Below, piece after piece: positions 1 to 64,000 of a stretch of DNA of 64,000 bases. Source of the stretch: an uncultured Siphonobacter sp. (GTDB lineage Bacteria; Bacteroidota; Bacteroidia; Cytophagales; Spirosomataceae); the NCBI GenBank assembly GCA_913775095.1, contig CAJYIW010000024.1, positions 186,001 through 250,000 of the forward strand, read 5' to 3'. How positions within the stretch are numbered: position 1 is the stretch's first letter; each line of letters begins with the position of its first letter. The notes beneath the pieces are model-generated. The model made no database searches and was not told the origin of the DNA. It worked only from the letters and a program-made list of their open reading frames with translations. The position numbers and the translations under genes are program-made.

Positions 1-686
1 TAATCGTACCTTATTGGAATTGAAATAAGGTTTTCGTACCACTCCCAAAGCCACTCCCAGTAGTCTTAATCGTACCTTATTGGAATTGAAATGCAAGTAG
101 ACCTCTAATGGTAGCACCCTCAGATTTTGTCTTAATCGTACCTTATTGGAATTGAAATATATTGTAGATGGTCGCAGCAAGCCAGGTTACGAAATGTCTT
201 AATCGTACCTTATTGGAATTGAAATGGCGATTGCCTGTAAAGATGTTGCTGCCTCCCGATAGTCTTAATCGTACCTTATTGGAATTGAAATATAGAAATG
301 GTCTGCGTTCCGGGAAGTACAGGGAAGTCTTAATCGTACCTTATTGGAATTGAAATATGACCGGCTGTATTTGCAGGAAATGTGCTACGAAGTCTTAATC
401 GTACCTTATTGGAATTGAAAATAGAGATGCCAAAAAGGCTGAGCTCACATCCCTAAGCGGTCTTAATCGTACCTTATTGGAATTGAAATGGATTCGGACA
501 TGCTCCGGCTTCTGGATAGTCCTAAGTCTTAATCGTACCTTATTGGAATTGAAATTTCTTTGACTGGAGTTTTGAAACAGGCGAAGAAATGGTCTTAATC
601 GTACCTTATTGGAATTGAAATAAGATAATTTGGGTTGGTTTTGCTATATACATGACGTCTTAATCGTACCTTATTGGAATTGAAAT

Positions 687-716
687 AGGTCACGGTGCTT
701 TTTCGCATCGTGACCT
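687..716. other. Hairpin inside CRISPR spacer 11
   Basis: The spacer between the repeats at 657 and 722 contains a 12-bp stem (arms 687-698 and 705-716, one G-T wobble) around the loop TTTTTC. A palindromic spacer is unusual. It probably copies a hairpin, perhaps a terminator, in the invading element. Confidence 0.7.
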
Positions 717-751
717 TCTGTGTCTTAATTGTACCTTATTGGAATTGAAAT

Positions 752-772
752 CCAGGGAAGCCTGGTTTTTTT
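752..772 (+). terminator. Terminator-like hairpin plus T-tract inside CRISPR spacer 12
   Basis: The spacer opens with CCAGG, loop GAAG, CCTGG, directly followed by seven T. This is the form of a short intrinsic terminator in the inferred direction of array transcription. The stem is only 5 bp, so its strength is uncertain. Confidence 0.45.
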
Positions 773-987
773 GTTCTTCGTCCGCCTGTCTTAATCGTAC
801 CTTATTGGAATTGAAATAAAGAAATTTATCGGGAATTCCGTACCTCCCAAGTAGTCTTAATCGTACCTTATTGGAATTAAAATCGAAAACACCGCCGAAT
901 TGTATTGACCCCACAACTTATCTTAATCGTACCAGGCCTGAAGGCACGCTCGGATTTTCACTTAGGATACGCCCCCGGAATCAGAGC

Positions 988-3282
988 TTAATTAATTTCA
1001 TTCTTCTTGACCTCAAACGTATACGTCTGACTTCCGCTCAGGCCGGACGAACTTACCCCCTGCACTACGACGCGGTAATGGCCGGACAAATCGGAAGTGA
1101 AGAATTGCAGCGGCTGCCTGCCTTTCGCCTTCGGCTCCCAGAAGAGTAAGGGACGGAAATCGGCCGTACGGCTTTCGCGTTGGGCAGGCGTATCGTAACG
1201 CGGTGAATAAAACTCCCGACTGGCCTGAACGCCTTCATAGGAAGTCACCAGCCCTTCGGGCTGATACCCCGCTATATCTCCTTTGTAGCTCAGAAAACTA
1301 ACGATTCCGTTGAAAACGGCCGGCCCCAGGGCGTATCGTTTGTTGACAATGTCCAGCCGTTTAATTTTCAGTGGATCAATCGCTAACAATTTATTCAGAT
1401 CAAAGATCGGTACGCCATCGAGCAGCACCATGGGTGGATAGGTAAAGTTGTAATCCGTTCGTCCCACCATTAAAAAGCGGAAACGCCCCTGCGAACGTCG
1501 AACATCTACTTCGGGAACGTATTCCCGCATGACTTCTTCCAGGACCGGGAATCGCGTGTAGGCATCCAGGTAATAGGTCTGGTCGGCCCGTCCGTAAAAA
1601 AAGGCCGTATCCGGAAGAGCTGAGTTCTGATACAGCGGCAGGTACGCATTCCGAACCTGCATATTGATGCTCCGACTCAGCAATGAGCTTTCTTCTTTGG
1701 GATTAACGGAAAAAACGGGCAGACTGCGGGAAGAATACTGATCCGAAAAAGAACTTTCCAGCTCGACCTGATGCAGACTATCGGCCGTCTGTACGACAAT
1801 TTCATTCAGGCCCCTGAAATGACGCATTTCGAAAAATACCCGTCCGTCCGAGTCACTTATGGCGGGATACACCCACAAATCACGCCCCGGAGCATTCATG
1901 TACACCTGAGCTCCTCTCACGGGCTTCCCGTTCGCATCCGTCACTTTTCCCCAGACGATGTGATCTTCGTATTCAGGAATATGTTTGAGGGGATTTTTCC
2001 GAAGAACCTCCTCCCAGCGGAATCGGCTCCAGCCGTGGGTGAGCATCACCAGGTCGGGTTCTGCTTTCGGATTCGTCAGGTAATAGGCCGGAGATTCGAC
2101 CGTTCCTTTCAAATCAGAACTGAGCCAGAGGTAGCTGTACACATCCTCGGTTTCGTTCCGGGCCAGGGAATCCAGTCGATACACGGAAACGGACAAGTCC
2201 GAGGAATCGGCGGTTTGCACCGCCAGCGAAACGGGCTGACGGGTGGCGTAGACGGGTTTGTCGGTCTTAACCTGAATGGCTAATCTTCGCTCCGGACGTT
2301 TGAAGTAAAGCCGCTCGCAAACGGGCTCCTGCCGGGCATTGAATAAAGTGATGTGTGAGATACCTTCCTGCAATTGAGCCAGTGGCACCCGGAAACGAGC
2401 CTTCCCGTTTTGCAGCGACTGGCGTTCCGAGAACCGCACGGACTGCCGGGTGTGAATGAGCACGTACACCGATTCCTCCGCTCCCTGGGCCTCTACTTCA
2501 ACGATTAATTCCTGAGTGGGTCCGCTTTGAACGTGCAAAACGTATCCCTTTTCCTGAACGGGCGGAAGAGGAATGGACTGCTCCTGTTTCCCGGCCTCCT
2601 GCAGCACCGCCCGGTACGTTTCTCCGGCTTTGGGTGTCAGCTCGAAGGTTCCCAGTCCCAGATGCCGGGGCTGAAAACGGACGATGGTATCATTAGTCTG
2701 ATTGACGATGGCTCCCGAAAAAGATACCCCCTTACCCGACTCATTGATTCCGCGAAATGCGACGGTGCTCTTCAGGTTCTGAACCAGATGCCCTCCCTCG
2801 GGGAAAAACTGAAGATCCAGTTCGGAGTCGCCGGCTTCAGCGGGAATCTTGGTAAAGGTGTTGACAATGCTGATCGTTTTTTCAAAGTAAAGCTCCGGAC
2901 TGAAATTCTTCATCCAGTTAGTATAGGCCCGCAGCGTGTAATGCCCGGACTGAATGGTAGCGGGTAACACCAGCATTCCGTGGCCCGAACCCTGCTTCAG
3001 GGCTATTTTGCTTTGCAGAACCACGCCATGACTTAAATCCAGTAATTCCAGGTAAGCCACTTTACTCAAATCCAGGGGCCGGTGCGTCTGTCCATCCTGA
3101 GCGTACAGTTTGAACCAGATACTCTCGCCCACAACGTAAGAGGAACGATCGGTATGCACGTAGAGTTTTTCCTGAACGGCCTGCCGGCTGTACGCATCCA
3201 GAGCCTGCCGCACGACTTCCTGAGCCTGAAGCTGCGAAGCCCGGAACCCGATGAAACACAAAAGCAAAAATCGTAACTTCAT
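988..3282 (-). CDS. MG2-domain / TonB-plug-like envelope protein
   Basis: A 764-residue secreted protein with a signal peptide ending near SQLQAQ. Residues about 35-130 (KLYVHTDRSSYVVGESIWFK) resemble the MG2 macroglobulin domain seen in many large Bacteroidota envelope proteins. Around 450-530 a GKVTDANGKPVRGAQVYM stretch matches a carboxypeptidase-regulatory fold, and around 610-670 PPMVLLDGVPIFDLNKL resembles a TonB-receptor plug. There is no C-terminal beta-barrel, so it is not itself a receptor. It is last in a minus-strand operon, 13 bp after the DUF4249 lipoprotein gene and downstream of a TonB receptor, so a partner role at the outer membrane is likely. Exact function is unknown. The left side abuts the old end of the CRISPR array with no visible terminator. 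Confidence 0.85.
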   Translation of the reverse strand: MKLRFLLLCFIGFRASQLQAQEVVRQALDAYSRQAVQEKLYVHTDRSSYVVGESIWFKLYAQDGQTHRPLDLSKVAYLELLDLSHGVVLQSKIALKQGSGHGMLVLPATIQSGHYTLRAYTNWMKNFSPELYFEKTISIVNTFTKIPAEAGDSELDLQFFPEGGHLVQNLKSTVAFRGINESGKGVSFSGAIVNQTNDTIVRFQPRHLGLGTFELTPKAGETYRAVLQEAGKQEQSIPLPPVQEKGYVLHVQSGPTQELIVEVEAQGAEESVYVLIHTRQSVRFSERQSLQNGKARFRVPLAQLQEGISHITLFNARQEPVCERLYFKRPERRLAIQVKTDKPVYATRQPVSLAVQTADSSDLSVSVYRLDSLARNETEDVYSYLWLSSDLKGTVESPAYYLTNPKAEPDLVMLTHGWSRFRWEEVLRKNPLKHIPEYEDHIVWGKVTDANGKPVRGAQVYMNAPGRDLWVYPAISDSDGRVFFEMRHFRGLNEIVVQTADSLHQVELESSFSDQYSSRSLPVFSVNPKEESSLLSRSINMQVRNAYLPLYQNSALPDTAFFYGRADQTYYLDAYTRFPVLEEVMREYVPEVDVRRSQGRFRFLMVGRTDYNFTYPPMVLLDGVPIFDLNKLLAIDPLKIKRLDIVNKRYALGPAVFNGIVSFLSYKGDIAGYQPEGLVTSYEGVQASREFYSPRYDTPAQRESRTADFRPLLFWEPKAKGRQPLQFFTSDLSGHYRVVVQGVSSSGLSGSQTYTFEVKKNEIN

Positions 3283-3295
3283 GGAATACGGGAAA

Positions 3296-4423
3296 TTAGA
3301 ACCAATCCGGTTTTTTCAGGCTACCACCGAGATACCGGCAATCGGCACAAGTGGCCGAAACCGTGATATAACGCGTCGGCATGTCAAGTTCGTTAATGAT
3401 CTTCTGGCTGAAGTCTGAGGTTTGATAAATCTCCGTAGTCGACAGCGTATCGGCAGGTGAATAACATTGAGGGTAAGTCCCCGGAAACCACCCGCCAAAC
3501 TGATAAGGGGTGACCGTGAGCCGCTTCTGTTGTTCGGTACCGGCACTGAAGTAACCAAACACCAGCTCCTCAGCATTGCTGGTGCAGCGAATATTACCCG
3601 TCAGAACCGAGGGCTGCGGATCGAACAACCCGCCCGTTGTTTCGGTCGATCGGGCCAGCATATCCCAGTACTCATAGGCCTCCTGAGACAATGCGTACTG
3701 TCTTACCAGCAGGCTGTATTTGATTAAAAGCTTGTTACTGCTGCCATTGATGTTTACCAGCGGCTGATTCATGATGCGGTCCTGCGACAATTTCGCGGAA
3801 GTACCAATCTTGATATCCGTAGACTTATCCGTACGCCAGCAACGATACAGCATAAGCTGCCGGGGAGTAATCTTCTTGATCCCATAGGCGATGGAATCCT
3901 TGCTGTAAAAGGCACTGGTGTACTCGTAGGTTTCTTCAATTTTCCAGCGGTAAAACCAGGTGTTATTATTCGGATCGTGGGTGTTGACCATAAACCGCAT
4001 CAGCCCATTTGCCCGATCAGGCTGAAAATGGATGCTGTCAACAGCCGGCGTTCGTTTGACCTCCACGTAATCCGAGGCATACTCCTTCCCATCACGCGTA
4101 GTAATCTGAAGGCGAAATTTTTCCGCAGTTAAAAAGTTGCGGGGTAAGAGAATGTAACGCCCGGAACTGATTTCCCGCAGGGATACCTGCGTACCCTGGT
4201 CACCCATAATACGAACATTTGCTCCCGTTTCGCTGGAAGACCCCTCCCCACTGTTAAGCGACTGCGTTCGGGATAACAGAATGGTAGAAGTATCACTACC
4301 CACGTTCAGAAAGCCGCTCACGACCAGATAACGGCCATCGACCAGATTCTCGGATGGCTTGAACGGATCAATACACCCCGCCGCCAGTATCCCTAAGAAA
4401 AGAAATAATACCAGGTATTTCAT
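3296..4423 (-). CDS. DUF4249 family lipoprotein
   Basis: A 375-residue protein with a lipoprotein signal: a hydrophobic stretch ends in LAAGC, so Cys17 is the likely lipidated residue. The following CIDPF, the TILLSRTQSLN segment and the paired-cysteine C-terminal region (ATCADCRYLGG) are typical of DUF4249, a Bacteroidota family regularly encoded beside TonB-dependent receptors. It lies between the receptor gene (49 bp upstream) and the MG2/plug-like gene (13 bp downstream), and is probably a surface or periplasmic partner of that receptor. The substrate is unknown. Confidence 0.9.
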   Translation of the reverse strand: MKYLVLFLFLGILAAGCIDPFKPSENLVDGRYLVVSGFLNVGSDTSTILLSRTQSLNSGEGSSSETGANVRIMGDQGTQVSLREISSGRYILLPRNFLTAEKFRLQITTRDGKEYASDYVEVKRTPAVDSIHFQPDRANGLMRFMVNTHDPNNNTWFYRWKIEETYEYTSAFYSKDSIAYGIKKITPRQLMLYRCWRTDKSTDIKIGTSAKLSQDRIMNQPLVNINGSSNKLLIKYSLLVRQYALSQEAYEYWDMLARSTETTGGLFDPQPSVLTGNIRCTSNAEELVFGYFSAGTEQQKRLTVTPYQFGGWFPGTYPQCYSPADTLSTTEIYQTSDFSQKIINELDMPTRYITVSATCADCRYLGGSLKKPDWF

Positions 4424-4436
4424 CTCCGTATCGAAA

Positions 4437-4467
4437 GGGTCTTCCTCGCTGAATCAGACGAAGACCC
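4437..4467 (-). terminator. Intra-operon stem-loop between receptor and DUF4249 genes
   Basis: Arms GGGTCTTC (4437-4444) and GAAGACCC (4460-4467) form an 8-bp stem. On the minus strand it is followed by only a short T run (TTTCG). It may reduce expression of the two downstream genes or protect the receptor transcript; it is a weak terminator at best. Confidence 0.3.
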
Positions 4468-4472
4468 GGGTT

Positions 4473-7238
4473 TTAAAATTTAAAATTATAGGTAATACTT
4501 GGGATGGGCTGTCCGAAAATCGAGAGCTGATAGCCATTGATTTTTCCACCTTCCGTGAGAAAAAACACCGAGTAAGGATTCCGTCGACCCAGTAAATTAT
4601 ACACCGAAAGCGTCCAGGAACTGTGGGCCAGCTTTCGGACCCTGTGGTTACCCTCAATGTTAATGCCTATGTCCGTCCGGATGTAATCCGGGATGCGGGC
4701 CTGATTTCGTTCGGCATAGTAAATCCGCAGGACGCCATCCATGTAATACTGCCCGCGGGGCGGCGTGTAGGGGCGGCCCGTGCTGTAGGTAAAGTTCATC
4801 GAGAAACTCAGCCGTCGATTGACCCGATAGTTGCTGATCAAAGAAAAATCGTGCGGTTTATCGTAATTGGCCGGATAATAATTTCCCTTATTCGGTACAT
4901 CGGCCATGGTCGGATCGCTGGCTTTTAGTAACGTTCGTGAGTAAGTATAACTGGCCCATCCGTTGAGTTTACCCGTCAGTTTTTTCAGTAATACTTCCAC
5001 TCCGTACGCTTTACCTAAGGCCGATATAACGGCCGTTTCAATCTGACGATTCAGAATTAACGAGTCCCCACTTTTGTAATCCAGTACATTCCTTAAATTC
5101 TTGTAATACCCTTCCACCGAAAGTTCAATCGAGCCGGAACGCAGGTTTTTATAGATACCGAACGAATACTGTTGTCCCATCTGTGGTTTCAGGTAAGGAT
5201 CGCTCAATTTCCAGACATCCGTGGGTGAAATAGCCGCCGTGTTGGAAAGCATCTGAATGTACTGACGGGTGGTATTAAAACCAGCCTTGATCGATAAAGT
5301 AGACGAAGCCATATACCGCAGAGACAGGCGATATTCAGGGCCCATGTAGTGCTGGATAATATGGCCCGATCCATAGGATTGGAAGCCCGTCGTGTATAAC
5401 TTATCAATCGGTAATCCTTCGGCATACTGAGCCACGTTTTTCGGGCCCAGATACTGAAACATGGAGAGACGAATGCCCGCAGTAATGGCCAGGTTCCGGT
5501 TTACATCGTAGCGTTCCGAAACGTAGACCGCACTTTCCTGCCCCTGCTCGGGTTCCATGATCTCCGGTTTGACGAGCGACTCTCCTCCGTAGGGATAAAA
5601 AGAACCGGGCTGAACCTTATAACGAATGGTATTAACCCCGAAATCCAGCGTATGTTTGGTATTGGGAATGTAACTAAAATCAGCCTTTAGACTCGACTGA
5701 TTAATACCGAATTTCAGATGGTAGGCATTGATCGGAAACTGATCTCCCTGAATATCGTAGCGATAACGGGTATAGGCTCCGGTAAAGGTTCCAAATAACT
5801 TCGGATTGAAGATTCGCTTCCATTTAATGGAGGCTAACTGACTCTCGTAACGATACGTAGTATCGGAATTGAATTTGAACTGATCGTTACTGATATACCC
5901 CATAATCATCAGACTATTTTTCTGATTGATTTCGTGGTTTAGCTGCACATTCACATCATAAAAAGAAGCCCGGCTTTTATTATACCGGGCATCCGTTACC
6001 TGCTTCAGAATCCAGTTGGAATAAGACGAACGACCACTCACCATGATTGAAGTCCGGTCTTTAATCAGGGGACCTTCCAGCGTTAATCGTCCGGTTAATA
6101 AGCCAATGCCTCCCGAACCCGAAAACTTCTTTTTATTCCCTTCGCGGGTGGTAATGTCCAGTACCGATGATAAACGACCTCCCAGTCGGGCCGGAATGTC
6201 ACTTTTATAGAGTTCAATTTCCTTTAAGATATCAGGATTAAATGCGGAGAAAAACCCAAATAAGTGGGAAGGGTTATAGACCGTAGCATCATTGAATAAA
6301 ATCAGATTCTGATCGGTAGAACCACCCCGGACATTCAGCCCGGTGCTGCTTTCCCCCACCGACTTCACGCCCGGCAGGGTGAGCACTACCCGCAGGGCAT
6401 CCGTTTCACCGAAGGCCGTAGGCACCTGCTTCATCGTCTTGATGGTCAGTTTGGACACGCCCATCTGATTGCTGGTCACGCTGGCGTCGAGGTCAGATTT
6501 AACCAGAATTTCCTTCAAAGCGGTGATGCTTTCAATCATTTCGATATTCAGGGTCCCGTTGGAATACAGCACCACCTGCCGCTGGGATTCCCGCATGCCA
6601 ATACTTCGCACCTTCAGGGTGTGACGACCCCGGGGCAGCGTCAGGTTGTAATTGCCAAAGGCATCTGTGGAGGTTCCGGCGGTAGATTTTTCTACCGTGA
6701 TGTACGCTCCGATGACGGGTTCGCCCGTAACTATATTCCGCACGGATCCGCTTATAGTCGCATTACCGGGTTTAATTCGGTACGTCTTTATTCCAATATC
6801 ATATATCTTACTTTCTGCCGTTGAAAGGAGCCGGGCTGTCAATTCTTTGTCGTGAAAGTCGTAGGAAACCGTCGTATCCAATTCCCGGTTGGCATCAAAG
6901 ACCCCGTTTGGTAAAGCAGTAATGATGGGACGATCTTTCGTTATGAAAATACGGTTCTGGGCATCAATGGCGTATTTTAAATCCGTGTCCTGAAAAAGCT
7001 GATTTAAAAAGGAAGGTAAGGATTTTTTCGTTACACTGGCCGTCACAAACACACTGTCCGTATCCGCCTGATTGTAGTAGAAGTAATACTCAGAATTCTT
7101 TTCAATAACCTTCACAAAATTCTGAAAACTCAGTCCCGTAACCGTGCCGCTCACGGTTTTACCATCGAACGATAACTGGGCCGAAGCCCGGAAGCTGAAG
7201 AAACCAATGACTAAGAAAAAAAGGAGAAGTTTTTTCAT
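4473..7238 (-). CDS. TonB-dependent outer membrane receptor with STN and carboxypeptidase-regulatory domains
   Basis: A 921-residue receptor. After a signal peptide (to about residue 20, RASAQ) comes a secretin/TonB short N-terminal (STN) type domain (about 25-100), a region of unclear fold, a carboxypeptidase-regulatory-like domain (about 165-240, ISGSVRNIVTGEPVIGAYIT), a plug (about 255-365, LNVRGGSTDQNLILFNDATV) and a beta-barrel ending in aromatic YNFKF, as outer-membrane proteins do. The STN domain usually signals to an anti-sigma factor, but no FecR-type gene is next to it. Its start overlaps the stop of the upstream gene by 4 bp, so the two are translationally coupled. Ligand unknown. 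Confidence 0.93.
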   Translation of the reverse strand: MKKLLLFFLVIGFFSFRASAQLSFDGKTVSGTVTGLSFQNFVKVIEKNSEYYFYYNQADTDSVFVTASVTKKSLPSFLNQLFQDTDLKYAIDAQNRIFITKDRPIITALPNGVFDANRELDTTVSYDFHDKELTARLLSTAESKIYDIGIKTYRIKPGNATISGSVRNIVTGEPVIGAYITVEKSTAGTSTDAFGNYNLTLPRGRHTLKVRSIGMRESQRQVVLYSNGTLNIEMIESITALKEILVKSDLDASVTSNQMGVSKLTIKTMKQVPTAFGETDALRVVLTLPGVKSVGESSTGLNVRGGSTDQNLILFNDATVYNPSHLFGFFSAFNPDILKEIELYKSDIPARLGGRLSSVLDITTREGNKKKFSGSGGIGLLTGRLTLEGPLIKDRTSIMVSGRSSYSNWILKQVTDARYNKSRASFYDVNVQLNHEINQKNSLMIMGYISNDQFKFNSDTTYRYESQLASIKWKRIFNPKLFGTFTGAYTRYRYDIQGDQFPINAYHLKFGINQSSLKADFSYIPNTKHTLDFGVNTIRYKVQPGSFYPYGGESLVKPEIMEPEQGQESAVYVSERYDVNRNLAITAGIRLSMFQYLGPKNVAQYAEGLPIDKLYTTGFQSYGSGHIIQHYMGPEYRLSLRYMASSTLSIKAGFNTTRQYIQMLSNTAAISPTDVWKLSDPYLKPQMGQQYSFGIYKNLRSGSIELSVEGYYKNLRNVLDYKSGDSLILNRQIETAVISALGKAYGVEVLLKKLTGKLNGWASYTYSRTLLKASDPTMADVPNKGNYYPANYDKPHDFSLISNYRVNRRLSFSMNFTYSTGRPYTPPRGQYYMDGVLRIYYAERNQARIPDYIRTDIGINIEGNHRVRKLAHSSWTLSVYNLLGRRNPYSVFFLTEGGKINGYQLSIFGQPIPSITYNFKF

Positions 7239-7957
7239 CTGATTTGATCGTAATAAGCCGCCATTTCACCGATATTCTTTTCCCGGTTTTCTTTGAATAG
7301 TTTCCCCCGCATGAATCTCCGCACTTCGCGTTTTTTATCACCAAACAGCTTCAGAACGGAACTCTTGCTTTTAACCTGATAGTACTTCTCATCCTTACGG
7401 ATGTAATAGCGATCATCAACCGCGTAAATAATCTGAACGACCTTTTCCGAAAGGTCTTCGGTACGGGTTTTAAAACGCTTGCAGTATACTTTTGTCTGGC
7501 CATCGTAGATCACTTCGTAAAAACCCGGCTTAAGTCCTGAATCTATTCGGGTAAATCGATGATCATGAATCGTAAAGTCCGACAAATCTTCTGAACTTAA
7601 TATGATTCGGTGGAGTCCATCCTGATTCTGAATCACATACATATCCCGGTGAATATCATAAACGGCGACGACCCCGGTATAGGCATGCCCGGCGTAAACG
7701 ATGGACGTGGTATCCCAGTCGAATGACTCAAAAAACTGATGACCCGTGGGCCGAAATTCCTGAATAGTATATTCCCTACCGTTAAAGTAACGGGCGTTTG
7801 AAAACGTAGCTTTTGTGTAGAGATCAATAGCCGATTGCCGGGCCGTTAATACGGCCAGTGAATCCGTTTTTTGTGCACAGGCTAACGTTATTCCCCCAAG
7901 AAAATAAAAGAAGCATAACAGCCGGAAACGGCTCTGCCGGAGGGATAAAAGGGACAT
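7235..7957 (-). CDS. Secreted protein of unknown function, first gene of the receptor operon
   Basis: A 240-residue protein with a signal peptide (to about residue 29, TLACAQ). No family with a known activity is recognised. The body is rich in beta-strand-like segments with many Tyr and Phe, and the C-terminal third is basic (KLFGDKKREVRRFMRGKLFKENREK). Proteins of this size are often found next to DUF4249/TonB receptor pairs in Bacteroidota. The 4-bp ATGA overlap with the receptor gene indicates co-translation, so it may be a periplasmic or outer-membrane partner of that receptor. Confidence 0.8.
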   Translation of the reverse strand: MSLLSLRQSRFRLLCFFYFLGGITLACAQKTDSLAVLTARQSAIDLYTKATFSNARYFNGREYTIQEFRPTGHQFFESFDWDTTSIVYAGHAYTGVVAVYDIHRDMYVIQNQDGLHRIILSSEDLSDFTIHDHRFTRIDSGLKPGFYEVIYDGQTKVYCKRFKTRTEDLSEKVVQIIYAVDDRYYIRKDEKYYQVKSKSSVLKLFGDKKREVRRFMRGKLFKENREKNIGEMAAYYDQIR

Positions 7958-8266
7958 AGTTTTAGGTAAGGCCTAGAGCAGGTGAATTACATTTAGAATC
8001 CGAAGGTATGAAAATAAAGAATAAAGTAACTCATTACTTTATTCTTTGCGATCTAGATTTAGTATTTAACGACCACTTTCCGCTTTGAAGACCTCTAACT
8101 GGAGTAGAGTTATCCACTTTTCCGGATCTGAAACGACTTCCCGCGAGCCTGGGCATTCGATCAGGCACTAAAACAAATCGGCTCTGCTGCTGGTCTATCC
8201 GATTATTTGGGCCATTTTTATTAGTGAAAACCCTTTTAAATTGTCAATCATACACTTAAATTTCGT
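7958..8266. promoter_or_regulatory. Divergent intergenic region with a perfect inverted repeat
   Basis: No gene is seen here. At 8016-8047 there is a perfect inverted repeat with 14-bp arms (AAAGAATAAAGTAA and its complement) around CTCA. On the minus strand a TACCTTCG element (complement of 8001-8008) is one base from the Bacteroidota -7 consensus TAnnTTTG and would place a start about 37 nt ahead of the operon's first ATG. The palindrome would then cover the -33 region, as an operator would. This reading is inference. Confidence 0.4.
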
Positions 8267-8274
8267 TACCTTTG
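8241..8274 (+). promoter_or_regulatory. Predicted Bacteroidota-type promoter of the sugar dehydrogenase fusion gene
   Basis: TACCTTTG at 8267-8274 matches the -7 consensus TAnnTTTG, with a TTG at 8241-8243 at a -33-like distance (23 bp). The box includes the in-frame TTG at 8272, so that TTG is unlikely to be the start codon and the ATG at 8302 is favoured. Confidence 0.55.
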
Positions 8275-8301
8275 AGTACGATCTCTAAACAACAAATTCT
8301 T

Positions 8302-11300
8302 ATGCTTTTTTCTGCATGGCGACGGGCCCTCTGGCTCTGTCTATTGCTAATACCTACTTTGCTGAAAGCTCAGGTTACTGAAAATCCTTTGAAAGGAAAG
8401 AAAGTATTAGTCTTTTCAAAAACGGTCAAATTTCGTCACAGCTCCATTCCGCAGGGCATTCGCTGCGTTGAAGCCCTGGGTCGGAAATATGATTTCACCG
8501 TTGACGCTACCGAAAATTCTGCCGCCTTTACGGAGGACAACCTCAGAAAATACAAAGCCGTCATTTTCCTGAGCACCACCGGCGATGTTCTCAATGACAG
8601 CCAGCAGGCTGCTTTTGAACGGTATATTCAGGCCGGTGGCGGTTACGTAGGCATTCACGCAGCGGCAGATACCGAATACGACTGGCCCTGGTACGGCAAG
8701 TTCGTCGGTGGCTGGTTTCTCTCCCACCCCGGTAACCCTAACGTGCGGACGGGAGACATGACCGTCCGGGATAAAAATCACCCTGCTACGGCTGAACTAC
8801 CCACTACGTTCAAACGAACCGATGAGTTTTATGACTACAAAAACGTGAATCCGGATATCAAGGTCCTGATTACGGTGGACGAAAAATCGTACGGCGACGC
8901 GAGAATGAACGCGGGTGAGAACCACCCCATGGCCTGGTACCACGAGTTTGATGGCGGTCGGATGTTCTATACGGCGTATGGCCATACCGACGAAACCTTC
9001 ATGGAGCCCTTGTTTCTGCAACACCTCTGGGGCGGTTTACGCTGGGCTTCTGCCGGACTACCCCTCGATTACAAGAAAGCAAAAACACAGCGGGCTCCCG
9101 AAGAAAACCGTTTCTCCCGTCAGACCATTGATGAGAAGCTGTACGAGCCTACGGAGTTAGCCGTTCGGAACGGAAAAGTGTTTTATACCCAGCGACGCGG
9201 TGAAATTCGGTATTATGACCCGAAGAAAAGCTCGAAGGTAAAATCGCTCGATACCGTTAAGGTGTATAAGGAATTTGAATACGGATTAATGGGTATTAAC
9301 CTTGACCCCAAGTTCGAGGATAATCACTGGATGTATCTGTATTATTCGCCTTCCGCTGAGAAATACGGAGCCGATACCGCTAACCGACTGGTGCGGGTGA
9401 AGTTTGACCCGGCTAACGAAAAAATCAACTGGAATTCCGAACAGGTACTACTCCGCGTGCCCGTTAAACGCGATGGCTGCTGCCATACGGGCGGTTCCAT
9501 TGAATTTGACAAAGCTGGTAACTTATACCTTTCGACGGGTGACGATACCAACCCCTTTGATTCGGACGGATTTTCTCCCAGTGATGGTCGGCAGGGTCGT
9601 CGGGGCTACGATGCCCGGGCCACTTCTTCGAACACGAATGATTACCGGGGAAAAATCCTGCGAATCAAGCCCAACGATGATGGAACGGCGGGCTATAGCA
9701 TTCCGGAGGGTAACCTCTTCAAAAAAGGAACGGACAAGACCTTACCCGAAATTTACGTGATGGGTAACCGGAACCCCTACCGGATTTCGGTGGATCAGCA
9801 CACGGGTTACCTGTACTGGGGTGAAGTAGGCCCCGATGCGGGCAACGATAAGGAAGGTCGTGGCCCCCGCGGCTACGATGAAGTGAACCAGGCCCGGCAG
9901 GCCGGTTACTTCGGCTGGCCTTTATTCATTGCGGACAACCGGGCGTATAACCAGTATGATTTCGAAAAAAAGAAGTCAGGTGAGCAGTACAATCCCGCCA
10001 AACCCATCAATGATTCACCTCACAATACGGGTATAAAGGAATTACCGGCCGCTCAGAAACCCCTGATTTTCTATCCCTATGCGGATTCTCCCGAGTTCGG
10101 AGAAATCGTGGGCAAAGGCGGTCGTAATGCCATGGCGGGTCCCGTTTTCTACGCCGAAGATTACGATGCCAATTCAAAAGTAAAATTCCCGGATTTTTAT
10201 CAGGGCAAATTCTTCAGCTACGACTGGATCCGGGATTACATCAACATCGTGACGATGAAGCCTAACGGAGATTTACAGAGCATCGAACGATTCCTGCCCG
10301 ACTGGAAATTCTCGCATCCCATTGATATGCAGTTCGACCGGGACGGTTCCCTGTACGTACTGGAATACGGTCCGAACTGGTTCGCTCAGAACGACGAAGC
10401 TCGCCTGACCCGCATCGTCTATAACGCGGGTAATCGTCCCCCGGTCGCAGTCGCCAGTGCCAGTAAAGAAGCCGGAGCGGTTCCCTTACAGGTAACGTTT
10501 TCTTCCAGGGGTTCGATGGATTACGAAGGCGATGCCCTGACGTATGAATGGACCATTGCCGGAAAAAAATTCAAAACGCCCACGGCTACTCATACCTTCA
10601 CCAAACCCGGCACGTATAAGGCCATGCTAAAAGTGACGGATGCGGCAGGAAATAGCAGTCAGAAGAGTCTGGAAGTAGTGGCAGGTAATGAGTTACCTAA
10701 AGTAGAACTGGCCGTTCAGGGCAATCAGACGTTTTACTTCAACAATCAGCCCGTTACTTACGAAGTAAAAGTTTCGGATAAAGAAGATGGATCCCTGGCG
10801 ACGAAGAAGATTCCTGAAGAAGATGTGATGGTGAACATCAATTTCCTGGAAGGCTATGACAAAACCATCATTGCCCAGGGCCACCAGATGAACACCAGTT
10901 TCTCAACGGGCAAACGCCTCATGGATCTTTCGGATTGTAAGGCCTGCCACGCCATTGATAAAAAGTCCATTGGGCCCTCTTACCGTGACGTAGCGAAGAA
11001 GTATAAAGGTCAGGATGTTCAAAACCGACTGATTACCAAGGTCATCAACGGCGGAGCAGGCGTTTGGGGCGAACAGCCCATGAGTGCTCACCCCCAACTC
11101 AACCGGGCGGACGTAGGTGAAATGATCAAATATATTCTGAGCCTGAACGACCAGAAGAAAATGAGTCAGCCGGTGAAGGGCAATTACGTTCCGCAGGATA
11201 ATGGAAAAAATGGAACCTACATTTTTGCGGCCAGCTACACGGATCGTGGGAAAGGTGCCATTGCTCCCCAAACGGTTCAGAAAACGGCTACGCTACGTAG

Positions 11301-11715
11301 TTCTAAGGTTCCGGCCCTGAGCGGTGATGTTTCAAAATACATCCAGACGACTAATTCCAGGGAACTGAAGAAAAAACTCGCGGTAGCCACCACCAGCGGC
11401 AGCTACATCGGTTTTAAATCCATTGATCTGACCAATATTGGCTCTTTGGTTTTCGATGCCGTAACGGTTCCCGGCAAAGCCGCTGGAGGTACGGTTGAAG
11501 TCCGGCTGGGCTCGCCTACCGGAAAAGTGATCGGACAGGCTACAATTCGTGAAACGGGCGAGGTCAAGGCTAATCTTTCCAACGTTCCTGCTACCCGTTC
11601 CAATGATGTCTATCTGGTTTTTGTAAATACAGCAGCAAACCCTGACCAGGATTTATTTGCCCTGGACAGCATTGAATTCCAGAAAAAACCAGGTGCGGCC
11701 CTATCGGGAAAGTAA
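8302..11715 (+). CDS. ThuA / PQQ-type sugar dehydrogenase / PKD / cytochrome c fusion protein
   Basis: A 1137-residue secreted multidomain protein. In order: signal peptide (MLFSAWRRALWLCLLLIPTL, residues 1-20, and a few more), ThuA-like trehalose-utilisation fold (about 25-240, with GIHAAADTEYDWPWY), a glucose/sorbosone-dehydrogenase-like beta-propeller (about 260-710, GCCHTGGSIEFDKAGNLYLS, YWGEVGPDAG), a PKD domain (about 720-795), a c-type cytochrome domain with CKACH near residue 879 and a likely Met ligand in EQPMSAHPQ, and a C-terminal CBM6-like beta-sandwich. It probably oxidises a sugar and passes electrons to its own haem. An in-frame TTG 30 bp upstream (8272) lies inside the predicted promoter, so the ATG was chosen; it also gives a normal signal peptide. 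A terminator follows. Confidence 0.92.
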   Translation: MLFSAWRRALWLCLLLIPTLLKAQVTENPLKGKKVLVFSKTVKFRHSSIPQGIRCVEALGRKYDFTVDATENSAAFTEDNLRKYKAVIFLSTTGDVLNDSQQAAFERYIQAGGGYVGIHAAADTEYDWPWYGKFVGGWFLSHPGNPNVRTGDMTVRDKNHPATAELPTTFKRTDEFYDYKNVNPDIKVLITVDEKSYGDARMNAGENHPMAWYHEFDGGRMFYTAYGHTDETFMEPLFLQHLWGGLRWASAGLPLDYKKAKTQRAPEENRFSRQTIDEKLYEPTELAVRNGKVFYTQRRGEIRYYDPKKSSKVKSLDTVKVYKEFEYGLMGINLDPKFEDNHWMYLYYSPSAEKYGADTANRLVRVKFDPANEKINWNSEQVLLRVPVKRDGCCHTGGSIEFDKAGNLYLSTGDDTNPFDSDGFSPSDGRQGRRGYDARATSSNTNDYRGKILRIKPNDDGTAGYSIPEGNLFKKGTDKTLPEIYVMGNRNPYRISVDQHTGYLYWGEVGPDAGNDKEGRGPRGYDEVNQARQAGYFGWPLFIADNRAYNQYDFEKKKSGEQYNPAKPINDSPHNTGIKELPAAQKPLIFYPYADSPEFGEIVGKGGRNAMAGPVFYAEDYDANSKVKFPDFYQGKFFSYDWIRDYINIVTMKPNGDLQSIERFLPDWKFSHPIDMQFDRDGSLYVLEYGPNWFAQNDEARLTRIVYNAGNRPPVAVASASKEAGAVPLQVTFSSRGSMDYEGDALTYEWTIAGKKFKTPTATHTFTKPGTYKAMLKVTDAAGNSSQKSLEVVAGNELPKVELAVQGNQTFYFNNQPVTYEVKVSDKEDGSLATKKIPEEDVMVNINFLEGYDKTIIAQGHQMNTSFSTGKRLMDLSDCKACHAIDKKSIGPSYRDVAKKYKGQDVQNRLITKVINGGAGVWGEQPMSAHPQLNRADVGEMIKYILSLNDQKKMSQPVKGNYVPQDNGKNGTYIFAASYTDRGKGAIAPQTVQKTATLRSSKVPALSGDVSKYIQTTNSRELKKKLAVATTSGSYIGFKSIDLTNIGSLVFDAVTVPGKAAGGTVEVRLGSPTGKVIGQATIRETGEVKANLSNVPATRSNDVYLVFVNTAANPDQDLFALDSIEFQKKPGAALSGK

Positions 11716-11739
11716 TTCCCATGCCAAGTACAGGATTTT

Positions 11740-11772
11740 AAATCCGGGTCTGTAAAAGGCCCGGATTTTTTT
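11740..11772 (+). terminator. Intrinsic terminator of the sugar dehydrogenase fusion gene
   Basis: A 9-bp stem, AAATCCGGG and CCCGGATTT, is followed by a run of T, 25 bp after the stop codon. Confidence 0.8.
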
Positions 11773-11943
11773 GTGGAATATTCTGCCACAGAAAGGCATC
11801 CCTTTAAACAGCACAACGTAACGCTTCGCTCACATCCATGCCCCGGTACATTATGACTAGGTATTTGTAGTTAATCAATACTTAATGAAAGAAAAAGTTT
11901 GGCATTATATTTTAAGTACGAGAGAGGTAAATCCAACGCATCT

Positions 11944-12639
11944 ATGAAACAAATACCTCTTGTACTTACCCTTATACTTGGTGTGACCCTGACTGCTCAG
12001 GCTCAATATCGCTATTACCGTTACCCCAGTTCTTCAAAAAAATCTTCGTATCATAAAGAGTACCGGGACGATTTCAAACGACGGAGCTATCTGGGTTTCA
12101 AAGTAGGCGGCACGCATACCGCACTCATCAATAATAATCGCCCGATTGAACTGGGACTAGCCCCCGATTTTCAGGGCGGACTGGCGGCTAAACTGGCCCT
12201 GGGCGGTTTTTTAGCTTTACAGCCTGAAATTCTTTATACCCAAAGTACAACCAAGTATTTCGGGCAAAATCAGAATTCCAGAATAACCCGTTCGAGCGTA
12301 GACGTGCCTATTTTATTCCGTTTTTCATTCGGAAACACGACCCAGTTTTTCATTAACGCGGGGGCTCAGGCGAGCTACGCTCTGGATACCAAGACCAAAC
12401 GACCCGGTCAGCCCGAACAGACGCTGGAATACGAAACGGATGATTTTAATCACCGGACGGGTTACGGAGCCGCCGGAGGTATGGGCATAGCCATCAACAG
12501 TTATTACGGTCAGTTTCTAATCGAAGCACGGGGCTATTACGCCATGGGGGATTTTGCCAATGGCTGGATGAACCAACCCGAAAATCGAATGCTGAATGTG
12601 GGCTTGTCGATTGGGTATCTGGGGAGATTGGGAAGGTAA
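11944..12639 (+). CDS. Outer membrane beta-barrel protein (PorT-like)
   Basis: A 231-residue protein with a signal peptide (MKQIPLVLTLILGVTLTAQA) followed by a basic, Tyr/Ser-rich segment, then alternating strands such as GFKVGGTHTALINN and GFLALQPEILYTQ that match the outer-membrane-beta-barrel (PorT-type) fold common in Bacteroidota. The reading frame stays open upstream to a TTG at 11899, but the ATG at 11944 gives the clean signal peptide and was chosen. It appears to be a single-gene unit, ended by a strong terminator shared with the broken convergent gene on the other strand. Specific function unknown. Confidence 0.85.
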   Translation: MKQIPLVLTLILGVTLTAQAQYRYYRYPSSSKKSSYHKEYRDDFKRRSYLGFKVGGTHTALINNNRPIELGLAPDFQGGLAAKLALGGFLALQPEILYTQSTTKYFGQNQNSRITRSSVDVPILFRFSFGNTTQFFINAGAQASYALDTKTKRPGQPEQTLEYETDDFNHRTGYGAAGGMGIAINSYYGQFLIEARGYYAMGDFANGWMNQPENRMLNVGLSIGYLGRLGR

Positions 12640-12647
12640 GCAAAACG

Positions 12648-12679
12648 AAAAGGAGCTCAGTACTGAGCTCCTTTTTTTT
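12648..12679. terminator. Bidirectional terminator
   Basis: A perfect palindrome (12648-12675, arms AAAAGGAGCTCAGT and complement) is flanked by A and T runs. It sits between two convergent genes and can serve both. Confidence 0.9.
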
Positions 12680-12681
12680 CT

Positions 12682-13866
12682 TTAATTGGAATGATCCATC
12701 CGGTTTAAGTGAACAATACATGCACGCCAGACATTTTTTTGATTTTCATCATCCTGACTTAGATACCGATCTCTTACTTCTGGAAATTCCTCTAGTATGT
12801 TCATGATTCCCTTATGGTTATACACATAGCTCCTGCCCGTTTCTAAATCTAAAATAAAACCACCGGTATCATTTGCTAGTACCAGCGGCGAATAGTTCAT
12901 ATCTACTTCACTTAGTATCCCTTCGGAATATCCAACTGGAATTACAGCTCCTCGATCCGGGGTTCTTCTTATTATTTCATCTTCGATTAACAGAAATCTT
13001 CCGGTTTCAACAACGGGAGAAAAATAGCCATTCCCACGAGGTGAATTATAAAGCCGTGATGACGCGTACAACCTTTTCCCATCTGAATACGCATACACGT
13101 AAGGTTGCTCCAGAATCTTATCTAAGTTTTTAATTCGAATATTGTCATGTATGTCTTTTGAAATTTTTAGTTCATTCCACGCTATACTAGGCTCCTTATT
13201 AATTAATTCTGCAACAGATTGATATACACCTGCCGGAAAAACTTGTTGTTCCTTAAATGCCGTTACATCTACTTTTGGATATTTACCTTCTTCAAATAAA
13301 TAGCCAGGATTATTTCTCCATTTAGATTTAATTAAATTACTAAAGCAGAGGCTGAAAAAATCTCTAATCTGTTTAGGATGTTTAGGTGTAATGTCCACAG
13401 CTTCTGATTCAAGGTGATCGAAGAACGTATAGATCACTCTTAGATTCCCTGCTGAATCGGTTCTACAAACAGACATTCTTCCATCTACATGTCCTTTTTC
13501 ACTTTTTGATTTGTAGTAATTTATAGACTGTCTTGCAGCAACAATTTCCTCCCATACCCAAAAATCATGGATGATAAGCGTAAGTTTTTCTCCTGTACTT
13601 GAATAATTTCTTTTAAAATAATTTTTCAGGTAATCCGAAAAGTGATCTGTAAAATTTATGTTATAAGGCTTAGCTGTTATTTCTTCCTGTAATACTCCAA
13701 TTCGGTTTTTAGATCGCCTTAGATCCAGTACTGCATTAATGTAAAATCCATCCTGCTATACAGACAAAGGCTTTTCAGGAAGAGCTATGTACTGAGCGGT
13801 CCCAGGAATCATCGTAGATACTACGAACACAACAATTAAGATTGTAAATCGTAACCGTTTAATCAT
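12682..13866 (-). pseudogene. Secreted protein gene interrupted by one in-frame amber codon
   Basis: Reading from an ATG at 13866 gives a signal peptide (MIKRLRFTILIVVFVVSTMI, then PGTAQ) and 36 codons in all, then TAG at 13758-13756. The same frame then runs on without another stop to 12682, including 93 codons that precede the in-frame ATG at 13476. Read through, the product would have 394 residues. The open part from 13476 (264 residues) has no signal peptide and probably is not a real start. The protein family is not recognised. The gene is visibly more AT-rich than its neighbours and uses more AAA/AAT/ATT codons, which suggests it was acquired. It could be a recent pseudogene, a sequencing error at one base, or an amber codon suppressed in vivo. 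Confidence 0.75.
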
Positions 13867-14175
13867 CGTATATAAGGTTGGGAGGTAACTGATAGATATC
13901 AAAGCAAGTATACATTATCTGAAAAGAACTTTATAGTGATATCTATAAGATTTCTATCTTATAACCTGAAGCAGTGTGCCCAATGTGATGGATTGTGAAT
14001 TTAATAGGAGAACTTTCTAACTCCATCTTGTCATCCTGAGTATAGAAGAGTCGTTAAGGGAAATACTACTAAAAACGATCAAATCATTTTCCTTCTAATA
14101 AAGTAGAAAGCTTTCGTAAATTTCTTCGCTTTGAATACCGGGAAGAGAACAGGTAAATAAGAAAGGCCCTAATGC
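13867..14175. other. AT-rich intergenic stretch with no recognised feature
   Basis: About 310 bp upstream of the broken gene. I see no open frame of note, no clear promoter box and no RNA gene. It shares the AT-richness of the broken gene. Confidence 0.5.
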
Positions 14176-14208
14176 AAAAAGCCTGATAACTTGCGTTACC
14201 AGGCTTTT
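14176..14208 (-). terminator. Terminator after the tRNA-Asp pair
   Basis: On the minus strand the stem AAAAGCCTG / CAGGCTTTT closes directly after the second tRNA and ends in a T run, so it ends the tRNA transcript. Confidence 0.75.
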
Positions 14209-14209
14209 G

Positions 14210-14283
14210 CGGTCCGGACGGGGCTCGAACCCGCGACCCCCTGCGTGACAGGCAGGTATTCTAACCAACTGAACTACCGGACC
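14210..14283 (-). tRNA. tRNA-Asp (GTC), copy 2
   Basis: A 74-nt cloverleaf: acceptor stem GGTCCGG/CCGGACC, anticodon stem-loop CCTGC-CTGTCAC-GCAGG with anticodon GTC, T-arm GGGTTCGAGCCCC region, and discriminator base G as expected for tRNA-Asp. CCA is not encoded. It is identical to the copy 42 bp upstream and cotranscribed with it. Confidence 0.97.
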
Positions 14284-14324
14284 TTTGAGGCACTGTAATC
14301 TACTATTTTTGTCACTTAAACTTG

Positions 14325-14398
14325 CGGTCCGGACGGGGCTCGAACCCGCGACCCCCTGCGTGACAGGCAGGTATTCTAACCAACTGAACTACCGGACC
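14325..14398 (-). tRNA. tRNA-Asp (GTC), copy 1
   Basis: Identical in sequence to the copy at 14210-14283, with anticodon GTC and discriminator G. It is the promoter-proximal copy of the pair. The 41 bp between the copies do not encode another tRNA. Confidence 0.97.
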
Positions 14399-14557
14399 AT
14401 TCTCTTTGTTCTGACGACTTATCCGTCGAACTGGGTTGCAAATATAGGGGTAAAAAAACGCCTTTGGCAAGTCCCAGAGCAAAGAAAATTCACTTTTTGC
14501 GATATTTTTTTTCACCAATATTGATTACCAATCACTTACCAGCGAAAAATTTTTCAA

Positions 14558-15535
14558 TTATTTTTCGTCACCGGGATAAACCACTCCTATTTGCCGACGA
14601 ATTTCCACCAGACTCTCCATTAACTCCAGACTGAAGGAATGGGGCAACAGCGGACTTTCCGTCAGTCCTTCCCGAATACAGTTTTGCACGTGTTCGGCTT
14701 CGTACGAGTACCCCCACCCCAAACGTTCGGTTGAAATGCTCTGAGGCATGGCCTCTTCGGGATACAGGGTGAGTCCCGTAGTTTCGTGAAAACGGCTCTG
14801 AATGAACAACTGTCCACTCGTGCCGTAGATCGTACAGGTAGTGTCAGTTTTGGCCGCAAAGGTGGAGAACAAGCTTGCCGTCGCTCCGGAGTCGTAACGC
14901 AGAGCCATGGAGCAGTTCATATCCACGCCCGTTTCGGTTAACGTTCCCAGAGCTTTGATCTCCGCGGGTACGCCCAGCAACAGTTTGCTGATGAAAAGCG
15001 GGTAAAGCCCAATGTCATACAACGAACCTCCGGCCAGATCTCTATTAAATAAGCGTTTGGTGACGTCATATTCGGCTTTAAAACCGAAATCTGCCTGTAC
15101 GTGGACAATCTCTCCCATCTGACCGGATTGAACGATTTCCAGCGTTTGAAGAATAGCGGGATGAAAACGGGACCAAATGGCTTCCATCAGAAAAAGACCT
15201 TTCTCCCGGGCCAGTGCCGTCATTTCCCGTACCTGCCCGGTATTCAGAGCAAAGGCTTTTTCGCAGAGGACGTGTTTTCCGGCCTGGAGGCACAACAGCG
15301 TATGCTCATGGTGCTCCGAATGCGGCGAAGCCACGTAGATGATCTCTACATCCGGATCATTCACCAGTTCCTGGTACGAACCATAGGCTTTGGCCACGCC
15401 AAATTCTTCCGCAAAAGCAATGGCCCGATCCATACTCCGCGAACCGACGGCTGCCAGCCGGGCTCCGGCTACGTACTGTAAGTCCTCCGCAAATTTGCGG
15501 GCAATGTGTCCGGGTGCAAGAATTCCCCAATTCAT
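14558..15535 (-). CDS. Gfo/Idh/MocA family oxidoreductase
   Basis: A 325-residue cytoplasmic NAD(P)-dependent oxidoreductase. The N-terminal Rossmann segment GILAPGHIARKFAEDL (residues 4-19) carries the dinucleotide-binding loop, and HVLCEKAFALN (about 93-103) holds the conserved E-K pair of the family, where Lys is a substrate or cofactor contact. The C-terminal half is the alpha/beta dimerisation and substrate domain. It resembles the dihydrodiol-dehydrogenase-like branch acting on sugars or polyols; the substrate cannot be read from sequence. It is a separate unit after serC, with a hairpin between them. Confidence 0.9.
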   Translation of the reverse strand: MNWGILAPGHIARKFAEDLQYVAGARLAAVGSRSMDRAIAFAEEFGVAKAYGSYQELVNDPDVEIIYVASPHSEHHEHTLLCLQAGKHVLCEKAFALNTGQVREMTALAREKGLFLMEAIWSRFHPAILQTLEIVQSGQMGEIVHVQADFGFKAEYDVTKRLFNRDLAGGSLYDIGLYPLFISKLLLGVPAEIKALGTLTETGVDMNCSMALRYDSGATASLFSTFAAKTDTTCTIYGTSGQLFIQSRFHETTGLTLYPEEAMPQSISTERLGWGYSYEAEHVQNCIREGLTESPLLPHSFSLELMESLVEIRRQIGVVYPGDEK

Positions 15536-15585
15536 TGGTCAATAGATTTAGAATATACGTTGATAAGTGTAAAAGCTCAGGCACG

Positions 15586-15615
15586 AAGAAGGCTGGTTTT
15601 CCTACCAGCCTTCTT
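15586..15615 (-). terminator. Terminator-like hairpin after serC
   Basis: A perfect 12-bp stem (AAGAAGGCTGGT and complement, loop TTTCCT) lies 20 bp past the serC stop. The T-rich arm serves the minus strand; no long T run follows, so strength is uncertain. Confidence 0.6.
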
Positions 15616-15634
15616 AATTTTCAACAAATATACA

Positions 15635-16756
15635 TCACAAGGGTTTCATCGCCTGTAAGAGTCGCTCCACCTGTTCCATCGAAACAGCCGGAAAATTGGC
15701 AATCCGAATCTGGCTGTCTTTGGCTTTTCCGTAGCCACTTCCCACAACCATCCCTTCTTTTTTGATCCGCTCGATGAGTTCCTTTGCGGATTCAGTCGTA
15801 TTGGCTACGGCTACGGTTGGACTGCGATGATCCGGATTTTTGACGTAAGGCTCGTAGCCTTCTGTTTTTTCCAGAAAATCGTAAATCCTTCTGGCTTTCG
15901 CATCCGTTTCCCGGCGAATCGTCTCAATGCCGACGCGGTTCATATCCTCGGCCACTTTCCCCAGCAGGTAAATATTCCAAACGTTCGGAGTTTCCGGCGT
16001 TTCAAAATTTTTGTAATTTTTCCAGAGGCTGGGTAAGCTGTGGTACGAACCAATCACGTTGTCCCTGGCCTTCATCGATTCTGCTTTGGACAGGCATTTC
16101 TCGTTTACAATCCACACACCCAGACCGGCGGGCAAGCCAAACGACTTTTGAACGGAGAAAAAAGCCGAGTCAACCTCTTCAAAATCAATCGAATGATACG
16201 GAGCCGAAGAAACCATATCCACACAGAACAATTTGGAACGGTAACTTCGCTTTAATTTATTGATGTCTACCCCACGCATCTGAACACCCGTTGACGTCTC
16301 GTTGGCCGTTAATCCTACGAGTTCCACGTAATCCGGAATTTTCACTTTTCCGCTAGTATCCTCCGCTGCTCCGTCGGTTACTTTCACGAAATCGTCATAA
16401 TCGAAACCTTGTCCCAGCGGCTTTTCAAACAAATGCGTGAATTTCTTCAGATCGTTGGCCGTATCGTAAAATTTCTGCGAGAAAGAGCCATTCACACAGT
16501 GAAAACTTTCAAACTCCACACAGTTCTGAATAACCCGTTCCCAGATTTCCGTGGCCGATCCGGTAAAGAGGATGGCGTGCGTGGCGGGGATATTCAGTAA
16601 GGCCCGCAGCTGTTCGTCCGTGTGCTGATATATTTTGCGAAAAGCCGCCGAACGGTGCGAAATAGAGCCCACCTGTTCAGCCAGAGCCGTTTGAATATGT
16701 TGAGCAACCGTGGGATATAACTCCGCCGGTCCGGGGGTAAAGTACAATTGGAACAT
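15635..16756 (-). CDS. serC: Phosphoserine aminotransferase (class V)
   Basis: A 373-residue PLP enzyme starting MFQLYFTPGPAELYPTV, typical of the class V serine/phosphoserine aminotransferase group. The likely Schiff-base lysine is in FSVQKSFGLPAGLG (near residue 193). It would convert 3-phosphohydroxypyruvate to phosphoserine using glutamate. The gene lies directly after the SerB-SerA fusion gene, which supplies the steps before and after, so the serine-biosynthesis assignment is strongly supported by context. The frame is open to a TTG at 16777, but that codon falls inside a hairpin arm, so the ATG at 16756 is preferred. Confidence 0.88.
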   Translation of the reverse strand: MFQLYFTPGPAELYPTVAQHIQTALAEQVGSISHRSAAFRKIYQHTDEQLRALLNIPATHAILFTGSATEIWERVIQNCVEFESFHCVNGSFSQKFYDTANDLKKFTHLFEKPLGQGFDYDDFVKVTDGAAEDTSGKVKIPDYVELVGLTANETSTGVQMRGVDINKLKRSYRSKLFCVDMVSSAPYHSIDFEEVDSAFFSVQKSFGLPAGLGVWIVNEKCLSKAESMKARDNVIGSYHSLPSLWKNYKNFETPETPNVWNIYLLGKVAEDMNRVGIETIRRETDAKARRIYDFLEKTEGYEPYVKNPDHRSPTVAVANTTESAKELIERIKKEGMVVGSGYGKAKDSQIRIANFPAVSMEQVERLLQAMKPL

Positions 16757-16775
16757 GGCTATAAAAGGAAGAACC

Positions 16776-16810
16776 AAAGGCAGGAAGCTCCAGGAAAGCT
16801 TCCTGCCTTT
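16776..16810 (-). terminator. Terminator/attenuator-like hairpin between serA and serC
   Basis: Arms AAAGGCAGGAAGCT and complement (14 bp, perfect) are followed on the minus strand by a short T-containing stretch (TTTGGTTCTTCC). It lies 6 bp after the serA stop and 19 bp before the serC ATG, so serC needs either read-through or its own start within a very short space. Confidence 0.65.
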
Positions 16811-16816
16811 TATTAA

Positions 16817-18721
16817 TTAATACAACATCCGGAATTTGATCGTTTCTTCGATCTCTTTTAATTCCTGTACAATTTCCTTCGAGTAATTTTTAGCCACGTC
16901 GGTAATAACGTAACCAATTTTATCGGAAGTTTTCAGATACTGTCCTACGATGTTCACGCCGTATTTCGCGAAAATTCCGTTCACTTTGGACATGACACCC
17001 GGTACGTTCTGGTGAATGTGCAGCAGACGGTGAGCATCATGCAGCGGGGGCAGGGTTACTTCGGGGAAATTCACTACCCCGTACGTACTGCCCGTATTTA
17101 CATACCCCAGCAATTTATTAGGTACGAATTCGCCGATGCTGGCCTGAGCTTCTTCCGTACTTCCACCGATGTGCGGCGTCAGGATTACATTGGATAAGCC
17201 TCTCAGTTCGCTTTCGAACATTTCGTCATTGGTCTTGGGCTCGTGCGGGAAAACGTCCACGGCAGCTCCGCGGATTTTGCCGGATTTGACGGCATTCGCC
17301 ATGGCCTTTACATCGACTACGTGGCCCCGCGACAGGTTCAGGAATACCACGCCGTCTTTCATCTGGCTGAATTCCTTCTCTCCAATCAGCATGGCGTTGG
17401 TTTTACGACCGTCCACGTGCAGCGTTACTACATCCGACTGATTGAGTAACTCTTCCAGCGTGTGGCACTGGCGAGCGTTGGAAAGGGGCAGTTTCTCCAC
17501 CAGATCGAAGAATAACACTTCCATACCCAGAGCCTCCGCCACGACGGAAAGCTGGATACCGATGTTACCATACCCGATCATCCCGATTTTCTTGCCGCGT
17601 ACTTCATTCGAGTTTTTCGCTGACTTGTCCCAAATGCCCTGATGCATTTTCACGGACTTGTCATAGATTCCCCGCATGAGCAGAATCATCTCACCCACGG
17701 CCATTTCTACGACTGAACGGGTATTCGAATAGGGAGCATTGAAGACGGCCACGCCGCGTTCTTCCGCCGTTTTGAGGTCAATCTGGTTGGTACCAATACA
17801 GAAGGCACCGATGACCATCAGACGCGGAGCGTTTTCCAGCACGCGTTTGGTAACCATCGTTTTTGAACGGATTCCCAGGATACTTACATCCTTGATTTTT
17901 TCAATCAGTTCGTCTTCGTCCAGGGCCCCTTTCAACAGCTCTACCTGAAATCCTTCACGGCTGAACATTTCTACGGCACGGGCGTGCACGTTTTCCAGCA
18001 GTAATACTTTCAGTTTGCTTTTCGGATACGACTGGCTGCGACTTAAATGATTAATGTATAAAAATTCGTCGAGCGAGTTCACGATATGATCGGCCTTCTC
18101 GACTACTTTCTGACGTTCAATGTTTTCGGTAAAGGCAAAGAATTTATTGGCCAAACCGGATTCGCGAAGTTCATAATCGGTGTATCCATCGCCGATGACG
18201 TAGACATCACCGGGCAGGCTCAGTTGCCGGAGCAGGCTTACCTTACCGCCATTTTTGGAAAGTACGTTGGTATCGTCGTATCCAATAATGGTTCCGGCTT
18301 CGTCGAAGCGGAAGGTATTGGCAAAGACATGATCTTCGCGAACGCCCATTTCCGTTACGATGGGTTCAATGAACTCCCGGAACCCGCTGGAAACGATGTA
18401 AATCTGGTCGCGGTATTCGCTGATAAATTCCTTGTTACGCAGGAAAGAATCCGATACCTTACCCCGCAGAAATTCCACCAGCAGTTCCACGTGTTCGCGG
18501 TTGGCACTCAGCAGTTCGATTCGCTGGTGTAAGGCTTGTTCGAACGACAACTCACCGGCCATGCCGCGGTCCGTTAACTCCTTAATTTTACCCACGACTT
18601 CATCGCGGTTTTTCTGGCTGGCCAGGCTAATGGCTGCCAATTCATCGAGTCCTTCAACCTTCGTAAACGTCGAATCGAAATCGATCACGAAGTAGGTTTG
18701 TTCCAGGGTTTTTGTCAACAT
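16817..18721 (-). CDS. serA: Phosphoserine phosphatase / phosphoglycerate dehydrogenase fusion (SerB-SerA)
   Basis: A 634-residue two-enzyme protein. Residues 1-225 form a HAD phosphatase of the SerB type: motif I DFDSTFTKVEG (14-24), motif II VSSGF, motif IV GDGYTDYELR. Residues about 235-550 form D-3-phosphoglycerate dehydrogenase with the NAD-binding GMIGYGNIG, and catalytic Arg (NLSRGHVVD), Glu (VFPHEP) and His (TPHIGGSTEEAQ). The C-terminal 80 residues are an ACT domain (HIHQNVPGVMSKVNGIFAKY), the usual site of serine feedback. SerA is normally 400-530 residues without the phosphatase. Together with SerC downstream this covers the first, second and last steps of serine synthesis. The start MLTKTLEQTYFVIDFD is well placed. 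Confidence 0.92.
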   Translation of the reverse strand: MLTKTLEQTYFVIDFDSTFTKVEGLDELAAISLASQKNRDEVVGKIKELTDRGMAGELSFEQALHQRIELLSANREHVELLVEFLRGKVSDSFLRNKEFISEYRDQIYIVSSGFREFIEPIVTEMGVREDHVFANTFRFDEAGTIIGYDDTNVLSKNGGKVSLLRQLSLPGDVYVIGDGYTDYELRESGLANKFFAFTENIERQKVVEKADHIVNSLDEFLYINHLSRSQSYPKSKLKVLLLENVHARAVEMFSREGFQVELLKGALDEDELIEKIKDVSILGIRSKTMVTKRVLENAPRLMVIGAFCIGTNQIDLKTAEERGVAVFNAPYSNTRSVVEMAVGEMILLMRGIYDKSVKMHQGIWDKSAKNSNEVRGKKIGMIGYGNIGIQLSVVAEALGMEVLFFDLVEKLPLSNARQCHTLEELLNQSDVVTLHVDGRKTNAMLIGEKEFSQMKDGVVFLNLSRGHVVDVKAMANAVKSGKIRGAAVDVFPHEPKTNDEMFESELRGLSNVILTPHIGGSTEEAQASIGEFVPNKLLGYVNTGSTYGVVNFPEVTLPPLHDAHRLLHIHQNVPGVMSKVNGIFAKYGVNIVGQYLKTSDKIGYVITDVAKNYSKEIVQELKEIEETIKFRMLY

Positions 18722-18813
18722 ATTCAGATTGACCGCTACGTATTACGGATTATTAATAAGGGTCGCACTCACTTCCAGGGAAGCAACTACGAGTAGGTTT
18801 CGTTCAGCTATAT

Positions 18814-19797
18814 TTATGATGGTTCGAGGAGGTACCTTAAGGCCAATTCCTCCGACCACAATACCCCTTTATACCCGGCCTGATAAAATCCACAATGCCC
18901 GCCCTGCGGTGGCGTTTGTAACCAGACGTGTTTCAGTGGTTTGCAAAGGTCGTACGGGTAACAGTCCCTGGACAGGAACGGATCGTTCCGTGCATTGACG
19001 ATTCTGGTAGGAAGACGGATTTTATCGATGAAGTACAACGAAGAATTCGCTTCGTAGTACGTTTCCGCATCCGGATACCCGTGTAGTTGTGAAGTGTAGT
19101 AATTGTCGAAATCCCGGATGGTACGCACCTGATCAATGTGACTGGCATTAATTAAATCAGGTAACAGGGCCGCTTTCTGCCGAATTTTATCCTTCAGCGA
19201 ACGATTGAAGCGATCCGAGTAGACCCAGGCCTGCCAGCGTTCGAGGTGCGTGCTTCCGCTCGACAGGTGCAAAGGTACGGAGAAGACCAACGCTTTTCGG
19301 AGTTCGGGGTAAGCATTTTCCGCCAGTTCCCCTAAATATTTGAGGGTCAGGTTACCTCCGAGGCTAAAACCCATCAGATAAACTTCGGCATACCCCTTCG
19401 TCAGAGCGTGTCTGACTACAAAATCCAGATCATCCGTTGCTCCGCTGTGGTAAAAACGCGGCAAACGGTTCATTTCCCCGGAACAGCTTCTGAAATTCCA
19501 GGCCAGGGTATCAAATCCGTGGGCATTCAGGTGCTTCACCATTCCCAGGATATATTGACTTGATGAATTTCCTTCCAGCCCATGACTGAGAATAACCAGG
19601 GGACGCAGGCCGTTCCTGTTCGGGTCGGTACTCATTCGCCAGTCTAAATCCAGGAAATCATCGTCGGGGGTAGAGATGCGTTCGCGTTCGTACACCACAC
19701 CCGTCACTTTTCGAAATAACGCGGGGAAGATGCTCTGGGCATGGCCGTCAGGCAGCCAGAACGGGGGACGGTAATCGGATTGCTCAAGTAATGGCAT
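18814..19797 (-). CDS. YheT-type alpha/beta hydrolase
   Basis: A 327-residue hydrolase of the YheT/ABHD1-3 esterase group. It shows RPPFWLPDGHAQSIFPAL near the N-terminus, SHGLEGNSSSQY as oxyanion region, the nucleophile elbow GFSLGGNLTLKYLGE (Ser in GxSxGGN), and a C-terminal PPQGGHCGF with the likely catalytic His. Substrate unknown, probably a short acyl ester or lipid. The frame is open seven codons further up, but MPLLEQSDYRPPF is the usual family start. It lies 92 bp upstream of serA and has no functional tie to it that I can see. Confidence 0.88.
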   Translation of the reverse strand: MPLLEQSDYRPPFWLPDGHAQSIFPALFRKVTGVVYERERISTPDDDFLDLDWRMSTDPNRNGLRPLVILSHGLEGNSSSQYILGMVKHLNAHGFDTLAWNFRSCSGEMNRLPRFYHSGATDDLDFVVRHALTKGYAEVYLMGFSLGGNLTLKYLGELAENAYPELRKALVFSVPLHLSSGSTHLERWQAWVYSDRFNRSLKDKIRQKAALLPDLINASHIDQVRTIRDFDNYYTSQLHGYPDAETYYEANSSLYFIDKIRLPTRIVNARNDPFLSRDCYPYDLCKPLKHVWLQTPPQGGHCGFYQAGYKGVLWSEELALRYLLEPS

Positions 19798-19922
19798 GGG
19801 AAACGCCGACCAAATCATTCAATATTCTACAAAGGTAGTAGCTTATTCCAAATCCACCTTACTGAACTTACCTGGCATGCCCTTTTCGATAGTATTTATC
19901 TTAGAACCAACCGTTTATTCTC

Positions 19923-20495
19923 TTGAAAAAGTTACTATCCCTGCTGGCTTTGTGTCTGGGAACCACTCGTCCCAGCTCAGCCCAAACTTCCGAATCATTC
20001 GATCAGGATCGGGTAGCCCTTACCAAAAAGGGTCTGTATGTATTGGGCGGCTGGGCCGTTGGTAACCTGGTGTACAGCGGCTCTCAGCTGTCCCGAGCCA
20101 CCGGCGAGACCAAGGCTTTTCATCAGATGAATATGGGCTGGGGAGCCGTCAATTTACTCCTGGCCGGAATCGGTACCCTGACCAGCCAGCACCGAACCCG
20201 CTCAACGTATGAAGTGCTTCAGGAACAGCAGAAATTTGAAAAGATTTTTCTGGTCAATACCGCTCTGGACGTAGCGTATGTAGCCGGAGGAGCCTACCTC
20301 AACGAGAAAGGAAAAAATCAGCTGAATCCCAGAAATCAGGGCTTTGGCAAATCTGTGATGCTACAGGGGGCCTTCCTCTTCGCTTTTGATGGCCTGATGT
20401 ACCTGGCTCACCGGCAGCATTTCCGGAAAAACGAGCCACTCTGGAAATCACTGGAAGTGGCCGATGAAGGCGTTGGCCTGAAAATGAAGTTCTAG
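19923..20495 (+). CDS. Conserved envelope/membrane protein of unknown function
   Basis: A 190-residue protein starting at TTG with a signal peptide (MKKLLSLLALCLGTTRPSSA). Three or so hydrophobic helices follow (GLYVLGGWAVGNLVYSGSQL, MGWGAVNLLLAGIGTL, FLVNTALDVAYVAGGAYL). The pattern of short helices with Gly and Trp recalls the small Bacteroidota membrane families of DUF6992 type, but this match is from memory only. Its end overlaps the convergent thioredoxin-like gene by 4 bp. No function can be assigned. Confidence 0.7.
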   Translation: MKKLLSLLALCLGTTRPSSAQTSESFDQDRVALTKKGLYVLGGWAVGNLVYSGSQLSRATGETKAFHQMNMGWGAVNLLLAGIGTLTSQHRTRSTYEVLQEQQKFEKIFLVNTALDVAYVAGGAYLNEKGKNQLNPRNQGFGKSVMLQGAFLFAFDGLMYLAHRQHFRKNEPLWKSLEVADEGVGLKMKF

Positions 20496-20980
20496 TTAAT
20501 CAGACAACCCACCGCAGGTACGTACCGAACAGCCACGGGCCGACGGGCCAGCGTGGCTTCAATGGCATCCCGGAGGTAATGCTTTTCCGGAGCCGCCCGG
20601 TATGCTCCCAGCTTGTAGAACTGGTCGTCTATATTTCCTTTATACAAGACTTCTGAACGGGCCGACAACAGCACTACTTCAGGCGTCGTGGTAGCCTTAT
20701 ACTGTTTGACCAGCTGGTGCGTGGGGTCTAGGCGGTGTTTGACGGAAAGCTGGTAGGCGTGTTCAAAAGCCGCCGCCCCCTCCCTGGTTTCGGTACGGGT
20801 GGGATAAATGATCTCAAATTCCACCTGATGCTTATAGTCTTCTACCAATTGCCGAATCTTGGGGGTGCTTTTCTGGCAGATCGGACATTCCGTATCCAGA
20901 AAAACCAGTACCCGCAGTTGGGAAACGGGTTTGAACGAACAGATAAGTAACAGCACCAGGAAATATCCGAATGTTTTCAC
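20492..20980 (-). CDS. Thioredoxin-fold exported protein
   Basis: A 162-residue protein with an N-terminal signal or anchor helix (MKTFGYFLVLLLICSF), then a thioredoxin fold with LDTECPICQK, a CxxC redox pair, at residues about 29-38. TTTPEVVLLS contains the cis-proline-like position near residue 100. A single extra cysteine lies at the C-terminus (VGCLIN). It resembles redoxin-type periplasmic proteins that reduce or couple metal-centre partners, such as those near SCO or AhpC proteins. Partner unknown. It lies 15 bp downstream of the ROK regulator gene, so the two may be cotranscribed. Confidence 0.78.
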   Translation of the reverse strand: MKTFGYFLVLLLICSFKPVSQLRVLVFLDTECPICQKSTPKIRQLVEDYKHQVEFEIIYPTRTETREGAAAFEHAYQLSVKHRLDPTHQLVKQYKATTTPEVVLLSARSEVLYKGNIDDQFYKLGAYRAAPEKHYLRDAIEATLARRPVAVRYVPAVGCLIN

Positions 20981-20995
20981 TGTAAACCGTTTTAA

Positions 20996-22207
20996 TTAAT
21001 AAGTAGCAATTAGATTTTCCATCACAAATGCATGCGTTCCCAGCCAGCGGGCATTTCCATCCAGCGTTGTGTTTTCCACACTGATTTTCTGGACGAAAGC
21101 TCCCAGACAATACATCTGGATGGCGTCTTTAATGGGCTGAGTCAACTGCTCCCCTGCCTGCGATAAAATTCCGTCAATAATAATGATCTCCGGGTTCAGG
21201 ATATTGATGGCAATGGCCAGTCCTTTCCCGAGTAGTAAGCCCGTCTCCTCCAAAACTTTGGTTACCAGCGGATCTTTTTTTCGAGCCGCCTTTAATACTT
21301 CACCAATCGTAAGCTGATCGGGATTGGCTGCATACTTCTGAAGAAGGGATTCATGCCCCTCCCGCAGGGCTCTTTTGATGCGACGCAACACCGAAGGGGC
21401 TGACGTAATAGTATCGAGACAACCGATCTTTCCGCAGGTGCAGCGTTCGCCCAGAGGGTCCATCTGAATATGTCCCAACTCCCCCGCAAAGCCGGAAGCT
21501 CCCTGAAACACTTCGCCATTCAGCACAATCCCCAGACCAACCCCCCAGTCGATATTGATCGACAGGATGTGCCGCTTGTCCTGACCCTTACCAAATCGGC
21601 TTTCTCCTAAAACGGTTGCTTTGGTATCGTTGATAATAAATACGGGCATCATGAATTCGTGCGTAAGCCAGTCCTTGAACGACACTCCCGAGAGATTCAT
21701 GCATTCGTAGGTTAAGTTCAGGCCGGTTTCCTCGTCAATTAATCCGGGCATGGCGATTCCGATGGCGGACACCTGCTCTCGGGGTACCGGAACACGCTCC
21801 ACCGTAGTCATGATAAATTCCAGCAGCTGCCGGACAAAGAGCGTTGAATTTTCGAGAAACAGATCCGCCTGGTACCGGAAAATCACATCGTGCCAGGAGT
21901 TCACCAGCAACATGGATACTCCATGAGTACTTATGTCTATGACCCAGATCAGGTGGTGTTCCGGGTTCAGGGCAAACAGGCTCGGACGCCGACCGTTGTT
22001 ACCGATGGCCGTAGCGGCTACGCTTACCCAGTTTTCCTGTACCAGGCCGTCCACCAGGTCGGTAATGGAGGGCACGCTGGTATGCAAAACGTCCGCCAGC
22101 TGTGGCAGGGTGGTAACTCCGTTTCGGTACAGAGACCAAATAATATTTTGTTTCCTTTTTCTCTTTTTATATAAAACTACCGAATCTTCCCTGAGGACCT
22201 CTTTCAT
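20996..22207 (-). CDS. ROK family transcriptional regulator (NagC-like)
   Basis: A 403-residue protein with an N-terminal winged helix (about 15-65, RNGVTTLPQLADVLHTSVPS) and a C-terminal ROK sugar-kinase-like domain. The ROK zinc site is seen in GHIQMDPLGERCTCGKIGCL (CxCGxxGC, near residue 255), and the ATP/sugar domain has SINIDWGVGLGIVLNGE. ROK proteins with this helix are usually repressors released by a sugar or sugar phosphate. It is divergent from susC/susD, so control of that uptake pair is likely. Confidence 0.92.
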   Translation of the reverse strand: MKEVLREDSVVLYKKRKRKQNIIWSLYRNGVTTLPQLADVLHTSVPSITDLVDGLVQENWVSVAATAIGNNGRRPSLFALNPEHHLIWVIDISTHGVSMLLVNSWHDVIFRYQADLFLENSTLFVRQLLEFIMTTVERVPVPREQVSAIGIAMPGLIDEETGLNLTYECMNLSGVSFKDWLTHEFMMPVFIINDTKATVLGESRFGKGQDKRHILSINIDWGVGLGIVLNGEVFQGASGFAGELGHIQMDPLGERCTCGKIGCLDTITSAPSVLRRIKRALREGHESLLQKYAANPDQLTIGEVLKAARKKDPLVTKVLEETGLLLGKGLAIAINILNPEIIIIDGILSQAGEQLTQPIKDAIQMYCLGAFVQKISVENTTLDGNARWLGTHAFVMENLIATY

Positions 22208-22406
22208 AAATTTCAGGCGGTTAAGTAATCAAAGTCGCAAAAATCATATTTAAAGTCAAAAAATAATAACCATAATACAAAAAGTTAATAATTTTTTTTA
22301 CCAACCTGTATTAAACTATTTTAAGATATATTAATATTGTGACAATGATTAGGTAATAATCAAATTCCCTTCCTTTTAAAGTTTCCTAACAAACCATTCA
22401 TCAATC
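22208..22406. promoter_or_regulatory. AT-rich divergent control region of the ROK regulator and susC
   Basis: This 199-bp stretch holds both promoters. No clear TAnnTTTG box was found. An 11-bp palindrome ATTGTGACAAT (22336-22346), about 60 bp before susC, is a possible operator; this is a weak inference. Confidence 0.35.
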
Positions 22407-25400
22407 ATGAAGCAACTTTTACTAGTACTTTTTCTAGTAGCATCGGCCTTTATGGGCTGGTCGCAAACGACGGGAGTACTGTCAGGCACTGTCAGAGATG
22501 ACAAGGGCACCGGTATCCCTGGCATCTCCGTAGCAATCAAAGGTACTAACCTTGGTACAACTACGGATTCAGAAGGTAAATTCCGTTTAAATCTAACCCG
22601 CTCCAATTCTACTCTGATTATTTCAGGAGTTGGTTTTGCACGGCAGGAAATCGCTATTACCAACCAAACCAGTATTGAAGTAACTCTTCAGGAAGACACG
22701 CAAACCCTTACTGAAGCCGTTGTTGTAGGATTTGGTATGAAGCAGGAAGCCCGTAAGTTATCTTACGCCGCTCAGGAAGTAAAGGGTCGTGATCTGGAAC
22801 GGGCGAATACCGCTAACCTGGTGAACGCCTTACAGGGTAAGGTAGCCGGGGTTCAGATCGATCAGGGATCCGGCGGACCGATGTCTTCTTCGCGGATCCG
22901 GATTCGTGGAAATGCGTCTTTAAGTCCGAACACCCAGCCTTTGTTTGTAGTCGATGGCGTACTGATTCGTCCCGGAACAACCGGAGCGGATTCCTGGGGT
23001 GCGGCTCAGGATTTCGGTAACATCATGAAGAACTTCAACGCGGATAACGTAGAATCCATGACGGTTCTGAAAGGTTCTGCCGCGAGTGCTTTGTATGGTT
23101 CTGAAGCCCTGAACGGGGTAGTCCTGATTACTACCAAACAGGGTCGTCAGCAAAAAGGGCTGGGCGTTTCGTTTAACCACACGACTTCTTTAGAAACGGC
23201 GTATCGTTTTGTGGACGTTCAGAATGAGTACGGTGCGGGTATCTCTCCTAACTTTACGACGGGCACTGACGGCGTTGAGCAGGTGAACAGCAACTCCGCC
23301 AGCTGGCCTTATTCCTTTGGTCCTAAACTGGATGGTCGCATGGTTCGTGACCTCGACGGCCGTATGATTCCCTGGGTAGCCAACGACCCGCTGAGTTTCT
23401 TCCAGACGGGTAAGTTCATCAATAATAACTTAGCTATTGACGGTGGTAATGACCGGGGTTCTTTCCGGATTTCTTATTCTAACCTGTACAACTCAACGAT
23501 TATGCCCGGTGGAGCCGAAATGAAGCGTAATAACTTCAACGTTCGGGCTACGCAGAAAATCGGCAAGTTATTTAATCTGGATGTATCGGCAGATTATACC
23601 AACAGTAATAACCTGAACCCGATTCGTCAGGGGGGTACTTTTAACCCCGTATTCCGTTTTGTGTACGGTCGTCCCCGGAGTTTTGACATTGATTACTGGG
23701 TAAACAATTACGAGTCACCCAACGGTGGTCGTAAATCAGGCGTTGCTGATCCCTACAACATCTCTCCGTTCCTGTGGCAGACCTTCCATTACACGACTAC
23801 CCGTAACGAGAAAATTTTCCGCAGTAACATTGACCTGAACATGAATTTCACGCCCTGGTTGACGGGTCTGGTTCGGGCGAACTTTCAGAACGAGATCTAC
23901 TCAACGGAGAATAAAAATGAAGGTGATAACGTAACTTTTGCGGGAGAATACGCTACCTACTCTCAGGTTAACAACCAGTCCCGTATTCAGGCTTTGCTAT
24001 CTCTGAACCGTGACTTAGGAACGGATTTCCACCTGAACTTAACCTTGGGAGGAGAGACCAACCGCTTCATTGGAGGCCGTGATTACCGCCTGACTACGAA
24101 TGGTGGACTTCGCATTCCGGGACAATTTGCGATTACCAACACGGTCCTTCCTGCCGTATCCTCTGGTAATCTGACTCCCTCTAAACGCACGGATGCCATC
24201 TATGCTTACGGCGACGTCAGCTACAAAGATCAGTTGTTCCTGAACTTTACCAATCGGATGGATTATTCGTCTTCGCTGACCTATGCCGATGGTTCCGGTA
24301 ATTACTACTATTACTATCCTTCCATAGGTTTGGCCTGGGATTTCACGCAGTCGTTCAAGACTCTATCCAGTACGTTCTCTTTTGGTAAAGTACGAGCCAG
24401 TTATGGGTTCACCGGAGGCGATACCGATGCCTGGATCACCAACCGTACCGGATTCTACTCTATTAATGACCTGTACACGTCCGTTAATGGAGCCATTCAG
24501 CGATACGGTTTCCGGGATAACACCTTACCCAACTATGGCCTCAGAAACCGTATGGCCCGTGAGTGGGAAGTGGGTGCAGACATCCGTTTCTTCAACAACC
24601 GTTTAGGCTTCGATTTTGCGATCTACAATAAACTGACCCGCAACGAAATCTTTACTTTACCGGTCGCTCAGGAATCAGGTATCGGATCACGACTGGTGAA
24701 CGCCGGACAAATCATGAACCGCGGGATCGAATTACTGATCACGGGTACGCCGATTAAAACGGATAAATTCACCTGGAATACCTCCTTTAACTTCAGCCGC
24801 AACCGGAACAAAATTCTTGAACTGGCCGACGGAATTGATACGTATGAGTTAAGTATTGCGTTTGGTAATGACGTACGTTCCATCGCCAAAGCGGGCGGAG
24901 ATTACGGTACTATCACTTCTACGTATGCCTACGCTCGTGACGAGCAGGGACGTAAGCTCATCGGTGCAGCCAGTAACACCAACGGCGGATACCTGACGTA
25001 TCTGCGTAGTGGAGCCGCCGGTCAGGGCTCGAAAGACCTGGGTACCATGCTGGAAAAATTCCTGCTGAGTAACGTCAACAACCTTCGCTATGGCAATTTC
25101 TCGGCTACGCTGCAGGTGGATTCTAAAATTGGTGGCGTGATGGCCTCCTCTACCCACGCCTACGGTTCGGCCTTCGGTAGCTTCAAAAACAGTCTGGCCG
25201 GACGCGATGCCCAGAGTGGTGGTATTGCCTTCACGGACGCTCAGGGTAACCAGCGTAACGACGGTATCATTCCTGACGGAGTGCTGGCGGCTGGCGTAAC
25301 GGCAACCATTGATGGCAAACAGATTGATTTAGGTGGCCTGACGTATCAGGAAGCAGTAGATAAGGGGTACCTGAAACCCATCCCTGCCTATGCTTACTAT

Positions 25401-25697
25401 GATAACCTTTCGAACTGGGGTTCCGGTATTCGTGAATACTCGGTATTCGAGAACTCATGGGTTGCGGTACGGGAAGCTTCGGTGGGATATGATGTACCTG
25501 CTTCCTTCCTGAATCGTTTCAAAGTTCAGTCGCTCCGCGTTAGCATCGTCGGCCGGAACCTGGGTTACTTATACAGAACAGCGAAAGATGGGATCAACCC
25601 ACAAGGTCTGCTGAGTAACCGTGCCGGTGAATTTGCTGAATACGGCGGACTGCCCTTTAGCCGCAATATTGGTGTATCGGTTAATGTAGGTTTATAA
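22407..25697 (+). CDS. SusC/RagA family TonB-linked outer membrane transporter
   Basis: A 1096-residue outer-membrane protein. A signal peptide (MKQLLLVLFLVASAFMGWSQ) is followed by a carboxypeptidase-regulatory domain (about 22-110, LSGTVRDDKGTGIPGISVAI), a TonB-box-like TEAVVVGFGMKQE, the plug (about 120-235, NALQGKVAGVQIDQGSGGPM, LFVVDGV, and the SusC signature LKGSAASALYGSEALNGVVL) and a large barrel. It imports an oligomer with the SusD partner 34 bp downstream. No glycoside hydrolase, peptidase or sulfatase follows, so the substrate class is not evident, although the ROK regulator points to a sugar. Confidence 0.96.
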   Translation: MKQLLLVLFLVASAFMGWSQTTGVLSGTVRDDKGTGIPGISVAIKGTNLGTTTDSEGKFRLNLTRSNSTLIISGVGFARQEIAITNQTSIEVTLQEDTQTLTEAVVVGFGMKQEARKLSYAAQEVKGRDLERANTANLVNALQGKVAGVQIDQGSGGPMSSSRIRIRGNASLSPNTQPLFVVDGVLIRPGTTGADSWGAAQDFGNIMKNFNADNVESMTVLKGSAASALYGSEALNGVVLITTKQGRQQKGLGVSFNHTTSLETAYRFVDVQNEYGAGISPNFTTGTDGVEQVNSNSASWPYSFGPKLDGRMVRDLDGRMIPWVANDPLSFFQTGKFINNNLAIDGGNDRGSFRISYSNLYNSTIMPGGAEMKRNNFNVRATQKIGKLFNLDVSADYTNSNNLNPIRQGGTFNPVFRFVYGRPRSFDIDYWVNNYESPNGGRKSGVADPYNISPFLWQTFHYTTTRNEKIFRSNIDLNMNFTPWLTGLVRANFQNEIYSTENKNEGDNVTFAGEYATYSQVNNQSRIQALLSLNRDLGTDFHLNLTLGGETNRFIGGRDYRLTTNGGLRIPGQFAITNTVLPAVSSGNLTPSKRTDAIYAYGDVSYKDQLFLNFTNRMDYSSSLTYADGSGNYYYYYPSIGLAWDFTQSFKTLSSTFSFGKVRASYGFTGGDTDAWITNRTGFYSINDLYTSVNGAIQRYGFRDNTLPNYGLRNRMAREWEVGADIRFFNNRLGFDFAIYNKLTRNEIFTLPVAQESGIGSRLVNAGQIMNRGIELLITGTPIKTDKFTWNTSFNFSRNRNKILELADGIDTYELSIAFGNDVRSIAKAGGDYGTITSTYAYARDEQGRKLIGAASNTNGGYLTYLRSGAAGQGSKDLGTMLEKFLLSNVNNLRYGNFSATLQVDSKIGGVMASSTHAYGSAFGSFKNSLAGRDAQSGGIAFTDAQGNQRNDGIIPDGVLAAGVTATIDGKQIDLGGLTYQEAVDKGYLKPIPAYAYYDNLSNWGSGIREYSVFENSWVAVREASVGYDVPASFLNRFKVQSLRVSIVGRNLGYLYRTAKDGINPQGLLSNRAGEFAEYGGLPFSRNIGVSVNVGL

Positions 25698-25731
25698 TTT
25701 AGACAGTTCTATCACCATCGAATTTACACAC

Positions 25732-27435
25732 ATGATTACTCCTTATAAAAAATACATTTCTGGACTACTGATTGCGAGCACCCTAGCTTTCGTAGGCTGT
25801 AAAAAAGAAGCTTTTGTAGAAATAAATACAGATCCGGAAGCTTTAACAGAGGTCCCTCCTGCCAATCAGTTTTTAAATGCGACGCTGAGTGTCCATAACC
25901 GAGATTTTGAGGCTTTCTACGATTACTACCAGCGGATTATGCCCTGGATGCAGTACTCTACGGCACTTACGGGCAATGGTCAGAACTTCACGCAGGTGTA
26001 CGACAACTTTGCGAACCGCTACAGTGGACTCTATAACGGCGTAGGAAATACACTGACCGATTTAGAAAGGTTGGTAGAGAAACTTCCCGCGGAAGAGCAG
26101 CCCCGGTATACTCACATGATTCGCATTGCTCGTATCCTAAAGGCTTATTATGCTTTTTACGTCAGTGATATTTACGGTAGTCTTCCTTATTCAGAAGCCT
26201 ATCAGGCTCGTTACGGCGGAACCCTGACTCCTAAGTATGATACCCAGCAAACCATCTTTGCTACGCTGGATACGGAGTTAAAAGAAGCCATTACGACTCT
26301 GAAAACGACCCAGACCTCCGCTCAGATTGGGTTGGGCAACCTGGATCAGTATTATCAGGGAGATACGCAAAAATGGGTAAAAGCGGCCAATGCTCTTCGC
26401 CTGAAAATTGCCATGCGGCTGGCTAAAGTAGATGCGGCCAAACTCAAGACGATTGCTCAGGAAGTATTAAGCTCTCCCGCTGCCGATCTCATGAGCAGTA
26501 ATGCCGATGGCTGGGTGTTTATTGCTCCCGCTGGTTTTGCCTCGGGTGGAAACTGGGATCCTACAGGACTGCGGGCCTCCAAACCCCTGGTCGATTTCAT
26601 GTGGGATACGCAGGATCCTCGTCTAGACGCTTTCTTTACTCCCAATAACTACACCCAGGCGAATATTAATCTCCTGATTGCGGATAAGCAGTTACCCGCT
26701 GGAAGTACCGAACCCGCCCGCCGTTATGTAGGTGGTTTCACCAGCCCCGATCAGTCGCAGCAGCTACAGAACGTTCGTCGTTTTTATACGCCTCGGATTC
26801 TGACTATTAACAACGTTCGTACAGCCATAGATACGCTGTCTAATATTCAGCCTCGTTTGTTCCAGGCTTCCTTTGCTGCGAATGGAACGGTAGGCGATGG
26901 CCGGAACTACTACCCAGTCATTACGTACGCTGATTTCTGCTTCATGCGGGCAGAACTGGCCGCTCAGGGCATTAGCTCCGAGACTGCGAAAACCTGGTAT
27001 GATTCTGGGGTGACGGCTTCGCTGGACTGGTATGACGTAGTGGCTCTGGGTACCAAAATGACGAACTACACGGCCATGACCAGTGCTGAGAAAGCGGCTT
27101 ATTTAGCTAATCCTAAAGTAGCGTTCTCGGCGGCCAAGGCGATGGATCTGATCGCTACGCAGGAGTACATTCACTTCATGCGTCAACCCAGTGAAGGCTG
27201 GGCAACGTGGAAACGTACGGGCTTCCCTAACGCCAGCTCTACGCTGGCTCTGCCTACGCTGGTTTCCAACGGAGCTACCCTGACCGTGCCTCGCCGGGCC
27301 CCGCTGGGCTTACCTGCTCCGACGGAACCCAACTACGCCAACCGGAAGGCTGCCTACGACGAAATGGCTAAATTGCCCGGCTTTGGCCGCGATACGCAGG
27401 ATGCTACGGGTCGCGTATGGTGGGATCGTCCGTAA
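25732..27435 (+). CDS. SusD/RagB family outer membrane lipoprotein (SusD-like_2 type)
   Basis: A 567-residue lipoprotein with lipobox ending FVGC (Cys 23), followed by KKEAFVEINTDPEALTEVPP, the usual start of the SusD-like_2 branch. TPR-like helices include a YYAFYVSDIYGSLPYSEAY segment typical of the family near residue 140. It is the surface cap that delivers ligand to the SusC barrel. A terminator about 50 bp after the stop separates it from the next gene. SusD proteins of this branch occur in sugar, peptide and other uptake loci, so they do not fix the ligand. Confidence 0.94.
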   Translation: MITPYKKYISGLLIASTLAFVGCKKEAFVEINTDPEALTEVPPANQFLNATLSVHNRDFEAFYDYYQRIMPWMQYSTALTGNGQNFTQVYDNFANRYSGLYNGVGNTLTDLERLVEKLPAEEQPRYTHMIRIARILKAYYAFYVSDIYGSLPYSEAYQARYGGTLTPKYDTQQTIFATLDTELKEAITTLKTTQTSAQIGLGNLDQYYQGDTQKWVKAANALRLKIAMRLAKVDAAKLKTIAQEVLSSPAADLMSSNADGWVFIAPAGFASGGNWDPTGLRASKPLVDFMWDTQDPRLDAFFTPNNYTQANINLLIADKQLPAGSTEPARRYVGGFTSPDQSQQLQNVRRFYTPRILTINNVRTAIDTLSNIQPRLFQASFAANGTVGDGRNYYPVITYADFCFMRAELAAQGISSETAKTWYDSGVTASLDWYDVVALGTKMTNYTAMTSAEKAAYLANPKVAFSAAKAMDLIATQEYIHFMRQPSEGWATWKRTGFPNASSTLALPTLVSNGATLTVPRRAPLGLPAPTEPNYANRKAAYDEMAKLPGFGRDTQDATGRVWWDRP

Positions 27436-27484
27436 GTTTAACGGTCTGCACTTCATGAAACCCGTTACTTTTTTGTAACTTGAT

Positions 27485-27521
27485 GCCAGCTCACCCACAT
27501 TCGGGTGAGTTGGCTTTTTTG
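27485..27521 (+). terminator. Terminator after susC/susD
   Basis: A 12-bp stem (GCCAGCTCACCC against GGGTGAGTTGGC, one G-T pair) is followed by TTTTTT. The next gene starts 9 bp later, so its promoter must overlap or it relies on read-through. Confidence 0.85.
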
Positions 27522-27529
27522 TATTTCTG

Positions 27530-28855
27530 ATGAAGAAGTTATATTGGTTCAGTTCCTTTTTTCTTTTCTGTATAATCCCGCTGGCCCGTGCCCAGAAACC
27601 TACTTTTTACCGGGATGTACAACCCCTGATTCACGCTCACTGCTCCAGTTGCCACCGCCCCGGCGAGGCCGCTCCGTTTTCGCTGATTTCGTACGAAGAC
27701 GTGAGCAAACGCTCCAGGTTTATTCGTAAAGTAGTCAGCAGCGGTTACATGCCCCCCTGGCGGGCCGATGACCATTACGTAGCCTTTGCCAATAAGCGTA
27801 GCCTGACTCCCGAACAAATCAAAACCCTGACCGACTGGATTGATCAGGACATGCCCAAAGGCAAAGTCAACCCGGAGGCCGAGGAGAAATTAACGAAACG
27901 CACGCAGGCCGGAACCGCCTACCACCGCGTGCCCGACCTGACCCTGAGCATGCCCAAACCCTTTCTCCAGAAAGGCGATGGCATTGAACGCTTCATGGTT
28001 TTTAAAATTCCCTTCGAAATGGCGGAAGCCCTGAACGTCGAAGCTCTGGAATTTACTTCTTCCAACAAGAAAATCATCCACCACGCCAACTTCGCTATTC
28101 ACCCGGTGGAAGATCAGTCCATCAGTCTGACCTCTACCATTGATCAGGTGGATCTGAACGGCAGCGACTCCTGGCACTATCAGGAATGGATGCCCTATAA
28201 GAAAAAAATGACGTATTACGGCGGCTGGATCCCCGGAGCTTCCGCCGAAGCCTACCCCAAAGACATGGGCTGGGTAATGCCCAAACGCGGCGTCGTGCTC
28301 CTGACCGTTCACTTTGCTCCTACCGGCAAGGACGAAGAATCCATTAGTGGGGTTAACTTCTTTTTCAAAAAGGAACCCATTCGACGTACCGTCAGCGTTA
28401 TCAGCCTGGGATCGGGCGGGATCGCCGAAAAAGAAATTAAGCCTCCGCTGTTTCTGTTTGGTGGCGATACCAAAACCTGTAGCCTGAAGGTAGCCTACCA
28501 GAACAAACCCATTACCCTGCTCTACGCCTGGCCGCATATGCACCAGATCGGGAAGGAATTCACAGCCTACGCCACGACACCCGGTGCCGACACCCTGAAG
28601 ATTGTTCACATTCCCGAATGGGATTTCCGCTGGCAGGAACTCTACCAGTATAAAAAGCCCGTTATCGTCCCTACGGGCTCGGTGGTGCACGTCATCGGGC
28701 ATTACGATAACACGGAAAATAACCCCCAGAATCCGAATAAGCCCCCCAAACTGGTTACCTCTGACGGTAACATGCGAAGCGACCAGGAAATGATGACGCT
28801 TATCCTGGTGTACATCACCTACGAACCCGGCGACGAAAATTTAAGTTTTGACTGA
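27530..28855 (+). CDS. Cytochrome c / copper monooxygenase-like secreted protein
   Basis: A 441-residue protein with a signal peptide (to about residue 22, PLARAQ). The first 110 residues form a small c-type haem domain: FYRDVQPLIHAHCSSCHRPG contains CxxCH and the WRADDHYVAFANKRSLT region follows, as in the DUF1588-like cytochromes of secreted oxidases. The rest (about 120-441) looks like the two-domain fold of ascorbate-dependent type II copper monooxygenases (PHM), with His-rich segments NKKIIHHANFAIHP and LLYAWPHMHQIGKEF as likely metal ligands. Substrate unknown. It lies 20 bp before the FG-GAP gene and probably starts a three-gene operon. Confidence 0.82.
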   Translation: MKKLYWFSSFFLFCIIPLARAQKPTFYRDVQPLIHAHCSSCHRPGEAAPFSLISYEDVSKRSRFIRKVVSSGYMPPWRADDHYVAFANKRSLTPEQIKTLTDWIDQDMPKGKVNPEAEEKLTKRTQAGTAYHRVPDLTLSMPKPFLQKGDGIERFMVFKIPFEMAEALNVEALEFTSSNKKIIHHANFAIHPVEDQSISLTSTIDQVDLNGSDSWHYQEWMPYKKKMTYYGGWIPGASAEAYPKDMGWVMPKRGVVLLTVHFAPTGKDEESISGVNFFFKKEPIRRTVSVISLGSGGIAEKEIKPPLFLFGGDTKTCSLKVAYQNKPITLLYAWPHMHQIGKEFTAYATTPGADTLKIVHIPEWDFRWQELYQYKKPVIVPTGSVVHVIGHYDNTENNPQNPNKPPKLVTSDGNMRSDQEMMTLILVYITYEPGDENLSFD

Positions 28856-28875
28856 CCCATTCCCCCCACCTGCTT

Positions 28876-31800
28876 ATGTCCAGACATTCCTGGGGATTTC
28901 TGTTTTTCATCATCAGCTTTATTCCCGTCTGGTGGGCGTTAACTCCCCCAGCTTTACCCCTTTTTACCAACATTCCTGCCTCTGAATCGGGTCTTACGTT
29001 TACCAATTTCATTCAGGAAACGGACTCCCTGCACATCTTCCGCTACGAATACCTCTACAATGGAAACGGAGTAGGCGTCGGCGATTTTGACGGAGATGGT
29101 AAACCCGATCTGTTTTTTTCGGGAAATACCGTGGCTCATCAACTGTACCTGAATCAGGGAAACTGGAAATTTAAAGATATAACCCGGCAGGCAGGAGTTC
29201 AGGGAAATGGCACCTGGGGAACGGGAGTTAGTATCGTGGATATCAACGCTGATGGAAAACTGGATATTTACGTCTGCCATTCCGGGAAGTTCGACGCGGC
29301 TCATCTGGTCAATGAATTGTTCATTAATGAAGGCATCGTTGACGGCGTTCTCCATTTCAGCGAACAGGCCAAAGCCTATGGCCTTGATTTACCCGGCACC
29401 CAAACCACGCAGGCCGCCTTCTTTGATTATGACCGAGACGGGGATCTCGATGTTTTTATCCTCAATCACTCCAACCATACCTTCAACCCCTTGCTCAATA
29501 CGCGTCAGCTCCGGGCTACGCCGGATATGCGGTACGGAAATCGCCTGCTTCGAAATGAGCGGGGTCAATTCAAGGATGTAACCCTGGCCGAAGGTATTCT
29601 GAATAACCCGATCAATTTTGGACTGGGCGTAGGAGTCAGTGACCTCAATAATGACGGCTGGCCCGACCTTTACACCACCAGCGATTACACGGAACAGGAT
29701 GGTCTCTACATCAACCAGCATAAAAACGGCACCCACACGGGTTTTAAAGAAAGCATCCGGTCCAGCATGGGGCACACGTCCAAGTTTTCGATGGGTTGCG
29801 ACATTGCCGATTTCAATAACGATACCTTACCCGACGTCGTTACGCTGGACATGCTTCCGGCGGACAACCACCGGCAGAAGATGCTCAAGGGAGCAGATGA
29901 ATACGATACCTATAAACTCCTGATTGATAGCGGATATGTTCGTCAGCAAATGCGGAACATGCTGCAACTCAACCAGGGAGCTGATCAGAACGGCATCCTG
30001 CATTTCAGCGAAATCGGGCAACTGGCGGGGGTTTCTGCTACCGACTGGAGCTGGTCGGCTTTACTCGCGGATTTTGACAACGACGGCTGGAAAGACCTCT
30101 TCGTTTCGAACGGTTACCTCCGGGATTTCACCGATCTGGATTTTATGAAATATACCGTTGCCGAAGCCAAACTGGCTCAGGCGGCCCGCGGGAACCTGAA
30201 CTTTCAGACGCTGGATCTCGTGAAACAAATGCCTTCGAATAAACTGGTTAGTTATGTCTATAAAAACAATCACGATCTGACCTTCAGCGATCAGTCCGCG
30301 GCCTGGGGGATTCAGACCCCTGCTGTGTCGGGAGCCAGTGCCTACGCTGATTTCGACGGCGACGGCGATCTGGATTTAGTCATCTGTCACCAGAACGAAC
30401 CCGTTTCCCTGTATCGAAACAACGCCGATCAGCAGCATCACCATTTTCTGAAAGTAAAACTCCTTGGGACGGAAGGTAACACCCAGGCTCTGGGAGCCCG
30501 AATCATCATCGAAACCGGAGCCGGACGGCAGTTGCAGACGGTTTACCCGGTTCGGGGGTATCAGGCTTCCGTTGAAACGACCGTGCATTTTGGATTGGGA
30601 AATACCTCTGCCATTGACCGATTAACCGTCTACTGGCCCAACGGTCAGCAAACCAGAGTAATCAGGCCTGACGTCGATCAGATGTTGGTTCTGGAGCAAC
30701 AGAAAGCTTCCATTGCCTCTCCGTCCCTGGCTCAGCCGCCTGTCTGGTTTCAGCCGCTTCGCATGGCGGAAGTCCTACCCTATAGGCACCGCGAAAACGA
30801 TTTTGTTGATTTCAAGGTCGAAGTACTCATTCCTTACCAGCTATCGCGACTGGGGCCAGCTTTGACCAAGGGCGATGTCAATGGCGATGGTCGGGAAGAT
30901 CTTTTTCTGGGTGGAGCCGTCGATCAGAGCGGGGAGCTCTGGATACAGCTGGCGAACGGTAATTTCAGCCGCTCCGGTTCTCAGCCCTGGCGAGCCGACG
31001 CCGGAAGCGAGGACGTAAACGCCCGTTTTTTTGACGTTGACGGGGATGGCGATCTGGATTTGTACCTCGTGAGCGGAGGCAATGAATACGAAGCGGGTTC
31101 ACCCGAATACCAGGATCGCTTGTATCTCAACAACGGCCAGGGACAATTTGAGAAAGCTCCCAAAGATGCCCTGCCAGTCATGCGGGACAGCAAGATGGCC
31201 CTGGCCATCGCGGATCTGGACGGAGACGGCGATCTGGACCTTTTTGTGGGAGGACGCGGCAAAGCGGGTAGTTTTCCCCTCCCTTCACTGAGTTACATCC
31301 TTCGAAATGACTCCCGCCCGGGCGGGCTCGTTCGATTTACCGACGTAACGGAAGCCTGGTGTCCTGAGCTTCGAAAAGCGGGTATGATCCAGTCGGCAGT
31401 GTGGGCGGATGTCAACGGAGATCAGAAACCAGATTTGGTGTTGGCGGGCGACTGGATGCCAATATCCGTGTTTATTCATACCGGAAAAAATTTACAAAAT
31501 CAAACCCAGAACCGGGGTCTGGCTCAGACGAAGGGTTTGTGGGCCAGTCTACAGGCCGCTGACATCGACGGGGACGGGGACCTGGATCTTGTGGCAGGAA
31601 ATGCCGGACATAACAACCCGTTTCGCCCCAGCCTGCAGGAACCCATGCGGATCGTAGCCGGAGACATTGATGGCGACGGCATTATTGATCCGGTCTGGAC
31701 CTATTACGTGCAGGGAAAATCGTATCCGGCGGCCTCAAGAGATGAATTGCTGGATCAGGTCGTGCCGCTTCGAAAAAAATTCACCCGTTACCATCAGTAC

Positions 31801-32235
31801 GCCGACGCCACGGTAGAAAACATCTTTCCCAAAAAAGCCCTGGAGTCGGCCCTTACCGTTGAAGCCTGCGAACTGGCCTCGGGCGTTTTCATCAACGAAA
31901 AAGGGACGTTCCGTTTTCAGCCTTTTCCAACGGAAGCTCAGTTTTCCCGGGTTAGCACCCTACTGCTGGACGACTGGACGGGTGACGGCAAAACCGACCT
32001 TCTTCTGGCCGGAAACTTCGCTCCCTATCGGGTTCAGCATGGCCCCTGCGACGCCAGTTATGGGCTTATTCTGGCCGGAGACGGAAAGGGTAATTTTCAA
32101 TACCTCCCTCCACGCCAATCCGGTTTATGGCTGGGCGGCGATGTTCGTCAGGGCCTTTCCGTATCCACTGCCGCTGGCAAAAAACGACTCTATTTTACGG
32201 TTAATGACGGCTCTCTGCTGGGTTATGAACGATGA
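28876..32235 (+). CDS. FG-GAP/VCBS repeat protein with ASPIC/UnbV domain
   Basis: A 1119-residue secreted protein with many calcium-binding-like FG-GAP/VCBS repeats, seen as DFDGDGKPDLFF, DINADGKLDIYV, DYDRDGDLDVFI, DLNNDGWPDLYT, DFDNDGWKDLFV, DVDGDGDLDLYL and so on, forming beta-propellers. An ASPIC/UnbV segment (GLGNTSAIDRLTVYWPNGQQ) lies near residue 575 and divides two propeller regions. The N-terminal hydrophobic stretch is a signal. It probably acts outside the cell or at its surface. The last 4 bp overlap the next gene (ATGA), so the two are coupled; the pairing with a haloperoxidase-type gene is common in this group of bacteria. Confidence 0.9.
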   Translation: MSRHSWGFLFFIISFIPVWWALTPPALPLFTNIPASESGLTFTNFIQETDSLHIFRYEYLYNGNGVGVGDFDGDGKPDLFFSGNTVAHQLYLNQGNWKFKDITRQAGVQGNGTWGTGVSIVDINADGKLDIYVCHSGKFDAAHLVNELFINEGIVDGVLHFSEQAKAYGLDLPGTQTTQAAFFDYDRDGDLDVFILNHSNHTFNPLLNTRQLRATPDMRYGNRLLRNERGQFKDVTLAEGILNNPINFGLGVGVSDLNNDGWPDLYTTSDYTEQDGLYINQHKNGTHTGFKESIRSSMGHTSKFSMGCDIADFNNDTLPDVVTLDMLPADNHRQKMLKGADEYDTYKLLIDSGYVRQQMRNMLQLNQGADQNGILHFSEIGQLAGVSATDWSWSALLADFDNDGWKDLFVSNGYLRDFTDLDFMKYTVAEAKLAQAARGNLNFQTLDLVKQMPSNKLVSYVYKNNHDLTFSDQSAAWGIQTPAVSGASAYADFDGDGDLDLVICHQNEPVSLYRNNADQQHHHFLKVKLLGTEGNTQALGARIIIETGAGRQLQTVYPVRGYQASVETTVHFGLGNTSAIDRLTVYWPNGQQTRVIRPDVDQMLVLEQQKASIASPSLAQPPVWFQPLRMAEVLPYRHRENDFVDFKVEVLIPYQLSRLGPALTKGDVNGDGREDLFLGGAVDQSGELWIQLANGNFSRSGSQPWRADAGSEDVNARFFDVDGDGDLDLYLVSGGNEYEAGSPEYQDRLYLNNGQGQFEKAPKDALPVMRDSKMALAIADLDGDGDLDLFVGGRGKAGSFPLPSLSYILRNDSRPGGLVRFTDVTEAWCPELRKAGMIQSAVWADVNGDQKPDLVLAGDWMPISVFIHTGKNLQNQTQNRGLAQTKGLWASLQAADIDGDGDLDLVAGNAGHNNPFRPSLQEPMRIVAGDIDGDGIIDPVWTYYVQGKSYPAASRDELLDQVVPLRKKFTRYHQYADATVENIFPKKALESALTVEACELASGVFINEKGTFRFQPFPTEAQFSRVSTLLLDDWTGDGKTDLLLAGNFAPYRVQHGPCDASYGLILAGDGKGNFQYLPPRQSGLWLGGDVRQGLSVSTAAGKKRLYFTVNDGSLLGYER

Positions 32236-33557
32236 AAAAAGTTCTTTTAATACTTTCCTTCTTAGTATACGTTCCATTGTCGGGTAGCGGTAAAACGTCT
32301 GATGAAGTTTTTGAACGATTATTGTTTCATCGGGCTCAGGAGGCTCTGACGCGTATCATCGTGGGAGACATTTTTTCGCCACCCGTTGCCTCCCGAATCT
32401 ACGTCTATGCTCACGTTTCGGCCTACGAAACGCTCCTGCTCTTTCGGCCGGGAACGTACCAATCGCTGGCCGGGCAACTTCGCGATCTGCCCCCTTCTCC
32501 CCTAGTAGCCACCTTAGGGGCCAAGCCAGGACTGGCGGCTACGGAAGCCCTGTTAACCGTCGGCAGAAGTCTGGTTTTTTCGGAACAACTGCTGGATGAA
32601 GAAGCCCGGAGTCTGTGGGATCAGGCTCGTCAGCAGGGCTATAGTACAACAGCGATTGAACAATCCAGAAAGGTAGGACAGCAGATGGCTACACACATCA
32701 TGAGCTGGGCCGCTACCGATCAGTACAAACAAACCCGTTCCCTTCGTCGCTACACGCCCTTAAAAAAGGAAGGCTCCTGGCTTCCTACGCCTCCCGGATA
32801 CATGGCCGCCGTGGAACCCTACTGGGGTCGCATCCGTACGCTGACCCTTGATTCTTCCGCCCAGTTTCAGTTATCGGCTCCACCCGCCTACAGCATTCAG
32901 CCGGGCAGTGCCTTTTACAAATCAGCGAAAGAGGTACTGGAAGCCGGAACGAAACTAACCGACGAACAACGCCTCATTGCCAACTACTGGGACTGTAATC
33001 CCTTCTTTCTGCACACGCAGGGGCATATGAATTTCGGCAGCAAAAAATTGTCACCTAATGGTCACTGGATGTCCATTGTGGGGCAGGTAGCCCGGCAGAC
33101 GCACGCCAGTATTTATAAAACCAGTGCCGCCTACGTGCTCTCGGCCATTGCCATGTTTGATGGTTTCATTAGTTGCTGGAAAGACAAATATACCTTTAAT
33201 GTCATTCGACCCGAGACATACATCAATGCTCACATGACGGAAAGCTGGAAGCCCATCCTACAGACGCCTCCTTTTCCTGAGTACCCCAGCGGTCACAGCG
33301 TCATTTCTTCCGCGGCAGCCGTCGTGTTAACCGATTTTTTCGGTAAAAACGTCGCTTTTACGGATAGTACGGAAATTCCATATGGCTTGCCTCCCCGAAA
33401 ATTCACGTCCTTTCATCAGGCCGCCGAAGAAGCCGCCATCAGCCGCCTGTACGGAGGCATTCATTACCGAGAGGCTATCGAAAACGGACAAAAACAGGGA
33501 CTAGCCGTCGGCGAGCAGGTATTAGCTAAAGTGCGGGTCAGGAAAGCCGGAAAATAA
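32232..33557 (+). CDS. Vanadium-dependent haloperoxidase / PAP2 superfamily enzyme
   Basis: A 441-residue protein with a signal peptide (MKKVLLILSFLVYVPLSGSG). It carries the three parts of the vanadate/phosphate site: KYTFNVIRP (K-x6-RP, near residue 318), YPSGHS (PSGH, near 355) and SRLYGGIH (SR-x5-H, near 410). The Asp usual three residues after the last His is Ala here (HYREA). The same site serves haloperoxidases and acid phosphatases, so the reaction is not certain. Its start overlaps the FG-GAP gene stop, so they are translated together. Confidence 0.88.
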   Translation: MKKVLLILSFLVYVPLSGSGKTSDEVFERLLFHRAQEALTRIIVGDIFSPPVASRIYVYAHVSAYETLLLFRPGTYQSLAGQLRDLPPSPLVATLGAKPGLAATEALLTVGRSLVFSEQLLDEEARSLWDQARQQGYSTTAIEQSRKVGQQMATHIMSWAATDQYKQTRSLRRYTPLKKEGSWLPTPPGYMAAVEPYWGRIRTLTLDSSAQFQLSAPPAYSIQPGSAFYKSAKEVLEAGTKLTDEQRLIANYWDCNPFFLHTQGHMNFGSKKLSPNGHWMSIVGQVARQTHASIYKTSAAYVLSAIAMFDGFISCWKDKYTFNVIRPETYINAHMTESWKPILQTPPFPEYPSGHSVISSAAAVVLTDFFGKNVAFTDSTEIPYGLPPRKFTSFHQAAEEAAISRLYGGIHYREAIENGQKQGLAVGEQVLAKVRVRKAGK

Positions 33558-33575
33558 AACGTACCGAAGAATATC

Positions 33576-33583
33576 TATTTTTG
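33576..33583 (+). promoter_or_regulatory. Possible -7 box of the TRIC-like channel gene
   Basis: TATTTTTG fits the Bacteroidota -7 consensus TAnnTTTG and would start transcription about 15 nt before the ATG. No good -33 element is seen. Confidence 0.4.
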
Positions 33584-33603
33584 CCCGAATCTATTCATTA
33601 CTT

Positions 33604-34212
33604 ATGCTGGAATATAGCTGGCTGCTGGACTGGGGCGGAACCATTTCCTTCGCCGTTTCCGGGGCGTTTGCGGCCATGCAACGCCGCCTGGACCCCTTCG
33701 GAGTCTTAATCTTGGCCTTCGTAACCGCCGTAGGGGGCGGCACCGTTCGGGATGTGTTGTTAGGTAATACGCCCGTATCCTGGATGCGAACGCCGACCAC
33801 CCCATTATTAATTCTTGTGGCCGCTCTGGTATCGATGTTTCTGCGTCGGGGTACCGAACGTTTACAGAAACCCCTGCTCCTTTTCGACTCCCTGGGCCTG
33901 GGCTTTTTTACGATTGTGGGGATCGAACAGGCCAGTCGTTATGGCCTGTCGCCGGGCATTTGCGTGGCTTTGGGCGTCATTACGGGCTGCTTCGGGGGTG
34001 TCATTCGGGATATTCTTCTGAATGATATTCCCATTGTTTTCCATAAGGAAATCTACGCAACGGCCAGTATCATCGGCGGTGGTTTGTATTACCTGATGCT
34101 GGAATTACCCGTAGCGGCTCCCTGGGCCAAAGGTCTGGCGATTGGATTTATTTTTGTCTTTCGCTTACTCGTCGTCAGATACCAGTGGGCTTTGCCCCGG
34201 TTTTACGAGTAA
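33604..34212 (+). CDS. TRIC-type cation channel family protein (UPF0126/YadS-like)
   Basis: A 202-residue integral membrane protein with about seven hydrophobic helices arranged as two similar halves. Each half carries a glycine-rich loop with a conserved Arg-Asp: TAVGGGTVRDVLLGNTPVSW (near residue 40) and GCFGGVIRDILLNDIPIVF (near 125). This repeat is the hallmark of bacterial trimeric intracellular cation channels, once named UPF0126. It likely conducts K+ or another small cation across the inner membrane, and appears to be transcribed on its own. A palindrome separates it from the convergent histidine kinase gene. Confidence 0.92.
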   Translation: MLEYSWLLDWGGTISFAVSGAFAAMQRRLDPFGVLILAFVTAVGGGTVRDVLLGNTPVSWMRTPTTPLLILVAALVSMFLRRGTERLQKPLLLFDSLGLGFFTIVGIEQASRYGLSPGICVALGVITGCFGGVIRDILLNDIPIVFHKEIYATASIIGGGLYYLMLELPVAAPWAKGLAIGFIFVFRLLVVRYQWALPRFYE

Positions 34213-34223
34213 TCCAAATCCTG

Positions 34224-34254
34224 ACTTCCCGAAATTTCGAAACTTTCGGGAAGT
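34224..34254. terminator. Palindrome between convergent genes, terminator-like
   Basis: Arms ACTTCCCGAAA and TTTCGGGAAGT form an 11-bp perfect stem between the ends of the TRIC gene and the histidine kinase gene. No long T run follows on either side. The same CCCGAAA/TTTCGGG core recurs at 52603-52635. Confidence 0.55.
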
Positions 34255-34265
34255 TGCAAGAGGTA

Positions 34266-35603
34266 TTAAAACCGCAACGTAAACGCTGTTTTCACGCCCG
34301 GCTCGGATTCCACCCGCAGAATGCCCCTATGTTGCAGCATAATCTGTCGGGAGAGGCTGAGTCCGATGCCCGAGCCCCCCTGCTTGGTCGAAAAAAACGG
34401 AACGAAAATCTTATCCATGGCCTCAGGAATAATTCCCTTGCCATTGTCAACGACGTGGATAGATACCCGCTGACTTTTATCGAGTTCGCCTATTAACTCC
34501 AGCCGGGCGTTCGGCATACCTTCCATAGCCTGAATGGCATTCTTAACAAGATTAATCAGCACAAACTCAATCAACTGAGGATCAGCAGTTACCTCAAGCG
34601 TTTCAGGTTCTACCCGCACGCTCAATTCAATGCCTTTTTCGGCAACCTCCCCCCGGTATAAGCTCCCCAAATTCTGGAGAACCGTACCGATGGAAACCAT
34701 TTTAAAATCGGGTTTTGGTAGTCTCGAAAAGCGGCGGTAAGCATCGATCAGTTGCATCAAACTCTGACTTCGCCGCTCCATCACCGCCAGCGAATCCATC
34801 AAATCGCCGTAGGTTTCTTCGGTTAATCGCTGGTCATTCTCCCACTCCGCTTCGAGTAAGCCTTTCAGGGAACCCGAAAGCGAATGGATGGGGGTGATGG
34901 AATTGACAATTTCGTGGGTTAATACCCGCGTCAGGTTTCGCCAGGAATCAAATTCCTGATTTTGCAACTCCGACTGAATGTCTTTCAGTGACACCAGTTT
35001 CAGTTTCTGATCTTTCCGAACGAACTCCGTTACGGCATAGGCCACGGTGCGTTCCTCGCCCGTCAGGTCAATTCTTAGCAGGCCGGTATCGCCGGAAGAG
35101 GCCGTTTCCAGGGCTTCCACCAGAGCGGGAACATCCGCCTTTAAATCCTTGATGTTTCGAATGACTACCTGATTCAGCAATCGTTTGGTAGCGGTATTGA
35201 CCGTCTCGACGTGGCCATCCTTTCCAAATACGATTAGTCCAACACTCAGGTGCTGAACGATAGTTTCGAGGTAGCGAACGAGTTCTTCTTTCTCCGTGCG
35301 GTTTTTTCGGTAAGAGTCAATTACCTCTTTGACCAGAAAGTCGTACTCGGGCGATCCGCCAAGGTAACGGGTCGTGTAGGACCGGGTAAAGTCCGCGTAC
35401 CGAATGGCTTCAAACAAATCCATGACCCGCCGATTGGCCTTTTTAACGTAAGAGACCAGATCAAAACTCAGATAAAAAATAACCAGAATCAGAACCCCTT
35501 TCGTGACAATCAGGCGGGAGTTAAACCAGAGGTATGCCAGTAATAAACTAACCAGCACTAAAATGAGAATACGTAGGTAAATCTGAGCTGAAAAATTCCT
35601 CAT
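34266..35603 (-). CDS. Sensor histidine kinase (NtrY-like)
   Basis: A 445-residue inner-membrane kinase. Two adjacent transmembrane helices (about 8-27 and 33-52, ILILVLVSLLLAYLW and GVLILVIFYLSFDLV) leave almost no periplasmic loop, so the signal is probably sensed in the membrane or cytoplasm. A PAS-like domain (about 110-195) precedes the phosphorylated His in LTHEIVNSITPIH, the N box (NLVKNAIQAM), G1 (DNGKGI) and G2 (GGSGIGLSLS). Its partner is the NtrC-type regulator one gene upstream on the same strand. A TTG 36 bp up is in frame, but the ATG at 35603 starts closer to the first helix and was chosen. Confidence 0.92.
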   Translation of the reverse strand: MRNFSAQIYLRILILVLVSLLLAYLWFNSRLIVTKGVLILVIFYLSFDLVSYVKKANRRVMDLFEAIRYADFTRSYTTRYLGGSPEYDFLVKEVIDSYRKNRTEKEELVRYLETIVQHLSVGLIVFGKDGHVETVNTATKRLLNQVVIRNIKDLKADVPALVEALETASSGDTGLLRIDLTGEERTVAYAVTEFVRKDQKLKLVSLKDIQSELQNQEFDSWRNLTRVLTHEIVNSITPIHSLSGSLKGLLEAEWENDQRLTEETYGDLMDSLAVMERRSQSLMQLIDAYRRFSRLPKPDFKMVSIGTVLQNLGSLYRGEVAEKGIELSVRVEPETLEVTADPQLIEFVLINLVKNAIQAMEGMPNARLELIGELDKSQRVSIHVVDNGKGIIPEAMDKIFVPFFSTKQGGSGIGLSLSRQIMLQHRGILRVESEPGVKTAFTLRF

Positions 35604-35626
35604 GCCATTGCTAAAACGTCGCTTAT

Positions 35627-36628
35627 TTAAAGGGGACAATACCGACCCATGTACTTTTGAATGATTGAAATACGGTCCTGTAAATACCTGGAGCTAAAAA
35701 AAGTATTCGACCAGTCGTCAAAATTTTCGCACTGAAAGCCTAAGTAAAACAACCAGAATCCAAAGCCCAAATACGGCATTAATTCCAGCTCCTGATCTGA
35801 GATAGCTTTTACTTTACGATAGGATTCAATAAAAAGAGTAAAGTGTCGATCTCCTTCTTCGTAACTAATACGATTCAGCGTAGTATGGAAAAAATAATGC
35901 ATCATAAAAGTCATGACATCATTCATCAAAAGCCCTTTACCCGCAAAATCATAATCGAAAACGGTGATTACATCAGCTTCATCGAAATGAAAATTTTTGG
36001 GCAGGTAATCGTAATGACAATAGCCATAACTAAACGACTGAAGATCATAACTATTAATCTTTTGCTTTATCCGTTTCGCCGTCTCTTCCAGGTATTGATA
36101 TTCCTCCGGATAGTCCCGTAAAAATGGTTTGAGTACCTCCAGAGGTCTGTCAATTGTAGTCTCAATCGTGTATTCCTGACGAGGATACCTTAATTCAATC
36201 TGACTGGTAATGAGATGATTAAAGGCCATTTCCCGTCCGATTACTTCCAGTTGTTCGTCCGTAAAGTCATAAACGTTTTTCCCGAAAGCGTACCTGAATA
36301 CTACCCCATTCCGAATGCCTTCCGCCGCCTGGAAAGATTGAATGGCATTAACTTCCAGATCCACCAGAGCTTCCGCCACTTTTCCACCTTTTGCTTTTAA
36401 CATAGCCAGTAACTCCACCTCCCCTTTTATTTCATCCAGGCTTCGATGAGCCTCCCGATAAATTTTTAAAATGGCTTTACCTTCCGCATGCTCAATACTG
36501 TACGTATCACTCACGCCCCGTAATAAAAATCGACAGGAAACCTCAGTAAATCCGTATTTTTCCCCAACATATGTTCCTAAACTTTTAGAAGATAAGGTAG
36601 AGTACTGCGTTGGAAAAAGAGTGAACAT
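35627..36628 (-). CDS. Aminoglycoside-phosphotransferase-fold kinase of unknown substrate
   Basis: A 333-residue protein of the APH/choline-kinase fold. The catalytic loop is CHYDYLPKNFHF (H-x-D-x4-N, near residue 200) and the metal-binding DFG equivalent is FDYDFAGKG. A lysine in KAILKIYREAH is the likely ATP contact. Length fits the family. It is inserted between the response regulator gene (30 bp upstream) and the histidine kinase gene (23 bp downstream), all in one direction, so it belongs to the operon. It might phosphorylate a small molecule linked to the signal. A role in drug resistance is not supported. A second member of this fold lies at 54929. Confidence 0.85.
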   Translation of the reverse strand: MFTLFPTQYSTLSSKSLGTYVGEKYGFTEVSCRFLLRGVSDTYSIEHAEGKAILKIYREAHRSLDEIKGEVELLAMLKAKGGKVAEALVDLEVNAIQSFQAAEGIRNGVVFRYAFGKNVYDFTDEQLEVIGREMAFNHLITSQIELRYPRQEYTIETTIDRPLEVLKPFLRDYPEEYQYLEETAKRIKQKINSYDLQSFSYGYCHYDYLPKNFHFDEADVITVFDYDFAGKGLLMNDVMTFMMHYFFHTTLNRISYEEGDRHFTLFIESYRKVKAISDQELELMPYLGFGFWLFYLGFQCENFDDWSNTFFSSRYLQDRISIIQKYMGRYCPL

Positions 36629-36658
36629 AAGAAGAGATTAAGGAGGGAATAACAAACG

Positions 36659-38053
36659 CTACAAGCCGTATTTTTCAAGTCTTCGGTACAAAGAAGCACG
36701 GGTTAAACCCAACTCCGTCGCGGCTTTGGAAATGTTACCACTGTGCTTGTTTAATACTTTCCGAATAATGGCTTTTTCCAGTTCATCCAGATTAAACTGA
36801 TCGAGCGATAAAGTTTCGGCCGAGGCTTGCTTTTCGGGTGTTTTCTGGGCCGTTGAGATGAATAAATCTTCGGGCTGAAGCATATCTTTTTCGCACATGA
36901 TGACGGCCCGTTCAATGGCGTGCTGCAACTCCCGGACGTTACCGGGCCAGCCGTATTTGGTCATCCGCTGGATGGCTGGCGGACTTACGTCCCGAATGCG
37001 TTTGCGGTATTTCTGCGTATATACCCGCAGGTAATGATGAGCCAGTAACTCAATGTCTTCGGGCCGCTCCCGCAGGGCCGGAATCCGAATTTCAATGGTG
37101 TTAATGCGGTATAACAAATCCTGACGAAACTCGCCTCTGGCAATCATTTCGGCCAGTGGCATATTCGTGGCACAGATGAGGCGAATATCAATCGACTTGG
37201 GACGGTTCGATCCTACCCTTGTCACCTGACGACTTTGCAGCACGGTCAGTAATTTGGCCTGCATGGGCAGGGACAAGTTTCCAATTTCGTCCAGAAAGAT
37301 GCTCCCTCCATCGGCCGCTTCGAAGCGTCCGGCCCGGTCTTCGCGGGCGTCCGTAAAGGCTCCTTTGACGTGACCGAAGAGCTCACTTTCAAAAAGATTT
37401 TCGCTGATGGCCCCCAGATCCACGCTGATAAACGCCTGCCGGGCCCGATTGGAATTCTGATGCAATGACCGGGCGATCAGCTCTTTACCCGTTCCGTTTT
37501 CGCCCAGAATTAACACATTGGCATCGGTAGCGGCTACTTTCTGAATCGTTCCAAACACCTCGTGCATGGCCGGACTCACCCCCACCATTTCACCAAAACG
37601 AGCGTGCTGGTCCCGGGAAATAATGGCATTCTGCGATTTGAGTTTTTCAATCTCCATCTTCGACTTCCGCAGGGAAAGGGCCGAAAGCAGCGTGGCCAGT
37701 AACTTCTCGTTACTCCAGGGCTTCAGAATAAAATCAGTCGCCCCGGATTTAACCGCCCGCACGGCCATTTCTACGTCTCCGTATGCGGTGATTAACAGGA
37801 CAATCGCCGCAGGATCGATCTTCAGAATTTTGTCCAGCCAGAAAAATCCTTCCGTCCCGGAGGTGACGTCCTGGGTGAAATTCATGTCCAGCATAATCAC
37901 ATCATACCCCTCCTGACGTAAAAGCGTCGGCAGGTTTTCAGGATTTTTTTCGGTATCGACGCGGGTAAAATGTTGCTTGAGCAACAAGCGGGCTGCTTTC
38001 AGCAGGTCTTCGTTGTCGTCAACGACCAGAATACGGGCGGGGGTTAATGGCAT
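36659..38053 (-). CDS. Sigma-54-dependent NtrC-family response regulator
   Basis: A 464-residue regulator in three domains. The receiver (1-125) has VVDDNED, the phospho-Asp in VIMLDMNF, and Lys in FILKPW. The AAA+ domain (about 150-375) has Walker A GENGTGKE, Walker B GGSIFLDEIGN and a GAFTDA loop where most activators have GAFTGA. A Fis-type helix-turn-helix closes the protein (ISKAATELGLTRASLYRRLE). It would bind enhancer sites and open sigma-54 promoters. Tandem palindromes between it and the divergent ECF operon, repeated at two further permease loci, are the best candidates for its sites. It is the first gene of the operon with the APH-fold and histidine kinase genes. Confidence 0.95.
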   Translation of the reverse strand: MPLTPARILVVDDNEDLLKAARLLLKQHFTRVDTEKNPENLPTLLRQEGYDVIMLDMNFTQDVTSGTEGFFWLDKILKIDPAAIVLLITAYGDVEMAVRAVKSGATDFILKPWSNEKLLATLLSALSLRKSKMEIEKLKSQNAIISRDQHARFGEMVGVSPAMHEVFGTIQKVAATDANVLILGENGTGKELIARSLHQNSNRARQAFISVDLGAISENLFESELFGHVKGAFTDAREDRAGRFEAADGGSIFLDEIGNLSLPMQAKLLTVLQSRQVTRVGSNRPKSIDIRLICATNMPLAEMIARGEFRQDLLYRINTIEIRIPALRERPEDIELLAHHYLRVYTQKYRKRIRDVSPPAIQRMTKYGWPGNVRELQHAIERAVIMCEKDMLQPEDLFISTAQKTPEKQASAETLSLDQFNLDELEKAIIRKVLNKHSGNISKAATELGLTRASLYRRLEKYGL

Positions 38054-38158
38054 CAGGTAAATTTTCTAAATTTTAGGCTCAGGAAAATGGCTCCTGAGCT
38101 ATTCTGTCATGATCAAAAGTGTACCATTCGCAGATAAGGCCGGAAAGCTAGCGAAAAG

Positions 38159-38195
38159 TGTTCGATTCCGTACAGTATATGTACGCCAGCGAACA
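38159..38195. promoter_or_regulatory. Predicted enhancer: tandem 16-bp palindromes, site A
   Basis: TGTTCGATTCCGTACA (38159-38174), 5 bp, then TGTACGCCAGCGAACA (38180-38195). Both fit TGTnCG-N4-CGnACA. The same pair with the same 5-bp gap is found at 48744 and 58038. It lies 53 bp before a TGGCAC element, the normal place for a sigma-54 activator, and between the regulator gene and the ECF operon. Confidence 0.75.
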
Positions 38196-38248
38196 CTTAT
38201 TTATTAAAAAATGCCCTTTTTAAGCTCCTGAGGGCCTTTTTCAACCTT

Positions 38249-38263
38249 TGGCACAGCTTTGGA
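38249..38263 (+). promoter_or_regulatory. Predicted sigma-54 promoter of the ECF/HlyD/ABC operon
   Basis: TGGCACAGCTTTGGA keeps the -24 TGGCAC element exactly. The -12 part (TTGG) differs from the textbook TTGC and is one base closer than usual, so the match is good upstream and loose downstream. Confidence 0.6.
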
Positions 38264-38345
38264 AAGTTAAGGCATCAGGGTTTAGTTTCGCTTACCGTCG
38301 GACGGCCCCATTCACGCCGTTCGACGGCCTTTCAACATCTGATTT

Positions 38346-38879
38346 ATGGAAACGCTTTGTAAAACTGATCGTACTGCTCTGGTAGAAGCCTGTCGCCGCG
38401 GTGACCGCTCTGCCCAGTATGAACTGTACCGGCTGTATTCCAAAACCATGTATAACGTTTGTTACCGGATTCTGAATCACACCGCTGAAGCCGAAGATGT
38501 GTTACAGGATGCGTTCGTAAAGTTTTTCCAGCGAATCCATGATTTCCGCCAGGAAAGTACCGTCGGAGCGTACCTGAAGCAAATTGTGGTGAATGAAGCC
38601 CTCAACCGGCTCCGTCAGCGGCGAATGCAGCTCGTAGAGGTAGAAGAAGGCATCGAAGTCGCTTTCGTACCCGCCACGGAACCTGACGACTGGGACGTAT
38701 CCGAAGTACGGACGGCTCTGATGAAGTTACCCGATGGCTTCCGGACCGTATTAACCCTGCATTTACTGGAGGATTACAGCCACGAAGAAATTGCCGAATT
38801 ACTGCATATTTCTCCCTCGACCTCCCGTTCCCAATTCATGCGGGCGAAGATCAAGCTAAAGGAATTACTTATGAATTAG
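38346..38879 (+). CDS. ECF-type RNA polymerase sigma factor
   Basis: A 177-residue sigma-70 family factor with only regions 2 and 4. Region 2 (about 25-95) includes the -10 recognition segment YRILNHTAEAEDVLQDAFVKFFQ, and region 4 (about 120-172) has the helix-turn-helix EEIAELLHISPSTSRSQFMRAK. No anti-sigma gene follows it, unlike most Bacteroidota ECF factors, which pair with FecR. It is the first gene of the exporter operon under a predicted sigma-54 promoter, so its amount is probably set by transcription. Targets unknown, possibly the same exporter genes. Confidence 0.93.
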   Translation: METLCKTDRTALVEACRRGDRSAQYELYRLYSKTMYNVCYRILNHTAEAEDVLQDAFVKFFQRIHDFRQESTVGAYLKQIVVNEALNRLRQRRMQLVEVEEGIEVAFVPATEPDDWDVSEVRTALMKLPDGFRTVLTLHLLEDYSHEEIAELLHISPSTSRSQFMRAKIKLKELLMN

Positions 38880-38968
38880 TTGATGGTTGTTCGTTATGAG
38901 TTACTTGTTTAGCTCGGACCTGACCACGAACTACCTTCCATCAACCAACCACCATTAACTAACAACTT
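38878..38968. repeat. Imperfect GT/CA-rich inverted repeat between ECF and HlyD genes
   Basis: AGTTGATGGTTGTTCGTT faces AACCAACCACCATTAACTAAC about 40 bp on, giving a long imperfect stem. Similar GTTGATGG-type elements lie at about 43630 and at 54845-54921. Confidence 0.4.
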
Positions 38969-38985
38969 AAAACCATATTTTCCCC

Positions 38986-40251
38986 GTGGATAAGAAAATT
39001 GAAAAAAAATTCTGGAGCTCAAAACGTGTATTTTTCATGATTGGTGGCTTGCTCCTGGTGTCACTTACGCTGTGGGCGGTGGTCTTTCGGGACACCCGCA
39101 GTCAGCTTCGGGTGGAGTCCGAGAAACAAACGATTTCGACGGTTTCGCAGGGTGCTTTTAATGAATTTATTCCCGTGAACGGAACGGTTATTCCCATTCA
39201 GAGTGTCCAGCTGGACGCCGTGGAAGGAGGTTCGATTGAAAAGATTTTCAAGCAGTCCGGGGATATGGTCAAGGCGGGCGATGTGATTCTTCAGCTTTCC
39301 AATACGGAATTAAAGCTCAACGTATTAACCCGGGAAACCGCTCTCTACGATCAGCTGAACAACGCCCGGACTTCGCGTCTGCAACTGCAACAGAATACCC
39401 TGACCCTACAAAATACGCTGGCTGAGATTGATTATCAGGTAAAAATCAAGGAACAGCAACTGAACCGTAACGACCGGGCCTCCAAGTATTTATCGGAAAA
39501 AGAACAGCAGGATGTACGGGAAGAAGTGTCCTACCAGAAACGCCGCCGCCAGGTTACGCAACGTTCGTACATGCAGGATTCACTGATTCGGATTCAGCAG
39601 AACTCCCAGCTGAATCAATCCGAAAAACGCATTTGGGAAAGCATTCAGAACGTGGGCCAGATGCTGGACAACCTGCTGGTACGGGCTCCGATTTCGGGAC
39701 AGCTTTCTACGGCTACGGATTTACAGATTGGTCAACTCATTACGAAAGGAACGAAGATTGGACAGGTGGATATTCTCGACAAATTCAAGGTTCGGGTGCC
39801 CATCGACGAATTATACCTGCCCCGCATTGTGAAAGGTCTGGAAGGCTACGCTGATCTGGACGGCAAGGAGTACAAACTGGTCGTGGATAAAGTTTTCCCG
39901 ACGGTAACCAACGGACGCTTTGAAGTAGATATGTTATTTGCACAAACGGCTCCCACCGATATTCGTCGCGGTCAGACGCTTCGCATTCGTCTGGAACTGG
40001 GCAAACCCGAACAGGCCGTGCTGTTACCGACGGGTGGCTTTTATCAGCAGACGGGCGGTAACTGGGTCTTCGTAGTGGAAGCCAATGGCGAGCGGGCCGT
40101 CAAACGTCAGATTCAGTTAGGCCGCAAAAATCCGACGTACTATGAAGTACTGGACGGCCTGAAACCCGGAGAAAAAGTAATCACCTCCAGCTACGAAACC
40201 TTCGGCGATAACGAAGTGCTGAACCTGAAGGAAAATAAGCAACCCCAATAA
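38986..40251 (+). CDS. HlyD/MacA family periplasmic adaptor of an efflux system
   Basis: A 421-residue membrane-fusion protein starting at GTG. An N-terminal transmembrane anchor (about 13-32, RVFFMIGGLLLVSLTLWAVV) is followed by the lipoyl/barrel half (AVEGGSIEKIFKQSGDMVKAGDVILQL), a coiled-coil hairpin rich in Gln and Leu (about 120-240) and the second lipoyl half (LVRAPISGQLSTATDLQIGQ). It links an inner-membrane ABC permease to an outer-membrane exit duct. The ATPase and permease genes follow at once; no TolC-like gene is in the window, so an outer-membrane partner must come from elsewhere. Confidence 0.93.
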   Translation: MDKKIEKKFWSSKRVFFMIGGLLLVSLTLWAVVFRDTRSQLRVESEKQTISTVSQGAFNEFIPVNGTVIPIQSVQLDAVEGGSIEKIFKQSGDMVKAGDVILQLSNTELKLNVLTRETALYDQLNNARTSRLQLQQNTLTLQNTLAEIDYQVKIKEQQLNRNDRASKYLSEKEQQDVREEVSYQKRRRQVTQRSYMQDSLIRIQQNSQLNQSEKRIWESIQNVGQMLDNLLVRAPISGQLSTATDLQIGQLITKGTKIGQVDILDKFKVRVPIDELYLPRIVKGLEGYADLDGKEYKLVVDKVFPTVTNGRFEVDMLFAQTAPTDIRRGQTLRIRLELGKPEQAVLLPTGGFYQQTGGNWVFVVEANGERAVKRQIQLGRKNPTYYEVLDGLKPGEKVITSSYETFGDNEVLNLKENKQPQ

Positions 40252-40256
40252 GTATG

Positions 40257-40377
40257 AACCACAGAGTTACACTGAGTTTTCACACAGAGTAACACATAAG
40301 ATTTTAAAAGCTTAATTCTATATAGATCATTCATACCCTGAGTACTCGGTGCCTGAACTCTGAGTAACTCTGTGGTT
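40257..40377. repeat. Long inverted repeat between HlyD and ABC genes
   Basis: AACCACAGAGTTACACTGAG (40257 on) faces a near-exact complement ending CTCTGTGGTT at 40377. Arms are about 36 bp with few mismatches. It is of the CCACAGAG type scattered in many Bacteroidota genomes. Confidence 0.7.
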
Positions 40378-40400
40378 AAAACAACCTGAAGCTCCAAACC

Positions 40401-41090
40401 ATGATTCAAATCAAAAACCTCCGCAAAGTTTACCGTACTGAAGAAATTGAAACGACGGCTCTGGATCACGTCAATGTCGAAATTGCCGACGGCGAGTTTG
40501 TGGCCATCATGGGACCTTCGGGTTGCGGAAAATCAACTTTACTGAACGTACTGGGAATGCTCGATAACCCATCCACGGGCGAGTATAACTTCTGGGGCGA
40601 AGAAATCTCTAAATATTCGGAACGCCAGCGGGCCAAGCTTCGGAAAGGGAACATCGGTTTCGTGTTCCAGAGCTTCAACCTGATCGACGAACTGACGGTG
40701 TATGAAAACGTAGAGTTACCCCTGCTCTACCTCGGCAAGTCAGCGGCCGAACGCAAAGAACTCGTGGAAACGGTCTTAACCCGCATGAACATCATGCACC
40801 GGAAAGACCACTTCCCGCAACAACTTTCGGGTGGTCAGCAGCAACGGGTGGCCATTGCCCGGGCGGTCGTAGCCAAGCCCAAGCTGATCCTCGCCGATGA
40901 GCCGACGGGTAACCTCGATTCAACCAATGGCGAAGAGGTCATGAAGTTGCTGCAACAACTCAACGAAGAAGGGACGACGATCATCATGGTCACGCACTCC
41001 CCCTACGACGCCAACTACAGCCACCGGATCATTAACCTCTTCGATGGCCACGTCGTGACGGAAAACGTGAATACGAAATTTCACATCTAG
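40401..41090 (+). CDS. ABC transporter ATP-binding protein (MacB/LolD type)
   Basis: A 229-residue ATPase with Walker [10 protein letters not shown] (residues 38-46), Q-loop FVFQSFNL, signature LSGGQQQR, Walker [14 protein letters not shown] and the H-loop VTHSP. It has the size and features of the LolD/MacB subfamily that drives mechanotransmission-type exporters with FtsX-like permeases. It is the only ABC ATPase gene in the window, while six permeases of the matching type are present, so it may serve several of them. It is in operon with the adaptor upstream and the permease at 41209. Confidence 0.96.
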
Positions 41091-41207
41091 GTTTAGGGTT
41101 TGGCGTTGAGCGTTTAGAGTTGCTTGTTTAAACATTTGAAAAAACGAAGCGGAAGTCACCTCTATCCTTCAAACTTATAAACCCAAAACTCTCAACTCCA
41201 AACTCTT
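41091..41207. repeat. Imperfect inverted repeat between ABC ATPase and first permease
   Basis: GTTTGGCGTTGAGCGTTTAG near 41098 faces a stretch ending AACTCCAAACTCTTT; 20 of 24 positions pair in the best part of the stem. Confidence 0.5.
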
Positions 41208-41208
41208 T

Positions 41209-43614
41209 ATGTTTTCCAACTACCTGAAAATTGCCTGGCGAAGTCTGTGGAAGAACCGATTGTTTTCCGCCGTCAATCTGATCGGGCTGGCCCTGGGCTT
41301 AACGGCCTCTCTGCTGATTCTGGAGTACGTTAGTTTTGAGCGGAGTTACAACACGTTTCATCCCAAGCTGGCTCGCTTATACCGGATATTGATGGAGTCT
41401 CAATCCGGCTCCACGCAGCCCACTTCAGCTCCCGGAGTAAGCCTGCGGGCTAATTTCCCGGAAATGGAGTCGTATTGCCGGATCGCGGAAGGCGTGGGTA
41501 ATGGGATCGTCAGGGTTTCGGAGAAAACATTCCGGGAAGAGCGGACGCTTTACGCGGATGCTTCCCTGTTCCATCTTTTTCAATTCCCGGTTCGTTCCGG
41601 CGTCTCCCAGCAGTTAAGTAAACCCCTGACGGTTGGCATTTCCGTCCGGGAAGCTCAAAAATTCTTTGGCACTACGGAGGCTGTAGGCCGACAAATTACA
41701 GTGGACAATCAGTTTGGGAAAGCGGACTATACCGTGGCTCTGGTGTATGAAGACATGCCGGAAAACTCTGATATTCAGGCCGACCTTGTCTTTTCAATGG
41801 CTACGCTGGCTAACCCTTCGGTCATTAAAGCCAATAGCTGGGTTGATCCCACCGGCGTTGGGGCTCAGTTTGTTACTACTTACGTATTACTCGCTCCGCA
41901 GGCCGACGCATTCACGGCAGAACGGAAGTTCAATCAGCTCCTTAAGACCTTACCCACGGGCAGCACGGATCGAATCCGGTTGCAAGCCGTTCAATACCAG
42001 CACCTGGGCTCATCCCTGGCTGATTCGTCCAGCACCTTCGGAAATTTAGGATTTATCTACCTGATGAGCGGCATTGCCTCCCTCATCCTCCTGATTGCCT
42101 GGTTCAATTACGTGAATCTCAGTACGGCTCTGGTATCCAGACGGTCCAAAGAAGTAGGCGTCAGAAAAGTAATTGGAGCCCACCGTTTTCAAATCATTGG
42201 CCAGTTTCTGGGCGAATCGGTTATTCTCAATCTCATTGCGTTGTTCCTGGCTTTATTTCTGGTTGAGTTACTACAGGAATCTTTTAACTCGCTCATTCAG
42301 AAGAACCTCTCCCTATCCGTTTTATTCGATTCTCATTACTGGCTCTACGCCCTTCTTTTCTTTGGAGCGGGCATCGGGGTTTCCGGCTTTTATACCGCTT
42401 TTGGGCTGAGTGGCATCCATCCGCTGATCAGTCTGAAAGGCGGCTGGCTGAAATCCGGTAAAGGCTGGTTACGCCAGTCTCTGGTTCTTTTTCAGTTCAG
42501 CATTTCCATTACCCTTATTGCGGCGACGTTCATTGTGTATCATCAGCTTCAGTACATGCAACGGCAAAACCTGGGCGTTACCCTCCAGCAACGGCTGGTC
42601 ATGCAGGGACCGGAGTTGGGTCAGGACAGCACATTCCTTACCCGAACCGCTGGCTTCAGAAATGCCTTACATCAGTTACCTTTTGTGACGGCCTTTAGTT
42701 CTTCGGGTAACGTTCCGGGCAGTGGGTTTAATTTCTCAACCGAAAATGTGCTGCGGGCCGATCAGTCGGTGCCGGATCAGAAAACCAGTTTTGCGGTCCT
42801 GATTTGTGACGATCAGTTTTTTAAGACCTATGACATTCCTTTTGCCAGTGGCCGCGATTTCCTGAAGGGCGAAACCGAAAAGTCCTGGGCAAACGTGCGT
42901 ACACTGATTGTCAACGAAACAGCAGCGGCTACACTGGGCTATTCTCCCACCGCCATCCTCAACAAAACGGTTATGTTCAACGGACAGTCCGTTGAGGTCA
43001 TCGGTGTGGTGAAAGATTACCATCACCTCGGTTTGCAACAGGCCATTCAGCCCATCGTCTACTGGCCTCAGCAAAATACCACCTACCTGACGGCCCGGAT
43101 TTCGACGGATCAGGTTCAGAATCATCTTCAGCAGTTGAAAGCTACCTATGAGCGGTATTTTCCAGGTAATCTCTTCAGCTTTTACTTTGCCGACGAACAT
43201 TACAACCGGCAATACCAGACCGAACAACAGTACAGTTCGCTCTTTACCCTTGCTTCGGGCCTGTCTATTTTCATTGCCTGCCTGGGTCTGCTGGGTCTGG
43301 CCGCCTTCAGTGCCGAACAGCGAACCAAAGAAATTGGCATTCGTAAAGTCCTGGGGGCCAGTGTGTTTCAAATATCAGCCCTGCTGTCAACGGCTTACAT
43401 TAAGCTGGTCATACTGGCTCTGCTCCTGTCAATTCCGCTGGTCTGGTTTACCATGAATTACTGGCTGGAGCAATTTGCCTATCACGTTTCCATGCGGTGG
43501 TGGGTCTTTGCCGAAGCAGGCCTGTTAACCCTGTCCATTGCTCTCCTGACCGTGAGTTACCAGTCCATCCGGGCGGCCCTGACAAACCCGGTCAAGAGCC
43601 TGAAAAGTGAGTAA
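41209..43614 (+). CDS. FtsX-family ABC permease, paralog 1
   Basis: An 801-residue inner-membrane permease. Architecture: transmembrane helix near 20-40, a large periplasmic MacB-type domain, three helices from about 280, then a second helix, periplasmic domain and three-helix group, i.e. two FtsX/MacB units in one chain. The cytoplasmic loop RRSKEVGVRKVIGA (near 311) and its second copy QRTKEIGIRKVLGAS (near 704) are the coupling loops that meet the ATPase. The tail is NPVKSLKSE, shared with the other paralogs. It follows the ATPase gene and is the most likely direct partner of that ATPase and the HlyD adaptor. Confidence 0.93.
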   Translation: MFSNYLKIAWRSLWKNRLFSAVNLIGLALGLTASLLILEYVSFERSYNTFHPKLARLYRILMESQSGSTQPTSAPGVSLRANFPEMESYCRIAEGVGNGIVRVSEKTFREERTLYADASLFHLFQFPVRSGVSQQLSKPLTVGISVREAQKFFGTTEAVGRQITVDNQFGKADYTVALVYEDMPENSDIQADLVFSMATLANPSVIKANSWVDPTGVGAQFVTTYVLLAPQADAFTAERKFNQLLKTLPTGSTDRIRLQAVQYQHLGSSLADSSSTFGNLGFIYLMSGIASLILLIAWFNYVNLSTALVSRRSKEVGVRKVIGAHRFQIIGQFLGESVILNLIALFLALFLVELLQESFNSLIQKNLSLSVLFDSHYWLYALLFFGAGIGVSGFYTAFGLSGIHPLISLKGGWLKSGKGWLRQSLVLFQFSISITLIAATFIVYHQLQYMQRQNLGVTLQQRLVMQGPELGQDSTFLTRTAGFRNALHQLPFVTAFSSSGNVPGSGFNFSTENVLRADQSVPDQKTSFAVLICDDQFFKTYDIPFASGRDFLKGETEKSWANVRTLIVNETAAATLGYSPTAILNKTVMFNGQSVEVIGVVKDYHHLGLQQAIQPIVYWPQQNTTYLTARISTDQVQNHLQQLKATYERYFPGNLFSFYFADEHYNRQYQTEQQYSSLFTLASGLSIFIACLGLLGLAAFSAEQRTKEIGIRKVLGASVFQISALLSTAYIKLVILALLLSIPLVWFTMNYWLEQFAYHVSMRWWVFAEAGLLTLSIALLTVSYQSIRAALTNPVKSLKSE

Positions 43615-43733
43615 AAGGGTTGTTAGCTCTTAGTTGATGGTGGTTTGTAAAGGCGGTTACTTGTCAAAATGACCCTCAGTCCTTCGGAAAGTCCCGACTG
43701 CCATCCACCCCAAACGATCAATCCGAAATCGAT

Positions 43734-46151
43734 ATGTTATCTAATTATCTCAAAATTGCCCTGCGTAACCTCTGGCGAAACAAGACCTATTCGGCCATTA
43801 ACCTTTTCGGTCTGGCCTTTGGTATTGCGACCTGTCTGCTCATCAGCTTCTATATTCTGGATGAGTTGAGTTACGATCGTTTTCTAACCAACGCCGACCG
43901 GGTCTACCGCATTAATTCGGACATCCGGTTCGGAGGGTCAGATACGCATACGTCCAATAGTTCGGCACCGATGGCGGCGGCCCTGGTTCAGAATTATCCT
44001 GAAATTGAAGCCGCTGCCCGTATCCTCAATCAGGCTCCCGGTATGATCTGGAAAGGATCGGAGAAAATTCAGGAAAAAGAAGTCTACGCCGACTCCAGCA
44101 TTTTTGAAGTTCTGGGCATTCCCCTGTTGTCCGGAAATCCGAAGACGGCACTCAATCAGCCGCATACGGTAGTCATTACCCGAAAAATGGCTTTAAAATA
44201 TTTCAATACCGTCGAAGCCGTCGGAAAGACCTTACGCGTCAATGATTCCCAGTATTACAAAGTGACTGGCGTGATTGAAGACTTTCCCTCCACTTCTCAC
44301 CTGAAAACCGATCTGTTTTTTAGCATGCTGGACAACGCCAACAGCAGGCAGGACTACTGGCTCAGTCATAATTTCTATACCTACCTGTTGCTCAAACCCG
44401 GCGTTTCTCCGAAAAAAGTAGAACAGCAGATTCAGCAGCTTTTCGTCCGTCGGGCGGGGCCATTCATTCAGCAGACGCTGGGCAAAAGTATGGCGGAACT
44501 GGAAGCGGCGGGCAGTTATCTGCGTTACTCGCTCATGCCCATTACCGACATTCACCTCTATTCGGACCGCGTGGATGAGATGAATCCACCGAGTAACATT
44601 CAGTACGTGTACATCTTTTCGGCGATTGCTCTTTTTATTCTGGTCATTGCCTGTATCAACTTCATGAACCTGGCAACGGCCCGCTCCGCTCACCGGGCGA
44701 AGGAAGTGGGCGTGCGGAAAGTATTGGGTTCGGGAAATGGAAATTTGATTGGCCAGTTTCTCACGGAATCCGTCTTATTGAGCCTGATGGCCTTTGCCAT
44801 TTCTTTACTGCTCGCCGAGCTAGCCTTGCCCGCTTTTAATAACCTGGCTGACAAACAGTTAACCCTAAACTTTTTCAAAGACTGGTACCTCTTTCCTGTC
44901 TTACTTCTTTTTGCTTTACTGGTGGGCGTACTGGCCGGTAGTTACCCCGCTTTTTACTTGTCTGCCTTTGAGCCGGCCAGGGTGCTGAAAGGAAAGTTAA
45001 CGACGGGTATGCGAAGCGGCTGGCTTCGGAGTTCACTGGTTGTTTTTCAGTTTTTTTCTTCGGTTTTCCTCATGATTTGCACGCTCGCCATTTATAACCA
45101 GCTCAAATTCATTCAAAAGGAAAAAGTAGGTTTCAACCGGGATCAGGTAGTCATGCTAAATGGCGTTTACGGACCCCAGGTTCAGGCCCTGAAAAACGAA
45201 ATTCTGCGAATTCCCGGGGTTCAGAGCGGCACCGTAACCGGGTACTTACCCATCCCCTCCTGGCGGGGCGATAATTCGTTTTTTCCGGAAGGAGAAGTCG
45301 TTCAGGAGCGAGCCGTCCAAATGCAGGAGTGGTACGTAGACACCGATTATACGAAAACACTGGGGCTGAAAATCATCGCCGGGCGTAACTTTTCGCCCGG
45401 AATGGCTACCGATTCTTCGGGTATTATTCTCAACGAAACGGCCGTCAAACTCTTTGGATATGCCAACCCGATCGGGAAGAAGATTTCGGCTATTGAAGAC
45501 ATGCAAACGGGCCAAACCCGGGAACTGACCGTCATTGGCGTCGTTAAGAATTTCAATTACGAATCCCTGCGGGAAAACGTCGGGGCTTTGTCTCTGCAAT
45601 TGAGTTCCAGACCAGCGGGCTGGGCCAATTTCAGACTTCAATCGAAGAATTTACCCGAAACGATGGGTCAGATTGAGCAGGTCTGGAAGAAACTCATGCC
45701 GGGCCAGCCCTTCCAGTCTCAGTTTATGGACGAAGCCTTTGATAACATCTATCGAAGCGAACAACGCATTGGTAATGTCTTTATGGCCTTCGCTATTACT
45801 GCCATCGTGATTGCCTGTCTGGGTTTGTTCGGGTTAGCGGCTTATTCCGCCGAGCGTCGCACCAAAGAAATTGGCGTTCGCAAAGTGCTGGGAGCTTCTG
45901 AAATTCAGCTCATTACTTTACTGTCCAGCGACTTTATTCGATTAATCGGAATTGCCTTCCTTATTGCCTCTCCCCTGGCCTGGTACGTCATGGATCAATG
46001 GCTGGAAGGTTTTGCCTACCGCATTACGCTGAACATCTGGCTATTCCTCCTGGCGGGTGGACTGGCTCTGGCCGTTGCCTTACTAACCGTTAGCAGTCAG
46101 GCCATTAAGGCTTCGCTAACCAATCCCGTCAGGAGTCTCAAAAGCGAATAA
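43734..46151 (+). CDS. FtsX-family ABC permease, paralog 2
   Basis: 805 residues. The start MLSNYLKIALRNLWRNKTYS is typical. Coupling loops are HRAKEVGVRKVLGSG (near 319) and RRTKEIGVRKVLGAS (near 707); the tail is NPVRSLKSE. It lies 119 bp after paralog 1 with no terminator seen, so it is probably in the same operon. The substrate-side periplasmic domains differ clearly from paralog 1, so the two may handle different cargo or form a heterodimer. Confidence 0.92.
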   Translation: MLSNYLKIALRNLWRNKTYSAINLFGLAFGIATCLLISFYILDELSYDRFLTNADRVYRINSDIRFGGSDTHTSNSSAPMAAALVQNYPEIEAAARILNQAPGMIWKGSEKIQEKEVYADSSIFEVLGIPLLSGNPKTALNQPHTVVITRKMALKYFNTVEAVGKTLRVNDSQYYKVTGVIEDFPSTSHLKTDLFFSMLDNANSRQDYWLSHNFYTYLLLKPGVSPKKVEQQIQQLFVRRAGPFIQQTLGKSMAELEAAGSYLRYSLMPITDIHLYSDRVDEMNPPSNIQYVYIFSAIALFILVIACINFMNLATARSAHRAKEVGVRKVLGSGNGNLIGQFLTESVLLSLMAFAISLLLAELALPAFNNLADKQLTLNFFKDWYLFPVLLLFALLVGVLAGSYPAFYLSAFEPARVLKGKLTTGMRSGWLRSSLVVFQFFSSVFLMICTLAIYNQLKFIQKEKVGFNRDQVVMLNGVYGPQVQALKNEILRIPGVQSGTVTGYLPIPSWRGDNSFFPEGEVVQERAVQMQEWYVDTDYTKTLGLKIIAGRNFSPGMATDSSGIILNETAVKLFGYANPIGKKISAIEDMQTGQTRELTVIGVVKNFNYESLRENVGALSLQLSSRPAGWANFRLQSKNLPETMGQIEQVWKKLMPGQPFQSQFMDEAFDNIYRSEQRIGNVFMAFAITAIVIACLGLFGLAAYSAERRTKEIGVRKVLGASEIQLITLLSSDFIRLIGIAFLIASPLAWYVMDQWLEGFAYRITLNIWLFLLAGGLALAVALLTVSSQAIKASLTNPVRSLKSE

Positions 46152-46210
46152 GGAATGTACAGACGTTCCATGGGGGCGTCTCGCATATTATGGACTGAAT
46201 CATCGTTTAC

Positions 46211-46246
46211 GGCGACTGACTCGGGTTATGACCTGAGTCAGTCGCC
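46211..46246. terminator. Long perfect hairpin between paralogs 2 and 3
   Basis: A 12-bp perfect stem, GGCGACTGACTC and complement, extends inward by a further GGT/ACC after one mismatch. No T run follows, so it may be a processing or stabilising hairpin rather than a terminator. Confidence 0.55.
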
Positions 46247-46276
46247 ACCAACCGGCGTTTCCACGTCATCTCATCT

Positions 46277-48715
46277 ATGCTTCGAAACTATATTCAAATC
46301 GCCCTGCGAACCCTCTGGAAAAACAAGGTTTTTTCACTGATCAACATCTTGGGTCTGGCCGTAGGAATGGCCTGTTGCCTGCTGATTTTACTGTACGTTC
46401 AGCACGAATTAAGCTACGATACTCACAACGATCGTTCGAAAGACCTGTATCGCTTAGTTACCGAATTCGTCACGGAGGCTAAAACCGAAAAAGCTCCCAC
46501 TTGTGCCGCACCGGTGGCGGCGGCGGTGAAAAACGAATTTCCGGAAGTAGAGGAAGTAACCCGGGTGTTCATTCCATTTTCGGAAGACAAGGCCATTTTT
46601 AAACGCATGGCTCGTGGTAAAGCCCAGCAAAGCTTTTATGAGTCCAAGGGGGCTTTCGCAGATCCTACCTTTTTCAATTTGTTCACTTATGAATTTCTGG
46701 AGGGCTCAACCAAACACGCCCTGGAACAGCCTAATTCCGTAGTCATTTCCGAAGAGATCGCCCGAAAGCTGTACGGCACTAATGCTGCTCTTAATCAGGT
46801 GATTCGCATCAGCAGCTCCAACGGGGATATGGACTTTAAAATCACGGGTGTCTTTCGTCCGGCTGGTCCTTCACACATAGACAGTCACTACTTTATGTCG
46901 CTAAGCAGCGGGGATATTGGCGAGTTTGTCCGTAACACGCAGGACTTTGCCAGCAACAATATGTTCTTTACCTACCTCAAACTCCGACCCGGCGTAGAGG
47001 CCAAAAGTCTGGAAGCCAAGTTTCCAGCCTTCATTGAGAAGTACATGGGTAAGGATTTAAAACGGGTGGCCTTCAAGAAAAATCAGTACCTGGAGTCCGT
47101 TCCCCGCATTCATTTGTACACTGATGCGGAGACGATCTTTAATAAGAAAGGTAACATTCAGTTTGTCTACATTCTGATTACCGTTGCCTTGTTTACGCTG
47201 GTGATTGCCTGCATTAATTTCATGAATCTCAGTACGGCCCGTTCCGGTAAGCGAGCGGCTGAAGTGGGGATTCGTAAGGTCATGGGAGCCGAAAAAGAAA
47301 CCCTGATCGGTCAGTTTCTGGGTGAATCCATGCTCATCAGTTTGATGGCTCTGGTCCTGGCTATTTTTCTGGTTGAAGTAAGCCTGCCGCTTTTCAACAG
47401 TATTGCCGGCACTGATTTAAGTATCTCGTTTACCAAAGATTATACCAAACTTTTTCTCTTTCTGGGGCTGGCTCTGATTACGGGCATACTGGCGGGTAGT
47501 TACCCGGCCTTTTACCTTTCTTCCTTCAATCCGGCTCAGGTACTGAAAAGTAAGGCCAGCAACAGCCTGGCGGCGATTAACCTTCGCAAGGCTCTGGTGG
47601 TCTTCCAGTTTGCCTTGTCCATTATCCTTATTTTGGGTTCGCTCGTGATCTGGCGGCAAATGGATTTTCTGCAACACCAGGATCTCGGTTTTGTGAAAGA
47701 TCAGCAACTCGTGATTCCCCTCCGCACCAATCTGGCCAAAGAGCATTATACGACGTTCAAGCAGGCCATTGAAAAGAATTCGGAGGTGGTTTCGGCAGCC
47801 GCAGCCACGAGTTACCCCGGTATTTTCGTAGCCGGCGACCAGACTTTTTACCGGGAAGGAAAAACGGTAGAAAACGGTGTTACCCTGCGGATGAATCACG
47901 TCAATTATGATTTCATGGAAACCATGGGCTTTCATAAAATCAGTGGCCGTTTCTTTTCACCCCAATTCCCGGCCGACACGGCCCAGCGGATCATCATTAA
48001 CGAGCATGCCGTGGCGAAACTGGGCTACACCCCCCAAAGTGTTCTTGGCAAAACACTGCACTGGAATGGATCAGAGGGGCGGCTGGACTATCAGGTAGTG
48101 GGGGTAGTCAAAGATTTTAATTTCGCTGGACTTCAGAAACCCATCGACAATTTTGGCTTCATTCTGGCTCCCTGGGGTTTGAACTATATGGTCGTTCGAA
48201 CGAATACGGCCAAGGTCAGCCGATTACTGACGTCTCTGGAAAATACCTGGAAGACCTTTAATCCGGAAGAGCCTTTCGAATACAGTTTTCTGGATCAGGA
48301 TTTCCAGCGAAACTACGAAACGGAGCAGAAAATGGGGACTCTTATCAGTTACTTTACCACCATTGCCATCCTCATTGCCTGCCTGGGCTTATACGGTCTG
48401 GCGGCATTCACGGCCGAACAGAAAATCAAGGAAATTGGGGTGCGTAAAGTCCTCGGGGCCAGCATTACCAACATTGTGGGTTTGCTCTCGCGTGACTTCA
48501 TGAAACTCGTCCTGATTGCCTACCTCATTGCCGTTCCCGCCAGCTGGTTTTTAATGGACCAATGGCTCCAGGAATTTGCTTACCGGACCGAGTTAAGCTG
48601 GTGGCTCTTCGCCGGAGCCGGGTTCATCGCCTTTTTGATTGCTCTCGCTACCGTCAGCAGTCAGACCATTCGGGCGGCCCTGGTTAATCCCGTCAAGAGT
48701 CTGAAAAGCGAATAA
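46277..48715 (+). CDS. FtsX-family ABC permease, paralog 3
   Basis: 812 residues. Coupling loops are SGKRAAEVGIRKVMGAE (near 323) and QKIKEIGVRKVLGAS (near 714); the tail is NPVKSLKSE. The N-terminal periplasmic region is distinctive (TEAKTEKAPTCAAPVAAAVK). It lies 125 bp after paralog 2, with a strong hairpin in the gap, so it may be expressed less than the genes before it. It is the last gene before the second predicted enhancer and sigma-54 promoter. Confidence 0.92.
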   Translation: MLRNYIQIALRTLWKNKVFSLINILGLAVGMACCLLILLYVQHELSYDTHNDRSKDLYRLVTEFVTEAKTEKAPTCAAPVAAAVKNEFPEVEEVTRVFIPFSEDKAIFKRMARGKAQQSFYESKGAFADPTFFNLFTYEFLEGSTKHALEQPNSVVISEEIARKLYGTNAALNQVIRISSSNGDMDFKITGVFRPAGPSHIDSHYFMSLSSGDIGEFVRNTQDFASNNMFFTYLKLRPGVEAKSLEAKFPAFIEKYMGKDLKRVAFKKNQYLESVPRIHLYTDAETIFNKKGNIQFVYILITVALFTLVIACINFMNLSTARSGKRAAEVGIRKVMGAEKETLIGQFLGESMLISLMALVLAIFLVEVSLPLFNSIAGTDLSISFTKDYTKLFLFLGLALITGILAGSYPAFYLSSFNPAQVLKSKASNSLAAINLRKALVVFQFALSIILILGSLVIWRQMDFLQHQDLGFVKDQQLVIPLRTNLAKEHYTTFKQAIEKNSEVVSAAAATSYPGIFVAGDQTFYREGKTVENGVTLRMNHVNYDFMETMGFHKISGRFFSPQFPADTAQRIIINEHAVAKLGYTPQSVLGKTLHWNGSEGRLDYQVVGVVKDFNFAGLQKPIDNFGFILAPWGLNYMVVRTNTAKVSRLLTSLENTWKTFNPEEPFEYSFLDQDFQRNYETEQKMGTLISYFTTIAILIACLGLYGLAAFTAEQKIKEIGVRKVLGASITNIVGLLSRDFMKLVLIAYLIAVPASWFLMDQWLQEFAYRTELSWWLFAGAGFIAFLIALATVSSQTIRAALVNPVKSLKSE

Positions 48716-48743
48716 ACGCTCTTCTCCAAACGTCGAGACGGCA

Positions 48744-48780
48744 TGTCCGGAATTGTACATAAACCGTTCAGTTTCGGACA
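48744..48780. promoter_or_regulatory. Predicted enhancer: tandem 16-bp palindromes, site B
   Basis: TGTCCGGAATTGTACA (48744-48759), 5 bp, then CGTTCAGTTTCGGACA (48765-48780). The outer half-sites fit TGTnCG and CGnACA exactly; the inner ones are looser. Same gap as sites A and C, and 54 bp before a TGGCATA element. Confidence 0.7.
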
Positions 48781-48834
48781 TTTATTTTTCATAATATACT
48801 AACAATCAATACATTAATAACCAAAGCATCACCT

Positions 48835-48849
48835 TGGCATACTTTTAAA
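48835..48849 (+). promoter_or_regulatory. Predicted sigma-54-like promoter of the small gene and paralog 4
   Basis: TGGCATACTTTTAAA keeps the -24 TGGCA. The -12 GC is not present, so the call rests on the match in position and -24 sequence to the other two loci. Confidence 0.5.
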
Positions 48850-48895
48850 ATGTAAAGTTTAACCTAATACAGTTACTTCATAACCAGCCGCACGT

Positions 48896-49189
48896 ATGTC
48901 ATACATTGCAATACCTCTGCCTTCTTTGCCCGGGAAACATGACATCGAAATTTCGGTGGTTATTAACGGACAAAAACAGGATTTGCATTACCGGGTCGAG
49001 CTGTTTCGCTGGGATGATTGCTCCACCCCTTCATTCAACCGGGTGGAATGCCTGCGGGAAATGCTGACGACCTACGATCAGGAATGGTCGCTGTATTACA
49101 TCGGTGCTCCCACGGACGATTTTGTCCCGATCACCTTCGTTAAAAAAGAAGAGTTAAGCCAGATGCGGGCTGTTACGCAACTCGCCTGA
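48896..49189 (+). CDS. Small protein of unknown function
   Basis: A 97-residue, soluble-looking protein with no signal peptide or membrane helix. It is rich in aromatic residues (RVELFRWDD, QEWSLYYIGAP) and has two cysteines about ten residues apart (DDCSTPSFNRVECLRE). I do not recognise a family. The gene is first after the second predicted sigma-54 promoter and ends 13 bp before permease paralog 4, so it is probably made together with that permease. It could be a cytoplasmic partner or regulator of the transporter; this is inference from position only. Confidence 0.75.
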   Translation: MSYIAIPLPSLPGKHDIEISVVINGQKQDLHYRVELFRWDDCSTPSFNRVECLREMLTTYDQEWSLYYIGAPTDDFVPITFVKKEELSQMRAVTQLA

Positions 49190-49202
49190 TACTTGCAATC
49201 CT

Positions 49203-51593
49203 ATGCTAAAAAATTATGTAAAGATCGCCTTTCGCAATCTGCTGAAGCATCGACTGTTCACGTTCATCAACCTCGCTGGATTATCCGTCGGGTTAGTTGC
49301 GTGCCTGCTCATTAGTCTCTACGTTCGTCATGAATTAGACTATGACACGTTTCATGAAAAAGGCGACCGGATTTACCGGATGGTAACGGATATCAAAACG
49401 CCTACGGAAACCCTTCCTTCCGACATTACCTCCGGCCCGATGGCCGGGCAGATGAAACAGCATTTACCTGAAATAGAGGCCTATACCCGCCTGTGGCCAC
49501 GAAATGCAGTGTTTGCGTACAAAGATCAGAAATTTCAGGAAAATGAGCTTTACATGGCTGATTCCACGCTTTTTGATGTCTTTACCTTCCCTCTTTTGAA
49601 GGGCGATGCCCGCACGGCTCTGAAAGCCCCTTTTAGTGTGGTATTAACTCAGAAAACGGCCCGGAAATATTTTGGCGAGCAGGACCCCATGGGGCAGACG
49701 TTGCGAATGGAAGGGCAGTTTCCGGTGAAGGTAACGGGCGTATTAAAAGACATTCCCGAGACCAGTCATATTCCTTTTGATCTGTTGCTGTCCATGTCTA
49801 CGCTGACCAAACACCTGCAACCCGGCCTGGACGACCAATGGAGCAATTTTGGTTTCTATTCGTACGTACTCCTGAAGCCACACACGAACGCAGGAGCCCT
49901 GGAAGCTAAGATTGACGGCGAATTGAATCGTCTGATTGGTAAGGATATGCTGAAAAATCAAATGCAGTACATGTTGCACCTTCAGCCCTTGCGGGACATT
50001 TACCTGAAATCGGATCGCGGAGCACCCCAACAGGGAAGTCTGAAGAATGTGTATATTTTCTCGGTTATCGCCGGATTCATTCTCATTCTGGCCTGCATCA
50101 ATTTTATTAACCTGACCATCGCCCGGGCCAGCGAACGGGCCAAGGAAGTGGGCGTACGAAAAGTAGTGGGAGCCGGACGGCAGCAGCTTACGTTCCAGTT
50201 CCTGAGTGAATACGTATTACTGAGTACGTTTGCGTTTGGGCTGGCCGTTTTGCTCTGTGAGTTACTGCTTCCCTACTTCAATGAGCTTTCCGGCAAAACG
50301 GTGCTCAACAGCACGTTCAGTAACCCGACGTTCTGGCTGATCCTGCTCGGACTGGCCTTACTCGTAGGCCTTCTGGCCGGACTATACCCAGCTCTGGTCT
50401 TATCGGGAATGAAAGCAATCACGGTGCTGAAAGGACGTTTTGCAACCAGCCGACAGGGCCTGGTTCTTCGAAAATCGCTGGTGGTTTTTCAGTTTGTTAT
50501 TTCGGTAAGTCTGATGGTTTGCACCTTTGTGGTCTACCATCAGTTGTCGTATATGCGTCGGCAGTCGCTCGGTTTCTCCAAGGATCAGATGCTGGTGCTG
50601 AACCTGAATGATTCGCAATACATGGCCCGGCACGGAGCTACGCTGAAAGCTCAGTTTTCAAAAATTCCGGGCGTGGAATCCGTGACGGAATCTTCTACCG
50701 TTCCCGGCAGCGGATTCATGGGAGCCTATACGCATCTGGAAAACCAGACGGGGGAGTTACAGGCCTCTAACATTGGGCTCTACTCGGTTGATTTTAACTT
50801 CTTCGATCAGTATCAGATTCCGCTCATCGCCGGACGAAGCTTTTCTACTAAATTTTCCACTGACTCTACGCAGGCATTGGTAGTCAATGAAGCCGTCGTT
50901 CGCAGTCTGGGCTATACGTCACCGGAACAAATCGTTGGCAAGAAATTTGATCAGTGGGGCCGAAAAGGAATGATCATCGGCGTAGTCAAAAACTTCCACG
51001 ATGAGTCTTTGCGGGCAGAAATCAGTCCGGCGACCTTCCGCATCAACCCGAATGAATTTCAGCAGATTTCCCTGAAAATTAAAGCTCAGCAGATTCCCCA
51101 AACACTGGCGGCAGTTGAGCAGCTCTGGAAACAGGCCGTTCCTGTACGACCTTTCGATTATTTCTTCATCGACCAGTCGTTCAACGATAAATACAAGGGC
51201 GAAGAGCAATTCGGCAAACTGTTTATTTACTTCGCCAGCATCGCCATTTTCATTGCCTGCCTGGGCCTGGTGGGACTCACTTCTTACGCTACCTTCCAGC
51301 GAACCAAGGAAATTGGCGTTCGGAAAGTGCTCGGAGCAAGTGCCTGGCAGGTGACGACGCTGCTTTCCATGGAATTTCTGAAACTGGTCTTCATCGCCGT
51401 TGTGATTGCCAGTCCCGTCGCCTGGTACGTCATGACCCGCTGGCTCGAAGACTTCCACTACCGAACCTCCATGCCGATCTGGGTATTCCCGCTGGCGGGT
51501 GTGCTGGCTCTGGGCATTGCTTTAGTAACGGTAAGTTCACTCACGATTAAAGCCGCCACGGCGAATCCGGTCAAGAGTTTAAAAACGGAATAA
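49203..51593 (+). CDS. FtsX-family ABC permease, paralog 4
   Basis: 796 residues. Coupling loops are ERAKEVGVRKVVGAG (near 310) and QRTKEIGVRKVLGAS (near 698); the tail is NPVKSLKTE. It forms a two-gene unit with the small protein upstream and ends at a good terminator, so unlike paralogs 2 and 3 it is independent of the ECF/HlyD operon, although it carries the same predicted enhancer pair. It has no ATPase of its own. Confidence 0.92.
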   Translation: MLKNYVKIAFRNLLKHRLFTFINLAGLSVGLVACLLISLYVRHELDYDTFHEKGDRIYRMVTDIKTPTETLPSDITSGPMAGQMKQHLPEIEAYTRLWPRNAVFAYKDQKFQENELYMADSTLFDVFTFPLLKGDARTALKAPFSVVLTQKTARKYFGEQDPMGQTLRMEGQFPVKVTGVLKDIPETSHIPFDLLLSMSTLTKHLQPGLDDQWSNFGFYSYVLLKPHTNAGALEAKIDGELNRLIGKDMLKNQMQYMLHLQPLRDIYLKSDRGAPQQGSLKNVYIFSVIAGFILILACINFINLTIARASERAKEVGVRKVVGAGRQQLTFQFLSEYVLLSTFAFGLAVLLCELLLPYFNELSGKTVLNSTFSNPTFWLILLGLALLVGLLAGLYPALVLSGMKAITVLKGRFATSRQGLVLRKSLVVFQFVISVSLMVCTFVVYHQLSYMRRQSLGFSKDQMLVLNLNDSQYMARHGATLKAQFSKIPGVESVTESSTVPGSGFMGAYTHLENQTGELQASNIGLYSVDFNFFDQYQIPLIAGRSFSTKFSTDSTQALVVNEAVVRSLGYTSPEQIVGKKFDQWGRKGMIIGVVKNFHDESLRAEISPATFRINPNEFQQISLKIKAQQIPQTLAAVEQLWKQAVPVRPFDYFFIDQSFNDKYKGEEQFGKLFIYFASIAIFIACLGLVGLTSYATFQRTKEIGVRKVLGASAWQVTTLLSMEFLKLVFIAVVIASPVAWYVMTRWLEDFHYRTSMPIWVFPLAGVLALGIALVTVSSLTIKAATANPVKSLKTE

Positions 51594-51597
51594 CCCC

Positions 51598-51628
51598 AAA
51601 CGCTGGTCCTCAGGGCCAGCGTTTTTTT
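51598..51628 (+). terminator. Terminator after permease paralog 4
   Basis: A 9-bp stem AAACGCTGG/CCAGCGTTT is followed by a run of seven T. Confidence 0.88.
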
Positions 51629-51739
51629 CTTAAGTCTCGTCAGAGGTTTGGAAAAGGTACTATTGCATTTCCGTCTTCGCTTAAAAATCGGCATCTTACG
51701 CCAACACTGGTAACGAACCCTTTACAGACCTCAGGACCC

Positions 51740-52597
51740 ATGGATCAGCGGATTATTAACCTCTTTGACGAATACACGCACAAGCCCCTTACCCGGCAGG
51801 ATTTTCTGGGAAAACTGGCTAAACTGACGGGTAGCATGACCGCCGCCCTGGCGATATTACCCCTGCTGGAAGTGAATTATGCCTACGCCACCACCATCGC
51901 CGAAGACGACCTGGACTTACTACTCGAAGACGTAACCTACCCCGGTGATGGCCTGGAGATGAAGACTTACGTGGCTCAGCCCAAAGCGGCGGGTAAGAGG
52001 GGCGTTGTTCTGGTTATTCACGAAAATCGGGGACTCAATCCCCACATCCGGGACGTGGCCCGACGCGTCGCGAAGGCGGGTTACATTGCCATTGCTCCCG
52101 ATGCCTTATCACCCTTCGGCGGTACGCCGGCCAATGAAGACGAAGCTCGCGGGCTCTTTGCCAAACTGGATAAGCAACAGAATCTTAATAACTTTCTAAA
52201 AGGCTTTGCCTATGGCAAATCCCTGAAAAACAGTAATGGCAAAACGGGATGCGTCGGGTTCTGCTGGGGCGGTGCCCTGTCGAACCAGCTGGCCATCCAT
52301 AACCCGGACCTGAAGGCCGCCGTGGCTTTTTATGGTCGGCAACCGGAGGCGAGTGAGGTTTCAAAAATCAAATCAGCGGTGCAGTTGCACTACGGCGGTC
52401 TGGACGAAGGGGTAAATAAAGGTATCCCCGCCTACGAAGAAGCTCTGAAAGCGAACCAAGTAACCTATGAACTCTACGTCTACGAAGGTGCCCAGCACGC
52501 GTTCAATAACGATACGGCTCCCACGCGTTACAACGAAGCGGCGGCCAAACTGGCCTGGGAACGCACGCTGAAGTTCTTTAAAGAGAATCTATCTTAA
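51740..52597 (+). CDS. Dienelactone hydrolase family protein
   Basis: A 285-residue alpha/beta hydrolase. The Cys-Asp-His triad typical of dienelactone hydrolases is visible: GFCWGGALSNQ (Cys nucleophile near 171), HYGGLDEGVNKG (Asp near 216) and YEGAQHAFNND (His near 249). The N-terminal 50 residues are an extra segment with a hydrophobic stretch (GSMTAALAILPLLEVNYAYA) that looks like an exported or Tat-like leader without the twin arginine, as in many members annotated as carboxymethylenebutenolidase. Natural substrate unknown. It is a single-gene unit between two hairpins. Confidence 0.9.
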   Translation: MDQRIINLFDEYTHKPLTRQDFLGKLAKLTGSMTAALAILPLLEVNYAYATTIAEDDLDLLLEDVTYPGDGLEMKTYVAQPKAAGKRGVVLVIHENRGLNPHIRDVARRVAKAGYIAIAPDALSPFGGTPANEDEARGLFAKLDKQQNLNNFLKGFAYGKSLKNSNGKTGCVGFCWGGALSNQLAIHNPDLKAAVAFYGRQPEASEVSKIKSAVQLHYGGLDEGVNKGIPAYEEALKANQVTYELYVYEGAQHAFNNDTAPTRYNEAAAKLAWERTLKFFKENLS

Positions 52598-52602
52598 TTG
52601 GT

Positions 52603-52635
52603 AACATCCCGAAAGTTATAAACTTTCGGGATGTT
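52603..52635 (+). terminator. Perfect hairpin after the dienelactone hydrolase gene
   Basis: Arms AACATCCCGAAAGTT and complement (15 bp, loop ATA) begin 5 bp after the stop codon. The T run is poor. Core bases match the palindrome at 34224-34254. Confidence 0.65.
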
Positions 52636-52653
52636 CATTGACCCCTACTACCT

Positions 52654-53235
52654 ATGAGAAAATTAGTACTCTTTCTTCCGCTGCTAACGTTCCTGTTAAC
52701 AGCCTCAAAACCCGAAAAAACGTATCCGGTTGGACAGATCAGGACGGATAAAGGTGAAATTCTTTTCTGGTTATACGATGAAACACCCCGGCACAAAGCC
52801 AGCTTTCTGAAACTGGCGAAACAGGGGTATTGGGATTCGTATACCTTCAACCGGGTGATTCCCAATTTCGTAGCTCAGGGGGGCTGCCCCGATACGCCCG
52901 AGGGGTTTTCAGGCTCGCCTTATTTACTCAAACCGGAATTTGTGAAAAGCATCCGTCACGTGTACGGGGCGGTTGGAGCCGGTCGGGACGATAACCCCGG
53001 CATGCTTTCGGCGGGCTGTCAGTTTTACATTGTGCAAAACAAAAACGGCCTCGCCCGGCTGGATGATAAATACACGGTCTACGGTCAGGTTTTCAAAGGC
53101 ATGGATGTCGTAGACGCCATCGTAAACGTCAAAAGAGACAGTACCGATACGCCTTTAACGCCCATTAAACTGGATGTAAATGTGATTAATCTGAGTGCTT
53201 CGGAGTTGAAGAAGCTGGGGTATGAGGTGAAGTAA
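52654..53235 (+). CDS. Cyclophilin-type peptidyl-prolyl isomerase, exported
   Basis: A 193-residue protein with a signal peptide (MRKLVLFLPLLTFLLTASKP) and a cyclophilin fold. The active-site segment is YTFNRVIPNFVAQGGCPD (near 65-82, Arg and Phe contact proline), and the MLSAGCQFYIVQNKNGLARLDDKYTVYGQVFKGMDVVD region covers the rest of the site; His replaced or shifted residues cannot be judged by eye. It likely helps fold exported proteins in the periplasm. A strong terminator follows at once. Confidence 0.92.
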   Translation: MRKLVLFLPLLTFLLTASKPEKTYPVGQIRTDKGEILFWLYDETPRHKASFLKLAKQGYWDSYTFNRVIPNFVAQGGCPDTPEGFSGSPYLLKPEFVKSIRHVYGAVGAGRDDNPGMLSAGCQFYIVQNKNGLARLDDKYTVYGQVFKGMDVVDAIVNVKRDSTDTPLTPIKLDVNVINLSASELKKLGYEVK

Positions 53236-53275
53236 AAAAGCGGGGTCAGAATTCAGATTCTGACCCCGCTTTTTT
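53235..53275 (+). terminator. Terminator after the cyclophilin gene
   Basis: An 18-bp perfect stem (AAAAAGCGGGGTCAGAAT and complement, loop TCAG) ends in six T and overlaps the last base of the stop codon. Confidence 0.93.
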
Positions 53276-53459
53276 AGGGAATTACCTGAAGAGAGATCCT
53301 CCTTGCCTACTCATTATCCTGTTGAGTTAAAAACGTACCCTCTGCTTTCCTACCGATTGACGCGAATTGAAGAGTACACCGATATTAGCCTGTCCTGCTG
53401 ACCCTACCTATTCCTAAATCTTTCTCTTACCTTACACATCAGTTACTGAAAAAGCCGCT

Positions 53460-53467
53460 TACTTTTG
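53460..53467 (+). promoter_or_regulatory. Possible -7 box of the glutamine-synthetase-family gene
   Basis: TACTTTTG fits TAnnTTTG, 34 bp before the ATG. A -33 element is not evident. The preceding 53276-53459 holds nothing else that I can recognise. Confidence 0.45.
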
Positions 53468-53501
53468 CATCCCTTCTTGTAAAAGTCTCATTTATCGATC
53501 T

Positions 53502-54842
53502 ATGAATCCAATTCTTGATCCACATACTCAAAAAATAAAATTTGCCTTCGCCGATATCGACGGTATCATGCGGGGAAAAATCATCAGTCGCGAAAAATTT
53601 GAAAAGGGCTGGAAAGAAGGATACGGCTTTTGTAACGTCGTTTTTGGCTGGGACAGCAACGATACGGCTTACGATAATGCGACATTAACAGGCTGGCATT
53701 CAGGCTATCCCGATACGCCCGTCCGGATTGACACCGATACGCTTCGGACCATTCCCTGGGAAAATAACCTCCCGTTTTTTCTGGCAGACTTTAGTAACCC
53801 AGACGGCGAAGACTTACCCGCCTGTCCACGAAGTTTGCTCCGGCGGATCAAACGCCAATGCGAAGAAATGGGCTTTCACGCGGAATTTGCTCAGGAGTTT
53901 GAATGGTTCAATTTCCGGGAAACGCCCCAAAGTCTGCAACAGAAAGGCTTTCGCAATCTGGAACCGCTTACGCCGGGTATGTTTGGCTATTCCATTCTGC
54001 GGCCATCCCTGGAAAGTGCGTTTAATAATGACCTTTTCGACTTACTGACGGCTTTTGACATTCCGCTGGAAGGCCTGCACACCGAAACCGGACCGGGCGT
54101 TTACGAAGCTGCCATTCGGCATGACGAAGTATTAAGAGCCGCTGATAAAGCCGCCTTATTCAAAACAGCAGTGAAGGAAATTGCGTATCGTCACGGCATT
54201 ATTGCCACCTTCATGGCGAAATGGAATGCTGAGTTACCCGGTTGCAGCGGACACATTCATCAGAGTTTATGGAACCCCGAACAGACCAGAAATCTGTTTT
54301 ACGACGAATCGGCGGCGGATCGCATGAGTCCGCTGATGAAACAGTATCTGGCCGGGCAACTGTACTGCCTGCCACACGTCCTGCCCATGTACGCCCCGAC
54401 CATCAATAGTTACAAGCGACTCGTGGAAGGAGCCTGGGCTCCAACGACCCTCACCTGGGCGATTGATAACCGGACGACGGCCCTGCGGGTATTGAACAAC
54501 GGAGAAGCGTATACAAGACTCGAAAACCGGGTTCCGGGTTCGGATTCCAATCCCTATCTCGCCATTGCGGCTTCGCTGGCTTCGGGTTTGTACGGCATTA
54601 AACATCAGCTTTCACTCGACGTTCCGCCGACGGTTGGTAATGGGTATGTCAACAAAGCAAACGGCGTTATTCCCGCCAATTTGCGGCAGGCTACGGAGGT
54701 AATGAAAGATTCTTCCCTTGCGAAAGAATTATTCGGTGAAGCCTTCGTTGAACATTTCACCCAAACCCGCGACTGGGAATGGCGGCAGTACGCCCGACAA
54801 GTCAGTGAATGGGAATTAAAACGTTACTTCGAAATTATTTAA
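53502..54842 (+). CDS. Glutamine synthetase family enzyme (gamma-glutamyl ligase-like)
   Basis: A 446-residue enzyme of the glutamine synthetase fold. The N-terminal beta-grasp part has FAFADIDGIMRGKIIS. Metal and glutamate sites are visible in AEFAQEFEWF (Glu pair), LHTETGPGVYEAAIRH (the E-x-GPG-x-x-E motif, near 185-200), GCSGHIHQSLW (His near 253), and the SYKRL/WAIDNRTTALRV arginine region. It lacks features of the dodecameric housekeeping enzyme such as the adenylylation-site Tyr, so it probably ligates glutamate to an amine other than ammonia. A kinase-fold gene follows 86 bp on; substrate not known. Confidence 0.9.
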   Translation: MNPILDPHTQKIKFAFADIDGIMRGKIISREKFEKGWKEGYGFCNVVFGWDSNDTAYDNATLTGWHSGYPDTPVRIDTDTLRTIPWENNLPFFLADFSNPDGEDLPACPRSLLRRIKRQCEEMGFHAEFAQEFEWFNFRETPQSLQQKGFRNLEPLTPGMFGYSILRPSLESAFNNDLFDLLTAFDIPLEGLHTETGPGVYEAAIRHDEVLRAADKAALFKTAVKEIAYRHGIIATFMAKWNAELPGCSGHIHQSLWNPEQTRNLFYDESAADRMSPLMKQYLAGQLYCLPHVLPMYAPTINSYKRLVEGAWAPTTLTWAIDNRTTALRVLNNGEAYTRLENRVPGSDSNPYLAIAASLASGLYGIKHQLSLDVPPTVGNGYVNKANGVIPANLRQATEVMKDSSLAKELFGEAFVEHFTQTRDWEWRQYARQVSEWELKRYFEII

Positions 54843-54844
54843 TT

Positions 54845-54921
54845 TTAGTTGTTGGTTGCTGGTTATAGGTTGTTAGTAAAACAATAATCAATAACTATTC
54901 ACCAACAACCATCAACGAAAA
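54845..54921. repeat. Imperfect GT/CA-rich inverted repeat between GS-like and kinase-fold genes
   Basis: TAGTTGTTGGTTGCTGGTTA faces AACTATTCACCAACAACCATC, with arms of about 33 bp and several mismatches. It resembles the element at 38878-38968. Confidence 0.5.
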
Positions 54922-54928
54922 GGTTACC

Positions 54929-55972
54929 ATGAAAATAGTAGATTATCCAGCTATTATTAAACAGGCTCTGGCTGGATTTGATGATACCAAAGTCATCGCT
55001 AAGGTCGAGGATATCAGTGCCCGTGTTTCAACCAATCACGTCTTTCGGGTTACCTTCGACGATGACGATATCATCATTGCCAAGTTATCCTATTTTGGCT
55101 CGTACGAACAGTTTAAAGAAGATCATAAAATCATCCATACGCTTTCGAATAACCTGCTGTATCCCTTCGAAAACGTACTGGCCCGTTCGTTGGTGAAAGA
55201 CAACGAAGTGTACACCTATCGTTACAGTGACGGTTTTATTGACGCCTGGGTGGTGTTTTATAACCCCATTCGGGCGATGCAGAAAATGCCCCGCCGTCTG
55301 GATGAAGAGCACATTCGCAAGTTAGGACGGGAAATTGCCCGTTTTCACAAAGCCTGTGCGAAAGTAAGTCCGGTGTTGCCCAAATCTTCCAAAACGTTAC
55401 GGTCGGACGTGAACGATTTACTGCGGATTCTGGAAACGGAAACGGGTAAGTTTGAACACCGGATGCACATCAATGATTTGCGGAAACAATGTGAAATTTT
55501 TCTGGAAAACCGGCAGCAGTTAGTGGAGCAATCCGTGGAGACGATGCCCGTTTTCGTAGACTGGAACATCGGGAATTTTTCGGTCAATGATAACCTCGAA
55601 TTGTTCTCCCGCTGGGATTACGACTGGTTCCGGATCAGTTACCGCGTGATGGATTTCTACTTTTTCAGCCGCGTCGTTTCAGACATTGGCGACCGCACCG
55701 TTTTCAGTTACGTCATTGGTCCGTTAATGGAGGATCGTTTTATTCTGTTTCTCCAGGAATACCATAAAGTTTATCCCCTGACTGAACCCGAAGTTCGATT
55801 CATGAAAGAAGCGTATCGTTTCTTCATTCTGACGTATGTGATCAAGTACGGACGTTATTTTTTCCACCGCACTTACGCTACGAAATTGCAGAAAGAAGCC
55901 TACGAGACCTACTTCCCGTCGATTGATAAACAGTTTGACGCGGACAAGATTCTTCGGGCTTTGAATTTATAA
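54929..55972 (+). CDS. Phosphotransferase (APH fold) partner of the GS-like enzyme
   Basis: A 347-residue kinase-fold protein. The N-lobe has DDDDIIIAKLSYFGS with the likely ATP-binding Lys. The catalytic loop is VFVDWNIGNFSV (D-x4-N, near 211), but the His before Asp found in most APH enzymes is Val here, and the DFG equivalent is SRWDYDWFRIS. It is therefore a divergent member whose activity should not be assumed. The gene lies between the glutamine-synthetase-like gene and the Rpn-like gene (3 bp on). A similar protein is encoded at 35627-36628. It may act on the same metabolite as the GS-like enzyme. Confidence 0.82.
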   Translation: MKIVDYPAIIKQALAGFDDTKVIAKVEDISARVSTNHVFRVTFDDDDIIIAKLSYFGSYEQFKEDHKIIHTLSNNLLYPFENVLARSLVKDNEVYTYRYSDGFIDAWVVFYNPIRAMQKMPRRLDEEHIRKLGREIARFHKACAKVSPVLPKSSKTLRSDVNDLLRILETETGKFEHRMHINDLRKQCEIFLENRQQLVEQSVETMPVFVDWNIGNFSVNDNLELFSRWDYDWFRISYRVMDFYFFSRVVSDIGDRTVFSYVIGPLMEDRFILFLQEYHKVYPLTEPEVRFMKEAYRFFILTYVIKYGRYFFHRTYATKLQKEAYETYFPSIDKQFDADKILRALNL

Positions 55973-55975
55973 CGT

Positions 55976-56992
55976 ATGCTGAGACGGAAGAATGATATTC
56001 TGCTGAAAAGTGCCTTTGAAGAAGCCTTTCCTGATTTATTACGGTTTTTTTTCAAGGATGCCGATCAGCTTTTTGACATCGAACGCGGCTTCGAGTTCAT
56101 GGATAAAGAGTTAATGGAGCTCTTTCCCGAACTTGAGAAAAAAGGCGGGAATCGACTGGTAGACATGCTGGCGAAAGTCTACTCCAGCGAAGGTCAGGAA
56201 GAATGGTTACTGATTCACCTGGAAATTCAGGCTCAGCATGACCGGAAGTTCGCCAGACGAATGTTTCAGTATTTCTACCGAATTTATGATCGGTACGATG
56301 TCCCTATTACGGCGATTGTTGTCTTTACAGGAGCCCAGAAACCCGTCAAAAGCGATGGCTTTGAGTATCATTTTTTAGGAACCAACCTTCAGTACACCTA
56401 CAACGCCTATCATATACTGGAGCATTCTGAAGACCAGCTGCTAAGCATGAATAATCCCTTTGGACTAATCGTTCTGGCTGCTCAGAAAGCTTTACTCATG
56501 AACAGGATTCCTGAACGGGAACTGGCCGAACAAAGGCTAACGATTGCCCGAACCTTAATTGCGAGTAAACAATATGACAGTGAACGAATTAAACGATTTT
56601 TGTATTTCTTAAAGACGTTTATTCACATTGATAATTCTGAAATAAACGATACCTTTGATCATGAAGTCGATTTATTAACAGGTAACAATCATACCATGGG
56701 AATCATCGAAACCATCCAAATGCTCGCAAAAGAAGAATGGCGGGAAAAAGGCCTGGAGGAAGGGCTGGAGAAAGGCCTGGAGCAAGGAATTGAAAAAGGT
56801 ATTGAGCAAGGCATTGAAAAAGGCATTGAAAAAGGTATTGAGCAAGGCATTGAGCAAGGTCTTCAAAAAGGCAAAACCTCGTTTGTAAAAAATCTTTTAC
56901 AAAACACCGATTTCACGCACGCCAAAATCGCTGCTCTTGCGGATGTCTCTGTTCCTTTCGTAGAAAAAATACAAAAAGAAATCACCCGATAA
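55976..56992 (+). CDS. Rpn / PD-(D/E)XK nuclease family protein
   Basis: A 338-residue protein of the Rpn (recombination-promoting nuclease, transposase_31-like) group. The N-terminal nuclease half has NDILLKSAFEEAFPDLLRFF, DMLAKVYSSEGQEEW and LIHLEIQAQHD, matching the D...E-x-K/Q active-site pattern with Gln in the last position. A helical middle part is followed by ten GxEx tetrapeptides (residues 259-298), then a basic tail. Members promote RecA-independent recombination, and some act in phage defence. It starts 3 bp after the kinase-fold gene and ends before a strong terminator. An in-frame ATG at 56696 could give a 98-residue C-terminal product. Confidence 0.85.
   Translation: MLRRKNDILLKSAFEEAFPDLLRFFFKDADQLFDIERGFEFMDKELMELFPELEKKGGNRLVDMLAKVYSSEGQEEWLLIHLEIQAQHDRKFARRMFQYFYRIYDRYDVPITAIVVFTGAQKPVKSDGFEYHFLGTNLQYTYNAYHILEHSEDQLLSMNNPFGLIVLAAQKALLMNRIPERELAEQRLTIARTLIASKQYDSERIKRFLYFLKTFIHIDNSEINDTFDHEVDLLTGNNHTMGIIETIQMLAKEEWREKGLEEGLEKGLEQGIEKGIEQGIEKGIEKGIEQGIEQGLQKGKTSFVKNLLQNTDFTHAKIAALADVSVPFVEKIQKEITR
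56750..56869 (+). repeat. Ten-unit 12-bp tandem repeat inside the Rpn-like gene
   Basis: Units of the form GGnATTGAnnAA or GGnCTGGAnnAA encode Gly-(Ile/Leu)-Glu-(Lys/Gln/Glu). Units 4 to 9 are nearly identical, the outer ones more diverged. Twelve is a multiple of three, so slippage changes length without breaking the frame. Confidence 0.9.
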
Positions 56993-57015
56993 TTTCGTGG
57001 CTTCTGTCACTTTTC

Positions 57016-57063
57016 TCCTGCTCATGTGTTCGGTTAAGTTACCGAAGCATGAGCAGGACTTTT
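57016..57063 (+). terminator. Terminator after the Rpn-like gene
   Basis: A long stem (TCCTGCTCATG...CATGAGCAGGA with an inner TTCGGT/ACCGAA) is followed by CTTTTAT. Confidence 0.85.
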
Positions 57064-57108
57064 ATAAGCCTATGCATCGCCTGATTTTTCAGGAAATCCT
57101 TATCTTCC

Positions 57109-57957
57109 ATGAACCTCGACGAATTTCGTAGTATCATTTCTACCTACAGAGTCATCTTCTTTGATGCCTATGGGGTATTGAAAAACCATAAAGGACTTAT
57201 TCCGGGTATTGAGAATACCTTTCAATATCTCAAAGAACAGAATATTGATTATTATATTCTGACCAACGATGCCTCCCGAAGCCCCTTCCAACTGGCGGAA
57301 TCGTACCACCGTCTGGGTGTTCCGGAAATCAAGGCTGAACACATCATTTCCTCGGGTTTACTGGCTCAGGAATTCCTGACCCAGAAAGTTCGTCAGGGCA
57401 CAGTTGCCTATCTGGGGACCCCTGATTCGGCTTCCTACCTCGATACCGGCACCTTGATTCCCTTACCCATCAGTGAGCTGGATATTGACGATTGCGATCA
57501 CGTAGAAGCACTCGTTTTTCTGGATGATGAAGGCTTTGACTGGAAGACTGATCTCAACAAGACCGTCAATCTGCTTCGTAAACGCAACATTCCGGTGATT
57601 GTCTCCAATACCGATGCCACCTATCCGGTTTCTAAAAATCAGGTAGCGATGGCCATTGGCGGGATTGCCAAAATGATTGAAAACTCGGTGGGAAAACAGT
57701 TCATTCGTTTCGGCAAACCGGAGACTCAGCTATTTATCTATGCTTACGATTACATCCGAAACATTCAACCCGTCATGAAACACGAAATTCTGATGGTGGG
57801 TGATACTCTGCATACGGACATTCTGGGCGGTAACAAATTCGGACTGGACACGGCTCTGGTGCTTACGGGTAACACCCGGGCCGAAGACGCCGCCTCTCGC
57901 ATTTCTGCTTCGGGGATTATTCCGACGTACATCTGTGAATCTGCGGTTATCCTCTGA
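57109..57957 (+). CDS. HAD-IIA family hydrolase
   Basis: A 282-residue phosphatase-fold protein. Motif I is FDAYGVLKNH (Asp nucleophile near 19), where the second Asp of the usual DxD is Tyr. This recalls the HAD-IIA subgroup with DxW, in which the acid/base differs. Motif II is ILTNDASRSP, and motif IV MVGDTLHTDILGGNKFGLDT holds the metal Asp residues. The IIA cap lies between motifs II and III. The substrate is unknown, possibly a sugar or nucleotide phosphate. It follows the terminator of the Rpn-like gene and is transcribed separately. Confidence 0.88.
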   Translation: MNLDEFRSIISTYRVIFFDAYGVLKNHKGLIPGIENTFQYLKEQNIDYYILTNDASRSPFQLAESYHRLGVPEIKAEHIISSGLLAQEFLTQKVRQGTVAYLGTPDSASYLDTGTLIPLPISELDIDDCDHVEALVFLDDEGFDWKTDLNKTVNLLRKRNIPVIVSNTDATYPVSKNQVAMAIGGIAKMIENSVGKQFIRFGKPETQLFIYAYDYIRNIQPVMKHEILMVGDTLHTDILGGNKFGLDTALVLTGNTRAEDAASRISASGIIPTYICESAVIL

Positions 57958-58037
57958 TTTCCTCCTCCTGAGATCAGCTCTCGTTCATAGCTCCTGATGT
58001 GATCCGTATTTTCAGCTTTACCTGCCCAATGGCAATG

Positions 58038-58074
58038 TCCGTAATTGAACAGAACCTGTCCGATTACGGACATT
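58038..58074. promoter_or_regulatory. Predicted enhancer: tandem 16-bp palindromes, site C
   Basis: TGTCCGTAATTGAACA (58038-58053), 5 bp, then the perfect palindrome TGTCCG-ATTA-CGGACA (58059-58074). The whole is also framed by 15-bp inverted arms (58033-58047 and 58065-58079). It lies 52 bp before a TGGCATA element. Confidence 0.75.
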
Positions 58075-58126
58075 GCCATTTATTCAATATCTTCATTATC
58101 AATCCATTACACAATCATCCTTCTTT

Positions 58127-58141
58127 TGGCATAACTTTCTG
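58127..58141 (+). promoter_or_regulatory. Predicted sigma-54-like promoter of permease paralogs 5 and 6
   Basis: TGGCATAACTTTCTG matches the -24 element and the TTT that follows at the other two loci. The -12 part is not textbook. It begins 47 bp before the first ATG. Confidence 0.5.
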
Positions 58142-58173
58142 AATTCACTGACAGCCACTTTCCCTGTTCTGTC

Positions 58174-60567
58174 ATGCTGAAAAATTACCTGAAAATTGCC
58201 TTCCGGAATCTGATCAAAAATCCCGGTTACAGCTTCATCAACATCATGGGTCTGGCCGTGGGAATGGCCGCCAGTATTATGATCATGCTCTGGGTTCTGG
58301 ATGAATTCAGTTATGATACCTTCCACGAAAAGAAAGATCAGGTGTACCGGGTGATGCGGAATTTCAAGGAATCCGAAACCAAAATCTGGACTTCTTCTTC
58401 ACAAGGCGGTTTATTGGGTGATTACCTCCGAAAAAATATTCCCGAAATCAAACGCGTTACCCTGACCGACTGGGAGACCCCTATTGCTCTGGCATATCAG
58501 GATAAAGCATTGAAAAAGCAAGTCATGGGTGTAGAACCCGATTTTCTGAACATTTTTTCTTTTGAAGCAGCCAAAGGTTCCCTACAAACGGCGTTTAAAG
58601 ATCCTAAATCCATCATTCTTACCGAGTCAACGGCTAAAGCTTTGTTCGGAGATGACGACCCGATTAATAAAGTCATTCGCTATTATGGCAAGTATGACCT
58701 GAAGGTATCAGCAGTTATGAAGGACTACCCCAAGCATTCACGTTTTACGTTTGAAGCTTTGGTTCCCATGAAATTTCTCGACAGCATTGGATGGTCCTTT
58801 TATGGCTGGAGTGCCAATAACTTCCAGATTTACGTAGAACTTGATCCCAAAGCTGACCTGGCGGCGGTTAACGCTAAAATCAAGAATATTTATACCACTC
58901 AGGAAAAAAAAGATAGTAACGGAGACCTTTTTCTGTATCCCCTTACTCAATCACGCCTCTACGGTCGCTTCGAAAATGGTGTCCCGGTGGGCGGTCGCAT
59001 CGAGAACGTCCAGTTATTCAGCATCATCGCTGGTTTTGTGCTACTGATTGCCTGCATCAACTTCATGAATTTAAGCACCGCCCGCAGCGAAAAACGAGCT
59101 CGGGAGGTTGGCATTCGTAAAACTTCGGGAGCCATGCGAAGCGGCCTGATCAGCCAGTTCCTCGGCGAATCTTTAATACTCGCCTTCCTGGGTCTTTTGG
59201 TAGCCATTGGTCTGGTGGAGTTAAGTTTACCCTGGTTTAACAATCTGGTAGAAAAGCAGTTAGATCTCGAATTAGCCCAACCCGTTTACTGGGTCGCGGC
59301 CCTGGGAATTGTGATCATTACGGGTGTGTTAGCCGGAAGTTACCCTGCCTTTTACCTTTCTGCTTTCAATCCGGTAACCGTATTAAAAGGCACTATGCGG
59401 GTAGGACGCTCCGCTTCTATTCCCCGGAAAGTGCTGGTGATTCTTCAGTTTTCGTTTTCCATTGCTCTGATTATTTCTACGCTGCTGGTTTATCAGCAGG
59501 TTCAGTTTGCGAAGAACCAGCCGCTGGGTTATAACCAGGAAAACCTGATGTATTTCTCGATGGAGGGCGATGCCGCTAATCACTGGCAGACGCTTCGGAA
59601 TGAAATCATGGCTACTGGAGTCGCTGAAAATGTCTATTGCACCAGCTCCGTTCCCGGTGGTTCGGACGGTAGCAATGGCTGGGGTTTCAACTGGCGGGGT
59701 CGCCGCCCGGAACAGGCCAATCAGGTCTTTGAATTCATGCGGGTGAGTTACGACTTTCTGAAAACAACGGGCGTCCAGCTCGTGGCTGGTCGGGATTTCT
59801 CCCCGGCCTTTCCCGGAGATACTTCGCGAGCGGTGATCCTCAATGAATCGGCCGTCAAAACGCTGGGCTTCAAAAATCCAATTGGCGAAACCATTACTCG
59901 TGGCGATGCGGGTACTCCTTACTACGAACGCTATACGGTCGTGGGAGTGGTGAAAAATTTCGCTTATGGTTCACCTTACGAAGTGACCGATCCGATGTTT
60001 ATTAACCTGACCGTTCAGGGCGGAAACATGTCTACGATGGTAGTTAGGCTCAAAGGCAATCAGGCGGCTTCAGCAAGTCTTGAAAAAATCCAGCATATCT
60101 ACCAGAAATACGGTCGTGATGTCCCTTTTGATCAGCATTTCATGGATACCGATTTTGAGCGACGTTTTCAGGCCGAGCAACAGTTAGGGGCCCTGGCCTT
60201 TACCTTCGGCGGACTGGCCATTTTTATTTCCTGTCTGGGTCTGTTTGGGCTGGCTTCGTTTATGGCCGAGCAACGCCGGAAAGAAATCGGAGTTCGGAAA
60301 GTGCTGGGAGCCAGCGTCACGAATCTCTGGGGCTTACTGTCAAAAGACTTTCTTACGCTGGTAGTGATATCCTTCTTCATTGCCTCTCCATTGGCCTATT
60401 ATTACATGAATCAGTGGTTACAGAAATACACCATTCGCATTGAAATCGGATGGATCGTTTTCGCCTCAGCGGGAATCATTGCCCTGCTGGTAACCCTCAT
60501 GACGGTTAGTTATCAGGCCATCCGGGCCGCTCAGGCCGATCCGGTGCGAAGTCTTAAAAGTGAGTAA
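58174..60567 (+). CDS. FtsX-family ABC permease, paralog 5
   Basis: 797 residues. Coupling loops are KRAREVGIRKTSGAM (near 305), which has Thr-Ser where the other paralogs have Val-Leu/Val/Met, and QRRKEIGVRKVLGAS (near 698); the tail is DPVRSLKSE. It is the first of a two-gene permease operon and sits directly behind the third predicted enhancer and promoter. The altered first coupling loop might weaken or change contact with the ATPase. Confidence 0.92.
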   Translation: MLKNYLKIAFRNLIKNPGYSFINIMGLAVGMAASIMIMLWVLDEFSYDTFHEKKDQVYRVMRNFKESETKIWTSSSQGGLLGDYLRKNIPEIKRVTLTDWETPIALAYQDKALKKQVMGVEPDFLNIFSFEAAKGSLQTAFKDPKSIILTESTAKALFGDDDPINKVIRYYGKYDLKVSAVMKDYPKHSRFTFEALVPMKFLDSIGWSFYGWSANNFQIYVELDPKADLAAVNAKIKNIYTTQEKKDSNGDLFLYPLTQSRLYGRFENGVPVGGRIENVQLFSIIAGFVLLIACINFMNLSTARSEKRAREVGIRKTSGAMRSGLISQFLGESLILAFLGLLVAIGLVELSLPWFNNLVEKQLDLELAQPVYWVAALGIVIITGVLAGSYPAFYLSAFNPVTVLKGTMRVGRSASIPRKVLVILQFSFSIALIISTLLVYQQVQFAKNQPLGYNQENLMYFSMEGDAANHWQTLRNEIMATGVAENVYCTSSVPGGSDGSNGWGFNWRGRRPEQANQVFEFMRVSYDFLKTTGVQLVAGRDFSPAFPGDTSRAVILNESAVKTLGFKNPIGETITRGDAGTPYYERYTVVGVVKNFAYGSPYEVTDPMFINLTVQGGNMSTMVVRLKGNQAASASLEKIQHIYQKYGRDVPFDQHFMDTDFERRFQAEQQLGALAFTFGGLAIFISCLGLFGLASFMAEQRRKEIGVRKVLGASVTNLWGLLSKDFLTLVVISFFIASPLAYYYMNQWLQKYTIRIEIGWIVFASAGIIALLVTLMTVSYQAIRAAQADPVRSLKSE

Positions 60568-60585
60568 AACGTAACTATCTCTAAC

Positions 60586-62982
60586 ATGCTCTTAAATTAC
60601 CTCAAAATCGCCCTGCGAAATCTCCTTCGGAGTAAGGTATTTTCGATGATTAATATCGCTGGTCTGAGCATTGGTTTGGCCTGTTGCCTGCTCATTATAC
60701 TTTACACGAAAGATGAGGTATCTTTCGATGCCTTTCAGGCAAAAAAAGACCAGCTTTATCGCGTTACCTGCAGCATTCAGCAATCGGATGGAACGCGTAA
60801 TAAACTCGGTATCGCGGCCATGGTACAGGGGCCCGTTTTTAAAGCTAACATTCCTGAAGTCCAGGACTTTTCCAGAGTTCAGGAGCGTAACTTCATTGTA
60901 CGATCAGGCCGTGAAACTTTTCATGAAAAAGCTTCCTGGGTAGATAAAAATTTCTTTACGCTCTTTTCTTTTCCCCTATTGCAGGGAAATCCCCAAACAG
61001 TTCTTTCTGATCTTCATTCGCTGGTATTAACCGAAGAGATGGCCGAGAAATACTTCGGTACGACGCAGGCATTAGGAAAGAAACTGGAATTCGAAATCAA
61101 CCATCAATTTGAAACGTTTGTAGTTACGGGCATAGCTAAAAATGCCCCACAAAACTCGACGATTCAGTTCAAAATGCTACTGCCTTTTCTTTATCAGGAA
61201 GTTCACGAGAAAGACGCGAGCTGGCTGTGGCTGTCGTACCCTACGTATATTCTATTGCACCCCTCCGCTAACCTTCAGGCCGTAGAAAAAAAGCTGAATC
61301 AGGCCTATCTGCGTTTTTCGCAAAAAGAACGCAACGAAGCCCGCAAACACGGTTTCAAAGATCACTTTCACTGGGGTTTGCAGCCGTTCATGGCCATGCA
61401 TCTGGATACCGGAACGGAATATACGCCTCGGGCTGGTAATCCCATGTATTCCTACATTCTGCTGGGCATTGCCTCTTTCGTTCTCATCATTGCCTGCATT
61501 AACTTTGTAAATCTGACGGTTGCTCAATCGTTGCGTCGCCGCAAGGAGATTGGCATCCGAAAAGTAGTGGGCGGCCAACGTTCTCAACTCATGCGGCAAT
61601 TTTTAGGGGAATCATTTTTGCTGTGTTTTGTAGCCTTTGTTTTAGCCATCATTTTAGCCGAAGCCAGTTTGCCTTTCTTTAATGAGTTAGCCAACAAACA
61701 GCTAAGCCTGAGTTACCTCTTTGACTATAAGCTTGTTCTCGGAATCATCGCTTTGTTTCTTATCACTGGTTTTGCCGCAGGCTTTTATCCGGCCCTGGTT
61801 TTATCCGGCTTCGATCCGCTCAAAACGCTGAATAATCGCTTCCAATTTTCGGGTAAAAACTTCATGGCGAAAGGGTTGGTGGTAGTACAGTTTTCACTAG
61901 CTACTTTCCTGATCATCACTACCTTATTCATTTACTCCCAATTCAATTATCTGATTCACAAAGACCTGGGGTACAATGACAAAAACCTGTTGTCGCTTAC
62001 CGTCGGCTGGAGTTCCCAGGAAGACAGCCCTACGTCCCTGCGGCAGCAAACATTTACGAATGAATTTCGTCACGCTCCCGGAGTCATGCACGTCGCCCCG
62101 ATCATGGACGGCGATTGGTTAACCATTTCGAAAGCCAACGGGGTCGACCTGGATGTAGCTTATAAGCACATTGATGAGCATTTTCTGTCAACCATGCAGA
62201 TTCCTTTGGTGGAAGGAAGAAACTTTTCACCCGCCTACCCTGCCGATTCCACCCAGTCGGTCATCGTGAACGAAGCTTTCGTAAAGAAAGCGGGCTGGAA
62301 AGGCTCAGCCATCGGTCGAACCATAGATTTTTTGAATGGAAATGATACCAAACTTACCATCGTGGGAGTCATGAAAGATTACCATTATGGTTCGCTGAAA
62401 CAAAAAATAGGCCCCGCGTTATTCAGTCCCAATCCTAGTTTACCCTTTGGTAGATTTCTCATCCGTATTCAGCCGGATCAACTGCCACAGGCCTTGGCTG
62501 CCATTGAAGCGACCTATCGTAAACTGAATCCGTACCGGCCTTTTCAGTACGATTTTATGGATCAGCTGAACTACAAAAATTACGAAAGCGAGGCGAAATG
62601 GAAACAAATCATTACCCTGGGGGCCAGCCTGACCATCTTCATTTCCTGCATTGGTCTATTTGGACTGGCCAGCCTTTCCATGCAGCAACGCACCAAAGAA
62701 ATTGGCATCCGGAAAGTGATGGGAGCCTCGGTTCTTCAGCTTTCGCAGTTACTCACGCAAAACTTCCTGTCGCTGGTGGGAGTCGCCTTTCTCATGGCCA
62801 TTCCGGCGGCCTGGTACGCAACGAACCGCTGGCTTGAAAACTTCGCGTATCGAATCGAAATCAGCTGGCCGGTTTTTGCGGTAGCCGCTCTGGCAACGAC
62901 AGTCATTGCCCTGGTAACGATCAGCTTTAATACCATTCGAACGGCCCTGGCCGACCCGGTCAACTCCCTTCGATCTGAATAA
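60586..62982 (+). CDS. FtsX-family ABC permease, paralog 6
   Basis: 798 residues, 18 bp after paralog 5, so certainly cotranscribed. Coupling loops are RRRKEIGIRKVVGGQ (near 315) and QRTKEIGIRKVMGAS (near 700); the tail is DPVNSLRSE, the most diverged of the six. Paralogs 5 and 6 may pair as a heterodimer. No ATPase gene is nearby. Confidence 0.92.
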   Translation: MLLNYLKIALRNLLRSKVFSMINIAGLSIGLACCLLIILYTKDEVSFDAFQAKKDQLYRVTCSIQQSDGTRNKLGIAAMVQGPVFKANIPEVQDFSRVQERNFIVRSGRETFHEKASWVDKNFFTLFSFPLLQGNPQTVLSDLHSLVLTEEMAEKYFGTTQALGKKLEFEINHQFETFVVTGIAKNAPQNSTIQFKMLLPFLYQEVHEKDASWLWLSYPTYILLHPSANLQAVEKKLNQAYLRFSQKERNEARKHGFKDHFHWGLQPFMAMHLDTGTEYTPRAGNPMYSYILLGIASFVLIIACINFVNLTVAQSLRRRKEIGIRKVVGGQRSQLMRQFLGESFLLCFVAFVLAIILAEASLPFFNELANKQLSLSYLFDYKLVLGIIALFLITGFAAGFYPALVLSGFDPLKTLNNRFQFSGKNFMAKGLVVVQFSLATFLIITTLFIYSQFNYLIHKDLGYNDKNLLSLTVGWSSQEDSPTSLRQQTFTNEFRHAPGVMHVAPIMDGDWLTISKANGVDLDVAYKHIDEHFLSTMQIPLVEGRNFSPAYPADSTQSVIVNEAFVKKAGWKGSAIGRTIDFLNGNDTKLTIVGVMKDYHYGSLKQKIGPALFSPNPSLPFGRFLIRIQPDQLPQALAAIEATYRKLNPYRPFQYDFMDQLNYKNYESEAKWKQIITLGASLTIFISCIGLFGLASLSMQQRTKEIGIRKVMGASVLQLSQLLTQNFLSLVGVAFLMAIPAAWYATNRWLENFAYRIEISWPVFAVAALATTVIALVTISFNTIRTALADPVNSLRSE

Positions 62983-63011
62983 ATGACGGACTCCCTAACG
63001 TTGATTATGCT

Positions 63012-63518
63012 ATGAAAAAAATCATCCTATTCGCAAGTTTGTTGAGCGTTCCGGCTCTGGCCCAGCAACGCATTCATTCGTCCATCCACGATGATGGTAA
63101 GAAAATGAGTATTGACATTCAGGGAAAAGTAGACGGCAAAGTGGTCGAGTTTCAGCATACCTATGATGTAACTAATCTCAGCAAGACCGAGCGTGATCAG
63201 CTGGTTACCGAGGCTTACCATTCCATTGGACTGGAGGCCCCCAACCCTCCGACCCCACCCACACCACCCACACCGCCAGTCCCGGTGTCGGGACCGGCCC
63301 TGCCACCCCTTCCTCCACCTACGCTTAACTATAAGATTCCTAAAGACGCTTCTTTAACGGTTGATGAAGATGGAAAAACTATGACGATTAAAGTGGAACG
63401 CGTAGAAAATGGAAAGCGAAAAGTGGTTCAGCAATCCATGAATACGGAAGGCAAGAGTGAGTCTGAAAAGCGGAAAATGGTGGATAAGGTTATCCGGGAG
63501 TTTGAGCAACCCCGCTAA
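63012..63518 (+). CDS. Small secreted protein with two similar domains joined by a proline-rich linker
   Basis: A 168-residue protein with a signal peptide (MKKIILFASLLSVPALAQQ). Two segments look alike: HDDGKKMSIDIQGKVDGKVV (from about 26) and DEDGKTMTIKVERVENGKRK (from about 117), each followed by a charged helix (SKTERDQLVTEAYHSI, SESEKRKMVDKVIREF). A Pro/Thr linker (about 78-102, repeats of PPTPPT) lies between. No family is recognised. It follows permease paralog 6 by 29 bp and may be the last gene of that operon, thus a possible exported or envelope partner. Confidence 0.78.
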   Translation: MKKIILFASLLSVPALAQQRIHSSIHDDGKKMSIDIQGKVDGKVVEFQHTYDVTNLSKTERDQLVTEAYHSIGLEAPNPPTPPTPPTPPVPVSGPALPPLPPPTLNYKIPKDASLTVDEDGKTMTIKVERVENGKRKVVQQSMNTEGKSESEKRKMVDKVIREFEQPR

Positions 63519-63543
63519 GGCTTCACCTGCTCAGTGAATTCAG

Positions 63544-63572
63544 CATCCCGGGCGGTTTGAACGTCCGGGATG
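63544..63572. terminator. Hairpin between convergent genes
   Basis: An 8-bp stem CATCCCGG/CCGGGATG between the secreted protein gene and the oxidoreductase gene. T runs are absent, so termination is uncertain. Confidence 0.45.
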
Positions 63573-63580
63573 CCCGTTAA

Positions 63581-64000
63581 CTAAACCGCCTGCCTGTCGG
63601 CTATTTCCTTGCGAATCACCGGAGCTACTTCCGTCCCGAATAATTCGATGGCCCGCAACACTTTGGTATGGGGAATCAGGTGTCCTCCCACCAGTTGAGC
63701 CAGGTAACGGGTTTGCTGGAATAACTCGTAGAAATACATGATTTTATCAATGATCTGCTGCGGACTGCCCACCATCAGCGGACCGCTTTTCTGCATAAAT
63801 TCTACGTAATCCCGGCCAATGGGCGACCAGCCCCGTTCCTTCCCTACCCGATTCATAGTCCCCTCATAGGGTGGGAAAAACTCGTCCATGGCCTTTTCAT
63901 AAGTGTCAGACGCATAAAAGTGAGAGTTAATCGCCAGTGGTAATTTCGTTACATCGTGCCCGGCTTTCTCTGCCGACTGCCGAAAGAGCTGAATAAAGGG
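63581..64000 (-). CDS. Luciferase-like (LLM class) flavin-dependent oxidoreductase, C-terminal part
   Basis: The frame is open from the right edge of the window, so only the last 139 residues are seen. LMVGSPQQIIDKIMYF (G-S-P-x-x-V/I) is the conserved C-terminal segment of bacterial luciferase-like monooxygenases, and the YLAQLVGGHLIPHTKVLRAIELFGTEVAP end fits the group with a typical length of about 340. The internal ATG at 63889 is not the start. Substrate unknown. Confidence 0.88.
   Translation of the reverse strand, partial: PFIQLFRQSAEKAGHDVTKLPLAINSHFYASDTYEKAMDEFFPPYEGTMNRVGKERGWSPIGRDYVEFMQKSGPLMVGSPQQIIDKIMYFYELFQQTRYLAQLVGGHLIPHTKVLRAIELFGTEVAPVIRKEIADRQAV

Follow-up and report, generated by a model that had tools for sequence, protein, structure and literature searches.

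At glnAp2, NtrC acts as an AAA+ activator from paired upstream dimer sites on a -24/-12 promoter, the intervening loop often being assisted by IHF, which has the consensus WATCARNNNNTTR. Bce-type modules provide a second point of comparison, in which an intramembrane kinase is found beside FtsX-type ABC permeases. For Bacteroidia, PMC12316311 predicts sigma-54 control of FtsX-like permeases of the antimicrobial-peptide type (COG0577). The window analysed here, a stretch of 64,000 nucleotides from an uncultured Siphonobacter sp., carries three permease units preceded by elements that very probably form one regulon of the NtrC kind.

Results

Pattern matching locates three forward-strand enhancer pairs, each composed of two 16-bp palindromes, at 38159..38195, 48744..48780 and 58036..58072. 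The original prediction had given the first two starts correctly and placed the third at 58038, 2 bp off; the 5-bp gap that it described is present at all three sites. Its consensus, TGTNCG-N4-CGNACA, is exact in three of the six palindromes but not in the other three, the mismatches to the strict pattern numbering 0, 0, 1, 2, 1 and 0 along the six half-sites. Single palindromes with up to two mismatches show no enrichment: the window holds 28, chance predicts 22.5, and 14 of 100 shuffles attain 28. The information resides in the pair, and the single palindrome was rejected as a signal. Pairs with gaps of 2–4 or 6–9 bp are absent from the window at up to three mismatches. Across the whole 5.65-Mb genome, the gap-5 pattern with up to three mismatches yields four sites, namely the three in the window and C25:75012, and the reversed-pattern control in the same scan yields none. 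The pairs are not due to chance. Among all loci collected, pairs with at most one mismatch comprise 158 unique examples with a gap of 5 bp, seven of 4 bp, five of 6 bp and one of 9 bp, a predominance that is biased because the loci were collected with the gap-5 pattern. Pairs with a 6-bp gap had not featured in the original prediction.

As predicted, each pair stands upstream of an exporter unit, all genes of which are encoded on the forward strand. The first unit begins with an ECF sigma factor (38346..38879), followed by an HlyD-type membrane fusion protein (38986..40251), an ABC ATPase (40401..41090) and an FtsX/MacB_PCD double-domain permease (41209..43614), all assigned by Pfam, and by two further permeases of this type (43734..46151 and 46277..48715). 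The second unit comprises a 97-aa protein with no match in the Pfam search (48896..49189) and a double-domain permease (49203..51593). The third contains two such permeases, at 58174..60567 (Pfam) and 60586..62982, and ends with a 168-aa protein (63012..63518) that has a signal-peptide-like start by eye and distant relatives beside pairs in loci L021 and L132. Genome-wide, the 11 double-domain permeases are all encoded in five paralogous units that follow a pair with a 5- or 6-bp gap and lie close together, within about 46 kb. The other seven MacB genes of the genome have no pair in the flanks scanned, which extended over 1.5 kb (15 kb for C20, a regulator described below), lengths that a pair further upstream would escape.

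The gap-5 pair is conserved in relatives, being present in 118 of 200 family genomes (reversed control, 1 of 200) and in 28 of 212 genomes from other families of the order (reversed control, 0 of 241). The matches listed, which take in the first places per genome in part of the positive genomes, furnish 118 unique sites; 19 of these came via the regulator and 99 independently of it. Just 5 of the 118 are fully contained in an ORF of at least 150 aa, compared with 1835 of 2360 positions drawn at random from these loci, which disposes of random occurrence in coding DNA. Genes for FtsX, HlyD, ABC or ECF proteins adjoin 81 of the 99 regulator-independent sites, and the remaining 18 adjoin none of these four. 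Additionally, degenerate pairs precede the regulator in Roseivirga and in a Cytophagales MAG, and the layout in a Colwellia MAG is similar.

The proposed activator is the NtrC-type response regulator encoded on the reverse strand at 36659..38053, in which the receiver (Response_reg), AAA+ (PF00158) and HTH_8 domains all score above the Pfam cut-off. It is indeed the sole such regulator in the window, accounting for the single PF00158 match there; the whole genome holds nine matches, five of them strong, together with two PF04552 (RpoN) matches. GAFTDA replaces GAFTGA in 36 of 36 regulator sequences, the window regulator included. GAFTGA is termed invariant in sigma-54 activators in a passage of PMC12316311, and a passage of PMC4641369 places GAFTDA among the variants that keep activity. 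A sensor histidine kinase on the same strand (34266..35639) combines HATPase_c with a weak, below-cut-off HisKA match; hydropathy indicates two adjacent hydrophobic segments near its N terminus joined by a very short loop, suggesting a kinase of the intramembrane-sensing type.

Position and co-occurrence connect this regulator to the pairs. Of 131 genomes with a regulator match, the 30 that scored best had this locus opened, and in 21 of these loci a pair separates the regulator from HlyD or from ECF together with HlyD; no pair is found at 8 of the 29 loci having upstream DNA, nor at five of five more divergent ones. In raw counts, uncorrected for phylogeny or genome size, 110 of the 200 family genomes contain both motif and regulator, 8 the motif only, 21 the regulator only and 61 neither. 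A laxer cut-off recovers the regulator in seven of the eight motif-only genomes, three as partial matches; the 21 regulator genomes without a gap-5 pair at up to one mismatch are joined by G022 under the laxer regulator search. The proposed assignment of the regulator to the pairs draws on the position of the pair between regulator and HlyD and on this co-occurrence across genomes.

Binding of the pairs by C20, the genome's other permease-linked NtrC-type regulator, or by both paralogues, is unlikely, for all its resemblances. The C20 operon runs HlyD-TolC-like-ABC-permease-permease-regulator-kinase (TolC by eye), and C20 shares GAFTDA and a similar HTH and recognition helix; C20 and the motif co-occur in 90 of 200 genomes, yet 28 motif genomes have no C20 at E 1e-150, including G006 and G023 (at least seven sites) as well as two congeners, G060 and G083, and 18 genomes have C20 without the motif. 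A related palindrome upstream of the C20 HlyD gene (L152:8803) bears G at position 4, a base that the pair hardly ever has there (C83 T13 in the family logo). Moreover, the pairs adjoin the window-type regulator in 21 of the 30 loci opened for it. As sole binder, C20 was rejected, since its co-occurrence with the motif is poorer than that of the window regulator.

Downstream of the pairs, candidate -24/-12 elements occur on the forward strand at 38249..38263 (TGGCACAGCTTTGGA, 54 nt past pair 1), 48835..48849 (TGGCATACTTTTAAA, 55 nt past pair 2) and 58127..58141 (TGGCATAACTTTCTG, 55 nt past pair 3). The near-constant distance of TGGCA that had been claimed is thereby retained, but the values of 53, 54 and 52 are corrected to 54, 55 and 55 nt after the pair's last base. 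A weak candidate for a divergent -24 element, TGGTACACTTTTGAT, points toward the regulator gene at 38112..38126 on the reverse strand, 33 nt from the pair. Around the 118 unique pairs, TGGCAY directed away from the pair occurs 115 times within 250 bp, with 65 occurrences at 53–56, 24 at 63–68 and one at 57–62; the same hexamers on the opposite strand give 21 scattered matches, one of them at 53–56. After redundancy was reduced by greedy filters (leaving 47 spacers, 59 family sites and 36 other-family sites), TGGCAY lies at 53–56 in 23 of the 59 family sites and is absent within 110 bp from 25, some of which perhaps carry variant -24 boxes.

The family logo, built from 69 sites (47 nonredundant), exhibits GG at -24 followed after ten bases by G at -12, the sigma-54 signature, with T at 94% in position 12 and G at 81% in position 14. 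Its sites were picked only by TGG(C/T)A(C/T) at a set distance, leaving the -12 G unselected; promoters were admitted only at 42–44, 52–57 and 62–68, so that the unbiased distances are those of the 118-pair and nonredundant counts. Within the window, site 1 conforms to the signature, and sites 2 and 3, with poor -12 parts, lack G at position 14, also in congeners. Putative upstream dimer sites in helical phase, as expected of an enhancer (UAS), are apparent in the 21-bp step and the phased distances.

An ordinary repressor or activator working at a sigma-70-type promoter, with the pairs as its operators and TGGCAY as part of that architecture instead of a -24 box, is very unlikely. Poor -12 boxes at two of three window sites and the 25 of 59 nonredundant sites without TGGCAY in 110 bp would agree with such operators, and any directly contacting activator would suit a fixed spacing; against this, GG-N10-G arises across the family, the pair-to-TGGCAY distance shifts by helical steps, the regulator next to the pairs belongs to the sigma-54 activators and the genome has RpoN, and the relaxed pattern (T/A/C)GGC-N6-T(T/G)-N-G gives nine matches around the 36 nonredundant other-family sites, all at 54–55 or 63–65. 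Non-regulatory repeats, created when paralogous permease operons were duplicated together with their upstream DNA, would fit the five paralogous units within about 46 kb but are scarcely credible, given that pair, distance and boxes are kept while spacers and flanks diverge, and that pairs recur in other families and before seemingly unrelated genes (by eye, PadR-like and small secreted proteins).

Between pair and -24 sits a further palindrome, TAA-N4-YTGATWATCAR-N4-TTA, which appears to be new here and resembles two inverted IHF half-sites. Forward-strand copies occupy 48792..48816 (core 9 of 11, with a second 9-of-11 match overlapping its right end at 48814) and 58085..58109 (core 10 of 11). 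This palindrome formed no part of the original prediction. The IHF consensus WATCARNNNNTTR is found in window spacers 2 and 3, not in spacer 1; it is present in 17 of 47 nonredundant spacers (shuffles average 0.36, and 0 of 1000 reach 17), and the full consensus is missing from 30. The core was picked after viewing the spacers, and the outer TAA/TTA arms were unused in the alignment. With up to two mismatches, 99–137 copies of the palindrome exist per genome, against 2–10 for controls. A search for PF00216, the only HU-type family searched, returned one gene in the genome. Identity with a classical FNR box was rejected because the half-site spacing differs.

Discussion

The preferred reading, with a probability of roughly 0.87, is that the pairs act as enhancers and the -24/-12 elements as sigma-54 promoters within a single regulon, encompassing the kinase, the regulator, looping, an IHF-like bend and joint permease expression. 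The original proposal of a single regulon under the regulator at 36659-38053 is supported by gene context, conservation, spacing, the unselected -12 G, and regulator position and co-occurrence. The elements, their spacing, conservation, gene context and co-occurrence are read directly from the DNA; binding, sigma-54 dependence, bending, signal and function are what we infer from them.

The mechanism would be NtrC-type, of an already known kind. Specifically, the kinase (34266-35639) would phosphorylate the regulator (36659-38053), two dimers of which would occupy the two palindromes on one helix face, since these lie 21 bp apart. The dimers would then build an AAA+ oligomer contacting the sigma-54 polymerase waiting at -24/-12, which would open. 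The short loop would be kept in phase, with about 54 bp from pair to -24, or one turn more or less. The IHF-like palindrome, found at the majority of 54-bp-spaced sites (window sites 2 and 3 included), probably bends the DNA. All this would lead to joint expression of HlyD, ABC and FtsX/MacB-type permeases together with small exported proteins, most likely in an envelope-stress or export response.

A broader and more tentative idea, which we regard as possible, is that Cytophagales use a symmetrical, homodimer-type IHF site, repeated about 100 times or more in each genome, as an all-purpose DNA-bending module to which one sequence-specific HU-like protein binds. Within the permease regulon this site would be one of four parts, alongside the tandem palindromes and the -24/-12 element, whose spacings evolve mainly by whole helical turns. 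If the one HU-like protein found does bind the abundant palindromic bend-like site, this would show the work of IHF being done without an evident IHF pair.

For the FtsX/MacB permease families of Cytophagales, these results provide a candidate regulator along with its proposed binding code and list of targets, and a single deletion would suffice to test joint permease control. The natural copies are numerous and also form a ready data set on allowed enhancer-promoter shifts, mainly of whole helical turns. A title and abstract search of the literature returned no paper naming this enhancer or spacer element. PMC12316311 agrees on sigma-54 and permeases, by promoter matrices, its passages on them describing no enhancer motif, regulator, spacer element or IHF for these genes.

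The spacer palindrome is like an IHF site in that each half equals WATCARNNNNTTR and in its location between enhancer and putative sigma-54 promoter, but it is symmetrical, as for a homodimer, and the genome has the one PF00216 gene found. The kinase, almost without an extracytoplasmic part and next to FtsX-type ABC permeases, recalls Bce-type modules; unlike in those, the regulator is NtrC-type instead of OmpR-type and the permeases are MacB-like. The closest likeness in architecture is to NtrC systems, with predicted dimer sites on one helix face, -24/-12 elements and an AAA+ activator bearing a receiver and a Fis HTH, whereas here the targets are FtsX/MacB permeases, the loop is short and nearly constant, -12 reads TKGA in place of TTGCA, the activator carries GAFTDA and the bend-like site is palindromic.

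Results

A degenerate pattern covering all three window pairs, searched at up to three mismatches, finds four matches in the 5.65-Mb draft genome and none when read backwards, while lone palindromes show no enrichment. Each window pair spans 37 bp, with two 16-bp palindromes (consensus TGTnCG-N4-CGnACA) separated by a 5-bp gap. The pairs start at 38159 (site 1), 48744 (site 2) and 58036 (site 3), and TGGCA starts 54, 55 and 55 nt beyond the last base of the pair, respectively. The original prediction was right on the first two positions; its third pair, given as 58038, and its third distance are each off by about 2 nt. The fourth pair (contig C25:75012, locus L004) lies upstream of a 212-aa protein with a start that looks signal-peptide-like by eye, with a weak TGGTAT at 65 nt.

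The NtrC-type regulator (36659-38053) has a receiver domain, a sigma-54 activation domain and an HTH of the Fis type, and is flanked by an adjoining kinase and by divergent ECF, HlyD, ABC and permease genes. The genome holds nine PF00158 matches for sigma-54 activators, five of them strong, and two RpoN genes (C23:83723 and C24:290903), one directly adjoining a GAFTGA-type activator. PF12704 matches 11 double-domain MacB genes (about 800 aa), every one on contig C24, and seven shorter MacB genes located away from them. Six of the 11 lie inside the window (C24:186001-250000) and five outside, in two units, each preceded by a pair with a 6-bp gap: C24:252112-252149, with CGGCAT at 56 nt, and C24:272990-273027 (minus strand), with CGGCAT at 66 nt. 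Together with the window pairs, these put a pair ahead of each of the five same-strand units that contain the 11 double-domain permeases. A scan of the flanks of the seven shorter genes (1.5 kb, or 15 kb at the C20 locus), at gaps of 4-7 and up to four mismatches, finds no pair.

Two further window proteins are of note. The kinase at 34266-35639 has two adjacent hydrophobic segments with hardly any extracytoplasmic loop and FtsX permeases nearby, an arrangement that resembles Bce-type sensing. A 338-aa protein (55976-56992) carries repeated EKGIEQG-type motifs near its C terminus and looks transposase- or nuclease-like by eye.

At up to one mismatch, the pair occurs in 118/200 Spirosomataceae genomes (reversed control, 1/200), and at up to two in 6/6 genomes of the genus (control, 0). 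A Cytophagales-wide scan detects it in 49/241 genomes (control, 0), comprising 21/29 family genomes already counted and 28/212 from other families, so that the predicted conservation in relatives holds. Nor are pairs randomly placed in coding DNA: among the places listed, from part of the positive genomes, 5/118 unique pairs (19 obtained via the regulator) fall wholly within an ORF of at least 150 aa, versus 1835/2360 random positions at the same loci. With regulator-fetched pairs left out, FtsX, HlyD, ABC or ECF genes adjoin 81/99 pairs, scoring the downstream side, or either side where direction is not known. The other 18 lack such a neighbour, and several precede small, mutually related secreted proteins.

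The regulator's named close relatives are Siphonobacter proteins (93-99% identity), which places the genome in or close to Siphonobacter, within the order Cytophagales. Among the 30 best-scoring regulator loci from 131 genomes with a match, 21 have a pair separating the regulator from HlyD, or from ECF followed by HlyD; eight lack it and one is cut off. Five more divergent loci have none. Across the 200 genomes (E 1e-150), 110 contain both motif and regulator, eight the motif only, 21 the regulator only and 61 neither (Fisher p 2.5e-24, kinship of genomes ignored). A laxer cut-off, applied to 13 chosen genomes, recovers the regulator in seven of the eight motif-only genomes (three as partial matches) and in motif-free G022; the eighth motif-only genome is 66% complete. 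For the C20 paralogue, a second permease-linked NtrC-type activator, the corresponding counts are 90, 28, 18 and 64. Upstream of the C20-operon HlyD gene lies the palindrome GTGCGAATTCGCAC (L152:8803), possibly a sister enhancer with a base changed at position 4.

Within 250 bp of the 118 pairs there are 115 TGGCAY elements. Of these, 65 lie at 53-56 nt and 24 at 63-68; distances of 42-44 account for three and 57-62 for a single one. Several of those at 68 nt are second copies at loci with one at 56. The opposite strand gives 21 scattered matches, one each at 53-56 and 63-68. After removal of near-identical sites, 23/59 family sites have TGGCAY at 53-56 nt, 25/59 have none within 110 nt, and the remainder have it at 42-44, 59, 64-67, 70 or 78-79. 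In other families, 11/36 sites have it at 53-56 and 16/36 have none; by eye, the -24 there is often (A/T)GGCA(A/G), with TTG at -12, and a relaxed GG-N10-G search gives nine matches, each at 54-55 or 63-65. With the -24 as sole anchor, an alignment of 69 sites yields T at position 12 (94%) and G at position 14 (81%). This GG-N10-G pattern is the sigma-54 signature, though A is commoner than C after the G; within the window it is present at site 1 and absent from sites 2 and 3. On the regulator side of site 1, TGGTAY lies 33 nt from the pair (38112-38126, minus strand), as in 4/4 congeneric loci with upstream DNA (set L046, L047, L049, L050, L051). Since 33 is 54 minus 21, this hints at a divergent sigma-54 promoter for regulator autoregulation.

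The spacer between pair and -24 contains a further palindrome. Among 47 nonredundant spacers of the -24-bearing class, 17 contain WATCARNNNNTTR (shuffle mean 0.36; 0/1000 shuffles reach 17), 13 at -20/-19 from TGG and four at -31/-30. The core YTGATWATCAR, with at least 9/11 positions matched, occurs in 42/47 (shuffle mean 4.4, maximum 10 in 500), its best start at -25/-24 in 36/47 and -36/-35 in 7/47, one turn apart. Alignment on this core brings out unselected, symmetric TAA and TTA arms. The element is present at sites 2 and 3 and absent from site 1. The resulting 25-bp palindrome, TAA-N4-YTGATWATCAR-N4-TTA, has 123 copies in the genome at up to two mismatches (reversed control, 7) and 99-137 in each of five congeners (controls, 2-10); 16/18 loci of the best matches (L273-L290) are intergenic. 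It resembles two inverted IHF half-sites and may be an IHF/HU bend site, judging by its likeness to the IHF consensus. One PF00216 gene is found in the genome.

Distant regulator relatives from Roseivirga and a Cytophagales MAG have a degenerate pair (three mismatches, gap 4) with TGGTAY at 52 nt. A Colwellia MAG contig (L297) encodes a relative of 54% identity; by eye it shows the palindromes, the spacer palindrome and TGGCAT, with HlyD, ABC and FtsX downstream. This control region may reflect transfer or mis-binning.

Discussion

The gene context of the pairs, their co-occurrence with the regulator and their position at regulator loci make a single sigma-54 regulon of FtsX/MacB permeases under this NtrC-type regulator, as originally proposed, a well-supported reading of the sequence. 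In Bacteroidia, sigma-54 has already been tied to FtsX/MacB-type permeases by published promoter prediction (PMC12316311). What the present analysis adds, as far as our searches of the literature show, is an enhancer, its proposed regulator and a palindromic spacer element set in helical phase.
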